NCBI GenBank assembly: GCA_022414725.1
Contig: CM039463.1
Location: 29,357,071-29,421,070, forward strand
Origin: Microglena sp. YARC
Taxonomy: Eukaryota > Chlorophyta > Chlorophyceae > Chlamydomonadales > Chlamydomonadaceae
DNA length: 64,000 nucleotides
Direction of reading: 5' to 3'
The notes below the pieces were generated by a model. It was not told the origin of the DNA and did no database searches. It was given only the letters and a program-made list of their open reading frames with translations. Made by a program: the position numbers and the translations under genes. Of this stretch, positions 1-64,000 are shown in pieces; positions within the stretch are counted from its first letter, which is position 1, and each line of letters starts with the position of its first letter.

Positions 1-626
1 CCTCCCTCCAGCAATTAACCCTTATGTCAACCCTGATGACTTGCATGAGGGGGATCTGAATCGAACACCAACCCCACATCCACCTCCACGACAGAACCAT
101 CTGCCACTGTGATCTCATCCTGCTCCATTCAGCAAGACACCATTACAGCCACAGCCTGCAATCCTGTCATCCACAATAGTGACATGATGACCCCATCAAT
201 CTTAACTGATTGGGATCACACTTTCACCCACACACCTATCCAACAACGTGTCCCACCTTCCCCCCTGAATGCGACAGGCACCAGACTTGTGCCAACACCG
301 CTGAGCTTTGCACAATCACATCCACACTCATCCACACTCATCCACACACATCCACGTACCCCTTGTTCTCCCTGCCCACCAGCCGTAGGCACCTCAGGCA
401 TTGCGCCTTTCTATAGGCATCGGATAACTGATCAGTAAATGAGAGGGAAAGGTGGGAATATTAGCATGAGAGACTCATGTCAGATGGGGGACTTGCCCAT
501 CTAGATCATCTCACGTGCATATCTGTACATGCATTGCCGTAGATCACTTACTTGTTCATCCTACACTCACCTATGCATCTGCACCAACTATCATGCATAG
601 CTGACCAGTGAGACACAGCCACCCAC
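1..626. other. AC-rich region, no gene recognised
   Basis: The sequence is rich in short CCACAC and CATCCACA runs. Open frames exist in several phases but are low-complexity (His, Pro, Thr) and show no domain. It may be the inner part of the retroelement whose 3' end lies at about 1.35-1.52 kb, but no diagnostic motif was seen. Confidence 0.4.
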
Positions 627-990
627 TGATGTGATGTGACTCTCCTTGCATGCAGATCCTAAGCAAGCATGAGCGATACCCTCGTGTTCTGATTTACATG
701 CACTAATCTGCAACGCTGTACAAGTACTAACGTACTGCCTATGTGCTGATGCACAGAAGTACTGCAATGCACTGATGTGATGTGACCCTCCTTGCATGCA
801 GTCCATAAGCATGAGCGATACCCTCGTGTGCTGATTGACATGCACTAAACTGCAACGCTGTACGGTACTAACATTGCATACTACCCATGTGCTGATGCAC
901 AGAGGTACTGCTGCACTAACTGCTGCACTAAACTGCAATGCACTTGTGACGTGACCTATCCTTGCACGCAGATTCTGTAAGTTCCCTTGC
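627..990. repeat. Tandem repeat, about 145-170 bp unit, 2.3 copies
   Basis: Units start near 627, 771 and 941. Each holds GATGTGATGTGAC, then CCTTGCATGCAG, GAGCGATACCCTCGTG and CATGTGCTGATGCACAG-type segments. Copies differ by substitutions and small indels. The open frame on the minus strand is a by-product of the repeat. Confidence 0.75.
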
Positions 991-1354
991 AGTGATGCTA
1001 TCTGGCAGTCCTCATCTAGGCCCATGTAGTTCCCCCTTGCAGATCTTACAACACCTGGCAGCTTCCCTTAGCTCCTACAGCGCCTCAAGTTGACCTGCTA
1101 CTCAACCCATTAGTGTTGCCTAGGCGATAATACAACTCCCTCAACTCCCTGCAGCTACCCAGCAGCAATAATGTTGACCTGCAGATTCCTTGTAGCTTCC
1201 ATGCAGTGCCTAGTCTACCTACAGTGCATAGTTACATGCACTACCTGCCGCTTCCTAGCAGAGTTTCCCCAACTCAGCTTTGCTACATACGGCAGCTCTG
1301 TGCTAACCTGCAGCGATTTGCAAATCCCCAGCATCTGTTAAACAATTAGTAATG

Positions 1355-1530
1355 AACACTCTAGGAATTAATTCATGATCTGCCCCTTACTGCCCCATGT
1401 ACTTACCCACGTGCAGTTCAAGTTTCTACCCCTTCGATGTTTTCATGCTGACAACATGATGCCTGCCCGATTCTAATTTAGCATTTCGGTACTTAAGCCT
1501 TCACTCCCAAATTATGGGGGAGCCTAGTGC
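1355..1530 (+). mobile_element. 3' end fragment of an LTR retroelement
   Basis: This stretch resembles 19,345-19,505. Both contain ATGAACACTCTAGGA, then an AT-rich segment, then CCCAAATTATGGGGG, which looks like a polypurine tract, then CAGACATC 9-16 bases further on. No matching LTR pair was found here, so I call it a fragment of a family related to the 15.7-21.4 kb element. Confidence 0.45.
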
Positions 1531-2029
1531 AGACATCATCAGTTGTATTCCCTGCAGCCTATTAGCTTTGATAACACTCCGGATGAGTGGACTTTGTGTG
1601 TGCAGCACGCCAATCTATATATGCAGAGACGAGAGTAAGTTACAAGCACAGGAGACCCATTAAGGGGCACCAGTGGAGGAAGAAAGAAAGGTAGGCTATA
1701 CCCTGATAAGGGTTAGACACTATACAGTCAATGTCAGAGGAAACCGGGCAGCCGGGAAACTATCAGGGTAAAGGCAAGACCGGTGAAGTAGCTGACAGGA
1801 ACCTATCACTGAGTCACTCAATGACTCAGGCTAAGGGAAACTGTCACTACGGGAAGCTGTCAGGGCCGATAGTTCTAAGGGAGTACAGAAGTAGTCACCA
1901 AGTCATAAAACGCGTGAGAGCAACGCAATTCATGCTGACACTCCACCTATGACACAGGTGACATACAATACTACTACTCCACCTATGGCACTGGTGACAT
2001 AGAACTATAAACTGGTAGCAAACAAAAGT

Positions 2030-3440
2030 TATGAAGGAACGGCGGAAAAATCAGGAAACCAGAAGAAAGCCTTGCCTAAAATAAAAGGATCAGAAAGGAT
2101 GAACCAAAAAACCACTGTAGTACTCCGAAAATGTAGCAGCAAAAAAAACTTGGGTCATACCGAGCAGAGCTGAGACCAAAACGGAAATGTAACCATCCAT
2201 GGTAAGCGCAAAAATACTATTCATCCAGAATAGGAGGCACCAAACCAGAAATCACAGGGAGGCCAAAACAGAAATCAATCCCAAATACCAAAGGAAGGGG
2301 AACAACGGTGACTAAAAGAACCGAGAACGTAACCTAAAGAGAAGACTGAAAAAACGTATATCAAAGTTGGGGAACAACGGTATAGAAAACCCGATCCGGG
2401 TTTAGGAACCTAACGCCAATCAATGATAACCAAAGAGACGGATTGAAATATCGTGTGAGAGCAGCACACGAGAGAATCAAAACCTAAAGGTCGCAGACAA
2501 GAGGACACTAAAGACTACGATGGAAAAATAAAGTCGATGGAAAAATCCACTACCTTAAAAACTATTCTTAGCATAGAATTCATGACTAGGTTGGGATGAA
2601 AAAACCATGATGAACTGGTTTCTTACTCAAAGATGGAAGTAAGAAGATTTATGAAAGTTAATTATCATAAATCCCCAGTTACGGCACTAACTAAAACATT
2701 CTAGGAGGTGGGTATCGCACCGCAAAAGAACTCATGCACTCAAGACAAACCAAGCACCTAACCACAAGCAAACTAAACCTGCAGCAACTGAAAATCCAAA
2801 GGATGCGGAGATAAATCTCAAGAAACTTGTAACCAACAAAGGAAACACAGTGCAATGAACAATAGGAGTTTAGACGTACAAACACAGTACAAAAAACTTA
2901 ATGTCCACTTGAAAAATAGTAAACGCAGAAAAAAGGACGTCAAAGAATTGACTGCAAAGGATGGACTGAAAGGGCGCTTGAAATACACTCGGAAAACAAG
3001 AAAGAGGTGAGCGGCGGTACATCTGCAAGTACAACTGCAAGATTACCCAGCCCACCAATTCACAGTAAAATCCGAAGGGAAACAACTACTACACTCCACA
3101 AAAAGTTCCAATCACATGAGGGGCTGGTGATCTAAAAACAGTTTGGAGTAAAAAGAAATAGCTAATCTATGATGAGCTCCACCGAACGAACCATCTGCCT
3201 ATGGAACTAAGAGTCAGAAACCATCAAGACGCTATAACGGTGGTCTGAATTAATTACCACCTTCCACCAAAACCAAGAAAGACAGCTGAAAGGAAGCTGC
3301 CTAAACAAAGCGTCGTAACGCTCCACCAATCTAGACTACCCTATAAGTCAGTCTAGGCGGTGCTGAGGAATAGGCACCCACACATAGGGCCATGTTAACC
3401 TACGTATGAGAACCATCAGCACCTAAAACAATGAATCCTG
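2030..3440. other. Purine-rich intergenic stretch, nothing recognised
   Basis: A-rich and GGAA/AACC-rich sequence without repeat arrays, recognisable coding regions or RNA genes. The two open frames of 60-70 codons on the minus strand have no recognisable features. A small two-unit repeat (CTCCACCTATG) lies just before it at about 1,940-2,010. Confidence 0.4.
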
Positions 3441-3443
3441 GGT

Positions 3444-3599
3444 TGACTGTAACACCCCAGCCATACGCAGTATCAAGCTAGTAACCGGTCGTAAAGCCCC
3501 CAGCGCAGAACTGCTGCCTGGTTGAACAGGGGCGGCCTTATTTGCCTCTATATCAACGAAGCCTGAGTCGACTGTAACACCCCAGCCGTACGCAGTATC
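3444..3599 (+). repeat. Pair of 31-bp direct repeats
   Basis: Copies at 3,444-3,474 and 3,569-3,599 share GACTGTAACACCCCAGCC then ACGCAGTATC, with two mismatches. They are 125 bp apart and lie next to the Copia integrase remnant. They may be parts of a degraded terminal region. Confidence 0.6.
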
Positions 3600-3701
3600 G
3601 GAACCCGACCAGTGTTCTAAATCATCACTTGCCCAGTCAGCAACGGCTACATCATTCCCAGGCCGGGACCCGAGTGTTCCACCAGGGACAACGGGAGGCG
3701 T

Positions 3702-4640
3702 CTAAATGAACAACACCTGCGAGTCATTCAAGGTGGTCGGAGGGTGGGGACTATTAGGCAATGGACCTGATCCAGATACCACTATGATTGAAGGCTGTCG
3801 TACACCTAAAGCTTCACCGACGAGCGACGTATTGGAGATCCCAGCGACCCCCTGAGATTCGGCTAAGATTTTATCTGAAAGGACCGCAGAATCTCGCTGA
3901 CCCAATGCCTTCACACGCAATACAGCACCATCAGCCCCTGACCTGGGGCGCAAGGTCATCCCATGGAAGGGCATCCCATGATCAGGGCAGCGGTCGACAA
4001 TTGGGGTTAGCAAAGGGTCAAGGGAATGAACCGCAGGCACATGCATATGTCCGTTGATTGCGGCAGGGATGCAAGTGTAATACGGAGACCCGTCATAGGG
4101 AGATAACCCAGGTAAACAGTTATGCTCAAACTGCTCATAGAAGAGTATATCACGACTCTCTACTACCTCGCGCAACTTTGGAACCCAAACAAAATAACCC
4201 TTACTCACCAGGGAATACCCAACCAGTCTTCCACATAGCGCCCGCTCGTCCAGCTTGTTGCGCTTCTTCCCATTTACTAGCGTAACGTAGCAAGGGCAAC
4301 CGAACACACGCAACATCGACACATCAGGCTGAACCCCAAAGAAAAGCTCGTAAGGAGTCTTCTCTCCCTGATTGGGCAAGCGATTAACTAGGTAACAAGC
4401 AGCGAGGAAGGCATAGGGCCAGAAAGACTTAGCAAGTTTGGACTCCAAGTGGATGCTCCTAGCTATAGACTGTAAGACCCCATTGTACCTTTCCACAGTT
4501 GCATTCTGCTGTGCAGTGTATGCCAAAGATAACTCATGCTCCTCCCCAACCGATATCAGCCAATCCTCAAACCACTTTACTATAAAACCCCTTAGCCCTA
4601 TCAGAACTCAAACACTCGAACCCAAACGCACGTTGCTAAG
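3702..4640 (-). pseudogene. Ty1/Copia integrase fragment (frameshifted)
   Basis: On the minus strand an open frame of 274 codons runs from 4,526 to 3,702. It begins with the last part of a Copia integrase catalytic core: AYTAQQNATVERYNG holds the catalytic Glu (family form YTPQQNGVAER), followed by the typical WPYAFLAACYLVNRLP and VFGCPCYVTL segments. Reading upstream, the second Asp region (ECLSSDRAKG, related to the LRSDNGGEF motif) lies in another frame, so a frameshift separates it near 4,590. No reverse transcriptase, RNase H, LTR or first Asp was found on either side. It is therefore a truncated, inactive remnant. Integrase catalyses insertion of retroelement cDNA. Confidence 0.85.
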
Positions 4641-4729
4641 GCATACACCTAAGGGGGGAACCAGGGGCACGGGAAGACAAAGAAGTAACCTCTGTCGAAC
4701 CACAGAACGCACCCAGGGGTCACAAGGAG

Positions 4730-5848
4730 CCTAAGAGAGAAAAATATCCAAAGATATCATGCCAAAGATCCTCCACGGCCGCTGGACTAGGGCCAGGACG
4801 GCGTCCACTTCGGCCTCCACTTCGGCCTGTAGCATGGGCGAAGTCCGGCGCTGCGAGACCTGGGATCACAGAAGGTGGGGAAGCGTTAGGCGAAGTCGAG
4901 ATTAGAGGTATGGGGGGGAAAAAAAAAAAGGAGACGAGAATGACAGTGCAGCAAGTCGCACCTGGTGCAGAAAATCGCACCAATGGCAGAAAATCGCAAA
5001 TCGCAAGGGCAGAATTCGAAAATTTATCGCTAGGATGCGAAGAGCAGAGCCGAGGCATGCAAAGGTCCTAATATTCCGCCGTCGATGAGCAGTCAATCCC
5101 AAGTCTCCCCCTCTATCGCTCGACTCACCCGGATGGGGGGTAGAGGGAGCAGCACCCGAGTGGTGCTGACCATACCCCCCTGCTTCCTACCACCTCAAGA
5201 ATCTCCAGGTCCAGACGCGTAGGTCGTCCTCCTGTGGCGAACCCTACGGCAGTGCCGGCGATCCGCCAGCTTGATCGAAAAAATTCTCCAGAAGGTAGCA
5301 CATAGCCACTAGAGTGCAAAGGGGGGGGGGCAAAGACGACGTAGACATCAGCAGGGAGCTTGGTCGGCTTGGCAACCTCCGGTATGCAGGCAGAGCCTCA
5401 AACACCGGAGTTAGCGACATCAAGGACGCGAGCAGACGAAGACGGGGTATCTCCACCGATGTCCAGGCTAGTCGCCGACTTGAGTCTGCACGTCAAAGTC
5501 GTCTACGACAGACGGTAGCTGAAGGAGCGCAAAGGTAGAGGTATGATTGGGGGGGGTTACTTCCATGATGGCGGAAGGACTCTCATAACCGCCAGCAGAG
5601 GTCGCTGGTGCACAGACGTCTAGCCAATCGTCTTGAGAAACCGCGTCCTCCTTGGGAAGGACACGGTCGCAGCCATTACTTATAATAACGCTGCGCATCC
5701 CGCGCGACCAGGATTCTCCATTCTTGTCATGGAGTTTCTCAAATGTCGCCGGGGGTCCTCGCGGAAGTTGCATTTCAAAGCAGTGGTAGCTTATGCCTGC
5801 AAGGGCATTGTTTGTCAACAGCTGCCAAACACTTAGGTTTGCGCACAC
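4730..5848. other. No gene recognised between Copia remnant and CACTA element
   Basis: Mixed-composition DNA with open frames on both strands of up to 128 codons, none with a recognisable motif. A short local repeat of GCAGAAAATCGCA occurs at about 4,965-5,005 and a G10 run at 5,321. Overlapping frames on opposite strands argue against coding function. Confidence 0.35.
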
Positions 5849-5851
5849 TAG

Positions 5852-6933
5852 CACTATGAATATTCGGGCCCTTTACCGACCCCATTACAGAGGTTTTACA
5901 GTGGGTTTACAGGGATAAACGCTGTAAACGCTCTGTAAACCTGCACTCTACTCCATTTACAGACTTTGGTTACAGACCGTTAACACACTGTTGGGGTACG
6001 GTAGAAACGAGCTAAAACGCGCAGGCTGTAAACGGCCTGTAAATGCTTACATACTTTGTTACATAGTAGTTACAGACTCTGGTTTACAGACCTCTGTAAA
6101 CCTTCTGTAAGTATGGCTGTAAACCCTATGTAAGTATGGCTGTAAACCCTCTGTAACGAGGTGTGTATACCCTGTGTAAGTATGGCTGTACACGCTCCGT
6201 AACTAGGTGTGTAAACCCTCTGTAACGTGGTCGGTACACCCTATGTAACTAGGTGTGTAAACCCTCTGTAGCTGGGTGTGTAAACCATGTGTAGATCTTG
6301 TGTAACCAGGCCCGAAATCCGTTAGTAACCAGGTCTTTGGAATGGGGGGAAATGGGGCGCAGCTCAAGGGCGAAGCTCAAACAAACATGTTTCAAACCAT
6401 TCATTCCTCATACCTCTATTAAAAATGGACCCACCCAACTGTTGTTAAGTCAAATAATAGTTATATATTGTGCCGAGTAGTGCGATATATAGGCACGGCT
6501 GCAATTCCGAGAGCAGTTCGAATGCAAGAATGGCAAGGTCGCGACATTTGAATTCAAACAGACGAGCGACAGCCAGCCGGGGGAAGCCTGGAAAGGGTCT
6601 GCAGCCCGATCCGATCAGATGATTGGACTAGTGGTTCAGCACAACGCCAATTGAAGGTGTGTGTCGGGGGTTCGATTCCCCCTATCGGTAGATCTGAGCG
6701 TTGAAGATCGTTTTCATCGTGACTGTTTACAGACCATTTACAGACCACGTTGTCAGCCAACACGGTAAAGGCTCTGTACCCCAGGACTTACATACTTTTT
6801 ACAGTCCTTTTACAAACAACGAGTCCCCTCTGTCATTTACAGACCTCGTTACAGACCATTTACATAGGGAACTATGTAAATGGTCTGTAACGAGGTCTGC
6901 CAAAGTCGGTAAAGGGCCCGAATATTGATAGTG
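5852..6933. mobile_element. Non-autonomous CACTA (En/Spm) DNA transposon
   Basis: The element is 1,082 bp with 29-bp terminal inverted repeats at 5,852-5,880 and 6,905-6,933. They begin CACTAT and match except at one base (CACTATG versus CACTATC), sharing AATATTCGGGCCCTTTACC. A 3-bp target-site duplication, TAG, flanks it (5,849-5,851 and 6,934-6,936). CACTA termini plus a 3-bp duplication define the CACTA superfamily. The interior carries dozens of short subterminal repeats in both orientations, CTGTAAACC and TTACAGACC variants, comparable to the TNPA-binding subterminal repeats of En/Spm. No transposase is encoded, so movement would depend on enzyme supplied elsewhere. A tRNA-like SINE head lies inside it. 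Confidence 0.88.
6628..6713 (+). mobile_element. tRNA-like SINE head nested in the CACTA element
   Basis: TTGGACTAGTGGTTCAGCAC resembles a Pol III A box, and GGGTTCGATTCCCCC at about 6,668-6,682 is a B box/T-arm with a complementary stem. The following GAGCGTTGAAGATCGTTTTC resembles the start of the shared SINE 3' domain (TGGCGTTGCAGGTCGTCGTC) found at 29.9, 35.2 and 44.0 kb. The similarity stops where the CACTA subterminal repeats resume. It is a truncated or diverged SINE with a third type of head. Confidence 0.55.
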
Positions 6934-6936
6934 TAG

Positions 6937-7860
6937 GCTTACTTGATGGATTTATTCTAGCCTTTTGATATTTATCTGGTTTGTTACACTAAGCACCCTT
7001 ATGGTGTACAACAGGCAATACGTAATTGGTTTACTCTTGTGTATAAGACTTCACTGTATTGGCAGTTGTATTGTGTGGTTGAGCGTACAGTTTATTTTAC
7101 TGCACACTTTAATCCTGTGGGATTAAAACTTTCAGCTAGACGAGAGTAGTTATAAGTGTGTGCAATGGTCTGTCCACGCACACATGGATTTAGCTTTATC
7201 CTGATTGGTACTTACTGTTGATCCTATTTCCCCCTGGACAGGGAGATTAGTTGGAATATAGTGATCTGAAGATTTTATGTGTTTCCCGTGCACCTATATA
7301 CAGGTGGAGATATGATTATACTTCGGTTTTTAGGCTACGGTTCTTACTTAGGTCTTATGTGATAGCAAAGACAGGTGGAGTGTCAGCGCTAGCTTTCTTA
7401 GGTCTTTTCTATCGTGTGTCTTCCTTAGGAATGACACAGGTCAATGTCTTTTACACCGTCTTGTCACTCGTAGGTGTCAAGAAGGTACCCATGGTTACAC
7501 GTGGTTCTAGTAAGACCCGTACCCTAAGTCATGTTGGCGGCACGCCTGTCAACCTATAGTCTCTACCGAGACTCTGTAAATTATTCGCAAAGCCACCAAA
7601 GCTTTAGTTTCGTCCCTTCCGAAGTCCAGCTTTATAAGCTGACACTTGGTGGCATGGGTCCAGACCGATGCAGCTGCTTGCCATCTTGGGCAGAAAGTGA
7701 AAACATAAACATTCAACTCATGCATCAAAATATGCTTCATACAATCTCCTCATACAACAAATACGCGCACATAATGGCATCCTCGGACTTCCCGCATAGG
7801 GGTTGTGTAATAGTCAAAATTCAGTTCTGCACCCTCTTTGGCTTGCCCAAGTACAGTATT
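6937..7860. other. Intergenic, nothing recognised
   Basis: AT-leaning unique-looking sequence. Open frames of up to 174 codons on the plus strand run into the CCCATAC low-complexity tract and have no recognisable domain. Confidence 0.35.
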
Positions 7861-7861
7861 T

Positions 7862-8045
7862 ACCCATACCCACACCTTTCCCCACCCATACCCACCCATC
7901 CATACCACCCATACTCACCCATTCACATTATTCACCCACCCACATTACCCACCCATTCACCCACCCATACCCATCCAAAGTACCCATTCACCCACTCATA
8001 CTCACCCATCCATACCCACTTACATTATCCACCCATACACCCCAC
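7862..8045. repeat. CCCATAC/CCACCCATTCA low-complexity tract
   Basis: Imperfect repeats of CCCATACCCA, CACCCATTCA and CCCACATTA with no fixed period. Frames through it encode only Pro, His and Thr runs and are not genes. Confidence 0.8.
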
Positions 8046-8107
8046 TGGGCCTTAAGTGGTGCCAATAAACTGCCCTTGTCATTCGCACAGCCATTCATCC
8101 ACTCATA

Positions 8108-8212
8108 CTATGGGCTGGGCTGGGCTGGGCTAGGCAGGGGGTTGGGGTTTGGATTTTTTGGGGGATGGGGTGGGGTGGTGTGTGTGTGTGGGGGGGGGGG
8201 GGGGGGGGGGGA
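8108..8212. repeat. GGGCT repeats followed by a (GT)n-(G)n tract
   Basis: Four GGGCT units, then GGGTTGGGG, then GTGTGTGTGTG running into about 23 consecutive G. It is one of more than a dozen (GT)n-(G)n or (C)n-(CA)n composites in the window. Confidence 0.85.
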
Positions 8213-8928
8213 TCAGCCCTGAATGAATGACCTGAAAATTAACTCCAAATATCGCCATAACACCTGCCATTACAGCCCCATTCCTAAAAAAAATCGATCG
8301 GGCCTTACTGGGATTTTTGGGGCCTGGGCTATTCCTGGAAGAGATAAAGTTTTATTCTCAGATTGGATAATCAGATCCTTATAATTTCGTCTTATCTAAA
8401 AAGATTTAATCTCCAAATTCAAACATCACATGAAACTCGCCTTGAATATCGTGTAGATCTTGGAGTTGTGACGCAAGTGAAGGCCACCGCCCACCAGCAA
8501 CTGAAGAACACTTCGGGACGAGGGACGAGGCAATGAAGCTGATTGGAAAGATGACGCCGTACACCAAATGCGCCATGGACTGTACGCAATCGGAAAGCAG
8601 ATGCCAGAAGGCTTTTCTGAATTCGAGGGAGCTTTATTTGTGCGAGCAGTGTTCGTGATTGTAGCCTGAGTCTGCCAGGTTAACAATCAGCTGCGATCAG
8701 CTGTCCCCTGTCTGCGAGACCACCACGACGGACTGTACATCTGTGGTACATTTGCGGCTACTTCACCCCTGGCGACGTCCCTCTCTTCCTTTTGGAATCG
8801 TGCGGAATGGTAACCAAAGGTCCGTCAATCCTATCACGCTTTCGCGGTACCCTCAACAGCCATTCCTCTGACGGCTGAAAGCTTACATCTGCTCCCCAAA
8901 CTAATCCTCACCCGATCCGCATGCTTAG

Positions 8929-9537
8929 GTAAGACTGACGCCAAGGTAACCGCCGCTAAGGCGGCGAAGGCCGTGAAGAAGGGATTCTTCAAGAAGGAGC
9001 GCAAGCCTAGGTTCTCCGTGGTCTTCCACCGCCCTAAGACCTTGAAGCGCTCCAGGGACCCCAAGTACCCCAGGACCTCCAAGTGAGTGGGGGTGGGTGG
9101 GTGAGTAGGTAGATGAGTGGGTGGGTTGGTGGGTGAGTGCTACAGTAGTGGGGTAGACCGATGAAGAGCGAGGGACAGAAGGAAGGTTGGCTTGGCTTCA
9201 GGAAGGAAGGTTGGGTGCTTCAGCCATGGTACCATGGGTCTAGTGATTCTAAAATTTCTTGTTTATGCTACATACAAGCCAAGTGCACTCTCTGATACCA
9301 TGGCTGCGTTATTTAATTATTTTGTGTAGATTGACTGCCCTACGTCTTTCTTGGAGCGGAACTGAGTCCCCTTCCCTAGCTGCTGAAACCCAGGATCATA
9401 ATAGCCGAGGTTCTGGTTAATGGTCAACAACGTGTGTATTTGGCATACTGACTTGTGTGTTTGTGTGCTTGGGCTCGAAGTCTGGTTGTTAAGCGTTACG
9501 TTTGAATGGCACACACATACACACACATCCCTCCCCC

Positions 9538-9585
<48 letters not shown>

Positions 9586-12500
9586 TACACACACACACAT
9601 ACGCATTCACACACATACCCACACACCCACACATACACACACACATCCCCCATCCCCTTTTGTTTTTTTCTATCCCACCCCACCCCACCCCACCCCACCC
9701 CACCCTACCCCACTTTTAATTCATTCCCAGATATGCACCCCCACCCACTCCACATTCAACCACCCTTCCCTCCCTCCCCAAACATGCACACACTAAACGT
9801 ACGAAAACACACGCAAACCCACCCCACCCCACGGCATGCACAGTGCCAGCCAGCACTCACACACAAGATGGACCAGCACCCGCACAAACTTAACCCGCAA
9901 CACACACACACATCCTGCACACCTTCTCACACATGACCTCCACCCCCCCTTGCACACACGCACACACACTAACCCACACCAAACCACGGCATGCACAGGG
10001 CTGGCAAGCACTCACACACAAGATGGAACAGCATCCGCACAAACTTAACCCTTAACACACACACACACTTCCTGCACACGCTCACACACGCGACCCCCAT
10101 CCCCCATGCACTTACACACACACACTTCCTGCCCACATACACGCACGACCCCCTCCCCCCATGCACACACACTTAACCTGCAACACACACCCACATTTCC
10201 TAGACACCCTCACACGCACGACCCCCATTCCCCCCGCACTTACCCACACTAAACCACATCACCCCATGGCATGCACAGTGCCGGCAAGCACTCCAAGATG
10301 GACCAGCATGCTGTCCTCAAGTACCCCTTGACCACTGAGTCCGCCATGAAGAAGATCGAGGACAACAACACCCTGGTAGGCAGAGCCTTTTTTCCGTTTC
10401 AGAGATGGGTCTTTTGTGTGTGTTTGTGTGTGTGTGTGGGGGGGGGGGGGGGGGGGCAGAAAGTCTGTGTGTGTGTGTGAGCGCATACGACAACAACATC
10501 CTGGTAGGCGCTGGGGGGAAGCTAGCCCGGGGTTAGCCAGCCGGGGGTTGGGTTTACAGTTTAAAGGGTTTAGGGGCTTAAGAGGGTTAGGGTTTAAGGG
10601 TAATTGGTTACCCCCGGGCTGGCAACCTCCGAGCTAGCTTCCCCCCTCCCTGGTAGGCAGAACATTTTTTCCGTTTCAGAAAGGGTTTGTGTGGTGGTGG
10701 GTGGGTGGGTGAATGTGTTTGTGGGTGGGGGGGCAGGAAGTCTGCGCGTGAGTGTGAGCGCATGGGGAGTGGGGGTCGTGTGTGTGAGCGTGTGCAGGAA
10801 GGGGTCCGGTAGCGATCAGGAATTTGGTTTCTTTCAAGGTTGGGCTCCTGGTAGCGATTTGGGTAGGCGACCCGCAAGACTGAACTGGGGGTTCAGGGGG
10901 TGGGGCCGAGTTTGGGTCTCATGGTAGCGGAAGCTTTGGCTGAAACAGGGTCCCAGGCAGCAATCGCTACTGGTAGAGGAAAAAGTCCTCTGCAGTGTTG
11001 CAAGCGACGCGGACAATTGGCGGAGTGAGTTGGCAACGGAACGACAGGTGGCACCGATGGAGCTGACCGAAGCCAGCTAGTTATGAGACAGTTGGCTGAC
11101 GTTTCAGGCTTTAATCTTGTGGGTTGGATGAACGGATAATGCAGTGAATCTGGGGTTCCCGCCCACCAGGAGGGGGGGCTCCGGCAACAATCTCTGCTGG
11201 TAGGCCCTAGGATTCTTATCTGGGTAATCTTATGCTTGGTTAGGGTGGTGGTGTATTGGGTTTGGGTCATTATTCGGTGCAGTTTGGGTCGTTGCCAGGG
11301 TTTGGGGCTGAGTGGTGCTTAGATGGATTGTTGTGTAGGGTGTTGGTTGGTTGTAGGATAGGTTTGTTGTATAGGGTGTTGGATGCATAGGGTTCTAGGT
11401 GGTGGCTGGTCCTAGGATCGGTGTATAGGATAGGGTGTTGTTACTCACCTAACATATTAGATTGTCTCATTGTTGGGTAGATAGGGATAGGTTGTAGGAT
11501 AGGGTGCTGGTCGGTTCTAGGGTAAGTAAGTTGGCTAGGGTGTCATCATCATCATCATCATCATCACCACCATTCATCACAACCACCATCATCACCATCA
11601 TCACCACCATTCATCATCATCACCACCATTCATCACCATCATCATCATCATTATCAAAGTCACAACCATAAACAAGAAGGGCGCATGTTCATGCAAACAC
11701 CACAGTTTCTTTTTTGGGCTACTCATGGCAGCTTCCAGCCAGTTCCATTAGGCAGCCACTGGGTCAAACCTGGAGCTTGCAGCTGCGTTGGAACACCAGT
11801 CATCTGAGCTTCCAGGCGCACTAGCTAGCTTAAGGTTTAGCTCAAGGGCGAGGAGAGGGAGCTGCCTAGAAGCTGCTACGGATAGCCGCCAAAGTCAGTG
11901 ATTGCGATGTGACAGAATTATTGAGACCCGGAGGGAATCTACGAACTCTCTTTTTTTATTGCAGATCAGGATTCCTTGTGAAATTCCAGCATTATGTTGT
12001 ACTAGTCCCATGCAGGGTACTACTTCTTGCCAAATTGGTCAGCGCTTTTAAGCGCACAAACGTCGAATTGGTCAGCGCTTTAGGTGCCAAAAGCGCAAAA
12101 ACTTAGCGCTGCGCCCATTGAAAGTTGAAAAAACTGCGTGAAACGCTGAGAGGGGCTTAAGAAGTGCCGCGCTGCCGCGCGCGCTTAGCAGAACCCTGGT
12201 CCCATGTTGTTACGACAACATGTAAGCTTATCAACTCGTGGTATTAAGTGTTACTTGACCTGGGCAAAAAATTGCATTTTTTTTTAAATGTCTTTTTACA
12301 CCAAATCGAGTACTCATTTGGATTCCTTGCAAAATGCATTGATGATGTGCACTACTTTGATGGTGGTGATGTGACATAACAACTGAGACGCGGAGGGAGT
12401 CTACCATGGAAAAATAAGAGAACACGTGCATACGTGAACTTGGTTACAAAGCTTCAGCCAGCAATATCTTTCTGCTCGCCGTCTTCGGCAGTAAAATCAA

Positions 12501-14614
12501 AACCCAGGAAAAAAGTGAACGCAGACAATTGTTTTTCTTTTAATTTTTGCGGACCTTTAAGTAATAGTAACAGTGTGTCATGCCTTTTTGTTTCATGCCA
12601 TGTTGCAATGGTGCTTTATGAATGAAGGTAGATAGCTTATCGTACAAAAATGGAAATTTGACTTTCATACAGTGTTTCATTTTTTGACGACGCGTCGCCA
12701 TTCCGTAGAATGCTACACCCCCCGACCCCCGATATTGGGACGCGCTGCCCCCCGACCCCCCAGGCTCCGCGCTCCGCCATGCGATGGCTACGCAACTATC
12801 CTGAAATCAGGGTTGAGTAGCCCAAGTAGCTACTCAACCTGGACTACAGAAATATGAAATAAAAAACACTGCTTTCACATGCCTTGCCATGGGGCGTGAG
12901 GTTGGAGGAATCTTTCCGTTTGCTTGCACTGGGGAATGGATATTGTGGGTAATGCTTTCGCAAAACACTACTGTTTCTGAGCTCGGACTGCCGTGCGACG
13001 AAACATGGGACATGTATTTGGAGCACAGTGTCAAGACATGCTCTGGTCAATTAAGCCTGGGATTATCTAGCAATTGTTTCATGTTGGAGCCCCCCCTTCT
13101 GGGGTGCAGGAGCCCCCAGGGTTACCGCTTTGTCCTAGTATCTGTCTGTCTGTCACGTTCCAACCCTAGGCCTCGCTGACCCACTCTCCACCCTTCCAAA
13201 CATTGGGCAGCTCGAACCTCGCTGCCTATTTCGGACCACACGCCAATTTCTCACTTACGACGCGCCTCGGTATTCATGTTTTGTTTTGATTGCATGGTCT
13301 ATGAGCTACAAGGCTGCTCTCCGACTGCAGGCAGAGAAAACATAGGGGATATAAACACTGTTTGTGTGTAGGTCTGTTACAGTCTAGGGGTATAGGGATA
13401 TGGTACAGTCCAGTGCTAATCGAATAAGGTTGGTGTTTTTGTTTTGTTTTGATTGCATGGTCTATGAGCCATCAGTCTGCTCTCATCTATTTGCAAGTGG
13501 AGTAAACATGGGTAGCATAAACACTTCTTAAGTGTGCCATCATGTTATCTGGCTGTGAACACACACTCTTAGGTGCGAGCAACAGCGCAATAGTCAGCGC
13601 TGTCAGTTAGCCCAGCTCCAACACCTTGTTCCCACCTCTATCCTCACTCCCACTCTCATACTGCCCCACCACCACCACGCAGGCACTCTCACCCTCACCC
13701 CCCCACACACACTCACACTCTCACCCCACTCTCACACTCACCCCCCACCCCCGCCCACCCACTCTCACCCCCCCCACACACACACCCACTCTCACCCTTT
13801 CTCTTGTTTTCATGTCCAGGTCTTCATCGTTGACTTGAAGGCTTCCAAGAAGCAGATCAGGGACTCCGTGCAGCGTATGTACGACATCCAGACCAAGAAG
13901 ATCAACACCCTGATCAGGTAAGTTCTGACGATGGTGGTCATGATGGTTCTGATATTCATGATGATGGTGGTAAGGATGGTTCTGGTGATCACGATGATGA
14001 TTACATTTTTCTTTTTGCCCTACTGGACTCCGCGTGTCACGCGGCTTGGCAACTGTTTGGCTACCTTGTGAACCTGATATGCAGGAGGTACATTGTTGGT
14101 GGTGCTGGAGACTGTAATGGTGGTGCACGGGGAGCAGGGTGTTCATGAGGTGTGTGTGTGGTGGTGGGGGGGGGGGGGGGGGGGGGGAGGTATCTTCAGC
14201 CTCAAAAGACAGGCAAACAAGCTGACAGACAGACAGGGAAACGAACAGACAGAGAAAGAAACCCAAGCAGCAAGCAAGCAGACCAACCCACTAACTAACT
14301 AACTAACTAACACATCCTATGTCTGATGGTCTCAAGAAGGCTTATATCCGCCTTCCTGGAGACTTCTAACTAGCTAACTACTTAACTAACCAACTCACTC
14401 ACTCACTCACTCACTCACACTTCCCATGTCTCATGCCTGATGGACTCAAAAAGGCTTATGTCCGCCTTACCGAGATTCCTGAAGACTCCTAACTAACCAA
14501 CTCACTTACTCACTCTTTCCGTGTCTCAGGCCTGATGGACTCAAGAAGGCTTATGTCCGCCTTACCGCTGACTACGATGCTTTGGACGTTGCCAACAAGA
14601 TTGGCATCATCTAA
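8929..14614 (+). CDS. RPL23A: 60S ribosomal protein L23a (uL23), spliced; N-terminal exon unresolved
   Basis: Four coding exons join in frame: 8,929-9,082, 10,279-10,375, 13,820-13,917 and 14,530-14,614. All introns are GT-AG and phases agree at each junction. The 143 residues recovered include [58 protein letters not shown] and the conserved C-terminus [13 protein letters not shown] before TAA. uL23 is a large-subunit protein at the nascent-chain exit tunnel, binding 23S/28S rRNA and docking the signal recognition particle. Typical eukaryotic lengths are about 145-156, so only a few N-terminal residues are missing. The first exon with the ATG must be tiny and lie upstream of 8,929, and I could not place it. 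Introns measure 1,196, 3,444 and 612 bp and hold degenerate copies of the gene's own exon edges. An RPL23A identity is secure. Confidence 0.95.
9083..10278 (+). repeat. RPL23A intron: CA-rich, with two degenerate copies of the next exon's start
   Basis: Copies at 9,831-9,893 and 9,986-10,050 repeat the acceptor and start of the exon at 10,279. They carry GGCATGCACAG, then GTGCCAGCCAGCACT or GGCTGGCAAGCACT, then AAGATGGACCAGCA or AAGATGGAACAGCA. Both are interrupted by CACACA insertions that break the frame. C-runs and (CA)n fill 9,530-9,650, and (CCCCA)n lies at 9,675-9,712. The donor side has repeated GTGAGTGGGTGGG. Confidence 0.85.
10376..10800 (+). repeat. RPL23A intron: degenerate copies of the preceding exon's end and donor
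   Basis: The functional junction ACAACACCCTG/GTAGGCAG at 10,365-10,383 is followed by ACAACATCCTGGTAGGCGC at about 10,490-10,510 and by CCCTGGTAGGCAGAACATTT at about 10,646-10,666. The downstream TTTTTTCCGTTTCAGA and AAGTCTG..GTGTGAGCGCAT segments are repeated too. Spacing is about 120-160 bp. Spacers contain (GT)n(G)n. Confidence 0.85.
11015..11200 (+). repeat. Dispersed repeat, also at 35.56-35.73 kb
   Basis: Shares GGAGTGA, CAGGTGGCA, AGCTAGTTA, GTTGGCTGACGT and GGAGGGGGGGCTCCG-type blocks with 35,563-35,728 in the same order. It has no coding signal. The shared GGCTGACGT..CGGGCTT block and a GGGGGGGCTCC end suggest a common mobile origin of unknown class. Confidence 0.6.
11300..11660. 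repeat. TAGGATAGGGTG tandem repeats and a (CAT)n tract
   Basis: About 11,300-11,530 repeats TAGGATAGGGTGTTGG and GGTTCTAGG variants. About 11,545-11,660 is (ATC)n with CACCATTC interruptions. Both lie within the large RPL23A intron. Confidence 0.75.
11702..11898. mobile_element. MITE family A copy (Mutator-like)
   Basis: The ends are inverted copies. The left end reads TTTTTTGGGCTACTCATGGC then AGCTTCCAG. The reverse complement of the right end reads TTTGGCGGCTATCCGTAGC then AGCTTCTAGGCAGCTCC. The whole matches the complete copy at 44,270-44,469, which has a 10-bp duplication. No ORF. Confidence 0.65.
12013..12198. mobile_element. hAT-type MITE (family B)
   Basis: The element is 186 bp with short terminal inverted repeats (CAGGGTACTACT and AGCAGAACCCTG). 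An exact 8-bp target-site duplication GTCCCATG lies at 12,005-12,012 and 12,199-12,206. CAGGG termini and an 8-bp duplication are typical of hAT transposons. The interior has repeated TTGGTCAGCGCTTT blocks. Inverted relatives lie at 38,796-38,989 and 22,746-22,899. Confidence 0.9.
12430..12530 (+). repeat. Dispersed repeat, also at 21.41-21.51 kb
   Basis: Shares CCAGCCAGCAAT, a GTCTWCKGCAGTAAAAT block and an AAAANTRAAC end with 21,425-21,505. No coding content recognised. Confidence 0.55.
12870..13010 (+). repeat. Dispersed repeat, also at 24.38-24.62 kb
   Basis: Shares CATGCCTYGCCA, GGAAYCTTYCCGTTYGCTT, GCACTGGGGRATGG and GAGCTCGGACT with 24,396-24,612 in the same order. In the 24-kb copy the CTTGCACTGGGGGATGG part is itself triplicated with GGCTTGGCTT spacers. 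Confidence 0.65.
13270..13540 (+). repeat. Tandem pair, about 165 bp apart
   Basis: TTTTGATTGCATGGTCTATGAGC occurs at 13,285 and again at 13,447, each followed by CTGCTCTC, a GAAAACATRGG or GTAAACATGGG block and ATAAACACT. It lies inside the large RPL23A intron. Confidence 0.7.
14316..14368 (+). pseudogene. RPL23A pseudo-exon copy 1 of the last exon
   Basis: TGATGGTCTCAAGAAGGCTT and ATCCGCCTT match the start of the last exon at 14,530. It ends in a stop (GACTTCTAA). The acceptor AG is missing: CCTATGTCTGATGG replaces CTCAG/GCCTGATGG. Spacers are (CTAA)n and (CTCA)n. Confidence 0.9.
14421..14494 (+). pseudogene. RPL23A pseudo-exon copy 2 of the last exon
   Basis: CCTGATGGACTCAAAAAGGC followed by TTATGTCCGCCTTACCG repeats the first part of the exon at 14,530, then diverges into an in-frame stop (GACTCCTAA). 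The acceptor is changed from TCTCAGGCC to TCTCATGCC, so the AG is lost by one base. Confidence 0.92.
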
Positions 14615-14651
14615 ATGTTGTTAATGTGGGCCCGCACGCTGTTTTATTTAG

Positions 14652-14657
14652 TGTAAC
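14652..14657 (+). other. Candidate polyadenylation signal TGTAAC
   Basis: TGTAAC lies 38 bases after the RPL23A stop. TGTAA is the usual poly(A) signal of chlorophyte green algae. No cleavage site can be fixed from sequence alone. Confidence 0.35.
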
Positions 14658-15349
14658 AAACAGTACTAAAGATGAAAGTAGCACTGGCAGCAATGCTGTA
14701 TGTCCCCTGGTCTGTCATCTCTGACATGTTTTTTTTATCTGTTCATCTCTTTACCCCTCTTTTTCACTTATAGTCTATTAATGTTCCACTGTCTGCCTAT
14801 GTATGGCTCACCGTTAGTACAAAGCTTGTGCATATGTATGTGATGTGGATAATGTACGTATGTTCCAGCCCAGGGGTAGGCCAAATAGGCTCAAGGGGCT
14901 TGCTCAACCGTGATAGGAAGGGGTTAAAAAGAAAAGGCATTGATGAACTGCAATAGAGTACAACTGATGTCGATTACGTTTCCCTGGTGCCCTGCTGAAC
15001 TTCAAATGTGCTCGTAGCCTGACAGATTCAAGGGAAACTCATGCACAGCTAAGATCTGGAGGGAAATGATTACCAGCCCCAGCTCTCCCCCACTTGAGTG
15101 GACTGCCAAGGATTGGATTGTTAGATTCCAGCCAACTATGGGCAGCTCACCATCTCCCAATGCCAAGTCCCCCCGTGCGTTCAACTCTCGGGGACCAGGG
15201 TGCTTACCAACGAATTAGATAGTTTAATTTGACTGCACATAATCCGTCCTTTGAGTAACGCCAGTACCAGATGAAATCTAGTTTCGGCTAGGCAAAAAAT
15301 CTGAGGCAGTGATTGTGCGCATCCTAAGCTTTTCATCACACGGTCCATC

Positions 15350-15476
15350 GATACGAGAGCATGCACGGTCCACCACATACAGAGCATGCACGGTCCACTG
15401 CAACGAGAGCATGCACGGCCCACCACATACAGAGCATGCACGGTCCACTGCAACGAGAGCATGCACGGTCCACCAG
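15350..15476 (+). repeat. 50-bp tandem repeat, 2.4 copies
   Basis: AGCATGCACGGTCCACC, then ACATACAGAGC, and AGCATGCACGGTCCACTGCA, then ACGAG, alternate. Copies are nearly identical. Frames through it on both strands are open but repetitive. Confidence 0.85.
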
Positions 15477-15671
15477 GAAAATACGTGTCGGGATTTTCGT
15501 GGGTTTCGGGACAGAGAGGCTGCTTTATTTTCAATCTATCTTCGGCAAGGTTCAAAAACAGAAGCTGAGTCCGGGTAGAGAATGTGAATAGGGGCATCCT
15601 TAGCCCCCACCTCGAATCTTTAACTTCAACTTGAAGTTGGCTGGGTACTTGAACTTGAACTTGGTTACATA

Positions 15672-15891
15672 TGTTATTGTCCGTCGAGTCGGACACTGAG
15701 TTGGCATAGCGCACGCGTGGTCCTGTGGCTCCAGGACCCGGGTTGCCTGCCGCCGGGCCATAGGCTAGCTATGGCCCGCACGTGTCTTCGGAACCTTCCT
15801 GAAGACTTCCTTTTCTATATAGCCGCACGAGTTGCGATGATAAGCTATCTGCTCTTTAGTCTTCATTGTGTAACAACTCTATTGATTGAAA
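15672..15891 (+). repeat. 5' LTR
   Basis: 220 bp. It contains TTCTATATAG at about 15,814, a possible TATA element, and matches 21,182-21,401 almost base for base. Confidence 0.88.
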
Positions 15892-16464
15892 GGTTATCGG
15901 CCCGACCGCTACCCGCAGACAGCGCCCCTGCGCCCGTGCCAAGTGGATCTTCAGCCCTGCACAAGGTGACAGTTTTCCCTCAGACTAGCTCGACGGCTTG
16001 AGTACTGCTTTTGGCCCTGGATTGTCTACGTATTCACGTGAGAAATCTAACCTGCGCTGCCTCGCCTACTGCCCACACAACTCTCCCGTTGTCTCTACCA
16101 TCCGTCACCGACGAAACGTAGACGCAGTCCAGGAGTCTGAGTAGATCTTCGACGTGAGTTGTGAACTCATCAGATCACACACAGCGTTGCGCAATCCCAC
16201 AAGGATTGCTTGTGCCACGGAGTATCAACCCTGCACACCCTCGAAGACCCCCCCCCCCCAGCTTCCTGCTACCATCTCCACCATTACAGACCAACAAGAC
16301 CCATTTGGTTCCCCTTTTGTTATCAACACTCCATCACCTCTACCTCCGAACCGCACACCAAAGACTGAAACCAGACAAGCTTCACACCCGGATTACCCAC
16401 AGGCCGGTTTATTAATCCGGTGTGAAGATCAAGACCCCAAGACCCCAGCGCCGCGACAGACACC

Positions 16465-18615
16465 ATGGCAACTCCAGCCAAGCCCCCTGCACTCGTCTTC
16501 GACGGCACACCTGCTGTCCCATGGCACAAGTTTGGACCCTTCCTCCTCCGCCATCTCAGGTCCCACCCGGGGTGCATCTCCGTTGCCATTGAGGCAGCGA
16601 AGGACGTTGTCCCCGCAAATGAGCCAGCAGATGCCGACGGATACCCGCTGGAGGAGTCTCACTACCCGAATGTGGACAATGCTAATGCAACTATTGCGGC
16701 TCGTGCTGTTCCCTACCCAATCAACATGGTAAAGAACGCCGTTGCACTGAATGAGATCCTCAAGCATTGTTTTGAACCCATTCAACAGGCCATCATAGCC
16801 CACTCTAACGTTGCTGCTAAAGCCTACAGGTTTCTCAAGACCTCCTATGGAGAGAGGAACTCTGACCTTGAGACAGGGGCAGTGAGATCCATGTATAACC
16901 TCAGCATGACAACTACTGAGCCACTACAAACCTACCTCTCTCGCAGTTATGAACTCTATACATTGCTTCCCCAAGTGAATGGGGTCAGCAACACCTCCAT
17001 CCCTGCATTCCTCAGCATTATTGTTCAAGGACTTACACCTCGTCCAGAATACAATGGATTCAGGTTTTCCTTTCACAACTGTGTATGCCCTGATTTTGCC
17101 TCTTTTCAGACCCAGATCATCAGGCACCAGGTATCTAACCAGATCTCTGACTCCAGCATCTCTCCAGAAGAGACTGAGCACATGGCAGCTGCTGTTTTCC
17201 AAGGCCGCCCACGGAAGGACCGTCTCCCATCTACCCAGATGACATGCTGGAACTGCAATGGCTATGGGCACAACTCAACCACTTGCCCTAGCCCCCTCAC
17301 AGAGCTGAAGTACAGGCCCCCACCATTCTCTACATCTGCCCGTCGAGGATCCTCATCACCCCCCAAGGATGCAGCCAAGAGGTCATCCAGCAAGTCCAAG
17401 TCTCCTAGGAGAGACAGCAGAGCAGCTGCCAGGGACACCAGAGGACGACGTGACAGACGTGGGCATGCCCATGTTGCAGATGATGACTGTTCCACCTCCC
17501 AGTCCACAACGGACAATGAGGATGAGCACAACTTCATGGCCTTGACTTCTGATGGCCCACAGCCCCTCCAGTTTGCAGACTCAAGAGGCAAGTCCACACA
17601 CCTGTCTGACCCACATGCTCCTATGGATGACACTGCTTTCCCTGGACCCACACCTAATCCTGATGCTTGCCATAGTAGGAGAGATGAGTCTATGCCAGCC
17701 CTAGTTTCAAGTGATGGCACCTCTGATGATGATGATGATAAGAGTACTCATGCCCAGTTCCAGACAGCCCTCCTGACAGAATGGATTTTAGACTGTGCAG
17801 CCCACTCCCACTGCACCAGTAACCCGTCCATCTTGCATGACATTCAGGATCTCCCCCAGCCTATTAGCCTCCACCTGGCAGACCTTGGAGCATCACCAGT
17901 GCTCTGCCTGCAGAAGGGGAAAGCCAACATCAGGGGTCACCTTGGATCCATGATCACACTCAACGATGTGCTCCTTGCTCCACCCTTGACTGTGGTCAAC
18001 ATACTCAGTGTGCATGCAGCACACAAACTCTGTCCCAACCTCCAACTCCATGCATCTAGTGCTGCTGCTACACTCTCCATCCCAACTGCCAAGGGCCCCA
18101 AGACTATTCTCTTCTGCCCTAAACAGAATGGCCTCTACATCACTAGCACCTCTAAGATCCCTCCCTCTTCCCCATACCCCTGTAATACCCTCCCTTCTGT
18201 CATCATGATGGTCACCCGGCAAGACCCACAGAACATTTGCTACAATGATGATGCTGCTGCCAGTTGCACCATTCCCCATGACACTGCCAGCAGCTCCAGC
18301 AGCCTACCAGACCTAGTTTCTGCAGATGGTGAGGATGCCATGCCTGACCTTGTTCACCCCATCATGCCCTCCATGATCCAGTCAGACAATGGGGGGGAAT
18401 TCTCACCACACCACCATGCCATGCTGGAAGATGACTTGTATACCACATCATCCCATGACTTCATCCCAGATACTGATTACTCCACAGCCCCTAGCCAGCA
18501 GATGCCCACTGTTCCCCATGATGAGCTGTGTAACCTGACAGAAGCAGAAGCCAGAAGAGAGATGGACTCCTGCTGGACCAAGCCAGAACCAGCTATGAAA
18601 GTCCTATCCCATTGA
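16465..18615 (+). CDS. Copia-like Gag-protease polyprotein, 716 aa
   Basis: The start ATG is in a strong context (GACACCATGGC). Gag occupies about residues 1-300 and ends in a zinc knuckle C261-X2-C264-X4-H269-X4-C274 (CWNCNGYGHNSTTC), which binds RNA during packaging. A basic Ser/Arg stretch follows (about 290-330). An aspartic protease-like domain begins with LTEWILDCAAHSHC at about 437-450 and continues to about 570. The family motif is D-S/T-G-A. Here the Asp (443) is kept but the next residues are C-A-A, so activity is doubtful. At about 636-645 IQSDNGGEF matches the second-Asp motif of integrase, yet the zinc finger and first Asp are absent. The element therefore has an internal deletion across integrase and lacks reverse transcriptase. 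Proteins from a full relative would be needed for transposition. Confidence 0.85.
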   Translation: MATPAKPPALVFDGTPAVPWHKFGPFLLRHLRSHPGCISVAIEAAKDVVPANEPADADGYPLEESHYPNVDNANATIAARAVPYPINMVKNAVALNEILKHCFEPIQQAIIAHSNVAAKAYRFLKTSYGERNSDLETGAVRSMYNLSMTTTEPLQTYLSRSYELYTLLPQVNGVSNTSIPAFLSIIVQGLTPRPEYNGFRFSFHNCVCPDFASFQTQIIRHQVSNQISDSSISPEETEHMAAAVFQGRPRKDRLPSTQMTCWNCNGYGHNSTTCPSPLTELKYRPPPFSTSARRGSSSPPKDAAKRSSSKSKSPRRDSRAAARDTRGRRDRRGHAHVADDDCSTSQSTTDNEDEHNFMALTSDGPQPLQFADSRGKSTHLSDPHAPMDDTAFPGPTPNPDACHSRRDESMPALVSSDGTSDDDDDKSTHAQFQTALLTEWILDCAAHSHCTSNPSILHDIQDLPQPISLHLADLGASPVLCLQKGKANIRGHLGSMITLNDVLLAPPLTVVNILSVHAAHKLCPNLQLHASSAAATLSIPTAKGPKTILFCPKQNGLYITSTSKIPPSSPYPCNTLPSVIMMVTRQDPQNICYNDDAAASCTIPHDTASSSSSLPDLVSADGEDAMPDLVHPIMPSMIQSDNGGEFSPHHHAMLEDDLYTTSSHDFIPDTDYSTAPSQQMPTVPHDELCNLTEAEARREMDSCWTKPEPAMKVLSH

Positions 18616-18724
18616 TGGACAGGGGTCCTGCACCCAACAGGAACTATCCCAAGCCCTTAGATTTGACCAATGGATTCCCTCAGCTACTTCTCTCTCTCCT
18701 GATCAGCCCCTAGCCCATATCAAT

Positions 18725-19318
18725 ATGAACACCCACCCAGTATATTTCCTGAACAACTCTGGCCTCTCCAGGACCAAGTTTGGAGCCCTGCTGAACACCC
18801 TCAACAATTCCCCTTCCTCCCTAAGAGCCTTCAGCATCAGACCTAGACAGCCTCTCCCTATCCTCATTGCCCAGCTAGCTACCAGGTTCCCTGCCCTTCT
18901 AGCTGCTGAATTGTCCAGGTTCCCCAGGAGACAAATGCACAATAGTCACTTCTCAGTCTGTGGACCCCTCCTCAAGCATGTCAACAGATTGCAACACATG
19001 GTACACATATACCCCACTGTCTCCACAGCTGCCAGGGCCACCATTCAATGGGCCATATGCCTCCAAGCAGCTATGGTCCAAGCACATGCAAGGGTACTGG
19101 TTTCCTGGCCCAAGATGCTTATGCACCCCATCAGCTGTGTGTATCCTGGGGGCAGAGTAATGTGTGTCAACAACCTCAGCATGCACTGGAGCCCTATGGA
19201 TTTCACATTCATCAACATGCTGGACACCCCAAAAATGTCTAGGAAATCTTTCTCCACCCTCCTGGAGAAACTGCACACCCAGCTGGACCTTGATGGTTAC
19301 CCAGCATCTGGCACCTAA
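18725..19318 (+). CDS. ORF of unknown function inside the retroelement, 197 aa
   Basis: This open frame lies 110 bp after the gag-protease stop, on the same strand and with similar base composition. I recognise no domain: there is no reverse transcriptase YxDD-like or RNase H motif. An alternative plus-strand frame is also open in parts. It may be decayed pol sequence or captured DNA, and whether it is translated is unknown. Confidence 0.3.
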   Translation: MNTHPVYFLNNSGLSRTKFGALLNTLNNSPSSLRAFSIRPRQPLPILIAQLATRFPALLAAELSRFPRRQMHNSHFSVCGPLLKHVNRLQHMVHIYPTVSTAARATIQWAICLQAAMVQAHARVLVSWPKMLMHPISCVYPGGRVMCVNNLSMHWSPMDFTFINMLDTPKMSRKSFSTLLEKLHTQLDLDGYPASGT

Positions 19319-19901
19319 CTTAACCATAGATGACATTCTTGTTTTAGCCATGAACACTCTAGGATTAATGTGCTGCACTGTACTTCCCCATGTACTGCTG
19401 TTTTCTAGTTCTTTAGTACCTCTTTCTTAAGCTTCTACAGCATGTCTTCAATTCTCTAATTTAGGGTAATCCCAAATTATGGGGGGAATCAGTCCTATCT
19501 GACAGACATCCTGGCAGCTCCACTGGCAGCTACCTGGCAGCCTCTCCTGTGCCTCAGCCTGACTCCTAGGCTGCCATAACTCTTAAGCTTAGTCCGTAGT
19601 ATTAATAGTCTTCTCTGAGTTAAAGCTACCTTATAGATGACTTTGGAAGTATCTCAGCATATCTCTCCATCTGGATTGATTACATGAGCCAGCGGGGGAC
19701 GTCTACCTTAAAGAAGTTGCTTACAGCCAGTCAGTCCTTTATACCCCTAGTCCCTCTCGTTCCTGGCCCCTAGCAGATATTGACCTAAAGATCCCTGCCT
19801 TCAATGTGCCACACCCCTTTGGACTGTCCCAAATAATTTATTATTTACAGCTCCTCTTGCCAGCCGTTAGCATATCTAATAGCCCCGTCAGCCCTTATAC
19901 A

Positions 19902-21110
19902 TTAAGGGCCTGGAGGCGCGTCCCGAATGAAATGATTCGGATCCTTAATTCAATGTATTTTAATTAATTGAATTGAATTGTATTTAATGTTGTGTTATTT
20001 TAATTCGATTTATTCCTTTCCATTTAATTCAATTAACGTGATTTGAATGCATGTGATTGCTTTAAATTGTATCATTCGACTTGGATTAAATTCGAAGGGC
20101 GCCTGGAGGCTTTAAATTAATTGAATTCCAATCAATCGATTGATGATTTAGCATTGTTCACCACAAAGTGACGAAAAAGAGAGTTTTTGAAGGGTTGTTG
20201 ATTTTAAAGCAGTATTGAACGTTTCTGTAATGTAATGAAATGCATGTATGTAGATTAATTTTTTTAAGAAGTTGATGCAAGAAAAATGAGGCCAATCAGG
20301 TGTCTGGTTGATTTTACGGAATGTGTTCAAGGTATTGCATGTTTCGGCCCAGCCCAGACGTGAACGGTATATCCCGTCCTGCTGAACGGGCTTTTGGCCA
20401 GCGGCAGGTGGCGTGGCTTGCCACTGCCCCCGCCCGGTGGCCCCCGCCCCCGCCCCCGTCCCCGTCCCCGTCCCCGTCCCGTCCCCGCCCCGCCCCGCCC
20501 TGCCCCTGCCCCTGCCCTGCCCCTGCCCTGCCCCTGCCCTGCCCCTGCCCCTGCCCCTGCCCCTGCCCCTGCCCCTGCCCCTGCCCTGCCCCCTGCCCCC
20601 GGCCCCGGCCCCGGCCCCGGCCCTGCCCCCGCCCGGTGGCCACCGCCCCTGCCCACGCACGGCCCTGAGGTGAGGTCCGTGGGCTAATTATAGCTCAAGT
20701 GCCCGAGGGGAATGTTTCGTCCATTGTGATGCTTACATGTTTCGCCTCCAAATTTTGACGACAATTCTGCTCCCAAACCTATGTGGACGCACATGTTTAA
20801 GTGGTTCAAATTTGAAATGTTAGCTCAAAACACCCTTAAATCAAATTGTTAACCGTTAATTGTAGCTATTTGGCCCAACCTGAGCTCCTTTTCGTGAATT
20901 GCGATGCTCATATGAGCTCTGGTCAGAATTTGTCCGTTATAAATAAGTCTTATAATTCATCAAAAATATGGAATGTTCAACGTTTTCGATGTTTTTCATA
21001 AAACCTGAAAATTCGGTTTGTGACACACGGACTAACTAACTAACGGACGGACATTTTAATGGGGCTAATCCCTCTTCAAAAAATCTGGAGATTGTTTTCA
21101 TTCGGGTACC
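19902..21110 (-). repeat. Dispersed repeat family C, copy 1 (nested in the retroelement)
   Basis: Reverse-complement match to 33,451-34,505 and, in part, 29,248-29,775. Landmarks on the minus strand: GAGGGATTAGCCCCATT, AAATGTCCGTCCG, GTGTGTCACAAACC, GAGCATATGAGCATCGCAAT, GGCGAAACATG, a GC-rich core, TCAACCAGACACCTGATTGG, and a GCGCCTCCAGGC end. It starts CCCGAATGAAA and ends TTTCATTCGGG, a short inverted pair. Class unknown. Confidence 0.75.
20420..20665. repeat. (CCCTGC)n/(CCCCGT)n core of family C copy 1
   Basis: Almost pure C/G hexamers: CCCCGT then CCCTGC then CCCCGG, ending GCCCGGTGGCCACCG. The copy at 33.9 kb has only a short GGGCGGGG core, so the tract expanded here. Frames through it give Pro/Ala or Gly/Arg runs and are not genes. 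Confidence 0.85.
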
Positions 21111-21181
21111 TGTATTTTCTTTATGCCCCTCAGCTAATTCCAGGGATTCTTGTACCCAAGAATACCTTGAATTGGGGGGGA

Positions 21182-21401
21182 TGTTATTGTCCGTCGAGTC
21201 GGACACTGAGTTGGCATAGCGCACGCGTGGTCCTGTGGCTCCAGGACCCGGGTTGCCTGCCGCTGGGCCATAGGCTAGCTATGGCCCGCACGTGTCTTGG
21301 GAACCTTCCTGAAGACTTCCTTTTCTATATAGCCGCACGAGTTGCGATGATAAGCTATCTGCTCTTTAGTCTTCATTGTGTAACAACTCTATTGATTGAA
21401 A
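21182..21401 (+). repeat. 3' LTR
   Basis: Near-identical partner of 15,672-15,891, preceded directly by the polypurine tract and followed by the ACATA duplication. Confidence 0.88.
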
Positions 21402-21834
21402 ACATAGCATTACATTGGTTGGGTACATGGCTCCAGCCAGCAATTTGGCTCTCCGTCTACTGCAGTAAAATTAATTACCAGGGAAAATGTAAACGGTTTG
21501 GCAAACGACCCTTGGCCAAACAGGCTCGGGCTCGAACCTGAGTCCAGTCCAGCTGGTTTGTCGTTGCCAAGTTACAACATAACGATTACTACTGTACTCG
21601 GCAGTACACTGGTTTGTATTTATGTAACCTACTACTTTGATTGACCTTGCTAGCTTGGCTGACTCGTTGATTGCCTGATCTTGATTCTCGTTGATCTTCC
21701 TGGACGCTTCTTACTGTCTCCCCTTCGCCTTCTTACTGCCTCCCCCCCCCCCCCCCCTTTCCCACTCCTTGCATGTCAGCATATTTTCAACCCTGCAAGA
21801 GATGGCTGCAAATGAATCTACTGGGACTGTCGTT

Positions 21835-22050
21835 TGCCCACTCATCTGCTCCGGATTTTAACGTAATTGTTACATGGTTTTACTCCAGGCACTGGATGGT
21901 CAGCCAGCCCATCTCTGCTCCTGATTTTAATTTCATTGTTACATGGTTGCACTCCAACGCTGGATGGCCAGCCAGCCCATGTCTGCTCCTGGTTTTAATT
22001 TGATTGGTACACACTGGATGGTCAGCCAGCCCACCTCTGCTCCTGATTTG
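21835..22050 (+). repeat. Tandem repeat, about 75 bp unit, 3-4 copies
   Basis: Units read GCACTGGATGGTCAGCCAGC, CCATCTCTGCTCCTGATTTT and AATTTCATTGTTACATGGTT with small changes. The last unit has lost part of the spacer. Confidence 0.8.
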
Positions 22051-22438
22051 AATAGTTACATGCATTCGATATGGATAGGAATCGATCTTGTTTACGGTAC
22101 ATGGTTTTACAGCAAGCCTGGGCAGACTATAGGATCCAAGTAACACATTATGTGAACTTGAACTCGCCATGTGGACATGTAACAAGGAAATGCAACACGA
22201 GGGAAACGACACTTTGCCAACTGTTTTTCAGGTTTCAACTTATGTCGTTTCCAACCATGGAACCCTCTGCCATGTTTTCTTTGCCATGCTTCTCTAAAAA
22301 CCCTTTTAAGGAAAGTGGGCCCATTTGCCAATACATGTTCTTGCCATTACTTAAGGTGTGTCCGGTATATGGCATGGCATGGCATGCCCTGCAGTAATAT
22401 TTATCCCATGCCCTGCAGGGTTACGCCATCACTGCACA

Positions 22439-22440
<2 letters not shown>

Positions 22441-22488
<48 letters not shown>

Positions 22489-22491
22489 GGA
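22441..22491. repeat. (GT)n-(G)n composite tract
   Basis: About 15 GT repeats run straight into about 19 G. Confidence 0.9.
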
Positions 22492-22514
22492 GGGTCTGCG
22501 GCACCCAGAAAAAT

Positions 22515-22575
22515 TGTCGACACTCTTAATTGGGCCCGGAAGGCGCCCTTCTAGGCCCAATTAAAAGTGTCGACA
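22515..22575. repeat. 61-bp near-perfect palindrome
   Basis: The arms read TGTCGACACTCTTAATTGGG and, on the other side, CCCAATTAAAAGTGTCGACA, separated by a short GC-rich loop (CCCGGAAGGCGCCCTTCTAGG). One mismatched position lies in about 22 bp. It could be a tiny foldback transposon or a cruciform-forming site. No ORF. Confidence 0.85.
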
Positions 22576-22745
22576 GAGACGCACATTTCCGAAATTTCCC
22601 AAATGTGCGTGGCAAACACGGTGGTTGGCCCCAGTGCAAGCTTAGCCGGACCCTTGTTTAGCCAGAGCCATGCGTTGCCATGCAGCGACGGAATGGCGAG
22701 GCGTCGCCGGAAAAAAAAACGGTGGGTGCGTATTCTATGTACTTG

Positions 22746-22899
22746 CAGGGTACTACATGACGCGCGCTATTGTGCCATGTTTTAAACCCCCTCTGGGCGC
22801 AGCGCACAGATTTCCGTTTTCAGTTGAGTCAAAAGCGCCATCCCGAAGGAGGCAGTTGCGTCAAAAGCGCAACCCAAAATGAGAAAATGTAGTACCCTG
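22746..22899. mobile_element. hAT-type MITE (family B), 154 bp
   Basis: Perfect 12-bp terminal inverted repeats CAGGGTACTACA and TGTAGTACCCTG. The interior keeps AAAAGCGC blocks and GGCGCAGCGCACAG, like 12,013-12,198. Flanks TGTACTTG and TATACTGG match at 6 of 8, an eroded 8-bp duplication. Confidence 0.85.
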
Positions 22900-23004
22900 T
22901 ATACTGGTATGCGCAGGGCTCACGGTTGCTCTAATGCCACAGGCTTAGGGTGCCCGCTATGCTTTCCATGAATGAACTTGTCCCAATATTTGTGTTCCTC
23001 GTTT

Positions 23005-23460
23005 TCGTGGTACAGGCGCGACATAAACGCAGGCTGCTCTGTCATCCAACCTGTGTGTGTGTGAAAAAATGAAAATTGTTACACTGTCCATGCGGTACAG
23101 GCGGGACATAAATGCGGGCTGCTCTGTCATCCAACCTGTGTGTGAGTACAAAAACTGTGTGCGTATGTGTATGTGTCCGAAACTGTGTGCGTGTGTGTAT
23201 GTGTCCGAAACTGTGTGTGTGTATGTGTACACACATGTGTTTGTGTATGTGTACGCAAATGTGTGTGTACGTGTAATATAATGGGAATTGTTACTGTGTG
23301 TGTGTGTGTGTGTGTGAACACACACATGAAAATTGTTTCACTGTACAGGCGGGACATTAACGCAGGCTGCTCTGTCATCCAACCAGAGTGTGTGTTCAAA
23401 AGCTGTGTGCGTATGTGTATGTGTACACAAATGTGTGTACGTGTACACAAATGGGAATTG

Positions 23461-23503
<43 letters not shown>

Positions 23504-24050
23504 ACAAATGGAAATTGACTGTACAGGCGAGACATTAACGCGGGCTGCTCTGTCATCCAACCTGTGTGTGTATGCGTTTGTGTATGTGTACACAAATGTG
23601 TGTGTACGTGTACAAGAATGGGAATTGTTACTGTGTGTGTGCGTGTGTGTGTTAAAAATGGAAATTGTTGCACTGTACAGGCGGGATATAAACGCAGGCT
23701 GCTCCGTCATCCAACCTGTGCATGTGTACAAAACATGAGCAATGTTACGCTGTACATGCAGTGCAGGCGGGACATGGACGCGGGCTGCTCCGTCGTCCAA
23801 CCTGTGCATGTGTACAAAACATGAGCAATGTCATACTGTACATGCAGTACAGGCGGGACATGGACGCGGGCTGCTCCGTCGTCCGACCTGTGTATGTGCA
23901 CAAAACATGAACAATGTTACACTGCACAGGCGAGACATAAATGTGGGCTGCTCCGTCATCCAACCTGTGCACGTGTACACAAATGGAAATTGTTAAACTG
24001 CACAGGCGGGACATGGATGGGGGGTGCTCCGTCGTCCAACCTGTCAAGGT
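23005..24050 (+). repeat. Minisatellite, about 9-10 units of 65-180 bp
   Basis: Each unit holds a core TACAGGCGGGACATAAACGC, then GGCTGCTCTGTCATCCAACCTGTG, then a (GT)n or TACAAAA spacer of varying length. The 23.7-24.05 kb units are the most uniform (about 100 bp). Minus-strand frames stay open as repeated peptides but carry no domain. The core ends in AACCTGTG, not in a clear splice junction. Confidence 0.85.
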
Positions 24051-24345
24051 GGGTACGTGGGTATGTGGGAATAGTGGGTATGTCTGTTTGGCGTATGTGT
24101 GTATGTGTGTATGTGCGTATGTGTGTATGTGTGTATGTGTGTATGGTGTGTATGGTGTATGAGCGTATGGTGTGCATGTGTGTATGTGTGTTTGGTGTGT
24201 ATGTGTGTATGGTGTGTATGTGTGTATGTGCGTATGGTTGGTATGGTTGGTATGTGTGTTTGTGGGTGTGGTGGGTATGTTGGGTATGGTGGTATGGTGT
24301 ATGCGTATATGGGTAGGGTGTATGTGTCTGTGGGTATGGTGTTCA
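24050..24345. repeat. GTATGTGT/GGTATGGT low-complexity tract
   Basis: Irregular repeats of GTGTATGTGTGTATG, then TGGTATGGTTGG, without a fixed period. Confidence 0.85.
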
Positions 24346-24889
24346 CAGTGTGCACCAGTGAAGGATGGAGATTCTATTTGAAAATTAAAAAGTGGTCATG
24401 CCTCGCCACAGGGTGCAAGGTAGAAGGAACCTTCCCGTTCGCTTGCACTGGGGGATGGTTACTGTGGGTTTGGCTTGGCTTGGCTTGCACTGCTGAATGG
24501 TTACTGTGGCTTTGGCTTGGCTTGGTTTGGCTTGGCTTGGCTTGCACTGGGGGATGGTTGCTGTGTTTTTTGCTTTCGCAGACCGCTACTGAGCCCGAGC
24601 TCGGACTACCGCGGGGCAGCACTGTGTATGTGTATACGTATGTTGTTACAGTACAGGCCAGGGGTAGCCAAATAGGCTAAAGGGTCTTGCCCAACCATGA
24701 TATCAGGGGGGGCTCAAATAATTATGAACTGAACCCCGAACAATCGTTTTACCGACGGGCGCCCTGCGTTCGTGCTACAGTGATAAATTAATTTAATTGT
24801 ACGATTCAATTCTCATCAAGCAATGCAACACTAGAAGCAAGGCTATATAATTTAAATTCATTATACAAAATTGTGCAAACCTATATCCC

Positions 24890-26570
24890 AAGCTAGAAGC
24901 AGGCTACAAAAAATACCAAATGAATAACACCAAATGAATAATATGAAATGAATAACACCAAATGAATATTATGAAATGAATAATACCAAATGAATAACAC
25001 CAAATGAATAATATGAAATGAATAATACCAAATGAATAACACCAAATGAATAATACGAAATGAATAATACCAAATGAATAACACCAAATGAATAATATGA
25101 AATGAATAATACCAAATGAATAATACCAAATGAATAATACCAAATGAATAATACCAAATGAATAACACCAAATGATACCAACCTGCACCCCCAGACAATT
25201 TATAATAATACAAAATAAATTATACACAATTATACCAACCTATACCCCAAGCTAGAAGCAGGCTAAAAACAAATACCAAATGAATAATACCAAATGAGTT
25301 TATACCAAATTATGACAACTGCTGCACCCCAGCCAGAAGCAGGCTATAAATGATAACAAATGAATAATACTACCAAATGAATTATATAAAAATAATAATA
25401 ATAACAAATAAATTATACACAATTATACCAACCTTTACCCCAAGATAGAAGCAGGCTACAAGCAATACCAGATGAATAACACCAAATGAATTATACCAAA
25501 TTATACCAACCTGTACCCCAAGATAGAAGCAGGCTACAAATTATACCAAATTAATAATAATACCAAATGAAGTATACCAAATTATACCAACCTGTTCCCT
25601 TAGCTAGAAGCAGGCTCCAAATTATACCAAAATGTTAATCCTACAAAATGAATACTACCAAAGGAATAGTACCAAATAAGACCAACATATTCCCCCAGCT
25701 AGAAGCAGGCTCCAAATTATACACAATTAATACTACCAAATGAATTATACCAACCTGACACCCAGCAAGAAGTAGGCTACAGATTATGCCAAATTAATAA
25801 AACTACCAAATGAATTATACACAATTATACCAACCTGCACCCCAAGCTAGAAGCAGGCTACAAATTATAACAAATACATAATACTACCAAATGAATAATA
25901 CCCAATTAGACCAACCTGTAACCCCAGTCAGAAGCAGGCTACAAAAAATACCAAATTAATAATTACACCAAATGAATTATACCAAGCTGTATCCCCAGCC
26001 AGAAGCAGGCTACAAATTATGTCAAATTATTGTAGCACCAAAAAAATACTACTAAATGAATTATACCAAATGATACCAACCTGTAACCCAGCCAGATGCA
26101 GGCCACAAATTAAACCAAATGAATACTACCATATAAATACTACCAAATGAATTAAACCCAATTAGACCAACCTGTACCCCCAGCCAGAAGCAGGCTACAG
26201 ATTATGCCAAATTGTCATAGAACCAAATAAAGACTACTAAACGAAGTATACCAAATGCTACCAACCTGTAACCCAGCCAGATGCAGGCCACAAATTATAC
26301 CCAATTAATACTACCTAATTAGACCAACCTGTTCCCCCAGCTAGAAGCAGGCTCCAAATTATACCCAATTAATACTTCCAAATGAACACTACCAAATGAA
26401 TAATACCAAATTAGACCAACCTGTACCGCCAGCCTGTAGGAGGCTACAAATTAGAACAAATTAATAATACCAAATGAATTAGACCCAATTATACAACATT
26501 AATAATAATACCAAATAAATTATACCAACCTGTACCCCCAGCCAGAAGCAGGCTACAAATTTCTGGCTTG
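24890..26570 (-). repeat. Array of about 18 units, exon-end/donor-like on the minus strand
   Basis: Units of roughly 60-110 bp repeat, on the minus strand, TTTGTAGCCTGCTTCTGGCT, then GGGGGTACAGGTTGGTATAA. Between the first two units, 24,909-25,175 is a purer 14-bp repeat (AAATGAATAACACC on the plus strand). The last unit (26,525-26,570) is fused to the exon copy at 26.56-26.74 kb, so the array looks like tandem copies of that exon's 3' edge plus GGTACAGG, a potential donor. Confidence 0.75.
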
Positions 26571-28308
26571 AACTCCAAGCGCGCACAGAGCTGCCACTGG
26601 AACAAGCTCTTGGCCATGAAGTAATCGTGCAGGACGTGGTAGAGCTCCGCGTCTTCCAAATGGCAGGCGGCGATGCTGTTGAGGGGGGGGACCCCAGACT
26701 CGGCGTCAGCGTTACTCCACTTGTCGTCATTCAGCACGTACCTGGGGGGATGGTTGGTATAATTTGGTTTAGTTATTACGCCATCACTTTTTGTTGTTGC
26801 TTGAACTCCAGGTGAGCACAGAGCTACCACTGGAACAAACTTTTGGCCATAAAGAGGTTGTGCAGGACGTGGTAGTGCTCCGCGTCTTCCAAATGGCAGG
26901 CGGCAATGCTGTTCAGGGGGGGGACCCCAGCCTTGGCTTCGGCATTACTCCACTTGCCGTCGTCCAGCATGTACCTGGGGGGATGGTTAGTATAATTTGG
27001 TTCAGTCGTTATGTCATCACTTTTTGTTGTTGCTTGGACTTTGAGCGTGCACAGAGCTGCCACTGGAACAAGCTCTAGGCCATGAAGTAGTCGTGCAAGA
27101 TGTGGAAGTGCTCCGCTCCGGTTGGTATAATTTGGTATAATGAAGTTAAGTTATCTTAGCTTGCTTTTAGTGTTGCATTGCTTGATGAGAATCGTACTAT
27201 AATATTAAATCCAAACCCAGAATCGGCGTCGGCGTTACTCCACTTGCAATTGTTTAGCATGTACCTGGGGGGATGTTCCAGTTGTTACGTTGTCACTGTC
27301 TGCGGGGTGGGGTGGGGGGCACGATGTTCGTAAGCCCCCCTTTGATCTGTCAAGCTCAGCGTCGGCATTGCAGCACTTGTCGTCGTCCAGCATGACCTTG
27401 CTAGTAGTGTAGCATTGCTCGTCGAGAATCGTACAGTTGGGATTGCGCCTCACCACTCAGCTCCCATTGCAGTTTGAACGGAGCCAGGGCCCAGGGGCTT
27501 CGCGGCTGTGTGGTCAACCGGACCTTCACCACCCAGCTTGTCTCCATCGCTAAGTGCCGTCACAGCCATGGCCAACCACCAGCCTATTTGGCTACCCCTG
27601 GACTGTAAAACACACACACAAAAATGCATACAAATACACACAAATACATTAAAATACATTTTTGTTTTTGCAAAAAGACATAGAAAATGCATAAATATAC
27701 ACACAAAAATACATTAAAAATAAAAATAAAAGACATACAAATAATGTAAAAATATACAGGATTTCTTCTCACCATTCAGCTCCCGTTGCAGTTTGTATGG
27801 AGCCAGGGCCCAAGGGCTTCACGTCTGTGTGGCTGACCGGACCTTTCACACCCAGCTTGTCTCCATTGCTAAGTGCCGTCACGGCCATGGCAACCAACAG
27901 CCTATTTGGCTGTTCTTAATTAAATTAAATTAAATTAAATTGATAGAAATTCAAGTAAATAAAATAAAATATACCCCTGGACTGTGAAAATACACAAAAA
28001 ATAAATTAAAAGACATAAAAAATACAGACAAATGTACACACCAAAATAAATTAAACATGAAAATACTTTTAAAATAATAAAAATACACAGGATTGCTCCT
28101 CACCACTCAGCTCCCGTTGCAGTTTGAACGGAGCCAGGGCCCAAGGGCTTCACGTCTGTGTGGCTGACCGGACCTTCACCACCCAGCTTGTCTCCATCGC
28201 TTAGTGCTGTAATAGCCACGGCCACCCACCAGCCTATTTGACGAGACTCGAATTGGGTTTCGGGGGCGGAACAGCCCGTGGACTCGGGGACGCCGGGGCA
28301 CACGTTCG
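26560..28308 (-). CDS. Gene of unknown function, arrayed exons
   Basis: A clear exon runs from 28,308 to 28,104 on the minus strand: acceptor TTTGCAG/CG, coding for ANVCPGVPESTGC, then TALSDGDKLGGEGP and ending GAEW at donor GTG/GTGAGG. A second exon starts at 26,974 or 26,741 after CCCCCCAG and encodes YVLNDDKWSNADAE, then PPLNSIAACHLEDAE and FMAKSLFQW. Phases fit (TG+G gives Trp). Both exon types recur: the first at 27,775-27,905 (frameshifted) and 27,465-27,600, the second partially at 27,345-27,396, 27,215-27,264 and 27,045-27,117 (with a stop), and twice in full. The copy at 26,815-26,974 has TAG after FQW. I do not recognise the protein family. The two Cys suggest an extracellular or secretory protein, as inference. 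Which copies are spliced is unknown. Confidence 0.5.
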
Positions 28309-28314
28309 CTGCAA

Positions 28315-28930
28315 AGGACAAACAGCGCAGGTCAGCATGAATCTATAAAAGTTCACGAGCTGTATGACGAGTGGACACGGGGACCCTGGGGCACAAGTTC
28401 GCTGCAAGGACAAACAGCGCAGGTCAGCATGAATCTATACAAGTTCACGAGCTGTATGACGAGTGGACACGGGGACCCTGGGGCACAAGTTCGCTGCAAG
28501 GACAAACAGCGCAGGTCAGCATGAATCTATAAAAGTTCACGAGCTGTATGACGAGTGGACACGGGGACCCTGGGGCACAAGTTCGCTGCAAGGACAAACA
28601 GCGCAGGTCAGCATGAATCTATAAAAGTTCACGAGCGTATGACGAGTGGACACGGGGACCCTGGGGCACAAGTTCGCTGCAAAAACAAACAGCGCAGGTC
28701 AGCATGAATCTATAAAAGTTCACGAGCTGTATGACGAGTGGACACGGGGACCCTGGGGCACAAGTTCGCTGCAAAAACAAACAGCGCAGGTCAGCATGAA
28801 TGTAAAAACGTTCACGAGCTGTATGACGAGTGCACACGGGGACGCCGGGGCACACGTTCGCTGCAAGCACAAACAGCGCAGGTCAGCATGAATGTACGAA
28901 AGTTCATGAGCTGTATGACTAGTGGAGTTT
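28315..28930 (-). repeat. Seven tandem copies of an acceptor plus exon start
   Basis: Units of about 92 bp. On the minus strand each reads TGTTTGTCCTTGCAG, then CGAACTTGTGCCCCAGGG, TCCCCGTGTCCACTCGTCAT, then ACAGCTCGTGAAC. They match the acceptor and first about 30 bases of the exon starting at 28,308, whose coding version reads CGAACGTGTGCCCCGGCG. Outer copies are more diverged. Confidence 0.88.
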
Positions 28931-28959
28931 CACAACTCTAGGTTTTGTTTTGGCTATAG

Positions 28960-29135
28960 TTATTTTTCTGGCTCTTTTTGTTCTTTCTATTCTTTTTCTT
29001 GTTCTTTTTCAGTCCTTTTCTCTTTTTGTTCCTGTTTTTGTTCTCCTTGCTCTTTTTTTCTTTTTGCACTTTTGGCACTTTTTGCACTTTTTGTTCTTTC
29101 TCTTTTTGCTCCTTTTCTTGTTCTCCATGCGCTTT
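28960..29135. repeat. TTCTTTTTG pyrimidine-rich tract
   Basis: Imperfect repeats of CTTTTTGTTCTTT and GCACTTTTTG. Open frames on both strands encode Phe/Leu/Ser or Lys/Glu runs only. It is followed by (ATGA)n at 29,190-29,245. Confidence 0.8.
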
Positions 29136-29247
29136 TTGGCTTGACATCACTCCTTCACATCATTGTCACCATCATCAACACCATCATCCAGAATGCATGA
29201 ATGAATGCATTGATGAATGAATGAATGAATGAATGCATTGATGAATA

Positions 29248-29775
29248 CCCGAATGAAAAAAATCTCCAGATTTTACCCGAATGAAAAAAATTACAAAATT
29301 TTTGATTGAGGGATTAGCCTGTCAAAACTGTGTGTGTGTGTGTCCGTCCGTCCGTCACAAACTACTTTTTCAGGATTCACTTCAAATCACAAAAAAACGA
29401 AACATTATACAACATATAACAATTATAAGACTTACAGATAACGGACATATTCTCACGAGAACACATATGAGCATCGCAATTCAAGGAGAGGAGCTAAGGT
29501 TTGTGCTTTTTGGGCCAAAAGCGACAATTATTGGGTAACATTTGTTATCATTTCAAATTCGTCCCATCCAATCATGTGCGCATATATAGGTTTGGGAATG
29601 GAGTTTGGGAATGGAATTATCATCAAAAAATCAAGGCGAAACATGCAAGCATCACAATGGACGAAACATCCCCCTGGGGCACTAGAGCTATTATTAGCAC
29701 GGACTTCACCCACAACTCAGCCGCAGGGCCGTGCGTGGGGAGGGACGGGTGCGTGGGGTGGGCCCACGGATATGT
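29248..29775 (+). repeat. Dispersed repeat family C, copy 2 (diverged, partial)
   Basis: Begins CCCGAATGAAAAAAATCTCC, duplicated once, then GAGGGATTAGCC, GTCCGTCCGTCCGTCACAAAC, GAGCATCGCAATTCAAG, GGCGAAACATGCAAGCATCA and CAGGGCCGTGCGTGGGGA. It ends near the GGGCCCACGGA block and lacks the second half seen in the other copies. Confidence 0.75.
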
Positions 29776-29871
29776 ACTGTGTACTTCTAAATCACGTAAT
29801 GTTCATGTTTCCAGCCTCGCGAGCTTGCACAATGAACAATAACATGGGAAACTATAACATATCCAGCTCAC

Positions 29872-30061
29872 GTAGACCAGATTGCTAAGGAACGAAGAGT
29901 TGGGGGTTCGAATCCCCCTTCGGTCGCTCTTGGCGTTGCAGGTCGTCGTCAACCGCGATGGTAGCTTGTCCAGTTGAGGTAGGAGACCGCTCCCTACCCG
30001 CGTACGACGGGCTCCCTTAACACCACGCCCCACCAGGCGTTATCATTACCTTTTTTTTTTT
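29872..30061 (+). mobile_element. tRNA-derived SINE, copy 1 (5' truncated)
   Basis: B box GGGGGTTCGAATCCCCC, then the shared tail CGGTCGCTCTTGGCGTTGC, GATGGTAGCTTGTCCAG, CCGCTCCCTACCCGCG, GGCTCCCTTAACACCACGCC and GCGTTATCATTACC, ending in T12. A 10-bp duplication TCCAGCTCAC flanks it (29,862-29,871 and 30,062-30,071). The A-box end is missing. The 3' oligo(T), rather than poly(A), looks like a Pol III stop signal. Confidence 0.9.
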
Positions 30062-30071
30062 TCCAGCTCAC

Positions 30072-30484
30072 ACCCTTGCGGAGCTTGGAATTAAGCACCA
30101 GCGACTTTCGAGTTGCAAACTATGGAGGTACCACCATTCGCATGGGCCAAGCCGCCCCCATTTGTATTGCCGAGGCGAAATGGACCACGCCACCGCGCCA
30201 TACGTTACCCCTCCCTGGCAGGCGGCCTAGGATCTCCAGGGACCCGCTCTTCGCTCGTTTTCCCTCCTCGCCCATTCTCGCAGGCTTATTCAGTTGAAGT
30301 TTCTCAATTATTAGCTTTCGACACGCGCCTAGGACTTGTCTTTGAAACTATTCTTCGCAATTCTTGATGCCCCCCTTAGTTCAACTCTGATAGTCGCCCA
30401 TCGCCTCATCAAGCGCGCGCGGTTCCCTGCTTCGCATGCAGCTGAGACAACATGGGAAGGATCATGCTACCACCCCTTGCTCTA
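30072..30484 (+). other. No gene recognised
   Basis: An open frame of 73 codons (30,076-30,297) follows the SINE, with GC-rich sequence and no known motif. It could be a decayed exon, but nothing confirms it. Confidence 0.3.
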
Positions 30485-30730
30485 CCTGCATGGTAAATTT
30501 GGTATGGTACTGCATGGTGCAGAATAGCACGACATTGAATGGTTTATACCTACATGCATGGTACAATGGTAGATTAGTATGGTATGGCCTGGTGCAGCAT
30601 AGCACTGCATGTTATGGTTTATACCAACATGCATGGTACAATGGTATAATAGTGGGGCATGGCATGGTGTAGCATAGCATTGTATGATGTGTACCTACAT
30701 GCATGGTATATTGGTATAGTATGGAGTAAT
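30485..30730 (+). repeat. Tandem repeat, about 60-75 bp unit, 3-4 copies
   Basis: Units contain TACATGCATGGTACAATGGT, then GGTATGGCCTGGTGCAGCAT, then AGCACTGCAT. Confidence 0.8.
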
Positions 30731-30889
30731 GGTTGTGAAAGAGATGATTATAATTGTAGGAGTGATGATGATGGTCATGGTGAGATTGTTAGTACTGATG
30801 GTGTTCATGAGAAGATGATTGCGATCGTGTTATGTGGTGATGTAGTGCGTGATATTTATTCGTGCTTCAGTAGTTGTGTTTGGGTTGTG

Positions 30890-32265
30890 CCGCAGTTGGA
30901 TAGCCAGTTATGTGTGTGTGTTCAAGGTGTGTCTGAGTGTGTTCGTGTGTGTGCATGGGGTAGTGAATGGATAGCCAGTGTGTGTGAGTGCATGGTGTAG
31001 TGCATGGATAGCCAGTGTGTGTGGGTGAGTGCCTGAGTGTGTTGTTTGTGTCAATGGGATTGTCTTTAAGTGCATGGGGATGGCGAGGTGTGTGTGTATG
31101 TAAGTAGGGCGGTGTGGCAGTGCATGTGCAGCCCCTTGTGTGTGCGTGTGTGAGTGTCTGGGTATGTGTGAATGTGTGCATAGGGTTGTCTTGTTTTGCA
31201 TGGATAGCACTAGCACATGGCTGTGCGACAATGTATGTGTAGCCAGTTGTTTTGTGTGTGCATGCTTGATTGGCTGAATGTGTTTGTGTTTGCATATGGT
31301 TGTCTTCTGGTGCATGGATAGCCAGATGTGTGTGTGTGCATGCACAGTGCTGTGTTGCAGTGCATGTATAGCTAGATGAGTGTGTATGTGCATGCACAGT
31401 GCTGTGTTGCAGTGCATGGATAGCCAGATGTTTGTGTATGTGCGTGCACAGTGCTGTGTTGCAGTGCATGGATGGCAATTTGTTTGGTGCGTGCATGCGT
31501 GCGTGTGTATTTGAGTGTGTTTGTGTTTGCATGGGGTTTTGTTGTAGTGCATGGATAGCCAAATGTGTGTGTAATGAGCCGTGGCGCAGTGCTGTGTGGC
31601 AGTGCATGGAAAGCCACATGTGTGTGTATGTGCATGCACAGTGCTGCGTGGTAGTGCATGGGTAGCCAGCTATGTGTGTGTATGCGCGTGCACAGTGTTG
31701 TGTGGCAGTGTATGGATAGCCAGATGTATGTGTATGTGTGTGCATAGGGCTGTGTGGCAGTGCATGGATAGCAAATTGTTTTGTGCGCGCATGCGTTTGT
31801 ATTTGAGTGTGTTCATGTTTGCATGGGGTTGTCTTGTAGTGCATGGATAGCCAGGTGTGTGTATGTACTAGCACATGGCTGTGCGACAATGTATGTGTAG
31901 CCAGTTGTTTTGTGTGTGCATGCTTGATTGGCTGAATGTGTTTGTGTTTGCATGTGGTTATCTTGTAGTGCATGGATAGCCAGATGTGTGTGTGTGTGCG
32001 TGCACAGTGCTGTGATGTAGTGCATGGATGGCCAGATTTGTGTGTATGTGCATGCACAGTGCTGTATGGTAATGCACGGATAGCCAGATGTGTGTGTATG
32101 TGCGTGCGCAGTACTGTGTGGCAGTGCATGGATAGCCACATGTGTGTGGAAGTGCGTGCACAGTGCTGTGTGGCTGTGCATGGATAGCCATATGTGTGTG
32201 AATGTGTGTGCGCAGTTGCTGTGTGGCTGTGCATGGATAGCCACATGTGTGTGTATGTGCGGTGT
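30890..32265 (+). repeat. Minisatellite, 50-52 bp unit, about 25 copies
   Basis: Each unit reads GTGCATGGATAGCCAGATGT, then GTGTGTATGTGCATGCACAGT, then GCTGTGTGGCA. A block with TTGTTTTGTGTGTGCATGC is itself repeated at about 31,235 and 31,900. The long minus-strand frame is a by-product with His/Thr-rich repeats. Confidence 0.9.
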
Positions 32266-33450
32266 GGTATAGAGTATGTATGCTTTAGGCCCTCTGATGA
32301 CCCCCCTGGGTTCCACCTGTCTCTTTGTACATTAGTTTGTCTCTCTCCATCTGTGCTGCTGATATGGCAAACTCTGCACCCAAACATTTGGCTCGTAGTT
32401 GGAGTGCGCTTGACTAAAGATATCAACTTTGCAGCGGTCATGATCCTTCTCAATAGTTGTCAAATGTTTTGTAGCATATTCTGCTATGAGTACCTACTTA
32501 CTCCACTACTTCTGAAAACTCCCAGCCTCCCTCCTCTCACTTTCTCGCATTCCTGCATATCAACTATTTCTCGACTATTTGCCCCATTTCCTGCCCGTGA
32601 CTTCTAATGTGTTCTGGGTTTACTTGCTTAGTGGTTTGAATGCCAGCGTTTGACCATAATTCAGATGCCACGTGTCCAGGCTGTCAAGACTATGTGTTCA
32701 ATCCCACGCACGGCAGGGACACGTCCAGCCGACTCTACAACCTCATTGGCAAAACACGAGTCAGAATGCATATCACACTGCGATCTCGTAATACGATATT
32801 GTATTTGGCAACAAGTGGTGTCCTGGGGGTCCCGAATTAATTGCCATAAATGTGGGGAATGAAGCCACATCAAGCTTGTATGCGGCTGACTGAACAAATT
32901 CAACCATACCTCTGATTGGTTACATTTCGTGTGCATCAACTGCTTGCAAATAAATCCCATCTACAAGACAGTCCAGGCACGTTTAATACTCCTTCAAATT
33001 TAATAACCCTACAAAATGTCAATTGTCGTTACTTTGTTGTAATCAAAGCTACATACATCGATTCAATTAAATTAAATGCAAATCTATTGAATTCAAATGC
33101 ATACAATGCAAATCAATTAAATGCATTGAATTCAAGTAAAGGTATATACAACACACTTTTGAATTCTATCAAATTAATTAAATACAGTTTTTATTAATTA
33201 ATTAATGAATTAATACAATTAAATTAATTAAATTGATAATTCATTTAATATAATTTAATTAATTATGTTATTGATTAATTAATTAATTAATACTTTTAAA
33301 TTAACCAATCAATTTAACAGAATTTGATTAATTCAGTTTAATCACATAATCTATCAATTAATACAATTAATTTAATTAATTATACAATTATACAATAATA
33401 AAAGTATACAATTAAATTTTTAATTTAATTAATATCATTTTAAACATTTT
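32266..33450. other. No gene; AT-rich tail
   Basis: 32,266-33,040 is unique-looking with no recognised coding. 33,040-33,450 is dominated by TTAATTAA-type runs that lead into the family C copy at 33,451. Confidence 0.5.
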
Positions 33451-34505
33451 CATTCGGGACGCGCCTCCAGGCGCCCTTTATTTTTTGAAGAGGGATTAGC
33501 CCCATTAAAATGTCCGTTCGTTCGTTCGTCCGTCCGTCCGTGTGTCACAAACCAAATTTTCAGGTTTCATGAAAAACATCAAAAAGTTGAACATTCTATA
33601 TATTTGATGAATTATAAGACATTTTTATACCGGACGAATTCTGACCAGAGCATATCTGAGCATCGCAATTCACGAAAAGGAGCTCAACTTGGGCCAAAAA
33701 GTTACAATTCACGGTTAACAATTTGATTTAAGGGTGTTTTAAGCTAACATTTCAAATTTGAACCACTTAAACATGTGCGTACACATAGGTTTGGGAGCAG
33801 AATTGTCGTCAAAAATTGGAGGCGAAACATGCAAGCATTACAATGGACACAACAATCCCCTAGGGCACTTGTGCTATAATTAGCCCACGGACCCCACCTC
33901 AGGGCTGTGCGTGGGGGGGGGGGGGCACCGGGCGGGGGCGGGGGAGGGGGCCCACCGGCGGGGGCTACCGGGCGGGGCAGGGGCAAGCCACGCCACCTGC
34001 CGCTGGCCAAAAACCCGTTCAAGAGGACGGGACATACCGTTCACGTCTGGGCTGGGCCGAAACATGCAATACCTTGTACACATTCCGTTAAATCAACCAG
34101 ACACCTGATTGGCCTCATTTTTCTTGCATAAATTAAAAAAAAGTTAAGCTACACACATGCATTTCATTACATTACAGGAACGTTCAATACTGCTTAAAAA
34201 TCAACAACCCTTCAAAAACTCTATTTTTCGTCACAGTGTACTTAACAATGCTAAATCATAAATCGATTCCTTGGAATTCAATTAATTTAAAGCCTCCAGG
34301 CGCCCTTCAAAATGTATCCTATTCGAATCGATACAATTTAAAGCAATTACATGCATTCAAATCACGTTAATTAAATAAAATGGAAAGGAATAAATCGAAT
34401 TAAAATAAAACAACATTAAATACAATACAATTAAATTAATTAAAATACATTGAATTAAGAATTCGAATCATTTCATTCGGGACGCGCCTCCAGGCGCCCT
34501 TAATG
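33451..34505 (+). repeat. Dispersed repeat family C, copy 3
   Basis: Bounded by two 30-bp direct copies of CATTCGGGACGCGCCTCC then AGGCGCCCTT (33,461 and 34,470). Contains GAGGGATTAGCCCCATT, (GTTC)n/(GTCC)n, GTGTGTCACAAACC, GGCGAAACATGCAAGCAT, a G/C-rich core at 33,905-33,985 and AACCAGACACCTGATTGG. The GCGCCTCCAGGCGC motif is itself a small hairpin. Confidence 0.78.
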
Positions 34506-34573
34506 AATGATGCTTCTGCTCTCATTGCTACTCACTCTCGTACTCTCAGACACCTACACATACACCTACACAC

Positions 34574-34705
34574 AATTTTTGGCTAAAACGGGGTCTCTGT
34601 ATTCCGATATCAATATCCTCCGGAAAAACATTTCCCTGCAGCCGCCCAAAACCAATGCTCTCCACCTCCACCAGCTCACCCTCCACCTCACGCCGTGTAA
34701 TAAGG
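34574..34705 (-). CDS. Possible 3' exon of the GT31-like gene
   Basis: A minus-strand frame encodes ESIGFGRLQG then NVFPEDIDIG. PEDxxxG resembles the C-terminal E-D-V-x-x-G motif of GT31 enzymes. The end KLC/GTAGGT offers a donor. I could not find an acceptor that keeps phase with the exon ending at 36,105, so an intermediate exon may be missing. The upstream TTACGCCTTATTACACGGCG is repeated at 35,860-35,885, again a junction-like copy. Confidence 0.3.
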
Positions 34706-34844
34706 CGTAATCATGGGACAGTTTGCAGGGTTTTTGATTTTCTATTAGTATTACACAAAACAGCGACACGGAGGGTTCAGCTCGAATGGTATTGCCACTC
34801 CTACAAAAGTGTAGGCACATTATGGGCAAAACAGCTCCTAGTAG

Positions 34845-35190
34845 CACCCCGAAGGCTACTAGGAGCCCCATGGTGCTACGTAAAGACACAGGTTCCTTGC
34901 CATAAAAGAGCCTTTTGGGTTGCTTTAAGGGGCCATAAAAGAGCCTTTTGGGTTGCTTTAGGGGGCCATAAAAGAGCCTTTTGGGTTGCTTTAGGGGACC
35001 ATAAAAGAGCCTTTGGGGTTGCTTTAGGGGGCCAATAAAGAGCCTTTTGGGTTGCTTTAGGGGGCCATAAAAGAGCTTTTTGGGTTGCTTTAGGGGGCCA
35101 TAAAAGAGCCTTTTGGGTTGCTTTAGGGGGCCATAAAAGCTGTTAGTGGCAACCTGGAAGGCTACTAGGAGCCCCATGGTGCTACATTGC
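34845..35190 (+). repeat. 33-bp tandem repeat (about 7 copies) inside flanking direct repeats
   Basis: Unit CATAAAAGAGCCTTTTGGGT then TGCTTTAGGGGGC. The 33-bp length is a multiple of three, so frames stay open on both strands. Flanks carry AAGGCTACTAGGAGCCCCAT then GGTGCTAC on both sides (34,851 and 35,158). The left flank also has an inverted GTAGCACC. Confidence 0.88.
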
Positions 35191-35208
35191 CACTCTTACA
35201 ACAGAGTA

Positions 35209-35424
35209 ATAAAGGTAATGATAACGCCTGGTGGGGCGTGGTGTTAAGGGAGCCCGTCGTACGCGGGTAGGGAGCGGTCTTCGACCTCAACTGGACAAGC
35301 TACCATCGCGGTTGAGGACGACCTGCAACGCCAAGAGCGACCGAAGGGGGGATCGAACCCCCGACTCTTCATCCTCAGAGTGATTTAGTCCACCACTAGA
35401 CCAATGTATATCACTGAAAGGGGC
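35209..35424 (-). mobile_element. tRNA-derived SINE, copy 2 (full length)
   Basis: On the minus strand: A box TGGTCTAGTGGTGG, B box GGGGGTTCGATCCCCCC, then the shared tail ending GCGTTATCATTACCTTTA. A 12-bp duplication TACAACAGAGTA flanks it (35,197-35,208 and 35,425-35,436). About 216 bp. Confidence 0.93.
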
Positions 35425-35439
35425 TACAACAGAGTATGA

Positions 35440-35960
35440 GGCTAAAGAGGGCGCCACTTGCAAAACACTTGCAAATCACTTGCAAATCACTTGCAAAACA
35501 CTAACCATGTGGAAAGAAGGGGACAAGTTCTATGCAGCGTCGCCTACAACGCTAAAAAATGGTGGAGAGTGATCGCGAGGGAGTGACAGGTGGCAACGGA
35601 AGCGAGCTAGTTACGAGGCCGTTGGCTGACGTGCCGGGCTTCATCACGGTCAGACGAGTGGATGGATGGACGGACGGACAAATGGGTAAACAAGGGCGCT
35701 CCCGCTCCCCAGAAGGGGGGGCTCCGCCCAAAACACTTGCAAGCTATCACGAGTGCAGCATGCTCCGCGGTCATTTCATAAACTCAAACCAAGTGGAGAC
35801 AAAGGACTATTGGTTGTTGGCGCCAGTGCAAGCATACGGGCTGGTCCCCCAAACCTCACGCCTCGTAATAAGGCGTACCATCTATATATGTATTCATTGG
35901 AGGCGAGGTGCAAAGACTTACAAGCTTTTACAAGTGCTTGTGTGCTGAGTAATACATTCC
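35440..35960 (-). repeat. Copies of a GT31 exon end and donor, plus a dispersed repeat
   Basis: On the minus strand GCACTTGTAAAAGCTTGTAA at about 35,920-35,940 and GCACTCGTGATAGCTTGCAA at about 35,735-35,755 repeat the exon end GCACTTGTGAAAGCTT/GTAA at 36,105. TTGCAAGTG repeats continue at 35,455-35,505. 35,563-35,728 is the dispersed repeat shared with 11,015-11,200. Confidence 0.75.
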
Positions 35961-36104
35961 CACCAACACAACCCCCAGTCGTGGCCTTTCGCCACCTTCC
36001 CCCCCCCTCCCCCCCCCCCACCACCACCACACACACACAGCTTAGGAAGCTGGGTGGCTGTCGGGCACTTCAAATTAAAGTTGAGACCAGGGGGAAATAC
36101 TTAC

Positions 36105-39100
36105 AAGCTTTCACAAGTGCAGCATGCTTGGTAATCCATTCTACAATGTCGCGGCTGACGACAAACATAGACGCATCCATGAAGGCACTATCCACAACCT
36201 CGCTTGCTTCCTTCTGAGTGTAATCTGCCACGTTGAATGTCCCAGTGAATGTGGCCTGTGGCAGGTGAAGGGTACTTATGTGTTTGTGTGAGTGTGTGTG
36301 TGAGTGTGTGTGTGTGAGTGTGTGTGTGAGTGTGTGTGTGTGTGACTGAAACACATTGCAGCCACAGCCTCGGTTGTCTCCGTCTGAGTGTAATCTGCCA
36401 CATTGAATGTCCCAGTGAACATGGCCTGTGGAGGGTGCACACTGTGTTTGTGTGTGTGTGTTAATGTGTGTGTGTGAGTGTGTGAGTGTGTGTGTGTTTG
36501 TGTGTGTGTGACTGCAACACATTCTATCCAAAACCTCCCTTGCCTCCTTCTGAGTGTAATCTGCCACATTGAATGTCGCAGTGAACGTGGCCTGTGGCGG
36601 GTTTAGGGTATTGTGTTTTTGTGTGTGTGTGAGACTGAAACATGCTGTGTGTGTTTGTGTTAGTTTGAGTGAGTGTGTGTGTGACTGAAACACGTTGTGT
36701 GTGTTTGTGTTAGTGTGTGTGTTAATGTGAGTGACAGAAACACATTGTATCCACAACCTCGTCGGCCTCTTTCTGAGTGAAATCTGCAACGTCGAAAAGC
36801 TAAAATATGCATTTTTCGTATGACCTAACCTGCCCCAGTACCCATGTTGCTCAGGCATGAGCATCAGCACTTACTAAAGGTTATAAAAAGAGCATTCTAA
36901 ATGGTTGAAAAATAAAACATACACAAATCAGTTCAATTGAATCTAAAATCTAAAATATGCATATTTTGTAGCAACTACCCTGCCCAAATACATGTTGCTC
37001 GGGCATTGGCATAGGAACATCCTGCAGGTTGTGGAGCGTACACACAATTGTTCAAAATGCATTATAACGACCTGCCCTGCCCCAGTACGCATGTTGCTCG
37101 GGCATTAGCATAGGAACATGCTGCAGGTCGAGGAGCGTACACACAATTGTTAAAATGCATTATAACGACCTGCCCTGCCCCAGTACGCATGTTGCTCGGG
37201 CATTAGCATAGGAACATGCTGCAGGTCGAGGAGCGTACATACAATTGTTCAAAATGCATTATAACGACCTGCCCTGCCCCAGTACGCATGTTGCTCGGGC
37301 ATTAGCATAGGAACATGCTGCAGGTCAAGGAGCGTACACACAATGGTTCAACTTGTTTTTTTTAACGACCTGCCCTACCCCAGTACGCATGTTGCTCTGG
37401 CATTAGCATCAGCGCATGCTGCATGTTATAAAAAGGGCATACAAAAACGGTTCAAATAAAATATATACAAAGCAATTCAATTGAATATAGAATCAAAAAT
37501 ATGCATTTTTGCATGATCTACCCTGCCCCAGTACACCTGATGTCCGGGCAACAGCACCAGCATATGTTGCAGGTTGAGGGGCATGCAAACAATGTTTACA
37601 ATTTTTTTATATGTATGACCTACCTTGCCCCAGTACTCATGTTGGTCGGGCAGCAGCACCAGCACATGCTGCAGGCTCAAGGGCATAATACAAAAATGGT
37701 AAAAAGTGCAATATGAAATATGCAATTAAATTGAATCTAAAATCTAAAATATGCATTTTTGTTGGACCTACCCTGCCCCAATACGCCTGATGCTCGGGCA
37801 ACAGCGCCAGCTCATGCTGCAGGTTGGAGGGCATACAAAAAATGATCAAAAACGAAACATAAAATATGTATTTTTAAGACCTACCCTGCCCCAGTACGCA
37901 TGCAACATAAATGGTTCAAAAGTAAATTATGTAAAATATGATATAAATTGATTTTTATTTATTTTATTTTTATGACCTACCCTGCCCCAGTACGCATGTT
38001 GCTCCGGCAACAGCATCAGCAAATGCTGCAGGTTGAATGGCTGGATGTACGTAAACTCGTCCGCCTTGATGATAAAGTCGTACTGGGGAGTTTGCGCAAC
38101 AGCCCACTGGAAAAATTCATGCACCTTCAGGCATGGACAGTTTGGAAGTTTGAAATTTTAAAGTAAAAAAATTCATGCCATGCACGCAAGGGCAGTTTGG
38201 AAGTTTGAAAAGTTTGACAGTTTGAAAGTTTGACAGTTCAAAAAAGTATGCACCTGCAGGCATGGACAGTTTTAAAGTTTAAAAGTTCGAAAATTCATGC
38301 CATGCTGGGAAGGGCACTTTTAAAGTTTTGAAAAAGTTTTAAAGTTTGAATGTTCAAAAAAGTCCATGCACCTGCAGGCATGGGCAGTTTTGAACTTTTG
38401 AATGTTTAAAAGTCCATGCACCTGCAGGCATGGACAATTAAAGTGCAATCAGCCACTGTTTCTGTTATGGGTTACACATGGCAGCTTCCAGGGAGCTCCA
38501 TTAGCCATCCACTGGGTCAAGCCCAAAGCTTTCAGCTGCAGTGGAATGAATGTTATGTGGGCTACATCCACGTTTTTACAAATGGCTCAATGGCAGAGCT
38601 CTTTGAACAAAGAAGGTTCCGGGTTTGAATCCCAACGGGTGCACTTCGGCGTTCACGGTCGCTGTCAACCGCCATGGTAGCTTTGTCCAGGTAAATTAGC
38701 AGCCCGTTCCCTACCGCTGTAAGACGAGGCTCCCTTAATACCACCCCCCACCAGGCATCATCATTACTTTAGGTGGGCTATGCACAGGCTAGCTGCAGGG
38801 TACTGCTGAGCGCGCGCGGCAGCGCGGTGCCGCACTGCCTTTTTTAGCCCCTCTGCGCGTTTCGCACAGTTTTTTCAACCCCCTGTGGGCGCAGCGCGCA
38901 GTTTTTGCGCTTTTTGCACTAAAAGCGCTGACCAATTTGACGTTTGTGCGCTTTAAGCGCTGACCAATTTGGCAAGAAATAGTACCCTGGCTAGCTGCAG
39001 GTTTGGCCCTAAGAAGGGGCAAAGGAGCTCTACAGCTATCTAGAAGCTACCTAGAAGCTATCTAGAAGCTGTCTAGAAGCTGTCTAGAGCTATCTAGAAG

Positions 39101-39894
39101 CTGTCTAGGGCTATCTAGAAGCTGTCTCGAAGCTATCTAGAAGCTGTCTACAGCTATCTAGAAGCTGTCTAGGAGCTATCTAGAAGCTGTCTAAAGCTAT
39201 CTAGAAGCGGTCTACAGCTATCTAGAAGCTGTCTAGAGCTACATAAAAGCTGTCTACAGCTATCTAGAAGCTGTCTAGGAGCTATCTAGAAGCTGTCTAC
39301 AGCTATCTAGAAGCTATCTAGAGCTATCTATAAGCTGTCTACAGCTATCTAGAAGCTGTCTAGGAGCTATCTAGAAGCTGTCTAGAAGCTATATAAAGCT
39401 ATCTAGAAGTTGTCTAGAGCTATCGAGAAGCTATCTAATACATAATGCACATGCAGGCATCGGCAGTTTGGAAGTTTGAAAGTTTGAAAGTTTAAAAAGT
39501 CCATGTATCTGCAGGCATGGACAGTTTGAAAGTTTGAAAGTTTGGATTTTCGACAGTTTAAACAGGAGGTAGCATCCTCTACGAAAAGTTGATGGATGCC
39601 GATCGATTTATTCTAAGTATAGGATGTATATGACATAATTATTTGCGATTTATTAAGCACTTTTTCAGTTTTTTCTGAGCACCTCATTTAGGTGTGGGGG
39701 GGGGAGGGGGGGTCAGCCCTCATTTGTTGTTTTGCTAACTTTTTGCTCAGACCTCCAAATGACATTCTGAGACCTCCTATGAGTAGGCCTTGGTAAGGGT
39801 AGCATATTGGCACTACTTTGGACCTCATGCAATAAGTATTTACCCCCCACCCACCCAGCCAGCCAGCCCCCTTCCCCCAAGCCCAGCCCAGCCC

Positions 39895-39925
<31 letters not shown>

Positions 39926-42688
39926 ACACTACAGCTACAGCTACAGACCAAGTAGTTAGAGTTCATGGAGAAGCTTGTCAAGCAGTTGAAGAAAGCCATA
40001 TAGACATAGAGGGGCAGTGACTAGACAGACCGCAAGGGGCAGTGTAGAAGAACTTGTGCTGAATCGTGATGACAAAATAGACCGTGTGTACCGATTTTGT
40101 TTTTAATTGCGTATTGGAGTGCCTGTGCTGGTTATGATTTTCTATAATTTTCTGGCCCGCCTCCAGGGACGGCAAATGGTGACTTAGGTACTTGGACAAC
40201 CTTTGGGGGGGGGGGGGGGGAGGGCAGAACTGATTTTTGACTATAAAGCAATCCAGGCACTGCAAATCCGAGTACGCCTGTCATGTGAGCCATATTGTAA
40301 ACCCGCCAAATCCATACCTTAGTTTCTCAACAAATGGGTATTTCTATTTAATGGGGGGGGGGGGGGGGGGGGGGGTCAGCCTCCCAGTTTTTTGGGCATC
40401 CCTGTTTAGAGCTTCTTTTTTGTTTACTCCTGGTTTACAAGTTTATAAATCCATGCACCTGCAGACATGGACAATAGAAGTGGTCCCATCCTTGCACCCC
40501 ACCATAACCCACACTCTCCTACCTGCTCCCCCCCCCCCCCCCCCCCCCCCCCCCACACACATCCACCCACCCCCCTTCCTACCCCCCCTCCTACCTTATC
40601 TGGGTTGCTGTGTACTGATAACTTGCATTTGGGAACCAAACAATGTCCTTGTAAATAGCAGACTCCATTTTGATGCTTGATAACATTTAGGGTGTGACGT
40701 CAGCGCCTCCTAACTACCCCACTCCACCCTTCCTACCTACCCCCCTAACTACCCACCCCTCCTACCCAACCCACTTACCCCTCCTACCCCACCCACCCCC
40801 ACCCTCCTACCTACCCACCACAACGACTCGCACCTCCTACCCACCCCAACCACCCACAACCCACCCATCCTACCTCACCACCCCACGAACCCCTCCTACC
40901 TACCTCACCCAACCCACTTACCCCTCCTACCCAACCCACCCCACCCTCCTACCTACCCACCTCAACTACTCACCCCTCCTACCCACCCAACCACCCACAA
41001 CCCACCCCTCCACACTCACCCACCCCTCCTACCTCACCACCCCACCCCACCCCTCCTACCTACTTCACCCAACCCACTTACCCTCCTACCACCCCACCCA
41101 CCCCTCCTCCCTACCCACCACAACGACTCACCCTCCTACCACCCAACCACCAACAACCCATCCCTCCTACCTCACCCACCCCACCCACCCCTCCTATCTA
41201 CCTCACCCAACCCACTTACCCCTCCTACCCACCCCACCACCAACCCCACCTACCTACCTACCCACCAACAACCCACCCCTCGTACTACCCACCACCCACC
41301 CACACCCCACCCTCCTACCTTATCTGGGTTGCTGTACCGAGAACTTGCATTCGGGAACCAAACAATGTCCTTGAAAAGAGCAGACTCCATTTTGATGCTT
41401 GACAACATTGAGGGTGTGACGTCAGCGCCTCCTAGAACGAAGACAAAGCGTAGCGACGTTCCTGAATGTGCCGCGGCGATGTACGTTGACCTGGTGGGAG
41501 TAACAGTTCAAATTTAAATTCAAATTCAAGTTGATATAATGAGACAAAGCGTATCGACGCTCCTGAATGTACTGCTGCAATGTACGTTGATCTGGTGGGA
41601 GTAACACTTCAAACTCAAATTCAAATTCAAGTTGATCTGATGAGACAAAGCGTATCGACGCTCCTGAATGTACTGCTGCGATGTACGTTGATCTGGTGGG
41701 AGTAATAATTAAAATTCAAATTAAAATTCAAATTCAAGTTGATCTGATGGGAGAAAGCGTATTGATTTTCCCGTATGTACCGCTGCGATGTACATTGATC
41801 TGATGGGAGTAACAATTCGAATTCAAATTCAAATTCAAGCTGATCTTTTGAGATTAACAAAGAAGGTGGGGGTGAGGATGGGGATGGGAAGGTGATGGGG
41901 GAAACGTTGGTGTATGTGATAGCACACCTCTCCCTCCCCCTCCATGCTTCTCCCTCCCTCCCCCTCCCACCTCTCCTCCCCCCCCTCCCCCCCCCCCAAC
42001 CTCCCTCCCCTCCCACCTCTCCCCCCCCTCCCTCCGTACCTAATAAGATGCCTTCGCGCAAAGCTCATCCTAGGACTCATGATTCCAGCACCCCCCTCCT
42101 CCTCCCCCTCCCCCTCTCCCTTTAACCCTCCCTCCCCTCCCCCTCACACCTCTCCCTTCCTCCCATATCCCCTCACACCTCCCTCCCCCTCCTCCTCACA
42201 CCTCCCCCCTCCCCCCCCTCTCACCTCTCCTCCCTCCCCCTGACACCTCTCCCTTCCTCCCATATCCCCTCACACCTCTCCCTTCCCCCCATATCCCTCA
42301 CACCTCTCCTTCCCCCCATATCCCCTCACACCTCCGTCCCCCTCCTCCTCACACCTCCCCCCTCCCCCCCCTCTCACCTCTCCCTCCCCCTCCCTCCACC
42401 TCACACCTCCTCCCCCCCGCCCCCCCCCCCAACCCCCAACCCCCAACCCCACACCTCCCCCCACCTCCCTCCATACCTAATAAGCTGCCTTCGCGCAAAG
42501 TTTTTCCTAGGACTCATGATTCCAACAATCCCACTCCGGGCTTGGAACTCGGCCACCGAGGGCGTGGTAAAGGGGATGGAGATACCCTCACTTGGCGCCG
42601 CTTCTTCTGCTGCCGTGCTAGGGTGGGAACCATGGAAAGCTAGCAGCAGCAGTAGCAGGAGGATGGGTTGATGGGACATGGACTGCAC
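36105..42688 (-). CDS. GT31-type (beta-1,3) glycosyltransferase, spliced; C-terminus incomplete
   Basis: Four minus-strand exons join in phase: 42,688-42,477, 41,490-41,319, 38,124-37,981 and 36,255-36,105. The ATG is at 42,679. The start MSHQPILLLLLLLAFHGS is a signal peptide or short type II anchor. The core follows the GT31 order: IVGIMSPRKNFARRQLIR plus STYI across the first junction (family S-x-P-x-N-x-x-R-R-x-x-I-R-x-T-W), FVFVLGG, then YDFIIKADEFTYI at the DxD position, LPEQHAYWGR, and FVVSRDIVEWI. Such enzymes add galactose or a related sugar from UDP-sugars to glycans in the Golgi. The DxD site reads D-E-F, not D-D-D, so metal binding may be altered. About 226 residues are recovered and the C-terminal E-D-V-x-x-G region is missing or at 34.6 kb. 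Each exon edge is flanked by tandem degenerate copies. Confidence 0.7.
36360..36800 (-). repeat. Three degenerate copies of an acceptor plus GT31 exon start
   Basis: The functional start is CCACAG/GCCACATTCACTGG at 36,255. Copies at about 36,428, 36,597 and 36,795 repeat it through ACATTCAATGTGGCAGATTA, CACTCAGA and GAGG, then run into (AC)n. The copies are the same strand and spaced 170-200 bp. Confidence 0.9.
36825..37925 (-). repeat. About ten degenerate copies of a GT31 exon end plus donor
   Basis: The functional junction at 37,981 reads GCGTACTGGGGCAGG/GTAGGT. Copies begin near 36,835, 36,970, 37,070, 37,170, 37,265, 37,370, 37,520, 37,620, 37,770 and 37,880. Most carry CTGCAGCATG, the CCCGAGCAACATGCGTACTG block and GGGCAGGGTAGGTC or GGGCAGGGCAGGTCG. 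Three copies near 37.1-37.3 kb are almost identical, which implies recent expansion. Confidence 0.92.
38125..38450 (-). repeat. Copies of the acceptor and start of a GT31 exon
   Basis: The functional acceptor is CATGCCTGAAG/GTGCATGAA at 38,124. Minus-strand copies GTCCATGCCTGCAGGTGCAT lie near 38,255, 38,370 and 38,420, and weaker ones near 39,450, 39,505 and 40,455 beyond the inserted transposons. Spacers repeat AAGTTTGAAAGTTTG. Confidence 0.88.
38565..38772 (+). mobile_element. tRNA-derived SINE, copy 4 (different tRNA head, shared tail)
   Basis: A box ATGGCTCAATGGCAGAGC and B box CCGGGTTTGAATCCCAACGG differ from the other copies. The tail keeps GTCAACCGCCATGGTAGCTT, TGTCCAG, TTCCCTACCGC, GGCTCCCTTAATACCAC and CACCAGGCATCATCATTACT. 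An 8-bp duplication GTGGGCTA flanks it (38,557-38,564 and 38,773-38,780). Confidence 0.88.
38796..38989. mobile_element. hAT-type MITE (family B), 194 bp
   Basis: Termini CAGGGTACTGCT and ATAGTACCCTG. An exact 8-bp duplication GCTAGCTG flanks it (38,788-38,795 and 38,990-38,997). The reverse complement matches 12,013-12,198 through AAATTGGTCAGCGCTT and AAGCGCACAAACGTC. Confidence 0.93.
39025..39440 (+). repeat. Minisatellite of CTATCTAGAAGCTGTCTAGA
   Basis: About 20 units alternating AGCTATCTAGAAGCTGTCTA and variants. The unit resembles the MITE family A terminal motif AGCTGCCTAGAAGCT, and the array starts exactly where the MITE right end should be. Confidence 0.85.
39690..40560. repeat. Intron with several long G or C runs
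   Basis: G/C runs of 10 or more lie near 39,695, 39,893-39,911 (followed by (CA)n), 40,204-40,220, 40,352-40,374 and 40,530-40,553 (followed by CACACA). No coding was recognised. Confidence 0.85.
40585..40710 (-). pseudogene. Degenerate copy of a GT31 exon end and donor
   Basis: Matches the end of the exon at 41,319-41,490, from GGAGGCGCTGACGTCAC through CATCAAAATGGAGTCTGC, GGACATTGTTTGGTTCCC and AACCCAGATAAG/GTAGGA. ATG has become a stop region (CCCTAAATG), and CTTTTC became ATTTAC. The donor is intact. Confidence 0.9.
40711..41318. repeat. CCCACCCCTCCTACC low-complexity tract between two exon copies
   Basis: Imperfect CCTCCTACC, CACCCAACC and TACCTACC repeats spanning the gap between the two copies of the exon end. 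On the minus strand these are GGTAGG-type runs grown from the donor GTAGGAGGG. Confidence 0.85.
41491..41870 (-). repeat. Three degenerate copies of an acceptor plus GT31 exon start
   Basis: The functional acceptor is CTCCCACCAG/GTCAACGTACATCG at 41,490. Copies near 41,593, 41,696 and 41,795 repeat CCACCAGATCAACGTACAT, GCAGTACATTCAGGAGCG and TCGATACGCTTTGTCTC, with AATTTGAATTTG spacers. Period about 100-105 bp. Confidence 0.9.
41880..42476 (-). repeat. CCTCCC-rich intron with one copy of the first GT31 exon's end
   Basis: 42,040-42,092 repeats GGAATCATGAGTCCTAGG, TTTGCGCGAAGGCA and CTTATTAG/GTACGG, the exon end and donor found at 42,477. The rest is CCCTCCC, CACACCTCTCC and CCATATCCC repeats with runs of C. 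Confidence 0.88.
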
Positions 42689-42799
42689 CTGGGCAGGGTG
42701 GGGGGGGTAGGAGGGGAGGGTTGGTAGGTGGGGTGGGATGGGTAAGGTGGGTGGTTAGGTAGGTGGGGTGCTTGTATGTGTGTGTGTGTGGGGGGGAAC

Positions 42800-43615
42800 C
42801 ATGGAAGGCTAGCAGCAGCAGTAGCAGGAGGATGGGTTGATGGGACATGGACTGCACCTGTGATAGGGTGGGTGGGTAGGAGGGGTGGGTGGGGGTGGAT
42901 AGGGGGTGGGTAGATAGGTGTGGTGGGTGGGTAGGTAGGTAGGTGTGTGTGTGTGGGGGGGGGGGGGCACACTAGCAGGAGGATGGACACATGGACTGCA
43001 CGCTGGGGTAGGGTGGAGTGGATAGGATGGGTGGGTTGGTAGGAGGGGTGGAGTAAGGGGTGGATAGGGGGGGGGGGGGGGGGGGTAAGGGGGGGGGGGG
43101 GGGGCTAGGTATGTAAGGCCAGCAGCAGCAGTAGCAGAGGATGGGTTGATGGGACATGGACTGCACCTGGGGTAGGGTGGAGTGGGTAGGATGGGTGGGT
43201 TGGTAGGAGGGTGCGATAAGGGGTGCATAGGGGGGGGGGGGGGGGGGTATGGAAAGGCCAGCAGCAGCCTAGCAGGAGGATGGGTTGATGGGACATGGAC
43301 TGCACCTGGGGTAGGGTGGAGTGGGTAGGAGGGGTGGGTTGGTAGGTGGGGTGGATAGGGGGTGGTAGATAGGTGTGGGTGGGGTGGTAGGTAGGTGTGT
43401 GATGTGTGTGTGGGGGGGGGGGGGGGGGGAGAGGTATGTAAGGCCAGCAGCAGCACTACAGAGAGGATGGTTAATGAGACATGGACTGCACCTGGGGTAG
43501 GGTGGGTGGGTAGGAGGGGGGGGGGGGGGGGGGGGGGGGGTAGGTATGGAAGGCCAGCAGCAGCACAAGCTGGAGGATGGGTTTGATGGGACATGGACTA
43601 CACCTTGTTAGGGTG
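42800..43615 (-). repeat. Six degenerate copies of the GT31 start exon (acceptor, ATG, signal peptide)
   Basis: Copies near 42,857, 43,000, 43,174, 43,307, 43,491 and 43,603 repeat CAGGTGCAGTCCATGTCCC, ATCAACCCATCCTCCTGCTA and CTGCTGCTGGCC. Period about 110-190 bp. Spacers are GGTAGG/GGGTGGG and long G runs. Several keep an intact ATG in context, so cryptic starts are possible. Confidence 0.92.
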
Positions 43616-43770
43616 GGGTGGGTAGGGTGGGTGGGGTGGTAGGTGGGGTGGGTGGGGTGGGTAGGAGGGGTGGGTTGGTAGGAAGGGTGGGGGGATGGGT
43701 AGGAGGGGTGGTTGGTAGGTAGGGTGGGGTGGGTAAGGTTGGGGGGGGGGGGGGGGGTAGGTAGGTGGGC
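43616..43770. repeat. GGGTGGGTAGG tract with G17
   Basis: GGGTGGGGTGGTAGGTGGG-type repeats ending in a long G run at 43,741-43,757. Confidence 0.85.
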
Positions 43771-43778
43771 GAGTAAGG

Positions 43779-43857
43779 CAGGGTACTACTTTTTGCCATT
43801 TGGGGTTACGTGACAAATGTAGATGGGGGTCTTAAAGTTAGGTGCTGGCAGTACCTG
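43779..43857. mobile_element. hAT MITE (family B) remnant
   Basis: Starts CAGGGTACTACTTTTTGCCA like 12,013 and may end GGCAGTACCTG. Only 79 bp and no duplication was found, so it is a deleted or decayed copy. Confidence 0.5.
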
Positions 43858-43977
43858 GCACCGAACTTTGGGTCTCTAGGCTGAGCGAGTTTCTTTTTAT
43901 AACGTGATTCACGTAGATAGGCTCCAAAAGCTAACGTGCTATCATGTGAACACTTACGTTTTGGAGTTCCCTGTAAG

Positions 43978-44185
43978 GATAACGCATGGTGGGGCGTGGT
44001 GTTAAGGAAGCCCGTCGTACGCGGGTGGGGAGCGGTCTCCTACCTCAACTGAACAAGCTACCATCGCGGTTGACGACGACCTGCAACGCCAAGAGCGACC
44101 GAAGGGGGAGTCGAACCCCCGACTCTTCATCCTCAAGCGATCTGGTCTACCACTAGACCATTGTATATCACTGAAAGGGGCTTGG
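43978..44185 (-). mobile_element. tRNA-derived SINE, copy 3 (full length)
   Basis: On the minus strand: A box TGGTCTAGTGGTAG, B box GGGGGTTCGACTCCCCC, tail as in copy 2. An 11-bp duplication TTCCCTGTAAG lies at 43,967-43,977 and 44,186-44,196. 208 bp. Confidence 0.95.
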
Positions 44186-44269
44186 TTCCCTGTAAGCACT
44201 TACGTTTTGGAGTACCCAAGTAGCACATTTAAGAGAAGCCTGTCCAGTGCTTGACTAAGGGCTGTACAC

Positions 44270-44469
44270 CAGTGTTTTTCTTTTTGGCTACCAGCACCAG
44301 CTTCTAGGCAGCTCCCTGAGACCGCTTCTGGGCCAAACCCAAAGATTCCAGGTGCACTGGAAAGCTGACGATATCAGCGTCCAGGTGCCTAGGTAGCTTA
44401 AGGTTTGGATGAAGAGAGAGCCCAAGGAGCTGCTTAGAAGCTGCTGCTCGTAGCTGAAAAGAAAAACTA
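44270..44469. mobile_element. MITE family A, complete copy (Mutator-like)
   Basis: 200 bp with terminal inverted repeats of about 40 bp. Left: CAGTGTTTTTCTTTTTGGCT, then ACCAGCACCAGCTTCTAGGC. Reverse complement of right: TAGTTTTTCTTTTCAGCTAC, then GAGCAGCAGCTTCTAAGC. A 10-bp duplication GGCTGTACAC lies at 44,260-44,269 and 44,470-44,479. Long inverted repeats and a 9-11 bp duplication point to the Mutator superfamily. Reading inward from the right end gives TTTTTCTTTTCAG, a good 3' splice-site mimic. Confidence 0.88.
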
Positions 44470-44499
44470 GGCTGTACACAACTGACAGGTCAGTAGTAG

Positions 44500-44640
44500 G
44501 GGCTGGCATATCATTTGATGTTGACAGAAGGAGAGTATGATATCATATGATTTAATACGAATTGCATCATATGGTATCATACCATAAAATTGTATTCATA
44601 CATGATGACATGATATCATATGATATCATATTGTCGTTCC
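44500..44640. repeat. ATCATATGAT palindromic repeat family, copy 1
   Basis: GATATCATATGAT palindromes follow GGCATATCATTTGATGTTGA, then CAGAAGGAGAGTATGA. The same order occurs at 46,558-46,640 (ATCATCTGATGTTGACCGAA, GGCGGTATG) and inverted at 48,606-48,645. Confidence 0.7.
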
Positions 44641-44740
44641 CTAGTATGTAGTGGCTGGCTGGCAGGCTGGCTGGCTGGTACTACTTTTGTACTTCTTGTG
44701 CGCATCAGCAGCAGCTCAGCAGCAGCAGCCTCCATCTTAC

Positions 44741-45133
44741 CAGCAGGAGAGCTCTTGCCCTGTTGTTGCGCGTTGCCCGAGGATCTCCTTAGGACAGCTT
44801 CCTTAATCCACGTCGACTTGACGTACTGCTTCCTTTCTTCCTTGAGTGCTAGGCAAAATAGAGGGATCTACTGAGCAGGAAGCATACTTCAAAGGCTTGG
44901 ATCCTGCAATCTAACTTGCTGGTGTAGACATTATACAAATGCACGCTGGATTCTACGAGCTGACCTGAATCCAAGCACTGAAATGTTAGGAGTAGGCGTA
45001 ATTTGGGTAGAGTCAGGAAAGGTTCAGGGTAGGAATTGTAACGCTGGAACCTCGCCAGATCTTTGGACAAAGCCTAGTGCAGGTTCTCCTTCGATATGAC
45101 CAGTAGCAGTACCGCGTACATGTTTGACTTGGC
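44741..45133 (-). CDS. Probable exons of an unknown minus-strand gene
   Basis: Exon 44,848-44,741: acceptor TTTTGCCTAG, coding KEERKQYVKSTWIKEAVLRR, donor CTGCTG/GTAAGA. Exon 44,977-44,888: acceptor CTAACATTTCAG, coding LVESSVHLYNVYTSKL, donor GAA/GTATGC. The phases of these two do not fit directly, so another splice site or exon is needed. An ATG with hydrophobic MYAVLLLVIS lies upstream at about 45,121. No family recognised. It could be the upstream part of the GT31 gene or a separate gene. Confidence 0.4.
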
Positions 45134-45440
45134 CCTGAGAGATTTCTCAGCTTTTTGTACGCACGCGCACGCGCACGCGCACTCCCGAAACTTTATTTTC
45201 AACCCAGTTCTCATCTGTCCAAAGTATTACATGGGATAATCCTTGGCAGGTCTTACTTCCCCGCGCAGTAGCATACGGGTGGTTTCGATGACTTCCGCGC
45301 CCTTGACCCACCCACCCCTGCTTCATCTTCACTCTCTTGGCTCCTACATAATTATATGTTATCAGCATTAGTGCGCTTGGCATTCATCCGCCTGAGCGTC
45401 TATTTCTAGACCCACCTTTCTCTATCCCGATAGCTTAGCC
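45134..45440. promoter_or_regulatory. Possible bidirectional promoter region
   Basis: About 300 bp separate a plus-strand ATG at 45,441 from the minus-strand gene ending near 45,133. It holds (ACGCGC)n at about 45,160-45,182 and no transposon. Divergent arrangement is seen in sequence. Promoter function is inference. Confidence 0.3.
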
Positions 45441-46430
45441 ATGGGGTGCTGTGGTGACGATGACGATGACAAAACCCCGGTAATTTCACCACAGTCCATG
45501 CTTCGCTACTTCTACACCTTACACAAGTCAATGCCCCCCCCCCCCCACCCACCCCACCACCCACTCACCCACACACTACCAACACACACAACACCAGCAA
45601 CCTGTGCACCTGACAACTCAGTGTACCTGCAACCTTCTGATGCACATGCTTTAATGTCATTTGGGAAGCATTTGTCACATGCACGCAGACAGGGTGCAGA
45701 CGTCCTGAGGCCATTCCCTTCGTCTGGTTTGTCAGGTCATGCATGTGTGCGTGTGTGTTTGTGAGAGAGTGTGGGTGGGTGGGTGGTGGTGGGGCATATG
45801 CAAGCATGTGTTGTGGGTGTGTGGATGTGTGTGTGTGGTGTGTGGTGTGTGTGTGTGTGTGTGTGTGTGGGGGGGGGGGGGATTCATGAGCATGTGTGGG
45901 TGTGGGTGGGTAGGTGGGTGTGGGTGGGTTGTACACGAGCATGTGTGTGGGTGTGGATGTGGGGTGGGGTGTGGTGGGTGGTTCATGAGCATGTGCAGGG
46001 TGTGGTGTGTGGGTATGTGTAGGGGGGCATTAATGAACATGTGTGTGTGTGGGTGGGTGGGTGGGTTGTACATGAGCATACATTATGTGTATGTGTGGGG
46101 GGGGGGGGGGGGTCGTGAGCATGTCGTGTGAGGGGAAGCATACATGAGCATGGTCTGTGTGTGTGTTTGTGGGGTGGGGGTGGGTGGGGGGGTACATGAG
46201 CATGTCTGTGTGTGGGGGAGCATACATGAGCATGTCTATGTGTTTTGGGGTGGGGGTGGGGGTAAGGGTAACATGAGTTGTCTGTGGTGGTGGAGAAGCA
46301 TACTTGAGCTCCATATATTATGTGGATTGTTTTTGCAAGCATTCATGAAGCATGCACCATACAACTGGCGCTCTCTACTGAGGCAGTTAGCAACATCACA
46401 CAGTGCATTCTGTTTTTCTTTCAGCTAGTA
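45441..46430 (+). CDS. Acylated-type N-terminus protein of unknown function, at least two exons
   Basis: ATG in a strong context (TTAGCCATGGGG) begins MGCCGDDDDDK. Gly2 followed by Cys3-Cys4 is the classic N-myristoylation plus palmitoylation signal, suggesting membrane attachment. The first exon runs to 45,735 (CAG/GTCATG) with a Pro/His/Thr-rich stretch from a CCACC repeat. The next exon probably starts at 46,340 after TTTTTGCAAG and codes for FMKHAPYNWRSLLRQL. Phase fits (G+CA gives Ala). It then meets a MITE-like end at 46,407 which supplies TAG. The gene may continue by splicing into exons further right. No domain recognised. Confidence 0.45.
45765..46330 (+). repeat. Array of exon-start-like units, CATGAGCATG
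   Basis: About ten units of 50-70 bp: ATTCATGAGCATGTG, GTACACGAGCATGTG, GCATACATGAGCATGTC with (GTGG)n and G-run spacers. The motif resembles the next exon's start CATTCATGAAGCATGC at 46,340. Confidence 0.7.
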
Positions 46431-46820
46431 GCAGTAGCTTCTAGGCAGTCCCTGACTGCTATTGGCCCCGGCAAATGGAGCTGGGTAGAGCTACTATGCG
46501 CCCCCCCAAAAATAAAATAGTGTTTTGTGTATGTGCGTAACTATGAAGTAGGGGTCCGGCAATCATCTGATGTTGACCGAAGGCGGTATGTGATGATTAT
46601 CATATGATATCATACAAATTGCAATCATATGATATGTATATAAATGGCAGCCTTTTGCCTAATCAGACTGCCAGCAATCTTATGATACTCATGGTGATAT
46701 CATATGATTACATTATATCTTATGAATATCATACTTCCGTTTCATAAGTTATGCAAAATTTGTCCCATCTTTGTAATAGCTTTTCTTTTCAGCTACAAGC
46801 AGCAGCTTCTAGGCAGATCC
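46405..46820 (+). mobile_element. MITE family A end fragments and palindromic family copy 2
   Basis: TTTTTCTTTCAGCTAGTAGC, then AGTAGCTTCTAGGCAG at 46,408-46,446, and TTTTCTTTTCAGCTACAAGC, then AGCAGCTTCTAGGCAG at 46,784-46,819 match the family A terminus in the same direction. Between them lies the ATCATATGAT repeat (46,558-46,735). Confidence 0.6.
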
Positions 46821-48430
46821 AACACACCACACACGACACACACACAACACTTACCACAAACACATGGCGAACACACAAGCAAACCAGACAACCACACGCA
46901 ACACAAAAACACCACAAACACAAAAAGCACAAACACTAACACAAACACACAACAGCACACAAACACCAGCAATTCAAACACAACACAAAACACAACACAA
47001 CACTAAACACAAACAAACACAATCACATGAATCAATCCACACAAATCTACCAGCCAACACCAGCACATCCACCAACACACTGAGACTATATCTACCACCC
47101 AGAAAAATCACACACACAAACCACCCAAACACGACAACACAACAGACACCAACACAAACTTACATGGATCCAGCACAACAATTACTAACTCAGCTACCAA
47201 CACAGCAGCAGGACACAAAGACAGCACAAGCAACCAACACAACAGCAAACGCGAACAAAACACCACAAAGAAAACTACTGTAGAACAAACACAAGCAACA
47301 TACAACGCGACAGAGACAAACACAAACACAAACACTAGAACCAAAACCAACACCTGATAACATGTCTCCTCACATGTAGGGAATGGTCAAGCCGAAGCGG
47401 AAGTGCCGAGATGTGCTATGCCGTGCCCTGTCTTTTACCTTGCGTTTTGCCTCTTTGTGGGGCATGCTTCTTGTTGGTAATCTGTGCCAACACATCAAAA
47501 CACCAGTCCTTGAACATCTGCCACGAAGAAACAACACCAAACACAACAGACAAACACACAAACAAACACAACCAACACAACAACACAAACACAACACAAA
47601 CACAACAAACACACAATACACCAAAAAACCAAACATAACACACAACATCCAAAAAAACAACACAAACACAAGGCCGACAAACACAAACACAACAAACTAA
47701 GCTCAAACAACAACAAGACAACACAAACAACATCGAGACAACCGCAACTACAACACAAACATAAACACATAGTTTAACTTGAATAAGATCTACGAGCTTC
47801 TTTTTCAACACAAACACGAACATCAATATCACAACTGACATAACACAACGCACTATTTTTAACATCTAATTTCACTTATAACACAACATTCATAACTAAC
47901 AACACAACATAAACACAACACAAACACAAACACACACAAACACAACACAAACACAACACAAACACAACACAAACACAAACACACCATTACACTAACAAAA
48001 CACAACACACACAAACACAAACAACACAACAAAACACAAACAAACACAACACAAACACAACACAGTAAACACAACACAACACAACACCAACACAAACACA
48101 ACACGCTACACAACAAGACACAAAACCAACACAAAACACAACACAAACACAACACAAACAAACACAAACACAAGCACAACACAAAACAACACAAACACAC
48201 AACAAAACACAAACCAATACAAACACAACACAAACACAACACAAAACACAACACAAACACAACACCAGCACAACACCAACACCAAACACAGCAGCAGACA
48301 CCAGCACAACACCAACACAAACGAACAGAACAAACACAACACACAGAACCAACACATGCAACACACTAACACCACCACAAATACACCAAACACAACACAA
48401 ACAAGCGACAAACACTAGAACCAAAACCAC
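46820..48430. repeat. CAACACAAACAC low-complexity tract around an exon copy
   Basis: ACACAA/CAACAC runs with no fixed period at 46,820-47,350 and 47,520-48,420. Long minus-strand frames rich in Cys and Val are by-products. Confidence 0.85.
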
Positions 48431-49010
48431 AACCCCCTATGCATGGCCTCTCACATGTAGAGTGAATTGGTCAATGTAAGTTCTGGAAGTGTTCCTTGAT
48501 ATTGCGCTTATGCTGCTGCTTCTTTTTCTTGTCCTTTTTGGGGAGTGCCATGCTTGTTGTATGTGCAACCAAAAACACCAGCATAAGCACAAACACACTT
48601 CACAATATGATGTCATACCTCGCCTTTGGCCAACAATCATATGATATGCCGGTCCTCTCTTAACCTGCAGGGAATGGCCAAGAAGCGGAAGTCGCCGTGA
48701 CGAAAATGTGCTAGTGCCTGCTGCTTCTTCCTTGCTTCTGGGAGGCATAATTTGTTGTATGTGCAACACAAAGCGCCAGCACCAATACAAACACCAGCAC
48801 ACATCACTATAACTTCACATCAATCACTCGCATTATCATCCCCTCGCTACACTTTGGTCGACTCCTCATTATGCCACATTGCTCGCCGTCCTTACTATTT
48901 ACCCTGGCAAGGGATATTGGCCAGGAAGGCGGAAGATGCCGAGCGTACTTTTGGCCTGTTGCTTTCCTTGCCTTCTGGGGGGCATGTTCGTGGTCTGTGC
49001 ATATAGCCAT
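47379..49010 (+). CDS. Exon array, four copies of a short exon of unknown function
   Basis: Copies at about 47,379-47,475, 48,459-48,560, 48,672-48,755 and 48,912-48,990. Each has an acceptor (CACATGTAG, CTGCAG or GGCAAG), a GGAATGGCCAAGAAGCGGAA or GGATATTGGCCAGGAAGGCG start, then a TGCTTTTGGCCTG..CCTTGCCTTCTGGGGGGCAT part and GTTG/GTAATC, GTTGTATGTGC or GTG/GTCTGTGC. The copy at 48,912 reads MPSVLLACCFPCLLGG, a hydrophobic Cys-rich stretch. The 48,672 copy has a stop. Spacing is irregular. Only some can be real exons. The minus strand is also open in parts, so the strand is an inference from splice signals. Confidence 0.4.
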
Positions 49011-49084
49011 TGACCAGGGCGACCCTGACACGTCTCATATTTGGAATTGACTAACTAACGGCATTGGCGTGTGGCGCGGAAGCA

Positions 49085-50090
49085 CACCTTTGGGTACGAC
49101 GCATGGACGCTGTCGAACTAACAAGAAACCTGTACTATCTGAAATGCTCTTGGACTCCTGGCATGGCCATACAACGAACATCAGATATTGCAAAGAGGAT
49201 GTGTGTGGATAGGCTGCCAGCAGGGAAGAGAACTTTGTGATGTCTTGTGTTTATTTTCGGTTTAGACTCCTTCCTTGCTTACGTCCGCCATTATTGCTCA
49301 ACCGCTTCCGCTCGTGAGTACCAATGGATGAGGTTGGAAGGGGAATGTGTGGGTGTTGAGGGCAGGTTGTGCTGTGTGTGTGGCGCGTGGTAATCGGTGG
49401 GGTTGGTGTGTAATGGTGGGTGGGTGGGGGTGGCTGGGGGGGTGATACCACTGTAGACTTGTTGAACACAAGAACGCTGTAGTACCCTGAATGCCCTCTT
49501 GACCTGCGCCATAACAAACATCAGATATGCAAGCGGATGTTGTGAATGGCTGCCCAGGGGAAGATAACGTATGCATAATGTGAGACTTTCCTTCCATGTT
49601 GAACGTCAAGTTTGTGTGAGTACTGGTGGATGGGGTGGAGGTTCGGGTGTGTGGTGGGGGGAGGAGGTGTGGGTGCCTGGGAGTGGTGTGTGTGGAGGGG
49701 GGCGCGTGCCGGTGGGTTGGGTGTGTCGGTGGGTGGGTGGGTGGGGTAAGAAACCTATGTGGAATTGCCGGGAGGGAAGAGACCAGTATGGGGATTGGAC
49801 GACTTGTACTTGCACGTCAAAACCGGCCCTAGTTTCGTCGAAGTACTGATGGATGGGCTGGAGGGGAAGGTGTGGGTGTGGGGGGAGGTGTGGGTGCCCT
49901 GGGAGTTGGGGCGTGTGGGGCGCGTGTATGATCCGATGGGTTGGATTCGTGTCGGTGGTGGGTAAGAGAATCTATGTGGAATTGCCCTGGGGGCAGGAGA
50001 ACATATTTGGAAATTTGAGACCCTATTTCCTTTTCATGTCGTTACGCCATAGTTTGTGTGAGTACTGTGGTGGACCTGGGGTGGAGGGGG
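49085..50090 (+). repeat. Four-unit array ending in GTGAGTACTG donors
   Basis: Units of 200-280 bp repeat AACATCAGATATKCAA, GGCTGCC, GAAGAGAACTT and CCTTCCATGTTGAACGTCAA, then GTTTGTGTGAGTACTGGTGG. Donor-like GTGAGTACT occurs at about 49,313, 49,616 and 50,058 and as GAAGTACTG at 49,841. GTGGG/TGGGG spacers follow each. Confidence 0.7.
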
Positions 50091-50099
50091 ATGTGGGGG

Positions 50100-50890
50100 G
50101 ATAACCACACACACACATACAACGCGCATTGCCATAAGCACACATATACACTACATACATACTTGCACACCAATGTCAAGTGGCGTGTGTCATGGTGGCT
50201 GAAGAGTGGGAGGGGGATGTGGGTGGGGATACACATACACACAACCACAACACACATACAACACATACACACATTCACACATACATTTTAATTGTTTCAT
50301 AAACCTCTCCACATTGTCTATTCCTGTTTTGCCCTTTGTGTTCGCTCCTTCGCCAATTTGATTGTTGATGCAGCTCGGTTATTGGGGGATGTGTTGTTGT
50401 GGGGATGGCTACCTATAGCGGTCACTTACACATATTCATTCCAACATGCACCACTAAACAACACACATACACCACATGCACACCAAACACGTACATACCA
50501 CACAGCGAACACATACATACAGCATACACACGTACCACACATGCAGCACACATCATGCTTGCACATCAACGTCAGGATTTTAGCTGTGGTGTCATGGTGG
50601 AATGAGGTCGGAGTGGGATGTGGGTGGGGATGCATCAAACGCCACCACATTAGATACGACATAATGCATACACACACATACACACAACATACAACGTACA
50701 CACAATTTCATCCACTACTTATACACACACACATACAACCACATACACACACATGCACACATACATCACACACACATAAACACCGCCCCCCACACATACA
50801 CCATACTGACACACATACACAGCCACCATATACCCCCCCCTCCCCCCCCCCCCCCTCACCACACAATTCACATTTCTTTTCAACACACAC
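50100..50890. repeat. ACACATAC-rich spacer with two diverged exon copies
   Basis: CACACATACA repeats. ACTTGCACACCAATGTCAAG (50,161) and GCTTGCACATCAACGTCAGG (50,554), each followed by GTGTCATGGTGG and GGGATGTGGGTGGGGAT, repeat the exon end at 49,807-49,850. Confidence 0.65.
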
Positions 50891-51480
50891 ACACCACACT
50901 ACAGAAGATACTAGCTATATGGAAGCAAGTATGTGTGAAATCGCCTTCATCCATCATTAAACATGTTTCCGGTTGTGGGCCCATTTTCCTTAGTGTGCCT
51001 CTTTCTTTCTCATTTATCTTTGTTGTCCTTACCCGCTTAGATAGACTACATCTACGTAAATGTATCCATTAGGTCATGAGCAGCATAGAAGAGACTAGCA
51101 ATTGGGTAGGCAACTAAGTGTGTGAATCGCGCCTTCATCATCATTAACAACACGTTTCCGGTATGTCCCATCCAGGTGCCACTCCTAATTCTACTTGGTC
51201 TAGCGGAAGACTACATCTGAGTTATCAAGGTCTCTCAAAATGTGAGCAGCATAGAGGAAACTAGTATGGGAGGCAACTCATGTGTAAAATCGCCCTTATC
51301 CATCACTTAGCACACGTTTCTTTGGTATGTCCCTGGTATCCCTGTATCACTAACACCGTATTTCTGGTATATCCCTGGTATATCCAGGTGCCCTTACTAC
51401 TGGCTGTGCAGAAGATTAACATCTATGACAAGCTTCAAAATGTGAGCCAGCATAGAGGAGACTACTAGCTGGGGAGCAAC
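50890..51480 (+). repeat. Four-unit exon array, about 170-190 bp period
   Basis: Each unit carries GAGCAGCATAGAGGAGACTA, a GGAGGCAACTCATGTGTGAA stretch, ATCGCCTTCATCCATCATTA and ACACGTTTCCGGTATGTCCC. GGTATGTCC is a donor-like site. Starts near 50,895, 51,078, 51,240 and 51,445. Encoded phrases such as ETSYMEASMCEIAFIHH match no known family. Confidence 0.7.
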
Positions 51481-51715
51481 TCAGCACTATGAACGAAACC
51501 ATTGCAGCGATAGCACGCAGCGCTCTAATCCAAGGAATGGAGGCGTTTACGGATTCATTCTCTGCCTGGGGGGAGACTATTCTCCGAACATATGGTCATC
51601 AATTCTTCGGGTCCTTGGGACGGGCAGATACTACCAAGCTGCGGTCTAAACATCACCGGGGCAAGGTCCTTTGCTTTCCAAGTCCTTGGTCCAAACCAAG
51701 GCGTACCTGAACAGG
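51480..51715 (+). CDS. Probable exon of unknown function with a CAG/GTGAGT donor
   Basis: An open frame from 51,489 codes for MNETIAAIARSALIQGMEA then FGSLGRADTTKL and ends with KPRRT. The next bases give GCGTACCTGAACAG/GTGAGTTGA at 51,701-51,723, an excellent donor that seeds the satellite following it. It probably joins the upstream plus-strand exons. The start codon may be internal to an exon. No domain recognised. Confidence 0.4.
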
Positions 51716-53019
51716 TGAGTTGACTGAAAACCGAAACCAAAGCGTACCTGAACTCGCGCTCGCACTCTCGACCTGAAGGCGAAACCAAAGCGTACCTGAA
51801 CAGGTGAAGTTAACTGAAAGCGAAACAAAGACGTACCTGAACAAGGTGAGTTGACAGAAGCGAAACCTAAGCGTACCAGACAGGTGAGTTGACTGAAACG
51901 CGAGACCAAAAGCGTACCTGAAGCAGGTGAGTTGACTGAAACCGAAGTGAAGACTCACTCACGCACTCGCACGTCAGGGTGAGTTACTGAAACCGAGGCC
52001 AAAGCGTACCTGAACAGGTGAGTCGACTGGAAATCGAAACCAAAGCGTACCTGAACAGGTCAGTGTGCTGAAGCAGAACCAAAGCGTACCTGCCACAGGT
52101 GAGTTTTACTGAAACCTGAAACCAAAGCGTACCTGAAAGAGTGAGTTTGGACTGACAAGCGAAACCAAGCGTACGCTGAAACAGGTCAGTTGCCTGAAAG
52201 CCAGAACCAAAGCTTACTCTGCACAGGCTCGCAGCTCTGCACTCGACTAACGCGAAGCACGGTGAGACCAGCGTAGTGAGTTGAACTGAAACGCATAGAT
52301 TTCTGACCGACACGAACGGTACACATGAACAGGTGAGTTGGCTGGAACCGGAAGCCAAAGCTTACCTGAAACAGGTGAGTTTGTCTGAAAAACCAAAGCG
52401 TACTGAACGAGAGTGACTGAGGAACCTATATACCAAAGCGTACCTGAAGCAGACGTTCGAGTTGACTGTGAAACGCAATAAAGCGTACCTGAACAGGAGA
52501 GTTGACTGAAACGAAACCAAAAGCGTACTTAATTAGGTTGAGTTGACTGAGCAACCGGAAACCAAAGCGTACCTGAACAGGTGAGTTGACTGAAACCAAA
52601 ACCAAAGCGTACCTGAACAGGTGAGTTGACTGAAACCCAAACCAAAGCGTACCTGAATAGGTGAGTTGACTGAAACGGAAACAAAGCGTACCTGCACAGC
52701 GTAGTTGACTGAAACGCGAAACCAAAGCGTACTGAGGTGAGTTAGCTTGAAAGCAAAACCAAAGCGTACCTGAACAGGTGAGTTGACTGAAACCGAAACC
52801 AAAGCGTACCTGCACAGGTGAGTTGACTGAAACCGAAACCAAAGCGTACCTGCACAGGTGAGTTGACTGAAACCAGAACACAAAGCGTAACCTGAATAGG
52901 TGAGTTAGACTATATACCGAAACCAAAGCGTCTACCTGATTCTAGTAGTTTGACTGAAACTCAAAACCAAAAGTCGTTACCTGCACTAGGTGAGTTGACT
53001 GAAAACCAAACAAAGCGTA
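51716..53019 (+). repeat. 40-bp satellite: exon end plus 5' splice site, about 30 copies
   Basis: Unit ACCAAAGCGTACCTGAACAG, then GTGAGTTGACTGAAACCGAA. Nearly every unit keeps CAG/GTGAG. Copies near the gap carry many single-base insertions and deletions, likely a mix of decay and sequencing error. The array runs into the assembly gap. Confidence 0.92.
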
Positions 53020-54019
53020 NNNNNNNNNNNNNNNNNNNNNNNNNNNNNNNNNNNNNNNNNNNNNNNNNNNNNNNNNNNNNNNNNNNNNNNNNNNNNNNNN
53101 NNNNNNNNNNNNNNNNNNNNNNNNNNNNNNNNNNNNNNNNNNNNNNNNNNNNNNNNNNNNNNNNNNNNNNNNNNNNNNNNNNNNNNNNNNNNNNNNNNNN
53201 NNNNNNNNNNNNNNNNNNNNNNNNNNNNNNNNNNNNNNNNNNNNNNNNNNNNNNNNNNNNNNNNNNNNNNNNNNNNNNNNNNNNNNNNNNNNNNNNNNNN
53301 NNNNNNNNNNNNNNNNNNNNNNNNNNNNNNNNNNNNNNNNNNNNNNNNNNNNNNNNNNNNNNNNNNNNNNNNNNNNNNNNNNNNNNNNNNNNNNNNNNNN
53401 NNNNNNNNNNNNNNNNNNNNNNNNNNNNNNNNNNNNNNNNNNNNNNNNNNNNNNNNNNNNNNNNNNNNNNNNNNNNNNNNNNNNNNNNNNNNNNNNNNNN
53501 NNNNNNNNNNNNNNNNNNNNNNNNNNNNNNNNNNNNNNNNNNNNNNNNNNNNNNNNNNNNNNNNNNNNNNNNNNNNNNNNNNNNNNNNNNNNNNNNNNNN
53601 NNNNNNNNNNNNNNNNNNNNNNNNNNNNNNNNNNNNNNNNNNNNNNNNNNNNNNNNNNNNNNNNNNNNNNNNNNNNNNNNNNNNNNNNNNNNNNNNNNNN
53701 NNNNNNNNNNNNNNNNNNNNNNNNNNNNNNNNNNNNNNNNNNNNNNNNNNNNNNNNNNNNNNNNNNNNNNNNNNNNNNNNNNNNNNNNNNNNNNNNNNNN
53801 NNNNNNNNNNNNNNNNNNNNNNNNNNNNNNNNNNNNNNNNNNNNNNNNNNNNNNNNNNNNNNNNNNNNNNNNNNNNNNNNNNNNNNNNNNNNNNNNNNNN
53901 NNNNNNNNNNNNNNNNNNNNNNNNNNNNNNNNNNNNNNNNNNNNNNNNNNNNNNNNNNNNNNNNNNNNNNNNNNNNNNNNNNNNNNNNNNNNNNNNNNNN
54001 NNNNNNNNNNNNNNNNNNN
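53020..54019. other. Assembly gap (1,000 N)
   Basis: Exactly 1,000 N, a conventional placeholder. It separates two different satellites, so its true length is unknown. Confidence 0.98.
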
Positions 54020-57000
54020 ATGGGTTAGGTAGGTTAGCGTAAGTTAGTATCCAGGAGGTAGGTTAGGTAAGTTAGTAGGTGCATGGGCGAGGTAAGTTAG
54101 GTAGGTTAGGTAGGTTAGGTAGGTCAGTTGGTTTAGGTGCGTAGGTAAGGTTAGGTAGGGTAAGGTAGGTGCATGGAGCTTGGTGGTTAGGTAGGTTAAG
54201 GTAGGTATAATAGGTTAGGTTAGTAGGTAGGTGGCATGGATAGGTTAGTTAAGGTAGGTTAGGTTATGGTAGGTTAGGTTAGCGTAGGTTAGTTAGGTTT
54301 AGGTAGTTAGGTAGGTGCATGGTCGGTAGGTATAGGTCGGTTAGGTAGTTAGGTAGCGTTAGGTATAAGGCTTGCGATGGAGGTAGTTAGGTAGGTTAGG
54401 TTATGTTAGGTTAGGTTAGTTCTAGTTAGGTTAGGTGCATGGGAGGTAGGTTAGGCTATTGGTGCACGGGTAGGTAGGTAGGTAGGTTTAGGTAGGTGTC
54501 ACGGATAGTAGGTTAGGTGGTTAGGTAGGTTAAGGTATGTTCACGGTAGGTAGGTTAGGTAGTTAGGATAAGGTTAGGTAGGTAGGTATGTGCACGGTTA
54601 GGTGGTTAGGTAGGTTAGTTCCGTAAGGTCTAGGTAGGTTAAAAGTTAGCTATGTGACGGGTAGGTAGGTTAGGTAGGTTAGGTAGTTAGGTTAGTAGGT
54701 AGGTAGGTAGGTTAGGTAGGTGGTACGTTAGCGTAGGTGCCACAGGTAGGAGGTTTTTGGTAAGGTTAGGCTAGTTAGGTAGGTTAGGTAGGTGCATGGG
54801 GAGGATAAGTTTAGTAGGTAGGTAGTTAGTAGGTTAGGTAGGTTAGGTGTTGCATGTGTAGGTAGGGTTAGGTAGGTTAGGTAGGTTAGGGTAGGTGCAT
54901 GGGTAGGTAGCGTTAGGTAGGTTAGGTAGGTTTAGGTAGGTGTATGGGAGAGGTAGTTAGGTAGGTTAGGTAGGTTTAGGTAGGTCATGGGTTGGTTAGG
55001 TTAGGTAGGTTAGGTAGGTTAGGTAGGTTAGGTAGGTTAGGTAGGTTAGTGAGGTTAGTAGTGTTAGGTAGGGCTGCCATGAGGTAGGAAGGTTAGGTAG
55101 GTAGCTAGGTTAGGTAGGTGCCATGGGCTAGGTAGGTTAGGTACGGTAGCGTAAGGTCCTAGGTTCGTGCTTATGGGTAGGTAGGTTAGGTTGTTAGGAG
55201 GTTAGGCAAGTTGCATGGTAGGTAGCGTTGGGAGGTTAAGATTTAGGTAGGTAGGTTTAGGTAGGTGCATATGGGTAGGTAAGTTAGTAGGTTAGGTAGA
55301 GGTTAGGTAGGTGCATGGGCAGGTTAGGTTAGCTAAGGTTAGCGTAGGTTAGTAGCGTAGGTCTAGCCGTTAGGTAGGTTAGGTAGGTTCAGCGAGGTGC
55401 CATGGGGAGGTAGGTTAGGTAGCGTTAGGTAGGGCATGGGGAGGAGCGTTAGGTAGGTTAGGTAGGTTAGGTACGGTTAAGTTAGTTAGGTAGGTTAGGA
55501 GGTTAGGTAGTGCATGTAGGAGTTTAGGTAGGTAGAAGGTTAGGTAGGTGTGAGGTAGGATGCATGGGGTAGTAGGTTAGGTAGGTTAGGTAGCGTTAGG
55601 TAGCGTTAGTAGCGTAGGTAGGTTAGGTATGTTAGTAGGTTAGGACGGTTAGGTAGGTGCATGGGAGGTAAGTTAGGTAGGTTAGGTAGGGTTAGGTAGG
55701 TTAGGTAGGTAGGTAGGTTAGGTAGGTTAGGTAGCGTGCATGGGTTGTAGTTAGGTAACGCGTCTAGGTAGGTTAGGTAGCGTTAGGGTAGGTTAGGTAG
55801 GTTAGCTATGTGCACGGTAGTAGTTAGGTAGGTTAGGTAGGTTAGTATGTGCCACAGGTAAGTAGGTTTGGAGTTAGGTTTAGAGTTAGGTAGGTGCATG
55901 CGTAGGTAGGTTAGGTAGGTTAGTAGGTTAGGTAGGTTAGGATAGGTTAGTAGGTTAGGTAGCGGTAGGTAGTGCATGGGGAGGTAGGTTAGGTATGTGC
56001 TGACGCGGTAGGTAGATTAGGTAGGTTAGCTAGGTTTAGTGGGGTAAGTAGGTTAGGTTATGTGCACGGTAGGAGGTTAGGTAGGTTAGGTAGGTTAGGT
56101 AGGTTAGGTAGGTTAGGTAGGTGCACGGGTAGGTAGGTTAGGTGGTTAGGTAGGTTAGGTATGTGCACGGGTAGGTAGAGTTATGGTGGTTAGGTAGGTA
56201 GGTAGTTAGGAGGTATGTGCGACGGGTAGGTAGGTTAGGTAGTTAGGTAGTTAGTAGGTTAGTAGGTTAGACTATGTGCACGATAGGTAGTTAGGTAGGT
56301 TAGGTTAGAGTTAGTAGGTTAGTAGTTAGGCTACGTTAGGTATGTTGCACAGGTTAGTAGGTATTGGTTAAGTTAGGTAGGTTAGGTAGGTTAGGTAGGT
56401 GCTACGGCGTAGGTAGGTTAGATAGGTTAGGTAGTTAGTAGGTAGTAGTTAGGTAGGTTGGTTAGGTAGGAAGTTAGAGGTAGTTAAGGTAGGTTGCATG
56501 TGTAGGTAGGTTAGGTATGGTAGTAGGTTAGGTATGTGCCATGGGTAGTAGTTAGGTTAGGTTAGGTTAGGTTAGGTAGTGTTAAGATAGGTAGTAGGTG
56601 CATGGTATTAGGAGGTTCGGTAGGCTTAGTAAGTTAGGTTAGGTGCATGGTAGGTAGGTATTAGGTAGGTTTAGGTAGGTTAGGTTGGTTAGGTAGGTGC
56701 AGAGGGAGTAGGTTAGCTAGGTATAGGTAAGGTTAGGTAGGTAGCGTAGGTTAGGTAGGTTTAGGTAGCGTGCATGGTGTAGGTAGGTTAGTAGGTTAGG
56801 TAGGTTAGTAGGTGCATGGGTAGGTGCAGGGGTAGCGTAGGTTAGGTAGGTTAGGTTAGTTAGGTAGGTGATGGTAGGTGGTAGCGCTAGGTAGGTAGGT
56901 TAGGTTAGGTTATTAGGTAGGTTAGGTTAGGTAGATGCTATGGGTAGTAGGTTAGGTAGGTTAAGGTAGGTTAAGGTAGGTGCCATCACCATACATGGTA

Positions 57001-60000
57001 GGTAGGTTAAGTAGGTTAGGTAGTTAGTAGGTTAGGGTAGGTTTAGGTAGGTTAGGTAGGTTAGGTGGTTAGGTAGGTTAGGTAGCGTTAGGTAAGGTTA
57101 GGTAGGTTAGGTAGGTTAGAAGTAGGTTAGGAGGTTAGGTAGGTTAAGGTAGGTTAGGTAGGTGCTATTGGGGAGAGGTTAGGTAGGTTAGGTAGGTTTA
57201 GGTAGGTGAGGGTAGGTTTGAGGTTAGTAGGTGCAATGCGTTGTAGGTTAGGTAGGTTAGGTAGGGTTAGGTAGGTGCATGGTAGGTTAGGTTTAGGTAG
57301 GTTAGGGTAGGTTAGGGTAGGTAGGTAGTTAGCGTAGTGTAGGTAGCGTTGCATGGGGTAGGTAGGTTAGAGGTAGTAGGTTAGCGCAGGGCATGGGAGG
57401 GTTAGGTACGGTATGTGCACGGCTAGGTAGGTTATGTAGGTTAGGTAGTTAGGTAGGTTAGAGTAGGTTAGGTAGGTTAGTATGGTTAGAGGTTAGGTAG
57501 GACGGGTAGGTAGGTTTAGTAGGTTAAGGTGTAGAGGGTAGGTATATTAGCACGGGATAAAGGTAGGTAGGTAGGTTAGTAGGTTAGGTATAGCGTTTAG
57601 ATTAGGTTAGGTAGGTTATGTCTATTAACACGGGTAGGTAGCGTTAGTTAGGTTTAGTACGTTAGGTTATGTGCCACGGTAAGATAGTTTGTAGTTAGGT
57701 AGGTTAGGTAGGTTAGGTAGCGTGCACGGGTAGTGTAGGCTTAGGTAGGGTTACGGTAGGTAGTATTGTGCACGGTAGGTAAGGTTTAGGTAGGTTAGGT
57801 AGGTTAGGTAGGTAGGTAGGTTAGGTAGGTTAGTAGTGCACCGGTAGGTAGGTTAGCTGGTTAGGTAGGTAGGTATTCGTGCAACGGTAGTAGTTAGGTC
57901 AGCGTTAGTAAGTGTTTAGTAGGTAGGTATGTGCACGGGTAGGTAGCTTAAGGTAGGTTTAGGTTAGGTTAGGTAGTTAGGTAGGTTTAGCTATTGTGCA
58001 CAGATATGGTAGGTTAGGGTGGGTAGGTAGGTTAGGTAGGTAGGTAGGTTAGTAGGTTAGCGTACGTAGTATGTGCACACGGTAGTAGGTTTTGGTAATT
58101 AGGTAGGTATAGTAGGTTAGGAGGTGCACAGGTAGGTAGGTTAGGTAGTTAAGGTAGGTTAGGTAGGTCAGGTAGTTAGAGGGTTAGGCTAGGTTAGGTT
58201 AGTTAGGTAGGTTAGTAGTGCATGTGTATGTAGGTTAGGTATGTTAGGTAGTTTGGTAGTGCATGGCGTAGTGGTTAGGTAGGTTAGGTAGGTTAGGTAG
58301 GTTAGCTACGTTAGGTTAGTGCAATGGATGGTAGGTTAGGCTAGGTTAGTAGGCGTAGGTATAATGCACGGGTAGGTAGGGTTAGGTAGGTATAGTAGGT
58401 TAGTAGTTAGGTAGTTAGGTATGCATGGTAGGTAGGTTAGGTAGGTTAGGAGGTTAGGTAGGTTAGTAAGATGCGATGAGGTAGAGTAGGTGCGGGGTAG
58501 GATAGGTTAGCTTAGGTTAGGTAGGTTAGGTAGGGTTTAGGTGGTTAGGTAGGTAGGTAGGGCATGGGTAGGTAGGCTTAAGGTAGGTTAGGTAGGTTTA
58601 GGTAGGTGCATGGGTAGGATAAGGTTATGTAGGTTAGGTAGTTAGGTAGCTTAGGTAAGGTTTAGGTTAGGTTAGCGTGGGTAGGTAGGTTAGGGTAGGT
58701 TAGGTAGGTTAGGTAGGTTAGGATAGGTTAGGTAGGTTTAGGTAGGTTAGGTAGTTAGGTAGTTAGGAGGTGCATGGGGAGGTAGGTTAGGTAGGTTAGG
58801 TAGGTTAGGTGGTAGTAGTTAGGTAGTTAGGTAGTGCATGGGGTTGGTATTAGTAAGGTTAGTGGTTAAGGTTAGTTAGGTAGCGGCATGGGTAGGGTAG
58901 GTTAGGTAAGGTTAGGGTAGGTTAGGTTAGTTTAGGTAGCGTGCCATGGGGAGGTAGGTTAGGTATGTGCACAGCTAGGTAGGTTAGGTAGGTTAGGTAG
59001 GTCAGGTAGGTTAGGTAGGTTAGGTAGGTTAGGTAGGTTAGGTAGGTTAGGTAGGTGCACGGGTAGGTAGGTTAGGTAGGTTAGGTAGGTTAGGTAGGTT
59101 AGGTAGGGTAGGTATATGCAACGGGTAGGCAGTAGGTTAGGTAGGTTTAGGTAGGTTAAGGTAGGTTAGATAGGTTTAGGTAGGTTAGGTAGGTAGGTTA
59201 GATAGGTTAGATAGGTTAGATTAGGTTAGGTAGTGCATGTGTAGGTTAGGTTAGGTAGGTTAGGTAGGTTAGGTAGGTGCATGGTAGGTAGGTTAGGTAT
59301 GTTAGGTAGTGTTAGGTATGTTAGGTAGGTTAGGTAGGTTAGGTAGGTAGGTAGGTTAGGATAGGTTAGGTAGTGCAAATGGGTTAGGTAGGTTAGGATA
59401 GTGCATGCGGTAGGTAGTTAGGCTAGGTTAGTAGGTATAGGTAGGTTAGGTAGGGTTAGGTATAGGTGCATGGGTAGTTAGTTAGGTATGTTAGGTAGGT
59501 TAGGTAGGGTTTTAGGTATTAGGATAGGTTTAGGTAGGTTAGGTAGGTTAGGTAGGTTAGGTAGTAGGTTTAGGTAGGCGCATTTGGTTGCGTGCGTGGG
59601 TTGGTAGTTAGGTAGGTTTAGGTAGCGTTGAGGTAGGTTAGTTAGGTTAGGTAGGTGCATTGGTAGGTAGGATTAGGTAGGTTAGGTAGGTTAGGTAGGT
59701 TAGTAGGTTAGGTAGGTAGGTACGTAGGTGCATATGTTGTGCATGGCGTTGTAGGTTAGGTAGGTTAGTAGGTTTAGGTAGCGTTAGGTACGTTAGTAGG
59801 TGCATGGGAGGATAGGTTAGGTAGGTTAGGTAGTTAAGGTAGGTTAGGCTAGTTAGGTAGGTTAGGTAGGTTAGGCTAGGTTAGTAGGTGCATGGGTTGG
59901 TAGGTTAGGAGTTAGTAGAGTTAGGTTAGGTTAGGTAGGTGCAGATATGTAGGTAGGTTAGGTAGTTAGTAGGTTAGTAGGTATAGGTACCGTGCATGGG

Positions 60001-60955
60001 AGGTAGGTTAGGTTTGTACACGGCTAGGTAGAGTTAGTAAGCGTTAGGTAGGTTAAAGGTAGGTTAGGGTAGTTAGGTAGGTTAGGTAGAGGACGGTAGG
60101 TTAGGTTAGGTAGGTTAGGGTAGGTTAGGTAGTTAGGGTAGGTAGTATCATGCACGGTAGTAGGTTAGGTTAGGTTTAGGTAGGTATAGATAGTTAGGTA
60201 GCCGTTAGCTAATTGTGCACGGTAGGTAGCGTTAGGTAGGTTAGGAAACGTTAGGTATGTGCACAGGTTAAGTAGGTTTGGTAGGTTAGGATAGGTTAGT
60301 AGGTTAGGTAGGCTGCCATGGGGTAGGTTTAGGTTAGGTAGTTAGTAGGTTAGTTATCAGGTAGTTAGGTAGGTTAGTAGGTTAGTAGGTTAGGTAGTGT
60401 GCATGTGTAGGGAGGTTAGGTAGTTAGTAGGTATAGTATGGTTGCATGGTAGGTAGGTTGGGTAGGTTAGGTAGGTAGGTATGTTAGGTAGTTAGGTAGA
60501 TTAGGTAGGTTAGGATTTAGGGGGTCTAGGGTAGGTTATGTAGGGCATGGCGTAGGTAGGTGGTAGGTGCATGTAGGTAGGTTAGGTTAGGTTAGTAGGT
60601 TAGTAGGTAGGTAGGTTAGTAGGTTAGGTAGGTGCATGGTAGGTAGTTAGGTAGGTTAGGTAGGTTAGGCTTAGGTTAGGTAGGTTAGGTAGGTTAGGTC
60701 AGGTTAGGTAGGTTAGTAGGTAGTAGGTAGGTAGGTAGGTTAGGTAGGTCGCATTGGTTGGTGCGTGGGTTGGTAGGTTAGGGTAGGTTAGGTAGGTTAG
60801 CGTAGTTAGGTTAGGTTAGGTAGTGCATTGGTAGGTAGGTTAAGGTAGGTTAGGTTAGGGTTAGGTAGGTTAGGTAGGTTAGGTAGGTTAGGTAGGTTAG
60901 GTAGTGGTTAGGTTACGTAGGTGCATATGTTGGTGCAGGGTTGTAGGTTAGGTCT
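54020..60955. repeat. GTTAGGTAG satellite (9-bp unit) with TGCATGGG interruptions
   Basis: GGTTAGGTAGGTTAGGTAGG arrays, broken every 40-100 bases by GTGCATGGG or GTGCACGGG. Frequent one-base indels (TAGCGTTAG, TAGTTAGG) look like uncorrected long-read errors. Each unit contains TTAG/GTAGGT. No coding. Confidence 0.93.
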
Positions 60956-62290
60956 AGGCTGCATAGGTAGGCATAGGTAGGTGCATAGGTAGGTGCATAG
61001 GTAGAGTGCAAATAGAGGTAGGTGCATAGGTAGGTGCATAGGTAGGTGCATAGGTAGGTGATAGTAGGTGCAAGTTAGGTAGGTGCATAGGTAGGTGCAT
61101 AGGTAGGTGCATAGGTAGGTGCATAGGTAGGTGCAAATAGTAGGTGCATAGGTCAGGTGCATAGTAGGTCAGTAGGTAGGTGGGCATAGTCTAGTGTGCA
61201 TAGGTTTGTGCATAGGTTAGTGCATAGGTAGGTGCATAGGTAGGTTGCATAGTGGTGCATAGGTATGGTGCATAGTGGTGCATAGGTGCGCTATTGTCGG
61301 TGCATAGGTAGGTGCATAGGTAGGTGCATAGGTAGGTGCATAGGTTGGTGCATAGGTAGGTGCATAGGTAGGTGCATAGGTAGGTGCCATAGTAGGTGCA
61401 TAATGTAGGTGCATAGGTAAGGGTTGCATAGGTAGGTGTCATAGGTAGGTGCATAGGTAGGTGCATAGCGTAGGTAGCATAGGAGTTGCATAGGTAAGGT
61501 GCATAGGTGTCATAGGTAGTGTGCATAGGTAGGTGCATAGTAGGCGTGCATAGGTAGGTGCATAGGTAGGTGCATAGGTAGGTGCATAGGTAGGTGCATA
61601 GGCTAGTGCTAAGGTAGGTGCATTAGGTAGCGTGCCATACGGTAGGTTGCATAGGTAGGTGCATAGTAGGGGTGCAAGGTACGCGGTTGCAAATAGGTAG
61701 GATGCAAGGTTAGTGCATAGGGTAGGCGGTGCTTAGGTAGGTGCATAGGTAGGTGCATAGGTAGGTGCATAGTAGGTGCATAGGTAGGTGCATAGGAAGT
61801 GCATAGTAGGTGCATAGGTTGGATGCATAGCCGTAGGTGCATAGGTAGGTGCATAGGTAGGGCATAGGTAGTGCATAGGATAGGTGTAATAGGTTGTCAA
61901 TAAGGTAGGTGCATAGGTGGTGCATTTAGGTTAGGTGCATTAGGTAGGTGCCATAGGTAGAGTGCATAGGTAGGTGCATAGGTAGCCGTGCCAAGGTAGG
62001 TGACATAGGTAGGCATAGTAGGTGCATAGGAGGTGCCAAGGTAGGTGCATAGGAGTTGCATTCAGGTTGGTGCATTAGGTAGCGTGCATAGTAGGTGATA
62101 CTTAGGTGCTTAGGTAGGTCATAGGTAGTGCATAGTAGCGTGCATAGGTAGGTGGGCAATAGGTAGGTGCAAGGTAGGGACATAGGTAGTGCATAGGTAG
62201 TGCGCATAGGTAGGTGCATAGGTAGGTGCATAGTAGGTGCATAGGTTGATGCATGGGTTAATTGGTTGGCAGGTAAGTGCATGGGTAGGT
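60956..62290. repeat. GGTGCATAGGTA satellite (12-bp unit)
   Basis: TGCATAGGTAGGTGCATAGG repeated about 100 times with indel noise, adjoining the 9-bp satellite. Minus-strand frames (Met-His-Leu-Pro repeats) are not genes. Confidence 0.93.
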
Positions 62291-62299
62291 AGGTTTCCA

Positions 62300-63000
62300 A
62301 TTTCAATTCCAATTCCCGACCTACCATGCATAGGTTGAGTGGCCTGGGCACAGGCAGGCCCCCAGGGCATGTCAGCTAGAAGGCCAGGCTGAACCGAACC
62401 TTCCTTGAAACCGATGACAGCCTGGGCCGGGTACCTTAGTCAATATATGCCTTACTTAAATATATCAGGTGTTAGCTGGGGTTTGCGTAGAGAACTACCT
62501 TCTGGGGTGAAATACCTTTCACGACGTCACGAAAAATGGTAAATGATGTTTCCACATACCATGATTGAATAGGTCGAGTGCGCCTGGGCACAGCAGGCCC
62601 CAGCGGCCTGCCAGGTAGGAGGCCAGGCTGACCAAGAATCTGCCTCAATATATAACTAATAATACATAATAGCAAATAATAAGTACCAATAATAAAAGAT
62701 TCTTACCCAACATTACCCATGATAATAGGTGAGTCGCCCTGGGCCACAGGCAAGCCCCCAGCGGGCCTTGTTCAGTAGAAGCAGGCTGACCAGAATCTGA
62801 CTCAAACTGCCAATATATAACTCATGAATAATAATGAATACATTAATAAGCAATAATAATAAGTTACAATTAATAAAAGACTCTGCCACATACCATGAAT
62901 CGGATTGAGTGGCCTTGGCACAGGCAAGCCTCATGGACCTTCAGGTAGGAGGCCAGGCTGGGCCAGAATGTGTCGTTGCTTTTCCCACCTGTTTCAGCAC
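62300..63000 (-). repeat. Four degenerate copies of an exon end plus donor
   Basis: On the minus strand, copies near 62,330-62,400, 62,560-62,640, 62,720-62,800 and 62,890-62,975 repeat CAGCCTGGCCTCCTACCTG, GGCCTGCCTGTGCCCAGGC and CAATCCGATTCATGGTATGT. They match the end of the exon at 63,225. ATGG/GTATGT-like donors are kept in most. Confidence 0.85.
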
Positions 63001-63219
63001 CACTTTGACCAAATCAGCTGGCCCCACCCCCGAAGCTTTTATTGTACCCTCTTATTACCATGGAACAGGTTGAATAGCAACGACTCCGTCGTACAGCTTT
63101 TACAGCTTTTTAGGGCCATTTAGGACCTATATTGGGGTGGCAATTTGGCCAAACGGTGGTAAAAAAAGTAGCTAAAGCTATAAATAGCGGCGGGGAAACA
63201 AATCTCTCCCAACTTACCA

Positions 63220-63463
63220 ATGAATAGGTGAGAGGCCTGGGCACAGGCAGGCCCAGCGCCTAAAGGTAGAAAGCCAGGCTTGACCGGATCCTTCCTCCGA
63301 GACCTTGGACAGCCACCTCGGACCTAAAGTACAAAAAGCCTTGACTGGGCCGAAGTAGTAGACGGGTACGATTGCCATCTGCATCACTGTCCAGGCAATT
63401 GCGGGCAAAGCCTTTCCTACCCAACAGCTTTACACGCTCCTTGTATTCGTCAAGCATGAACAT
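63220..63463 (-). CDS. Exon of unknown function, junction arrays on both sides
   Basis: The acceptor TGTGTGTGCAG precedes ATGTTCATGCTTGACGAATA at 63,463. The frame codes for MFMLDEYKERVKLLGRKGFA and stays open to about 63,260; the last part (SGQAWLSTFRRWACLCPG, ending SPIHW at GTAAGT) is open only in a second frame. A small intron or a frameshift lies between, so it may be two exons. No family recognised. Copies of its start lie at 63,575-64,000 and copies of its end at 62,300-63,000. Confidence 0.45.
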
Positions 63464-63519
63464 CTGCACACACATTTGGTTTGGTTTAATTTGGATTGGT
63501 TCGTTTTTATTTTGTTTGT

Positions 63520-64000
63520 TTCAACAGTCTTGATTGGCCAAAGTAATAGACAGGTACGATTCCCTACTCACTCTCCAGGCAATCCGGCAATGCCTTTCCA
63601 CCCAACAGCTTTACACGCTCCTTTATCGTCAAGCATGAACATCTGCATACACTTTTGGTTTGGTTTGTTTTTGGTCTTTGGTTTGGTTTGGTTTGGTTTT
63701 GGTCGGTTTTATTTGGTTCGGTTGGTTTCGTGTTGTTTTGTTATAATTTGGTTCGGTTCAAAGAACCTTTCCCACCCAACAGCTTCACACGCTCCTTGAA
63801 CTCATCAAGCATGAACACCTGCATGCACAGTTTTTTGTTTGTTTTCAAAGCCTTTCTTACCCAACAGCTTCACACACTCCTTGTATTTGTCAAGCATGAA
63901 TATCTGCATGCATGCACAATTTTTCTACTTCTTTTTCGAACCCTTTCTTACCCAACAGCATTCACACACTCCTTGTCTTTGCAGCATGAATATCTGCATG
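63520..64000 (-). repeat. Four copies of an acceptor plus exon start
   Basis: On the minus strand TGCAGATGTTCATGCTTGAC, GAGCGTGTAAAGCTGTTGGG and GGAAAGGC recur near 63,640, 63,818, 63,905 and 63,990. The first also keeps CCGGATTGCCTGGAGAG and GTCTATTACTTTGGCCAA. Spacers are GGTTTGGTTT. The array continues past the window. Confidence 0.9.

Follow-up and report, generated by a model that had tools for sequence, protein, structure and literature searches.

Tandem copies of splice junctions in a Microglena genome as a probable product of local duplication landing anywhere

Splice junctions were repeatedly copied beside their own exons in the 64,000-nucleotide stretch of the Microglena sp. YARC genome analysed here (the window), and ordinary local tandem duplication that lands anywhere, without targeting of exon edges, very probably explains most of the layout. 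The copies were local, shared the orientation of their source and lay in a set direction; duplication was dense throughout the genome and did not peak at junctions, and the AG and GT of the copies decayed. The proposed process would be very frequent local, same-strand tandem duplication throughout the genome, in which some copies would then grow into arrays and undergo neutral decay. A duplicated segment crossing an exon border would be tolerated, the gene surviving because the intact exon stays, and duplications within an exon would presumably be removed by selection. The junction arrays would then be the part of this genome-wide process that catches the eye, since exons are conserved and can be recognised. 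The molecular cause may be replication slippage, unequal exchange or break repair.

Two genes of the window provided the main material. The joined exons of the first, RPL23A (uL23), matched PF03939 and PF00276. Its features were as follows.

8929..9082, plus strand: exon, N-terminal part; translation ends RTSK, and the same stretch lies within EukProt protein P0003
9807..10249, plus strand: tandem copies of the acceptor and start of the 10,279 exon; 3 copies, 3/3 upstream
10279..10375, plus strand: exon, 32 residues (sequence reading, joined-exon PF03939/PF00276 match)
10648..10763, plus strand: 1 copy comprising the last part of the 10,279 exon, its donor and adjoining intron
13820..13917, plus strand: exon, 33 residues (sequence reading)
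14282..14472, plus strand: acceptor and start copies of the last exon; 2 copies upstream, at about 14,323-14,364 and 14,432-14,472
14530..14614, plus strand: last exon, 27 residues (sequence reading)

In self-blastn, 9807-10121 aligned with 9962-10249 at 74% in the array 5' of the 10,279 exon (period 155 in TRF), 10371-10486 with 10648-10763 at 79% on the donor side, and 14282-14472 with 14389-14567 at 76% 5' of the last exon. The exons at 8,929 and 13,820 had zero junction-spanning copies above the threshold of the Smith-Waterman comparison with genomic controls. Compared by eye, EukProt protein P0003 resembles the window gene and P0001 its paralog L005.

The second gene was GT31-like, and its joined exons matched PF01762 (Galactosyl_T) with E=1.9e-9. 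Its features were as follows.

42790..43769, minus strand: array repeating the acceptor and start of the 42,688 exon (self-blastn); 6 copies above threshold, 6/6 upstream
42477..42688, minus strand: exon 1; start codon and a stretch resembling a signal peptide (by eye)
41923..42099, minus strand: copy of exon 1 end, donor and adjoining intron (41923-42099 vs 42350-42537, 80%, self-blastn); 1 copy for the donor at 42,477
41542..41853, minus strand: units of about 101 bp with the acceptor and first ~50 bases of exon 2; 3 copies upstream (TRF 41441-41853, period 101)
41319..41490, minus strand: exon 2 (sequence reading, joined-exon PF01762 match)
40565..40712, minus strand: copy of exon 2 end and donor (40565-40712 vs 41287-41434, 90%, self-blastn); 1 copy for the donor at 41,319
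38111..38444, minus strand: repeats around the exon 3 acceptor (38111-38326 vs 38241-38444, 76%, self-blastn); 3 copies upstream
37981..38106, minus strand: exon 3, WAVAQTPQYDFIIKADEF...YWGR (sequence reading)
36829..37932, minus strand: downstream array of exon 3 end and donor; 10 copies above threshold
36362..36697, minus strand: acceptor and start copies of exon 4; 2 copies upstream (36192-36523 vs 36362-36696, 79%, self-blastn)
36106..36255, minus strand: exon 4 (sequence reading, joined-exon PF01762 match)
35900..35959, minus strand: copy of exon 4 end and donor (35900-35959 vs 36083-36141, 78%, self-blastn), with a second copy further downstream

The start of GT31 exon 3 was placed at 38,106, where the earlier note had 38,124. 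That note had described an asymmetric layout at both genes, with copies of the acceptor and exon start upstream and copies of the exon end and donor downstream, and this layout was confirmed by reading, self-blastn and Smith-Waterman alignment against genomic controls. All of the junction-spanning copies in the two genes (34/34) were on the expected side, as were 133/137 in nine genes, where acceptor copies were 74 upstream and 3 downstream and donor copies 59 downstream and 1 upstream. When only the best match of each duplicated junction was taken in seven genes, 18/18 acceptors had it upstream and 14/17 donors downstream; in the remaining three donors the best match was upstream, being weak in two and part of a whole-exon copy in one.

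This asymmetry is forced by the geometry of tandem duplication, since a duplication across an acceptor leaves a partial copy upstream and one across a donor leaves a partial copy downstream. Wherever direction was scored in simulations of uniform duplication, all or most of the copies lay in that direction, and a striking edge-only pattern can arise from geometry alone. The supposed reach of 30-60 bases into the exon did not hold: 80/137 copies reached beyond 60 bases, 28 fell within 30-60 and 29 below 30, and 18 of these 29 were failed re-alignments that landed elsewhere and gave negative values. Whole-exon copies were also present, as a full copy of exon 3 in the RPL23A paralog L005 and, by appearance, at 26,566-27,116 and 27,440-28,240 of the window; the copied material was therefore not restricted to exon edges. 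The RPL23A paralogs differed from one another. An exon-3 array was found in L006, exon-4 copies above threshold occurred in the window gene only among the paralogs compared, and exon-2 acceptor copies were in part common to paralogs.

The pattern extended beyond the window, as had been claimed. In seven genes outside the earlier note, 35/65 junctions were duplicated (18/34 acceptors and 17/31 donors; 26/52 of the unmasked junctions), a junction being scored as duplicated when its local match beat all 60 control segments. This sample was of seven genes only, four of which form two paralog pairs and two of which are paralogs of a window gene, and its exon borders were placed by hand from sequence alone. 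Local direct duplicates covered 32.4% of the unmasked bases of the window and 39.1% (59,451/152,000) of those in 20 random 10-kb stretches, where inverted duplicates covered 1.75%. Random genome windows were duplicated in 273/600 cases (per-locus Mann-Whitney against gene introns, p=0.27).

The copies were adjacent and in the same orientation, as in plain tandem duplication or minisatellite growth. The nearest copy was mostly about 70-215 bp away in the genes sampled, and the median distance was 178 for junctions, 148 for introns and 108 for the random genome, measured with a 100-base probe that conceals short units. A genome search with the GT31 exon 3 edge returned the exon itself and 8 copies, all on the same strand and at most 1.3 kb away, and no match elsewhere in the genome among the scored best candidates, very common words being skipped. 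A second exon edge returned, among the scored best candidates, its exon, 5 local copies and a paralogous exon. In 34 young two-copy duplications inspected for breakpoint microhomology, a sign of repair-mediated duplication (SDSA), the match was longer than the period by at least 7 bases in 22 and by at most 3 in 12; a partial third copy gives an equal signal.

The claim that junctions seed the duplication was not supported by raw counts. Raw coverage at junctions (35/65) was no higher than at unmasked intron points (107/175, Fisher p=0.38), in a second intron sample (118/210, p=0.78) or in the random windows, and the duplication profile had no junction peak, running at 0.42-0.68 from -600 to +60 and at 0.29 at +90 inside the exon. 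Seeding at junctions is therefore not needed. A weaker form, in which exon borders are preferred via splicing-coupled transcription, R-loops or base composition, is unlikely on the same counts, and the nearest-copy distances of junctions were similar to those of introns, if only just (KS p=0.054). Against duplication landing anywhere, the junction distances did differ from the distances in random genome windows (KS p=3e-5). Exon middles were duplicated in 9/27 cases against 35/65 junction edges (Fisher p=0.11), a comparison named as a check in the earlier note. Edges exceeded middles in simulations of uniform duplication as well (6/6, 7/7 and most of 4 settings, one being about equal), so this test is not diagnostic.

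The evidence for a junction preference came from counting each array once. Junction coverage was then 0.51 (33/65) and intron coverage 0.256, with a gene-bootstrap difference of 0.075 to 0.389. When intron windows matching other fetched loci were dropped, the per-array intron coverage rose to 0.338 and the junction excess was still 1.5-fold, whereas the uniform simulations predicted near equality, with junctions at 0.75-1.2 times the array-weighted intron value. Simulated raw coverage was 0.60 in introns vs 0.39 at junctions, and 0.82-0.84 vs 0.52-0.59 without decay, whereas the two were near equal in the data. Dilution by inserted repeats explains part of the per-array excess, perhaps not all of it, and a weak junction bias is possible from these counts.

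The copies contributed to intron length, in agreement with the intron enlargement claimed before. One 1.8-kb CCT1 intron consisted largely of copied edges of the two exons beside it, six of the exon end and two of the exon start; the intron was present in paralog L031 and absent in L032. This intron might illustrate a further proposal, improbable at present, that, per independent event, duplication affects exon borders some 1.5 to 2 times as often as the neighbouring intron and that the arrays are a nursery of intron growth, new introns or in-frame mini-exons.

The presence of decoy splice sites also stood, and most were intact, with AG retained in 55/77 acceptor copies and GT in 41/60 donor copies. 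Such retention would fit functional alternative exons or splice sites under selection, the in-frame 45-base units of GT31, for instance, serving as cassette exons. In the array of GT31 exon 3, the 45-base exon part was without a stop in 8/10 copies and both stop-free and gap-free in 7/10; at full length, two copies retained AG and GT and a third did likewise with one gap. However, the splice dinucleotides were retained no better than their neighbours (match 0.825 vs 0.786 for acceptors and 0.825 vs 0.841 for donors), and the decoy AG and GT thus decayed like neighbouring positions. The mismatches by codon position in 102 copies (0.151, 0.135 and 0.205) showed only a mild weighting of position 3, as would result from drift of the copies beside a conserved real exon. 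Selected function of the copies is accordingly quite improbable, more so than a weak junction preference.

An assembly artefact, through collapse or expansion of repeated reads where a long-read assembly is noisy, would fit the array at 51.7-53 kb, which lies beside a 1-kb run of N and has many small indels (by eye), and the frameshift-like slips seen by eye in some CCT exons. It is very unlikely as a general explanation, because the mean identity of copies to the real junction, 0.70-0.94 per junction, reflects divergence far beyond assembly error, and different paralogs carried different arrays. Repeated units with splice sites within introns also recall introner-like or other mobile elements bearing splice sites. 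The units were, however, copies of the adjoining exon edge, and the scored best candidates for the two edges searched genome-wide lay beside their source or in a paralogous exon, so that such elements are the least credible of these explanations. Local tandem duplication landing anywhere is preferred to all of them.

Isolated tandem duplications spanning a splice site are already known, and it is the scale here that is unusual. In potato RdRp, a tandem duplication across an intron-exon boundary produced a new spliced intron, proven by RNA (Ma et al. 2016, PMC4974935). As in that case, an acceptor-spanning duplication in Microglena places a partial exon upstream, with another acceptor after it; the potato case was one event with RNA proof, whereas many events were found here, in nine genes and with up to 10 copies above threshold, and are known from DNA alone. 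The Rogers model, as described in PMC4974935, derives intron gain from a duplicated exonic AGGT segment and likewise obtains new pairs of splice sites from tandem duplication, but the segments here cross existing splice sites. The repair-mediated duplications, or proximal DNA capture, of vertebrates (Pace et al. 2009, PMC2671141) are similarly short and closely linked and can carry splice sites and exons; duplications within 50 bp were removed as tandem in that study, whereas those described here are tandem and amplified into arrays. Human internal tandem repeats that change gene structure (De Grassi and Ciccarelli 2009, PMC2812944) also form tandem arrays within genes, and their frequency is given there as about 7% of human genes in segmental duplications, compared with about half of the 65 sampled junctions here. 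Direct repeats at splice borders were described by Rogers and Bendich (2025, PMC11782384) as repeats of 4-30 bp near intron ends, whereas whole junctions were copied in tandem here. No report of splice junctions duplicated at such a scale was found in the titles and abstract starts of the best-matching CC-licensed literature.

Many copies with intact AG or GT, varied decay and paralogs differing in the junctions copied are thus found together, and one organism would allow intron growth, intron gain and the choice of the spliceosome among near-identical sites to be measured. It is suggested that gene prediction in such genomes often goes wrong.

Three further arrays were located in the window, in which an Rfam search at gathering score found no match and ARAGORN no tRNA.

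28278..28926, no strand assigned: 92-bp tandem array, 7.1 copies (TRF); the exon there is putative
51690..53019, no strand assigned: 40-bp tandem array adjoining the assembly gap (self-blastn); the exon there is putative
63406..64000, minus strand: array of the start of a putative exon (self-blastn)

The arrays at 28,308 and 51.7 kb had been presented as linked to exons; TRF and self-blastn supported the tandem arrays, and reading of the sequence did not confirm the link to exons. At the end of the window, the segment 63,406-63,468 had same-strand copies near 63,588, 63,766, 63,846 and 63,939 in self-blastn.

The window (contig C2, 29,357,071–29,421,070) belongs to an assembly of 568 Mb in 2,390 contigs. 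It contained a plus-strand gene for ribosomal protein L23A, RPL23A (8.9–14.6 kb; PF03939 and PF00276 matches), and a minus-strand gene for a GT31-type galactosyltransferase (36–42.7 kb; PF01762, E=1.9e-9). The best database relatives of the RPL23A protein were mostly green algal, and the closest, a 97% identical EukProt protein, reads like a second RPL23A copy of the same genome, judging from its sequence. The gene model of P0003, a EukProt protein containing the same stretch as the RPL23A gene of the window, omitted 13 residues of the exon at 13,820–13,917, as though an inner donor (GTACGA) were used, which was either a prediction error or alternative splicing. The window also contained the following features.

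16,426–18,615 (plus) and 3,702–4,607 (minus): retrotransposon polyprotein fragments (Pol_BBD, E=3.8e-7; SH3_retrovirus, E=1.5e-22), presumably of Copia type from the domain set
19,897–21,084 and 33,480–34,508: inverted pair of ~1.1 kb, 88–89% identical by self-alignment, probably a dispersed element
29,872–30,056, 35,208–35,425, 38,605–38,770, and 43,973–44,182: dispersed repeat, possibly a SINE, whose head looks tRNA-like by eye; ARAGORN called no tRNA in the window
26,566–27,116 and 27,440–28,240: tandem copies resembling whole exons (233-bp unit; ~150-bp core, three times); two of the units, when translated, had no Pfam match
about 54,000–62,300: G-rich satellite of ~8 kb with TAGGTAGGTGCA-like units and a GC skew of 0.70–0.84, adjoining a 1-kb N gap at about 53,020–54,019

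The earlier note had described exons flanked by copies of their own edges. When the cited places were checked by sequence reading and self-alignment, this layout was found at RPL23A, GT31, and a putative exon at 63.4 kb, whereas no exon could be shown by reading for the array at 28.3 kb or the one at 51.7 kb. The proposal that the pattern is genome-wide was borne out in genes outside that selection, namely five CCT/Cpn60 genes and two other RPL23A genes. The CCT/Cpn60 genes were found with PF00118 (64 matches), and five were taken from about ten multi-exon genes by our own grouping. Exon borders were placed manually, with Pfam match ends and GT/AG signals but no RNA evidence as guides, and may be wrong by 1–2 bases in a few cases. 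For each junction, the 60 bases across it were aligned with the surrounding 2.5 kb and with 60 random-genome segments. All 60 controls were beaten by 18/34 acceptors and 17/31 donors (35/65 junctions), and by 26/52 of the junctions without low-complexity sequence. For 18/18 of these duplicated acceptors the best match was upstream, and for 14/17 of the donors it was downstream. A second count, with a longer probe and the two genes of the window included, gave 137 junction-spanning copies in nine genes; of the acceptor copies 74 lay upstream and 3 downstream, and of the donor copies 59 lay downstream and 1 upstream.

A 1.8-kb intron of the CCT1 gene L031 (L031:7397–9203, after ...KDDLR) was made up largely of six exon-end copies separated by (CAA)n spacers, plus two exon-start copies, and was absent at this position in the CCT1 paralog L032 (L032:5722–6204). 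The RPL23A paralog L006 had a specific array of ~85-bp units (L006:6230–7045), many of which by eye comprised a CAG-like acceptor and the first ~14 bases of RPL23A exon 3. Several duplications were confined to a single RPL23A paralog, and the exon-2 acceptor copies were partly shared among paralogs; the differences among paralogs suggest a recurrent process.

A tandem duplication over an acceptor would necessarily leave a truncated copy upstream, and one over a donor would leave it downstream, while a fragment of the exon middle only could not reach the intron in this way. Because this geometry is forced, neither the asymmetry nor the proposed comparison of exon edges with middles (middles duplicated, 9/27; junctions, 35/65) can separate seeding from chance, whereas the duplication rate can. 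Junctions were duplicated no more often than intron points (107/175, and 118/210 in a second sample; Fisher p=0.38 and 0.78), and the profile from 600 intron bases to 60 exon bases ranged over 0.42–0.68 with no peak at the junction, falling to 0.29 at 90 exon bases. By the raw rate, the junction seeding suggested in the earlier note was not supported. Random genome windows were duplicated in 273/600 cases. By self-blastn, 39.1% of the unmasked bases of 20 random stretches lay in local direct duplicates and 1.75% in inverted ones; the value for direct duplicates in the window was 32.4%.

A junction bias of up to about 1.5–2 fold was nevertheless compatible with a count by array. Random intron points over-sample arrays, and with each array counted once the coverage was 0.51 at junctions and 0.256 in introns (gene bootstrap of the difference, 0.075 to 0.389). 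Simulations of uniform duplication with decay placed junctions at 0.75 to 1.2 times the weighted intron value, about equal, and at 0.39 for an unweighted intron value of 0.60. Intron windows matching other fetched loci were rarely duplicated (13/53), and their removal raised the weighted intron coverage to 0.338. Since the compared loci represented only ~0.06% of the genome, further dispersed repeats are probably hidden, and these would narrow the gap further. Junction seeding is not needed as an explanation.

Genome searches, in which only the best candidates were scored and weaker distant copies could escape, gave nine matches for a GT31 edge (the exon and eight copies), all on the same strand within 1.3 kb, and six local same-strand matches for a CCT1 edge (the exon and five copies) plus one in the paralogous exon. 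The mean divergence of copies from their source was 6–30% per junction, which argues against assembly error. Slippage, unequal exchange, and break repair are candidates for the copy-making step. Among the published events compared, the closest is in potato, where one tandem duplication spanning an acceptor created a new intron (PMC4974935), and repair-mediated local duplications with splice sites are described in vertebrates (PMC2671141). Set against these published cases, the unusual feature of this genome is the scale.

The AG was intact in 55/77 acceptor copies and the GT in 41/60 donor copies, and these dinucleotides matched no better than their neighbours (AG, 0.825 vs 0.786; GT, 0.825 vs 0.841). 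In the GT31 array at 36.8–37.9 kb, 7/10 of the 45-base units were free of stops and gaps, and these could be candidate cassette exons. Mismatch at codon positions 1, 2, and 3 was 0.151, 0.135, and 0.205 in 102 copies, as expected from drifting copies and a conserved real exon; the intron-side value over all 137 copies was 0.190.
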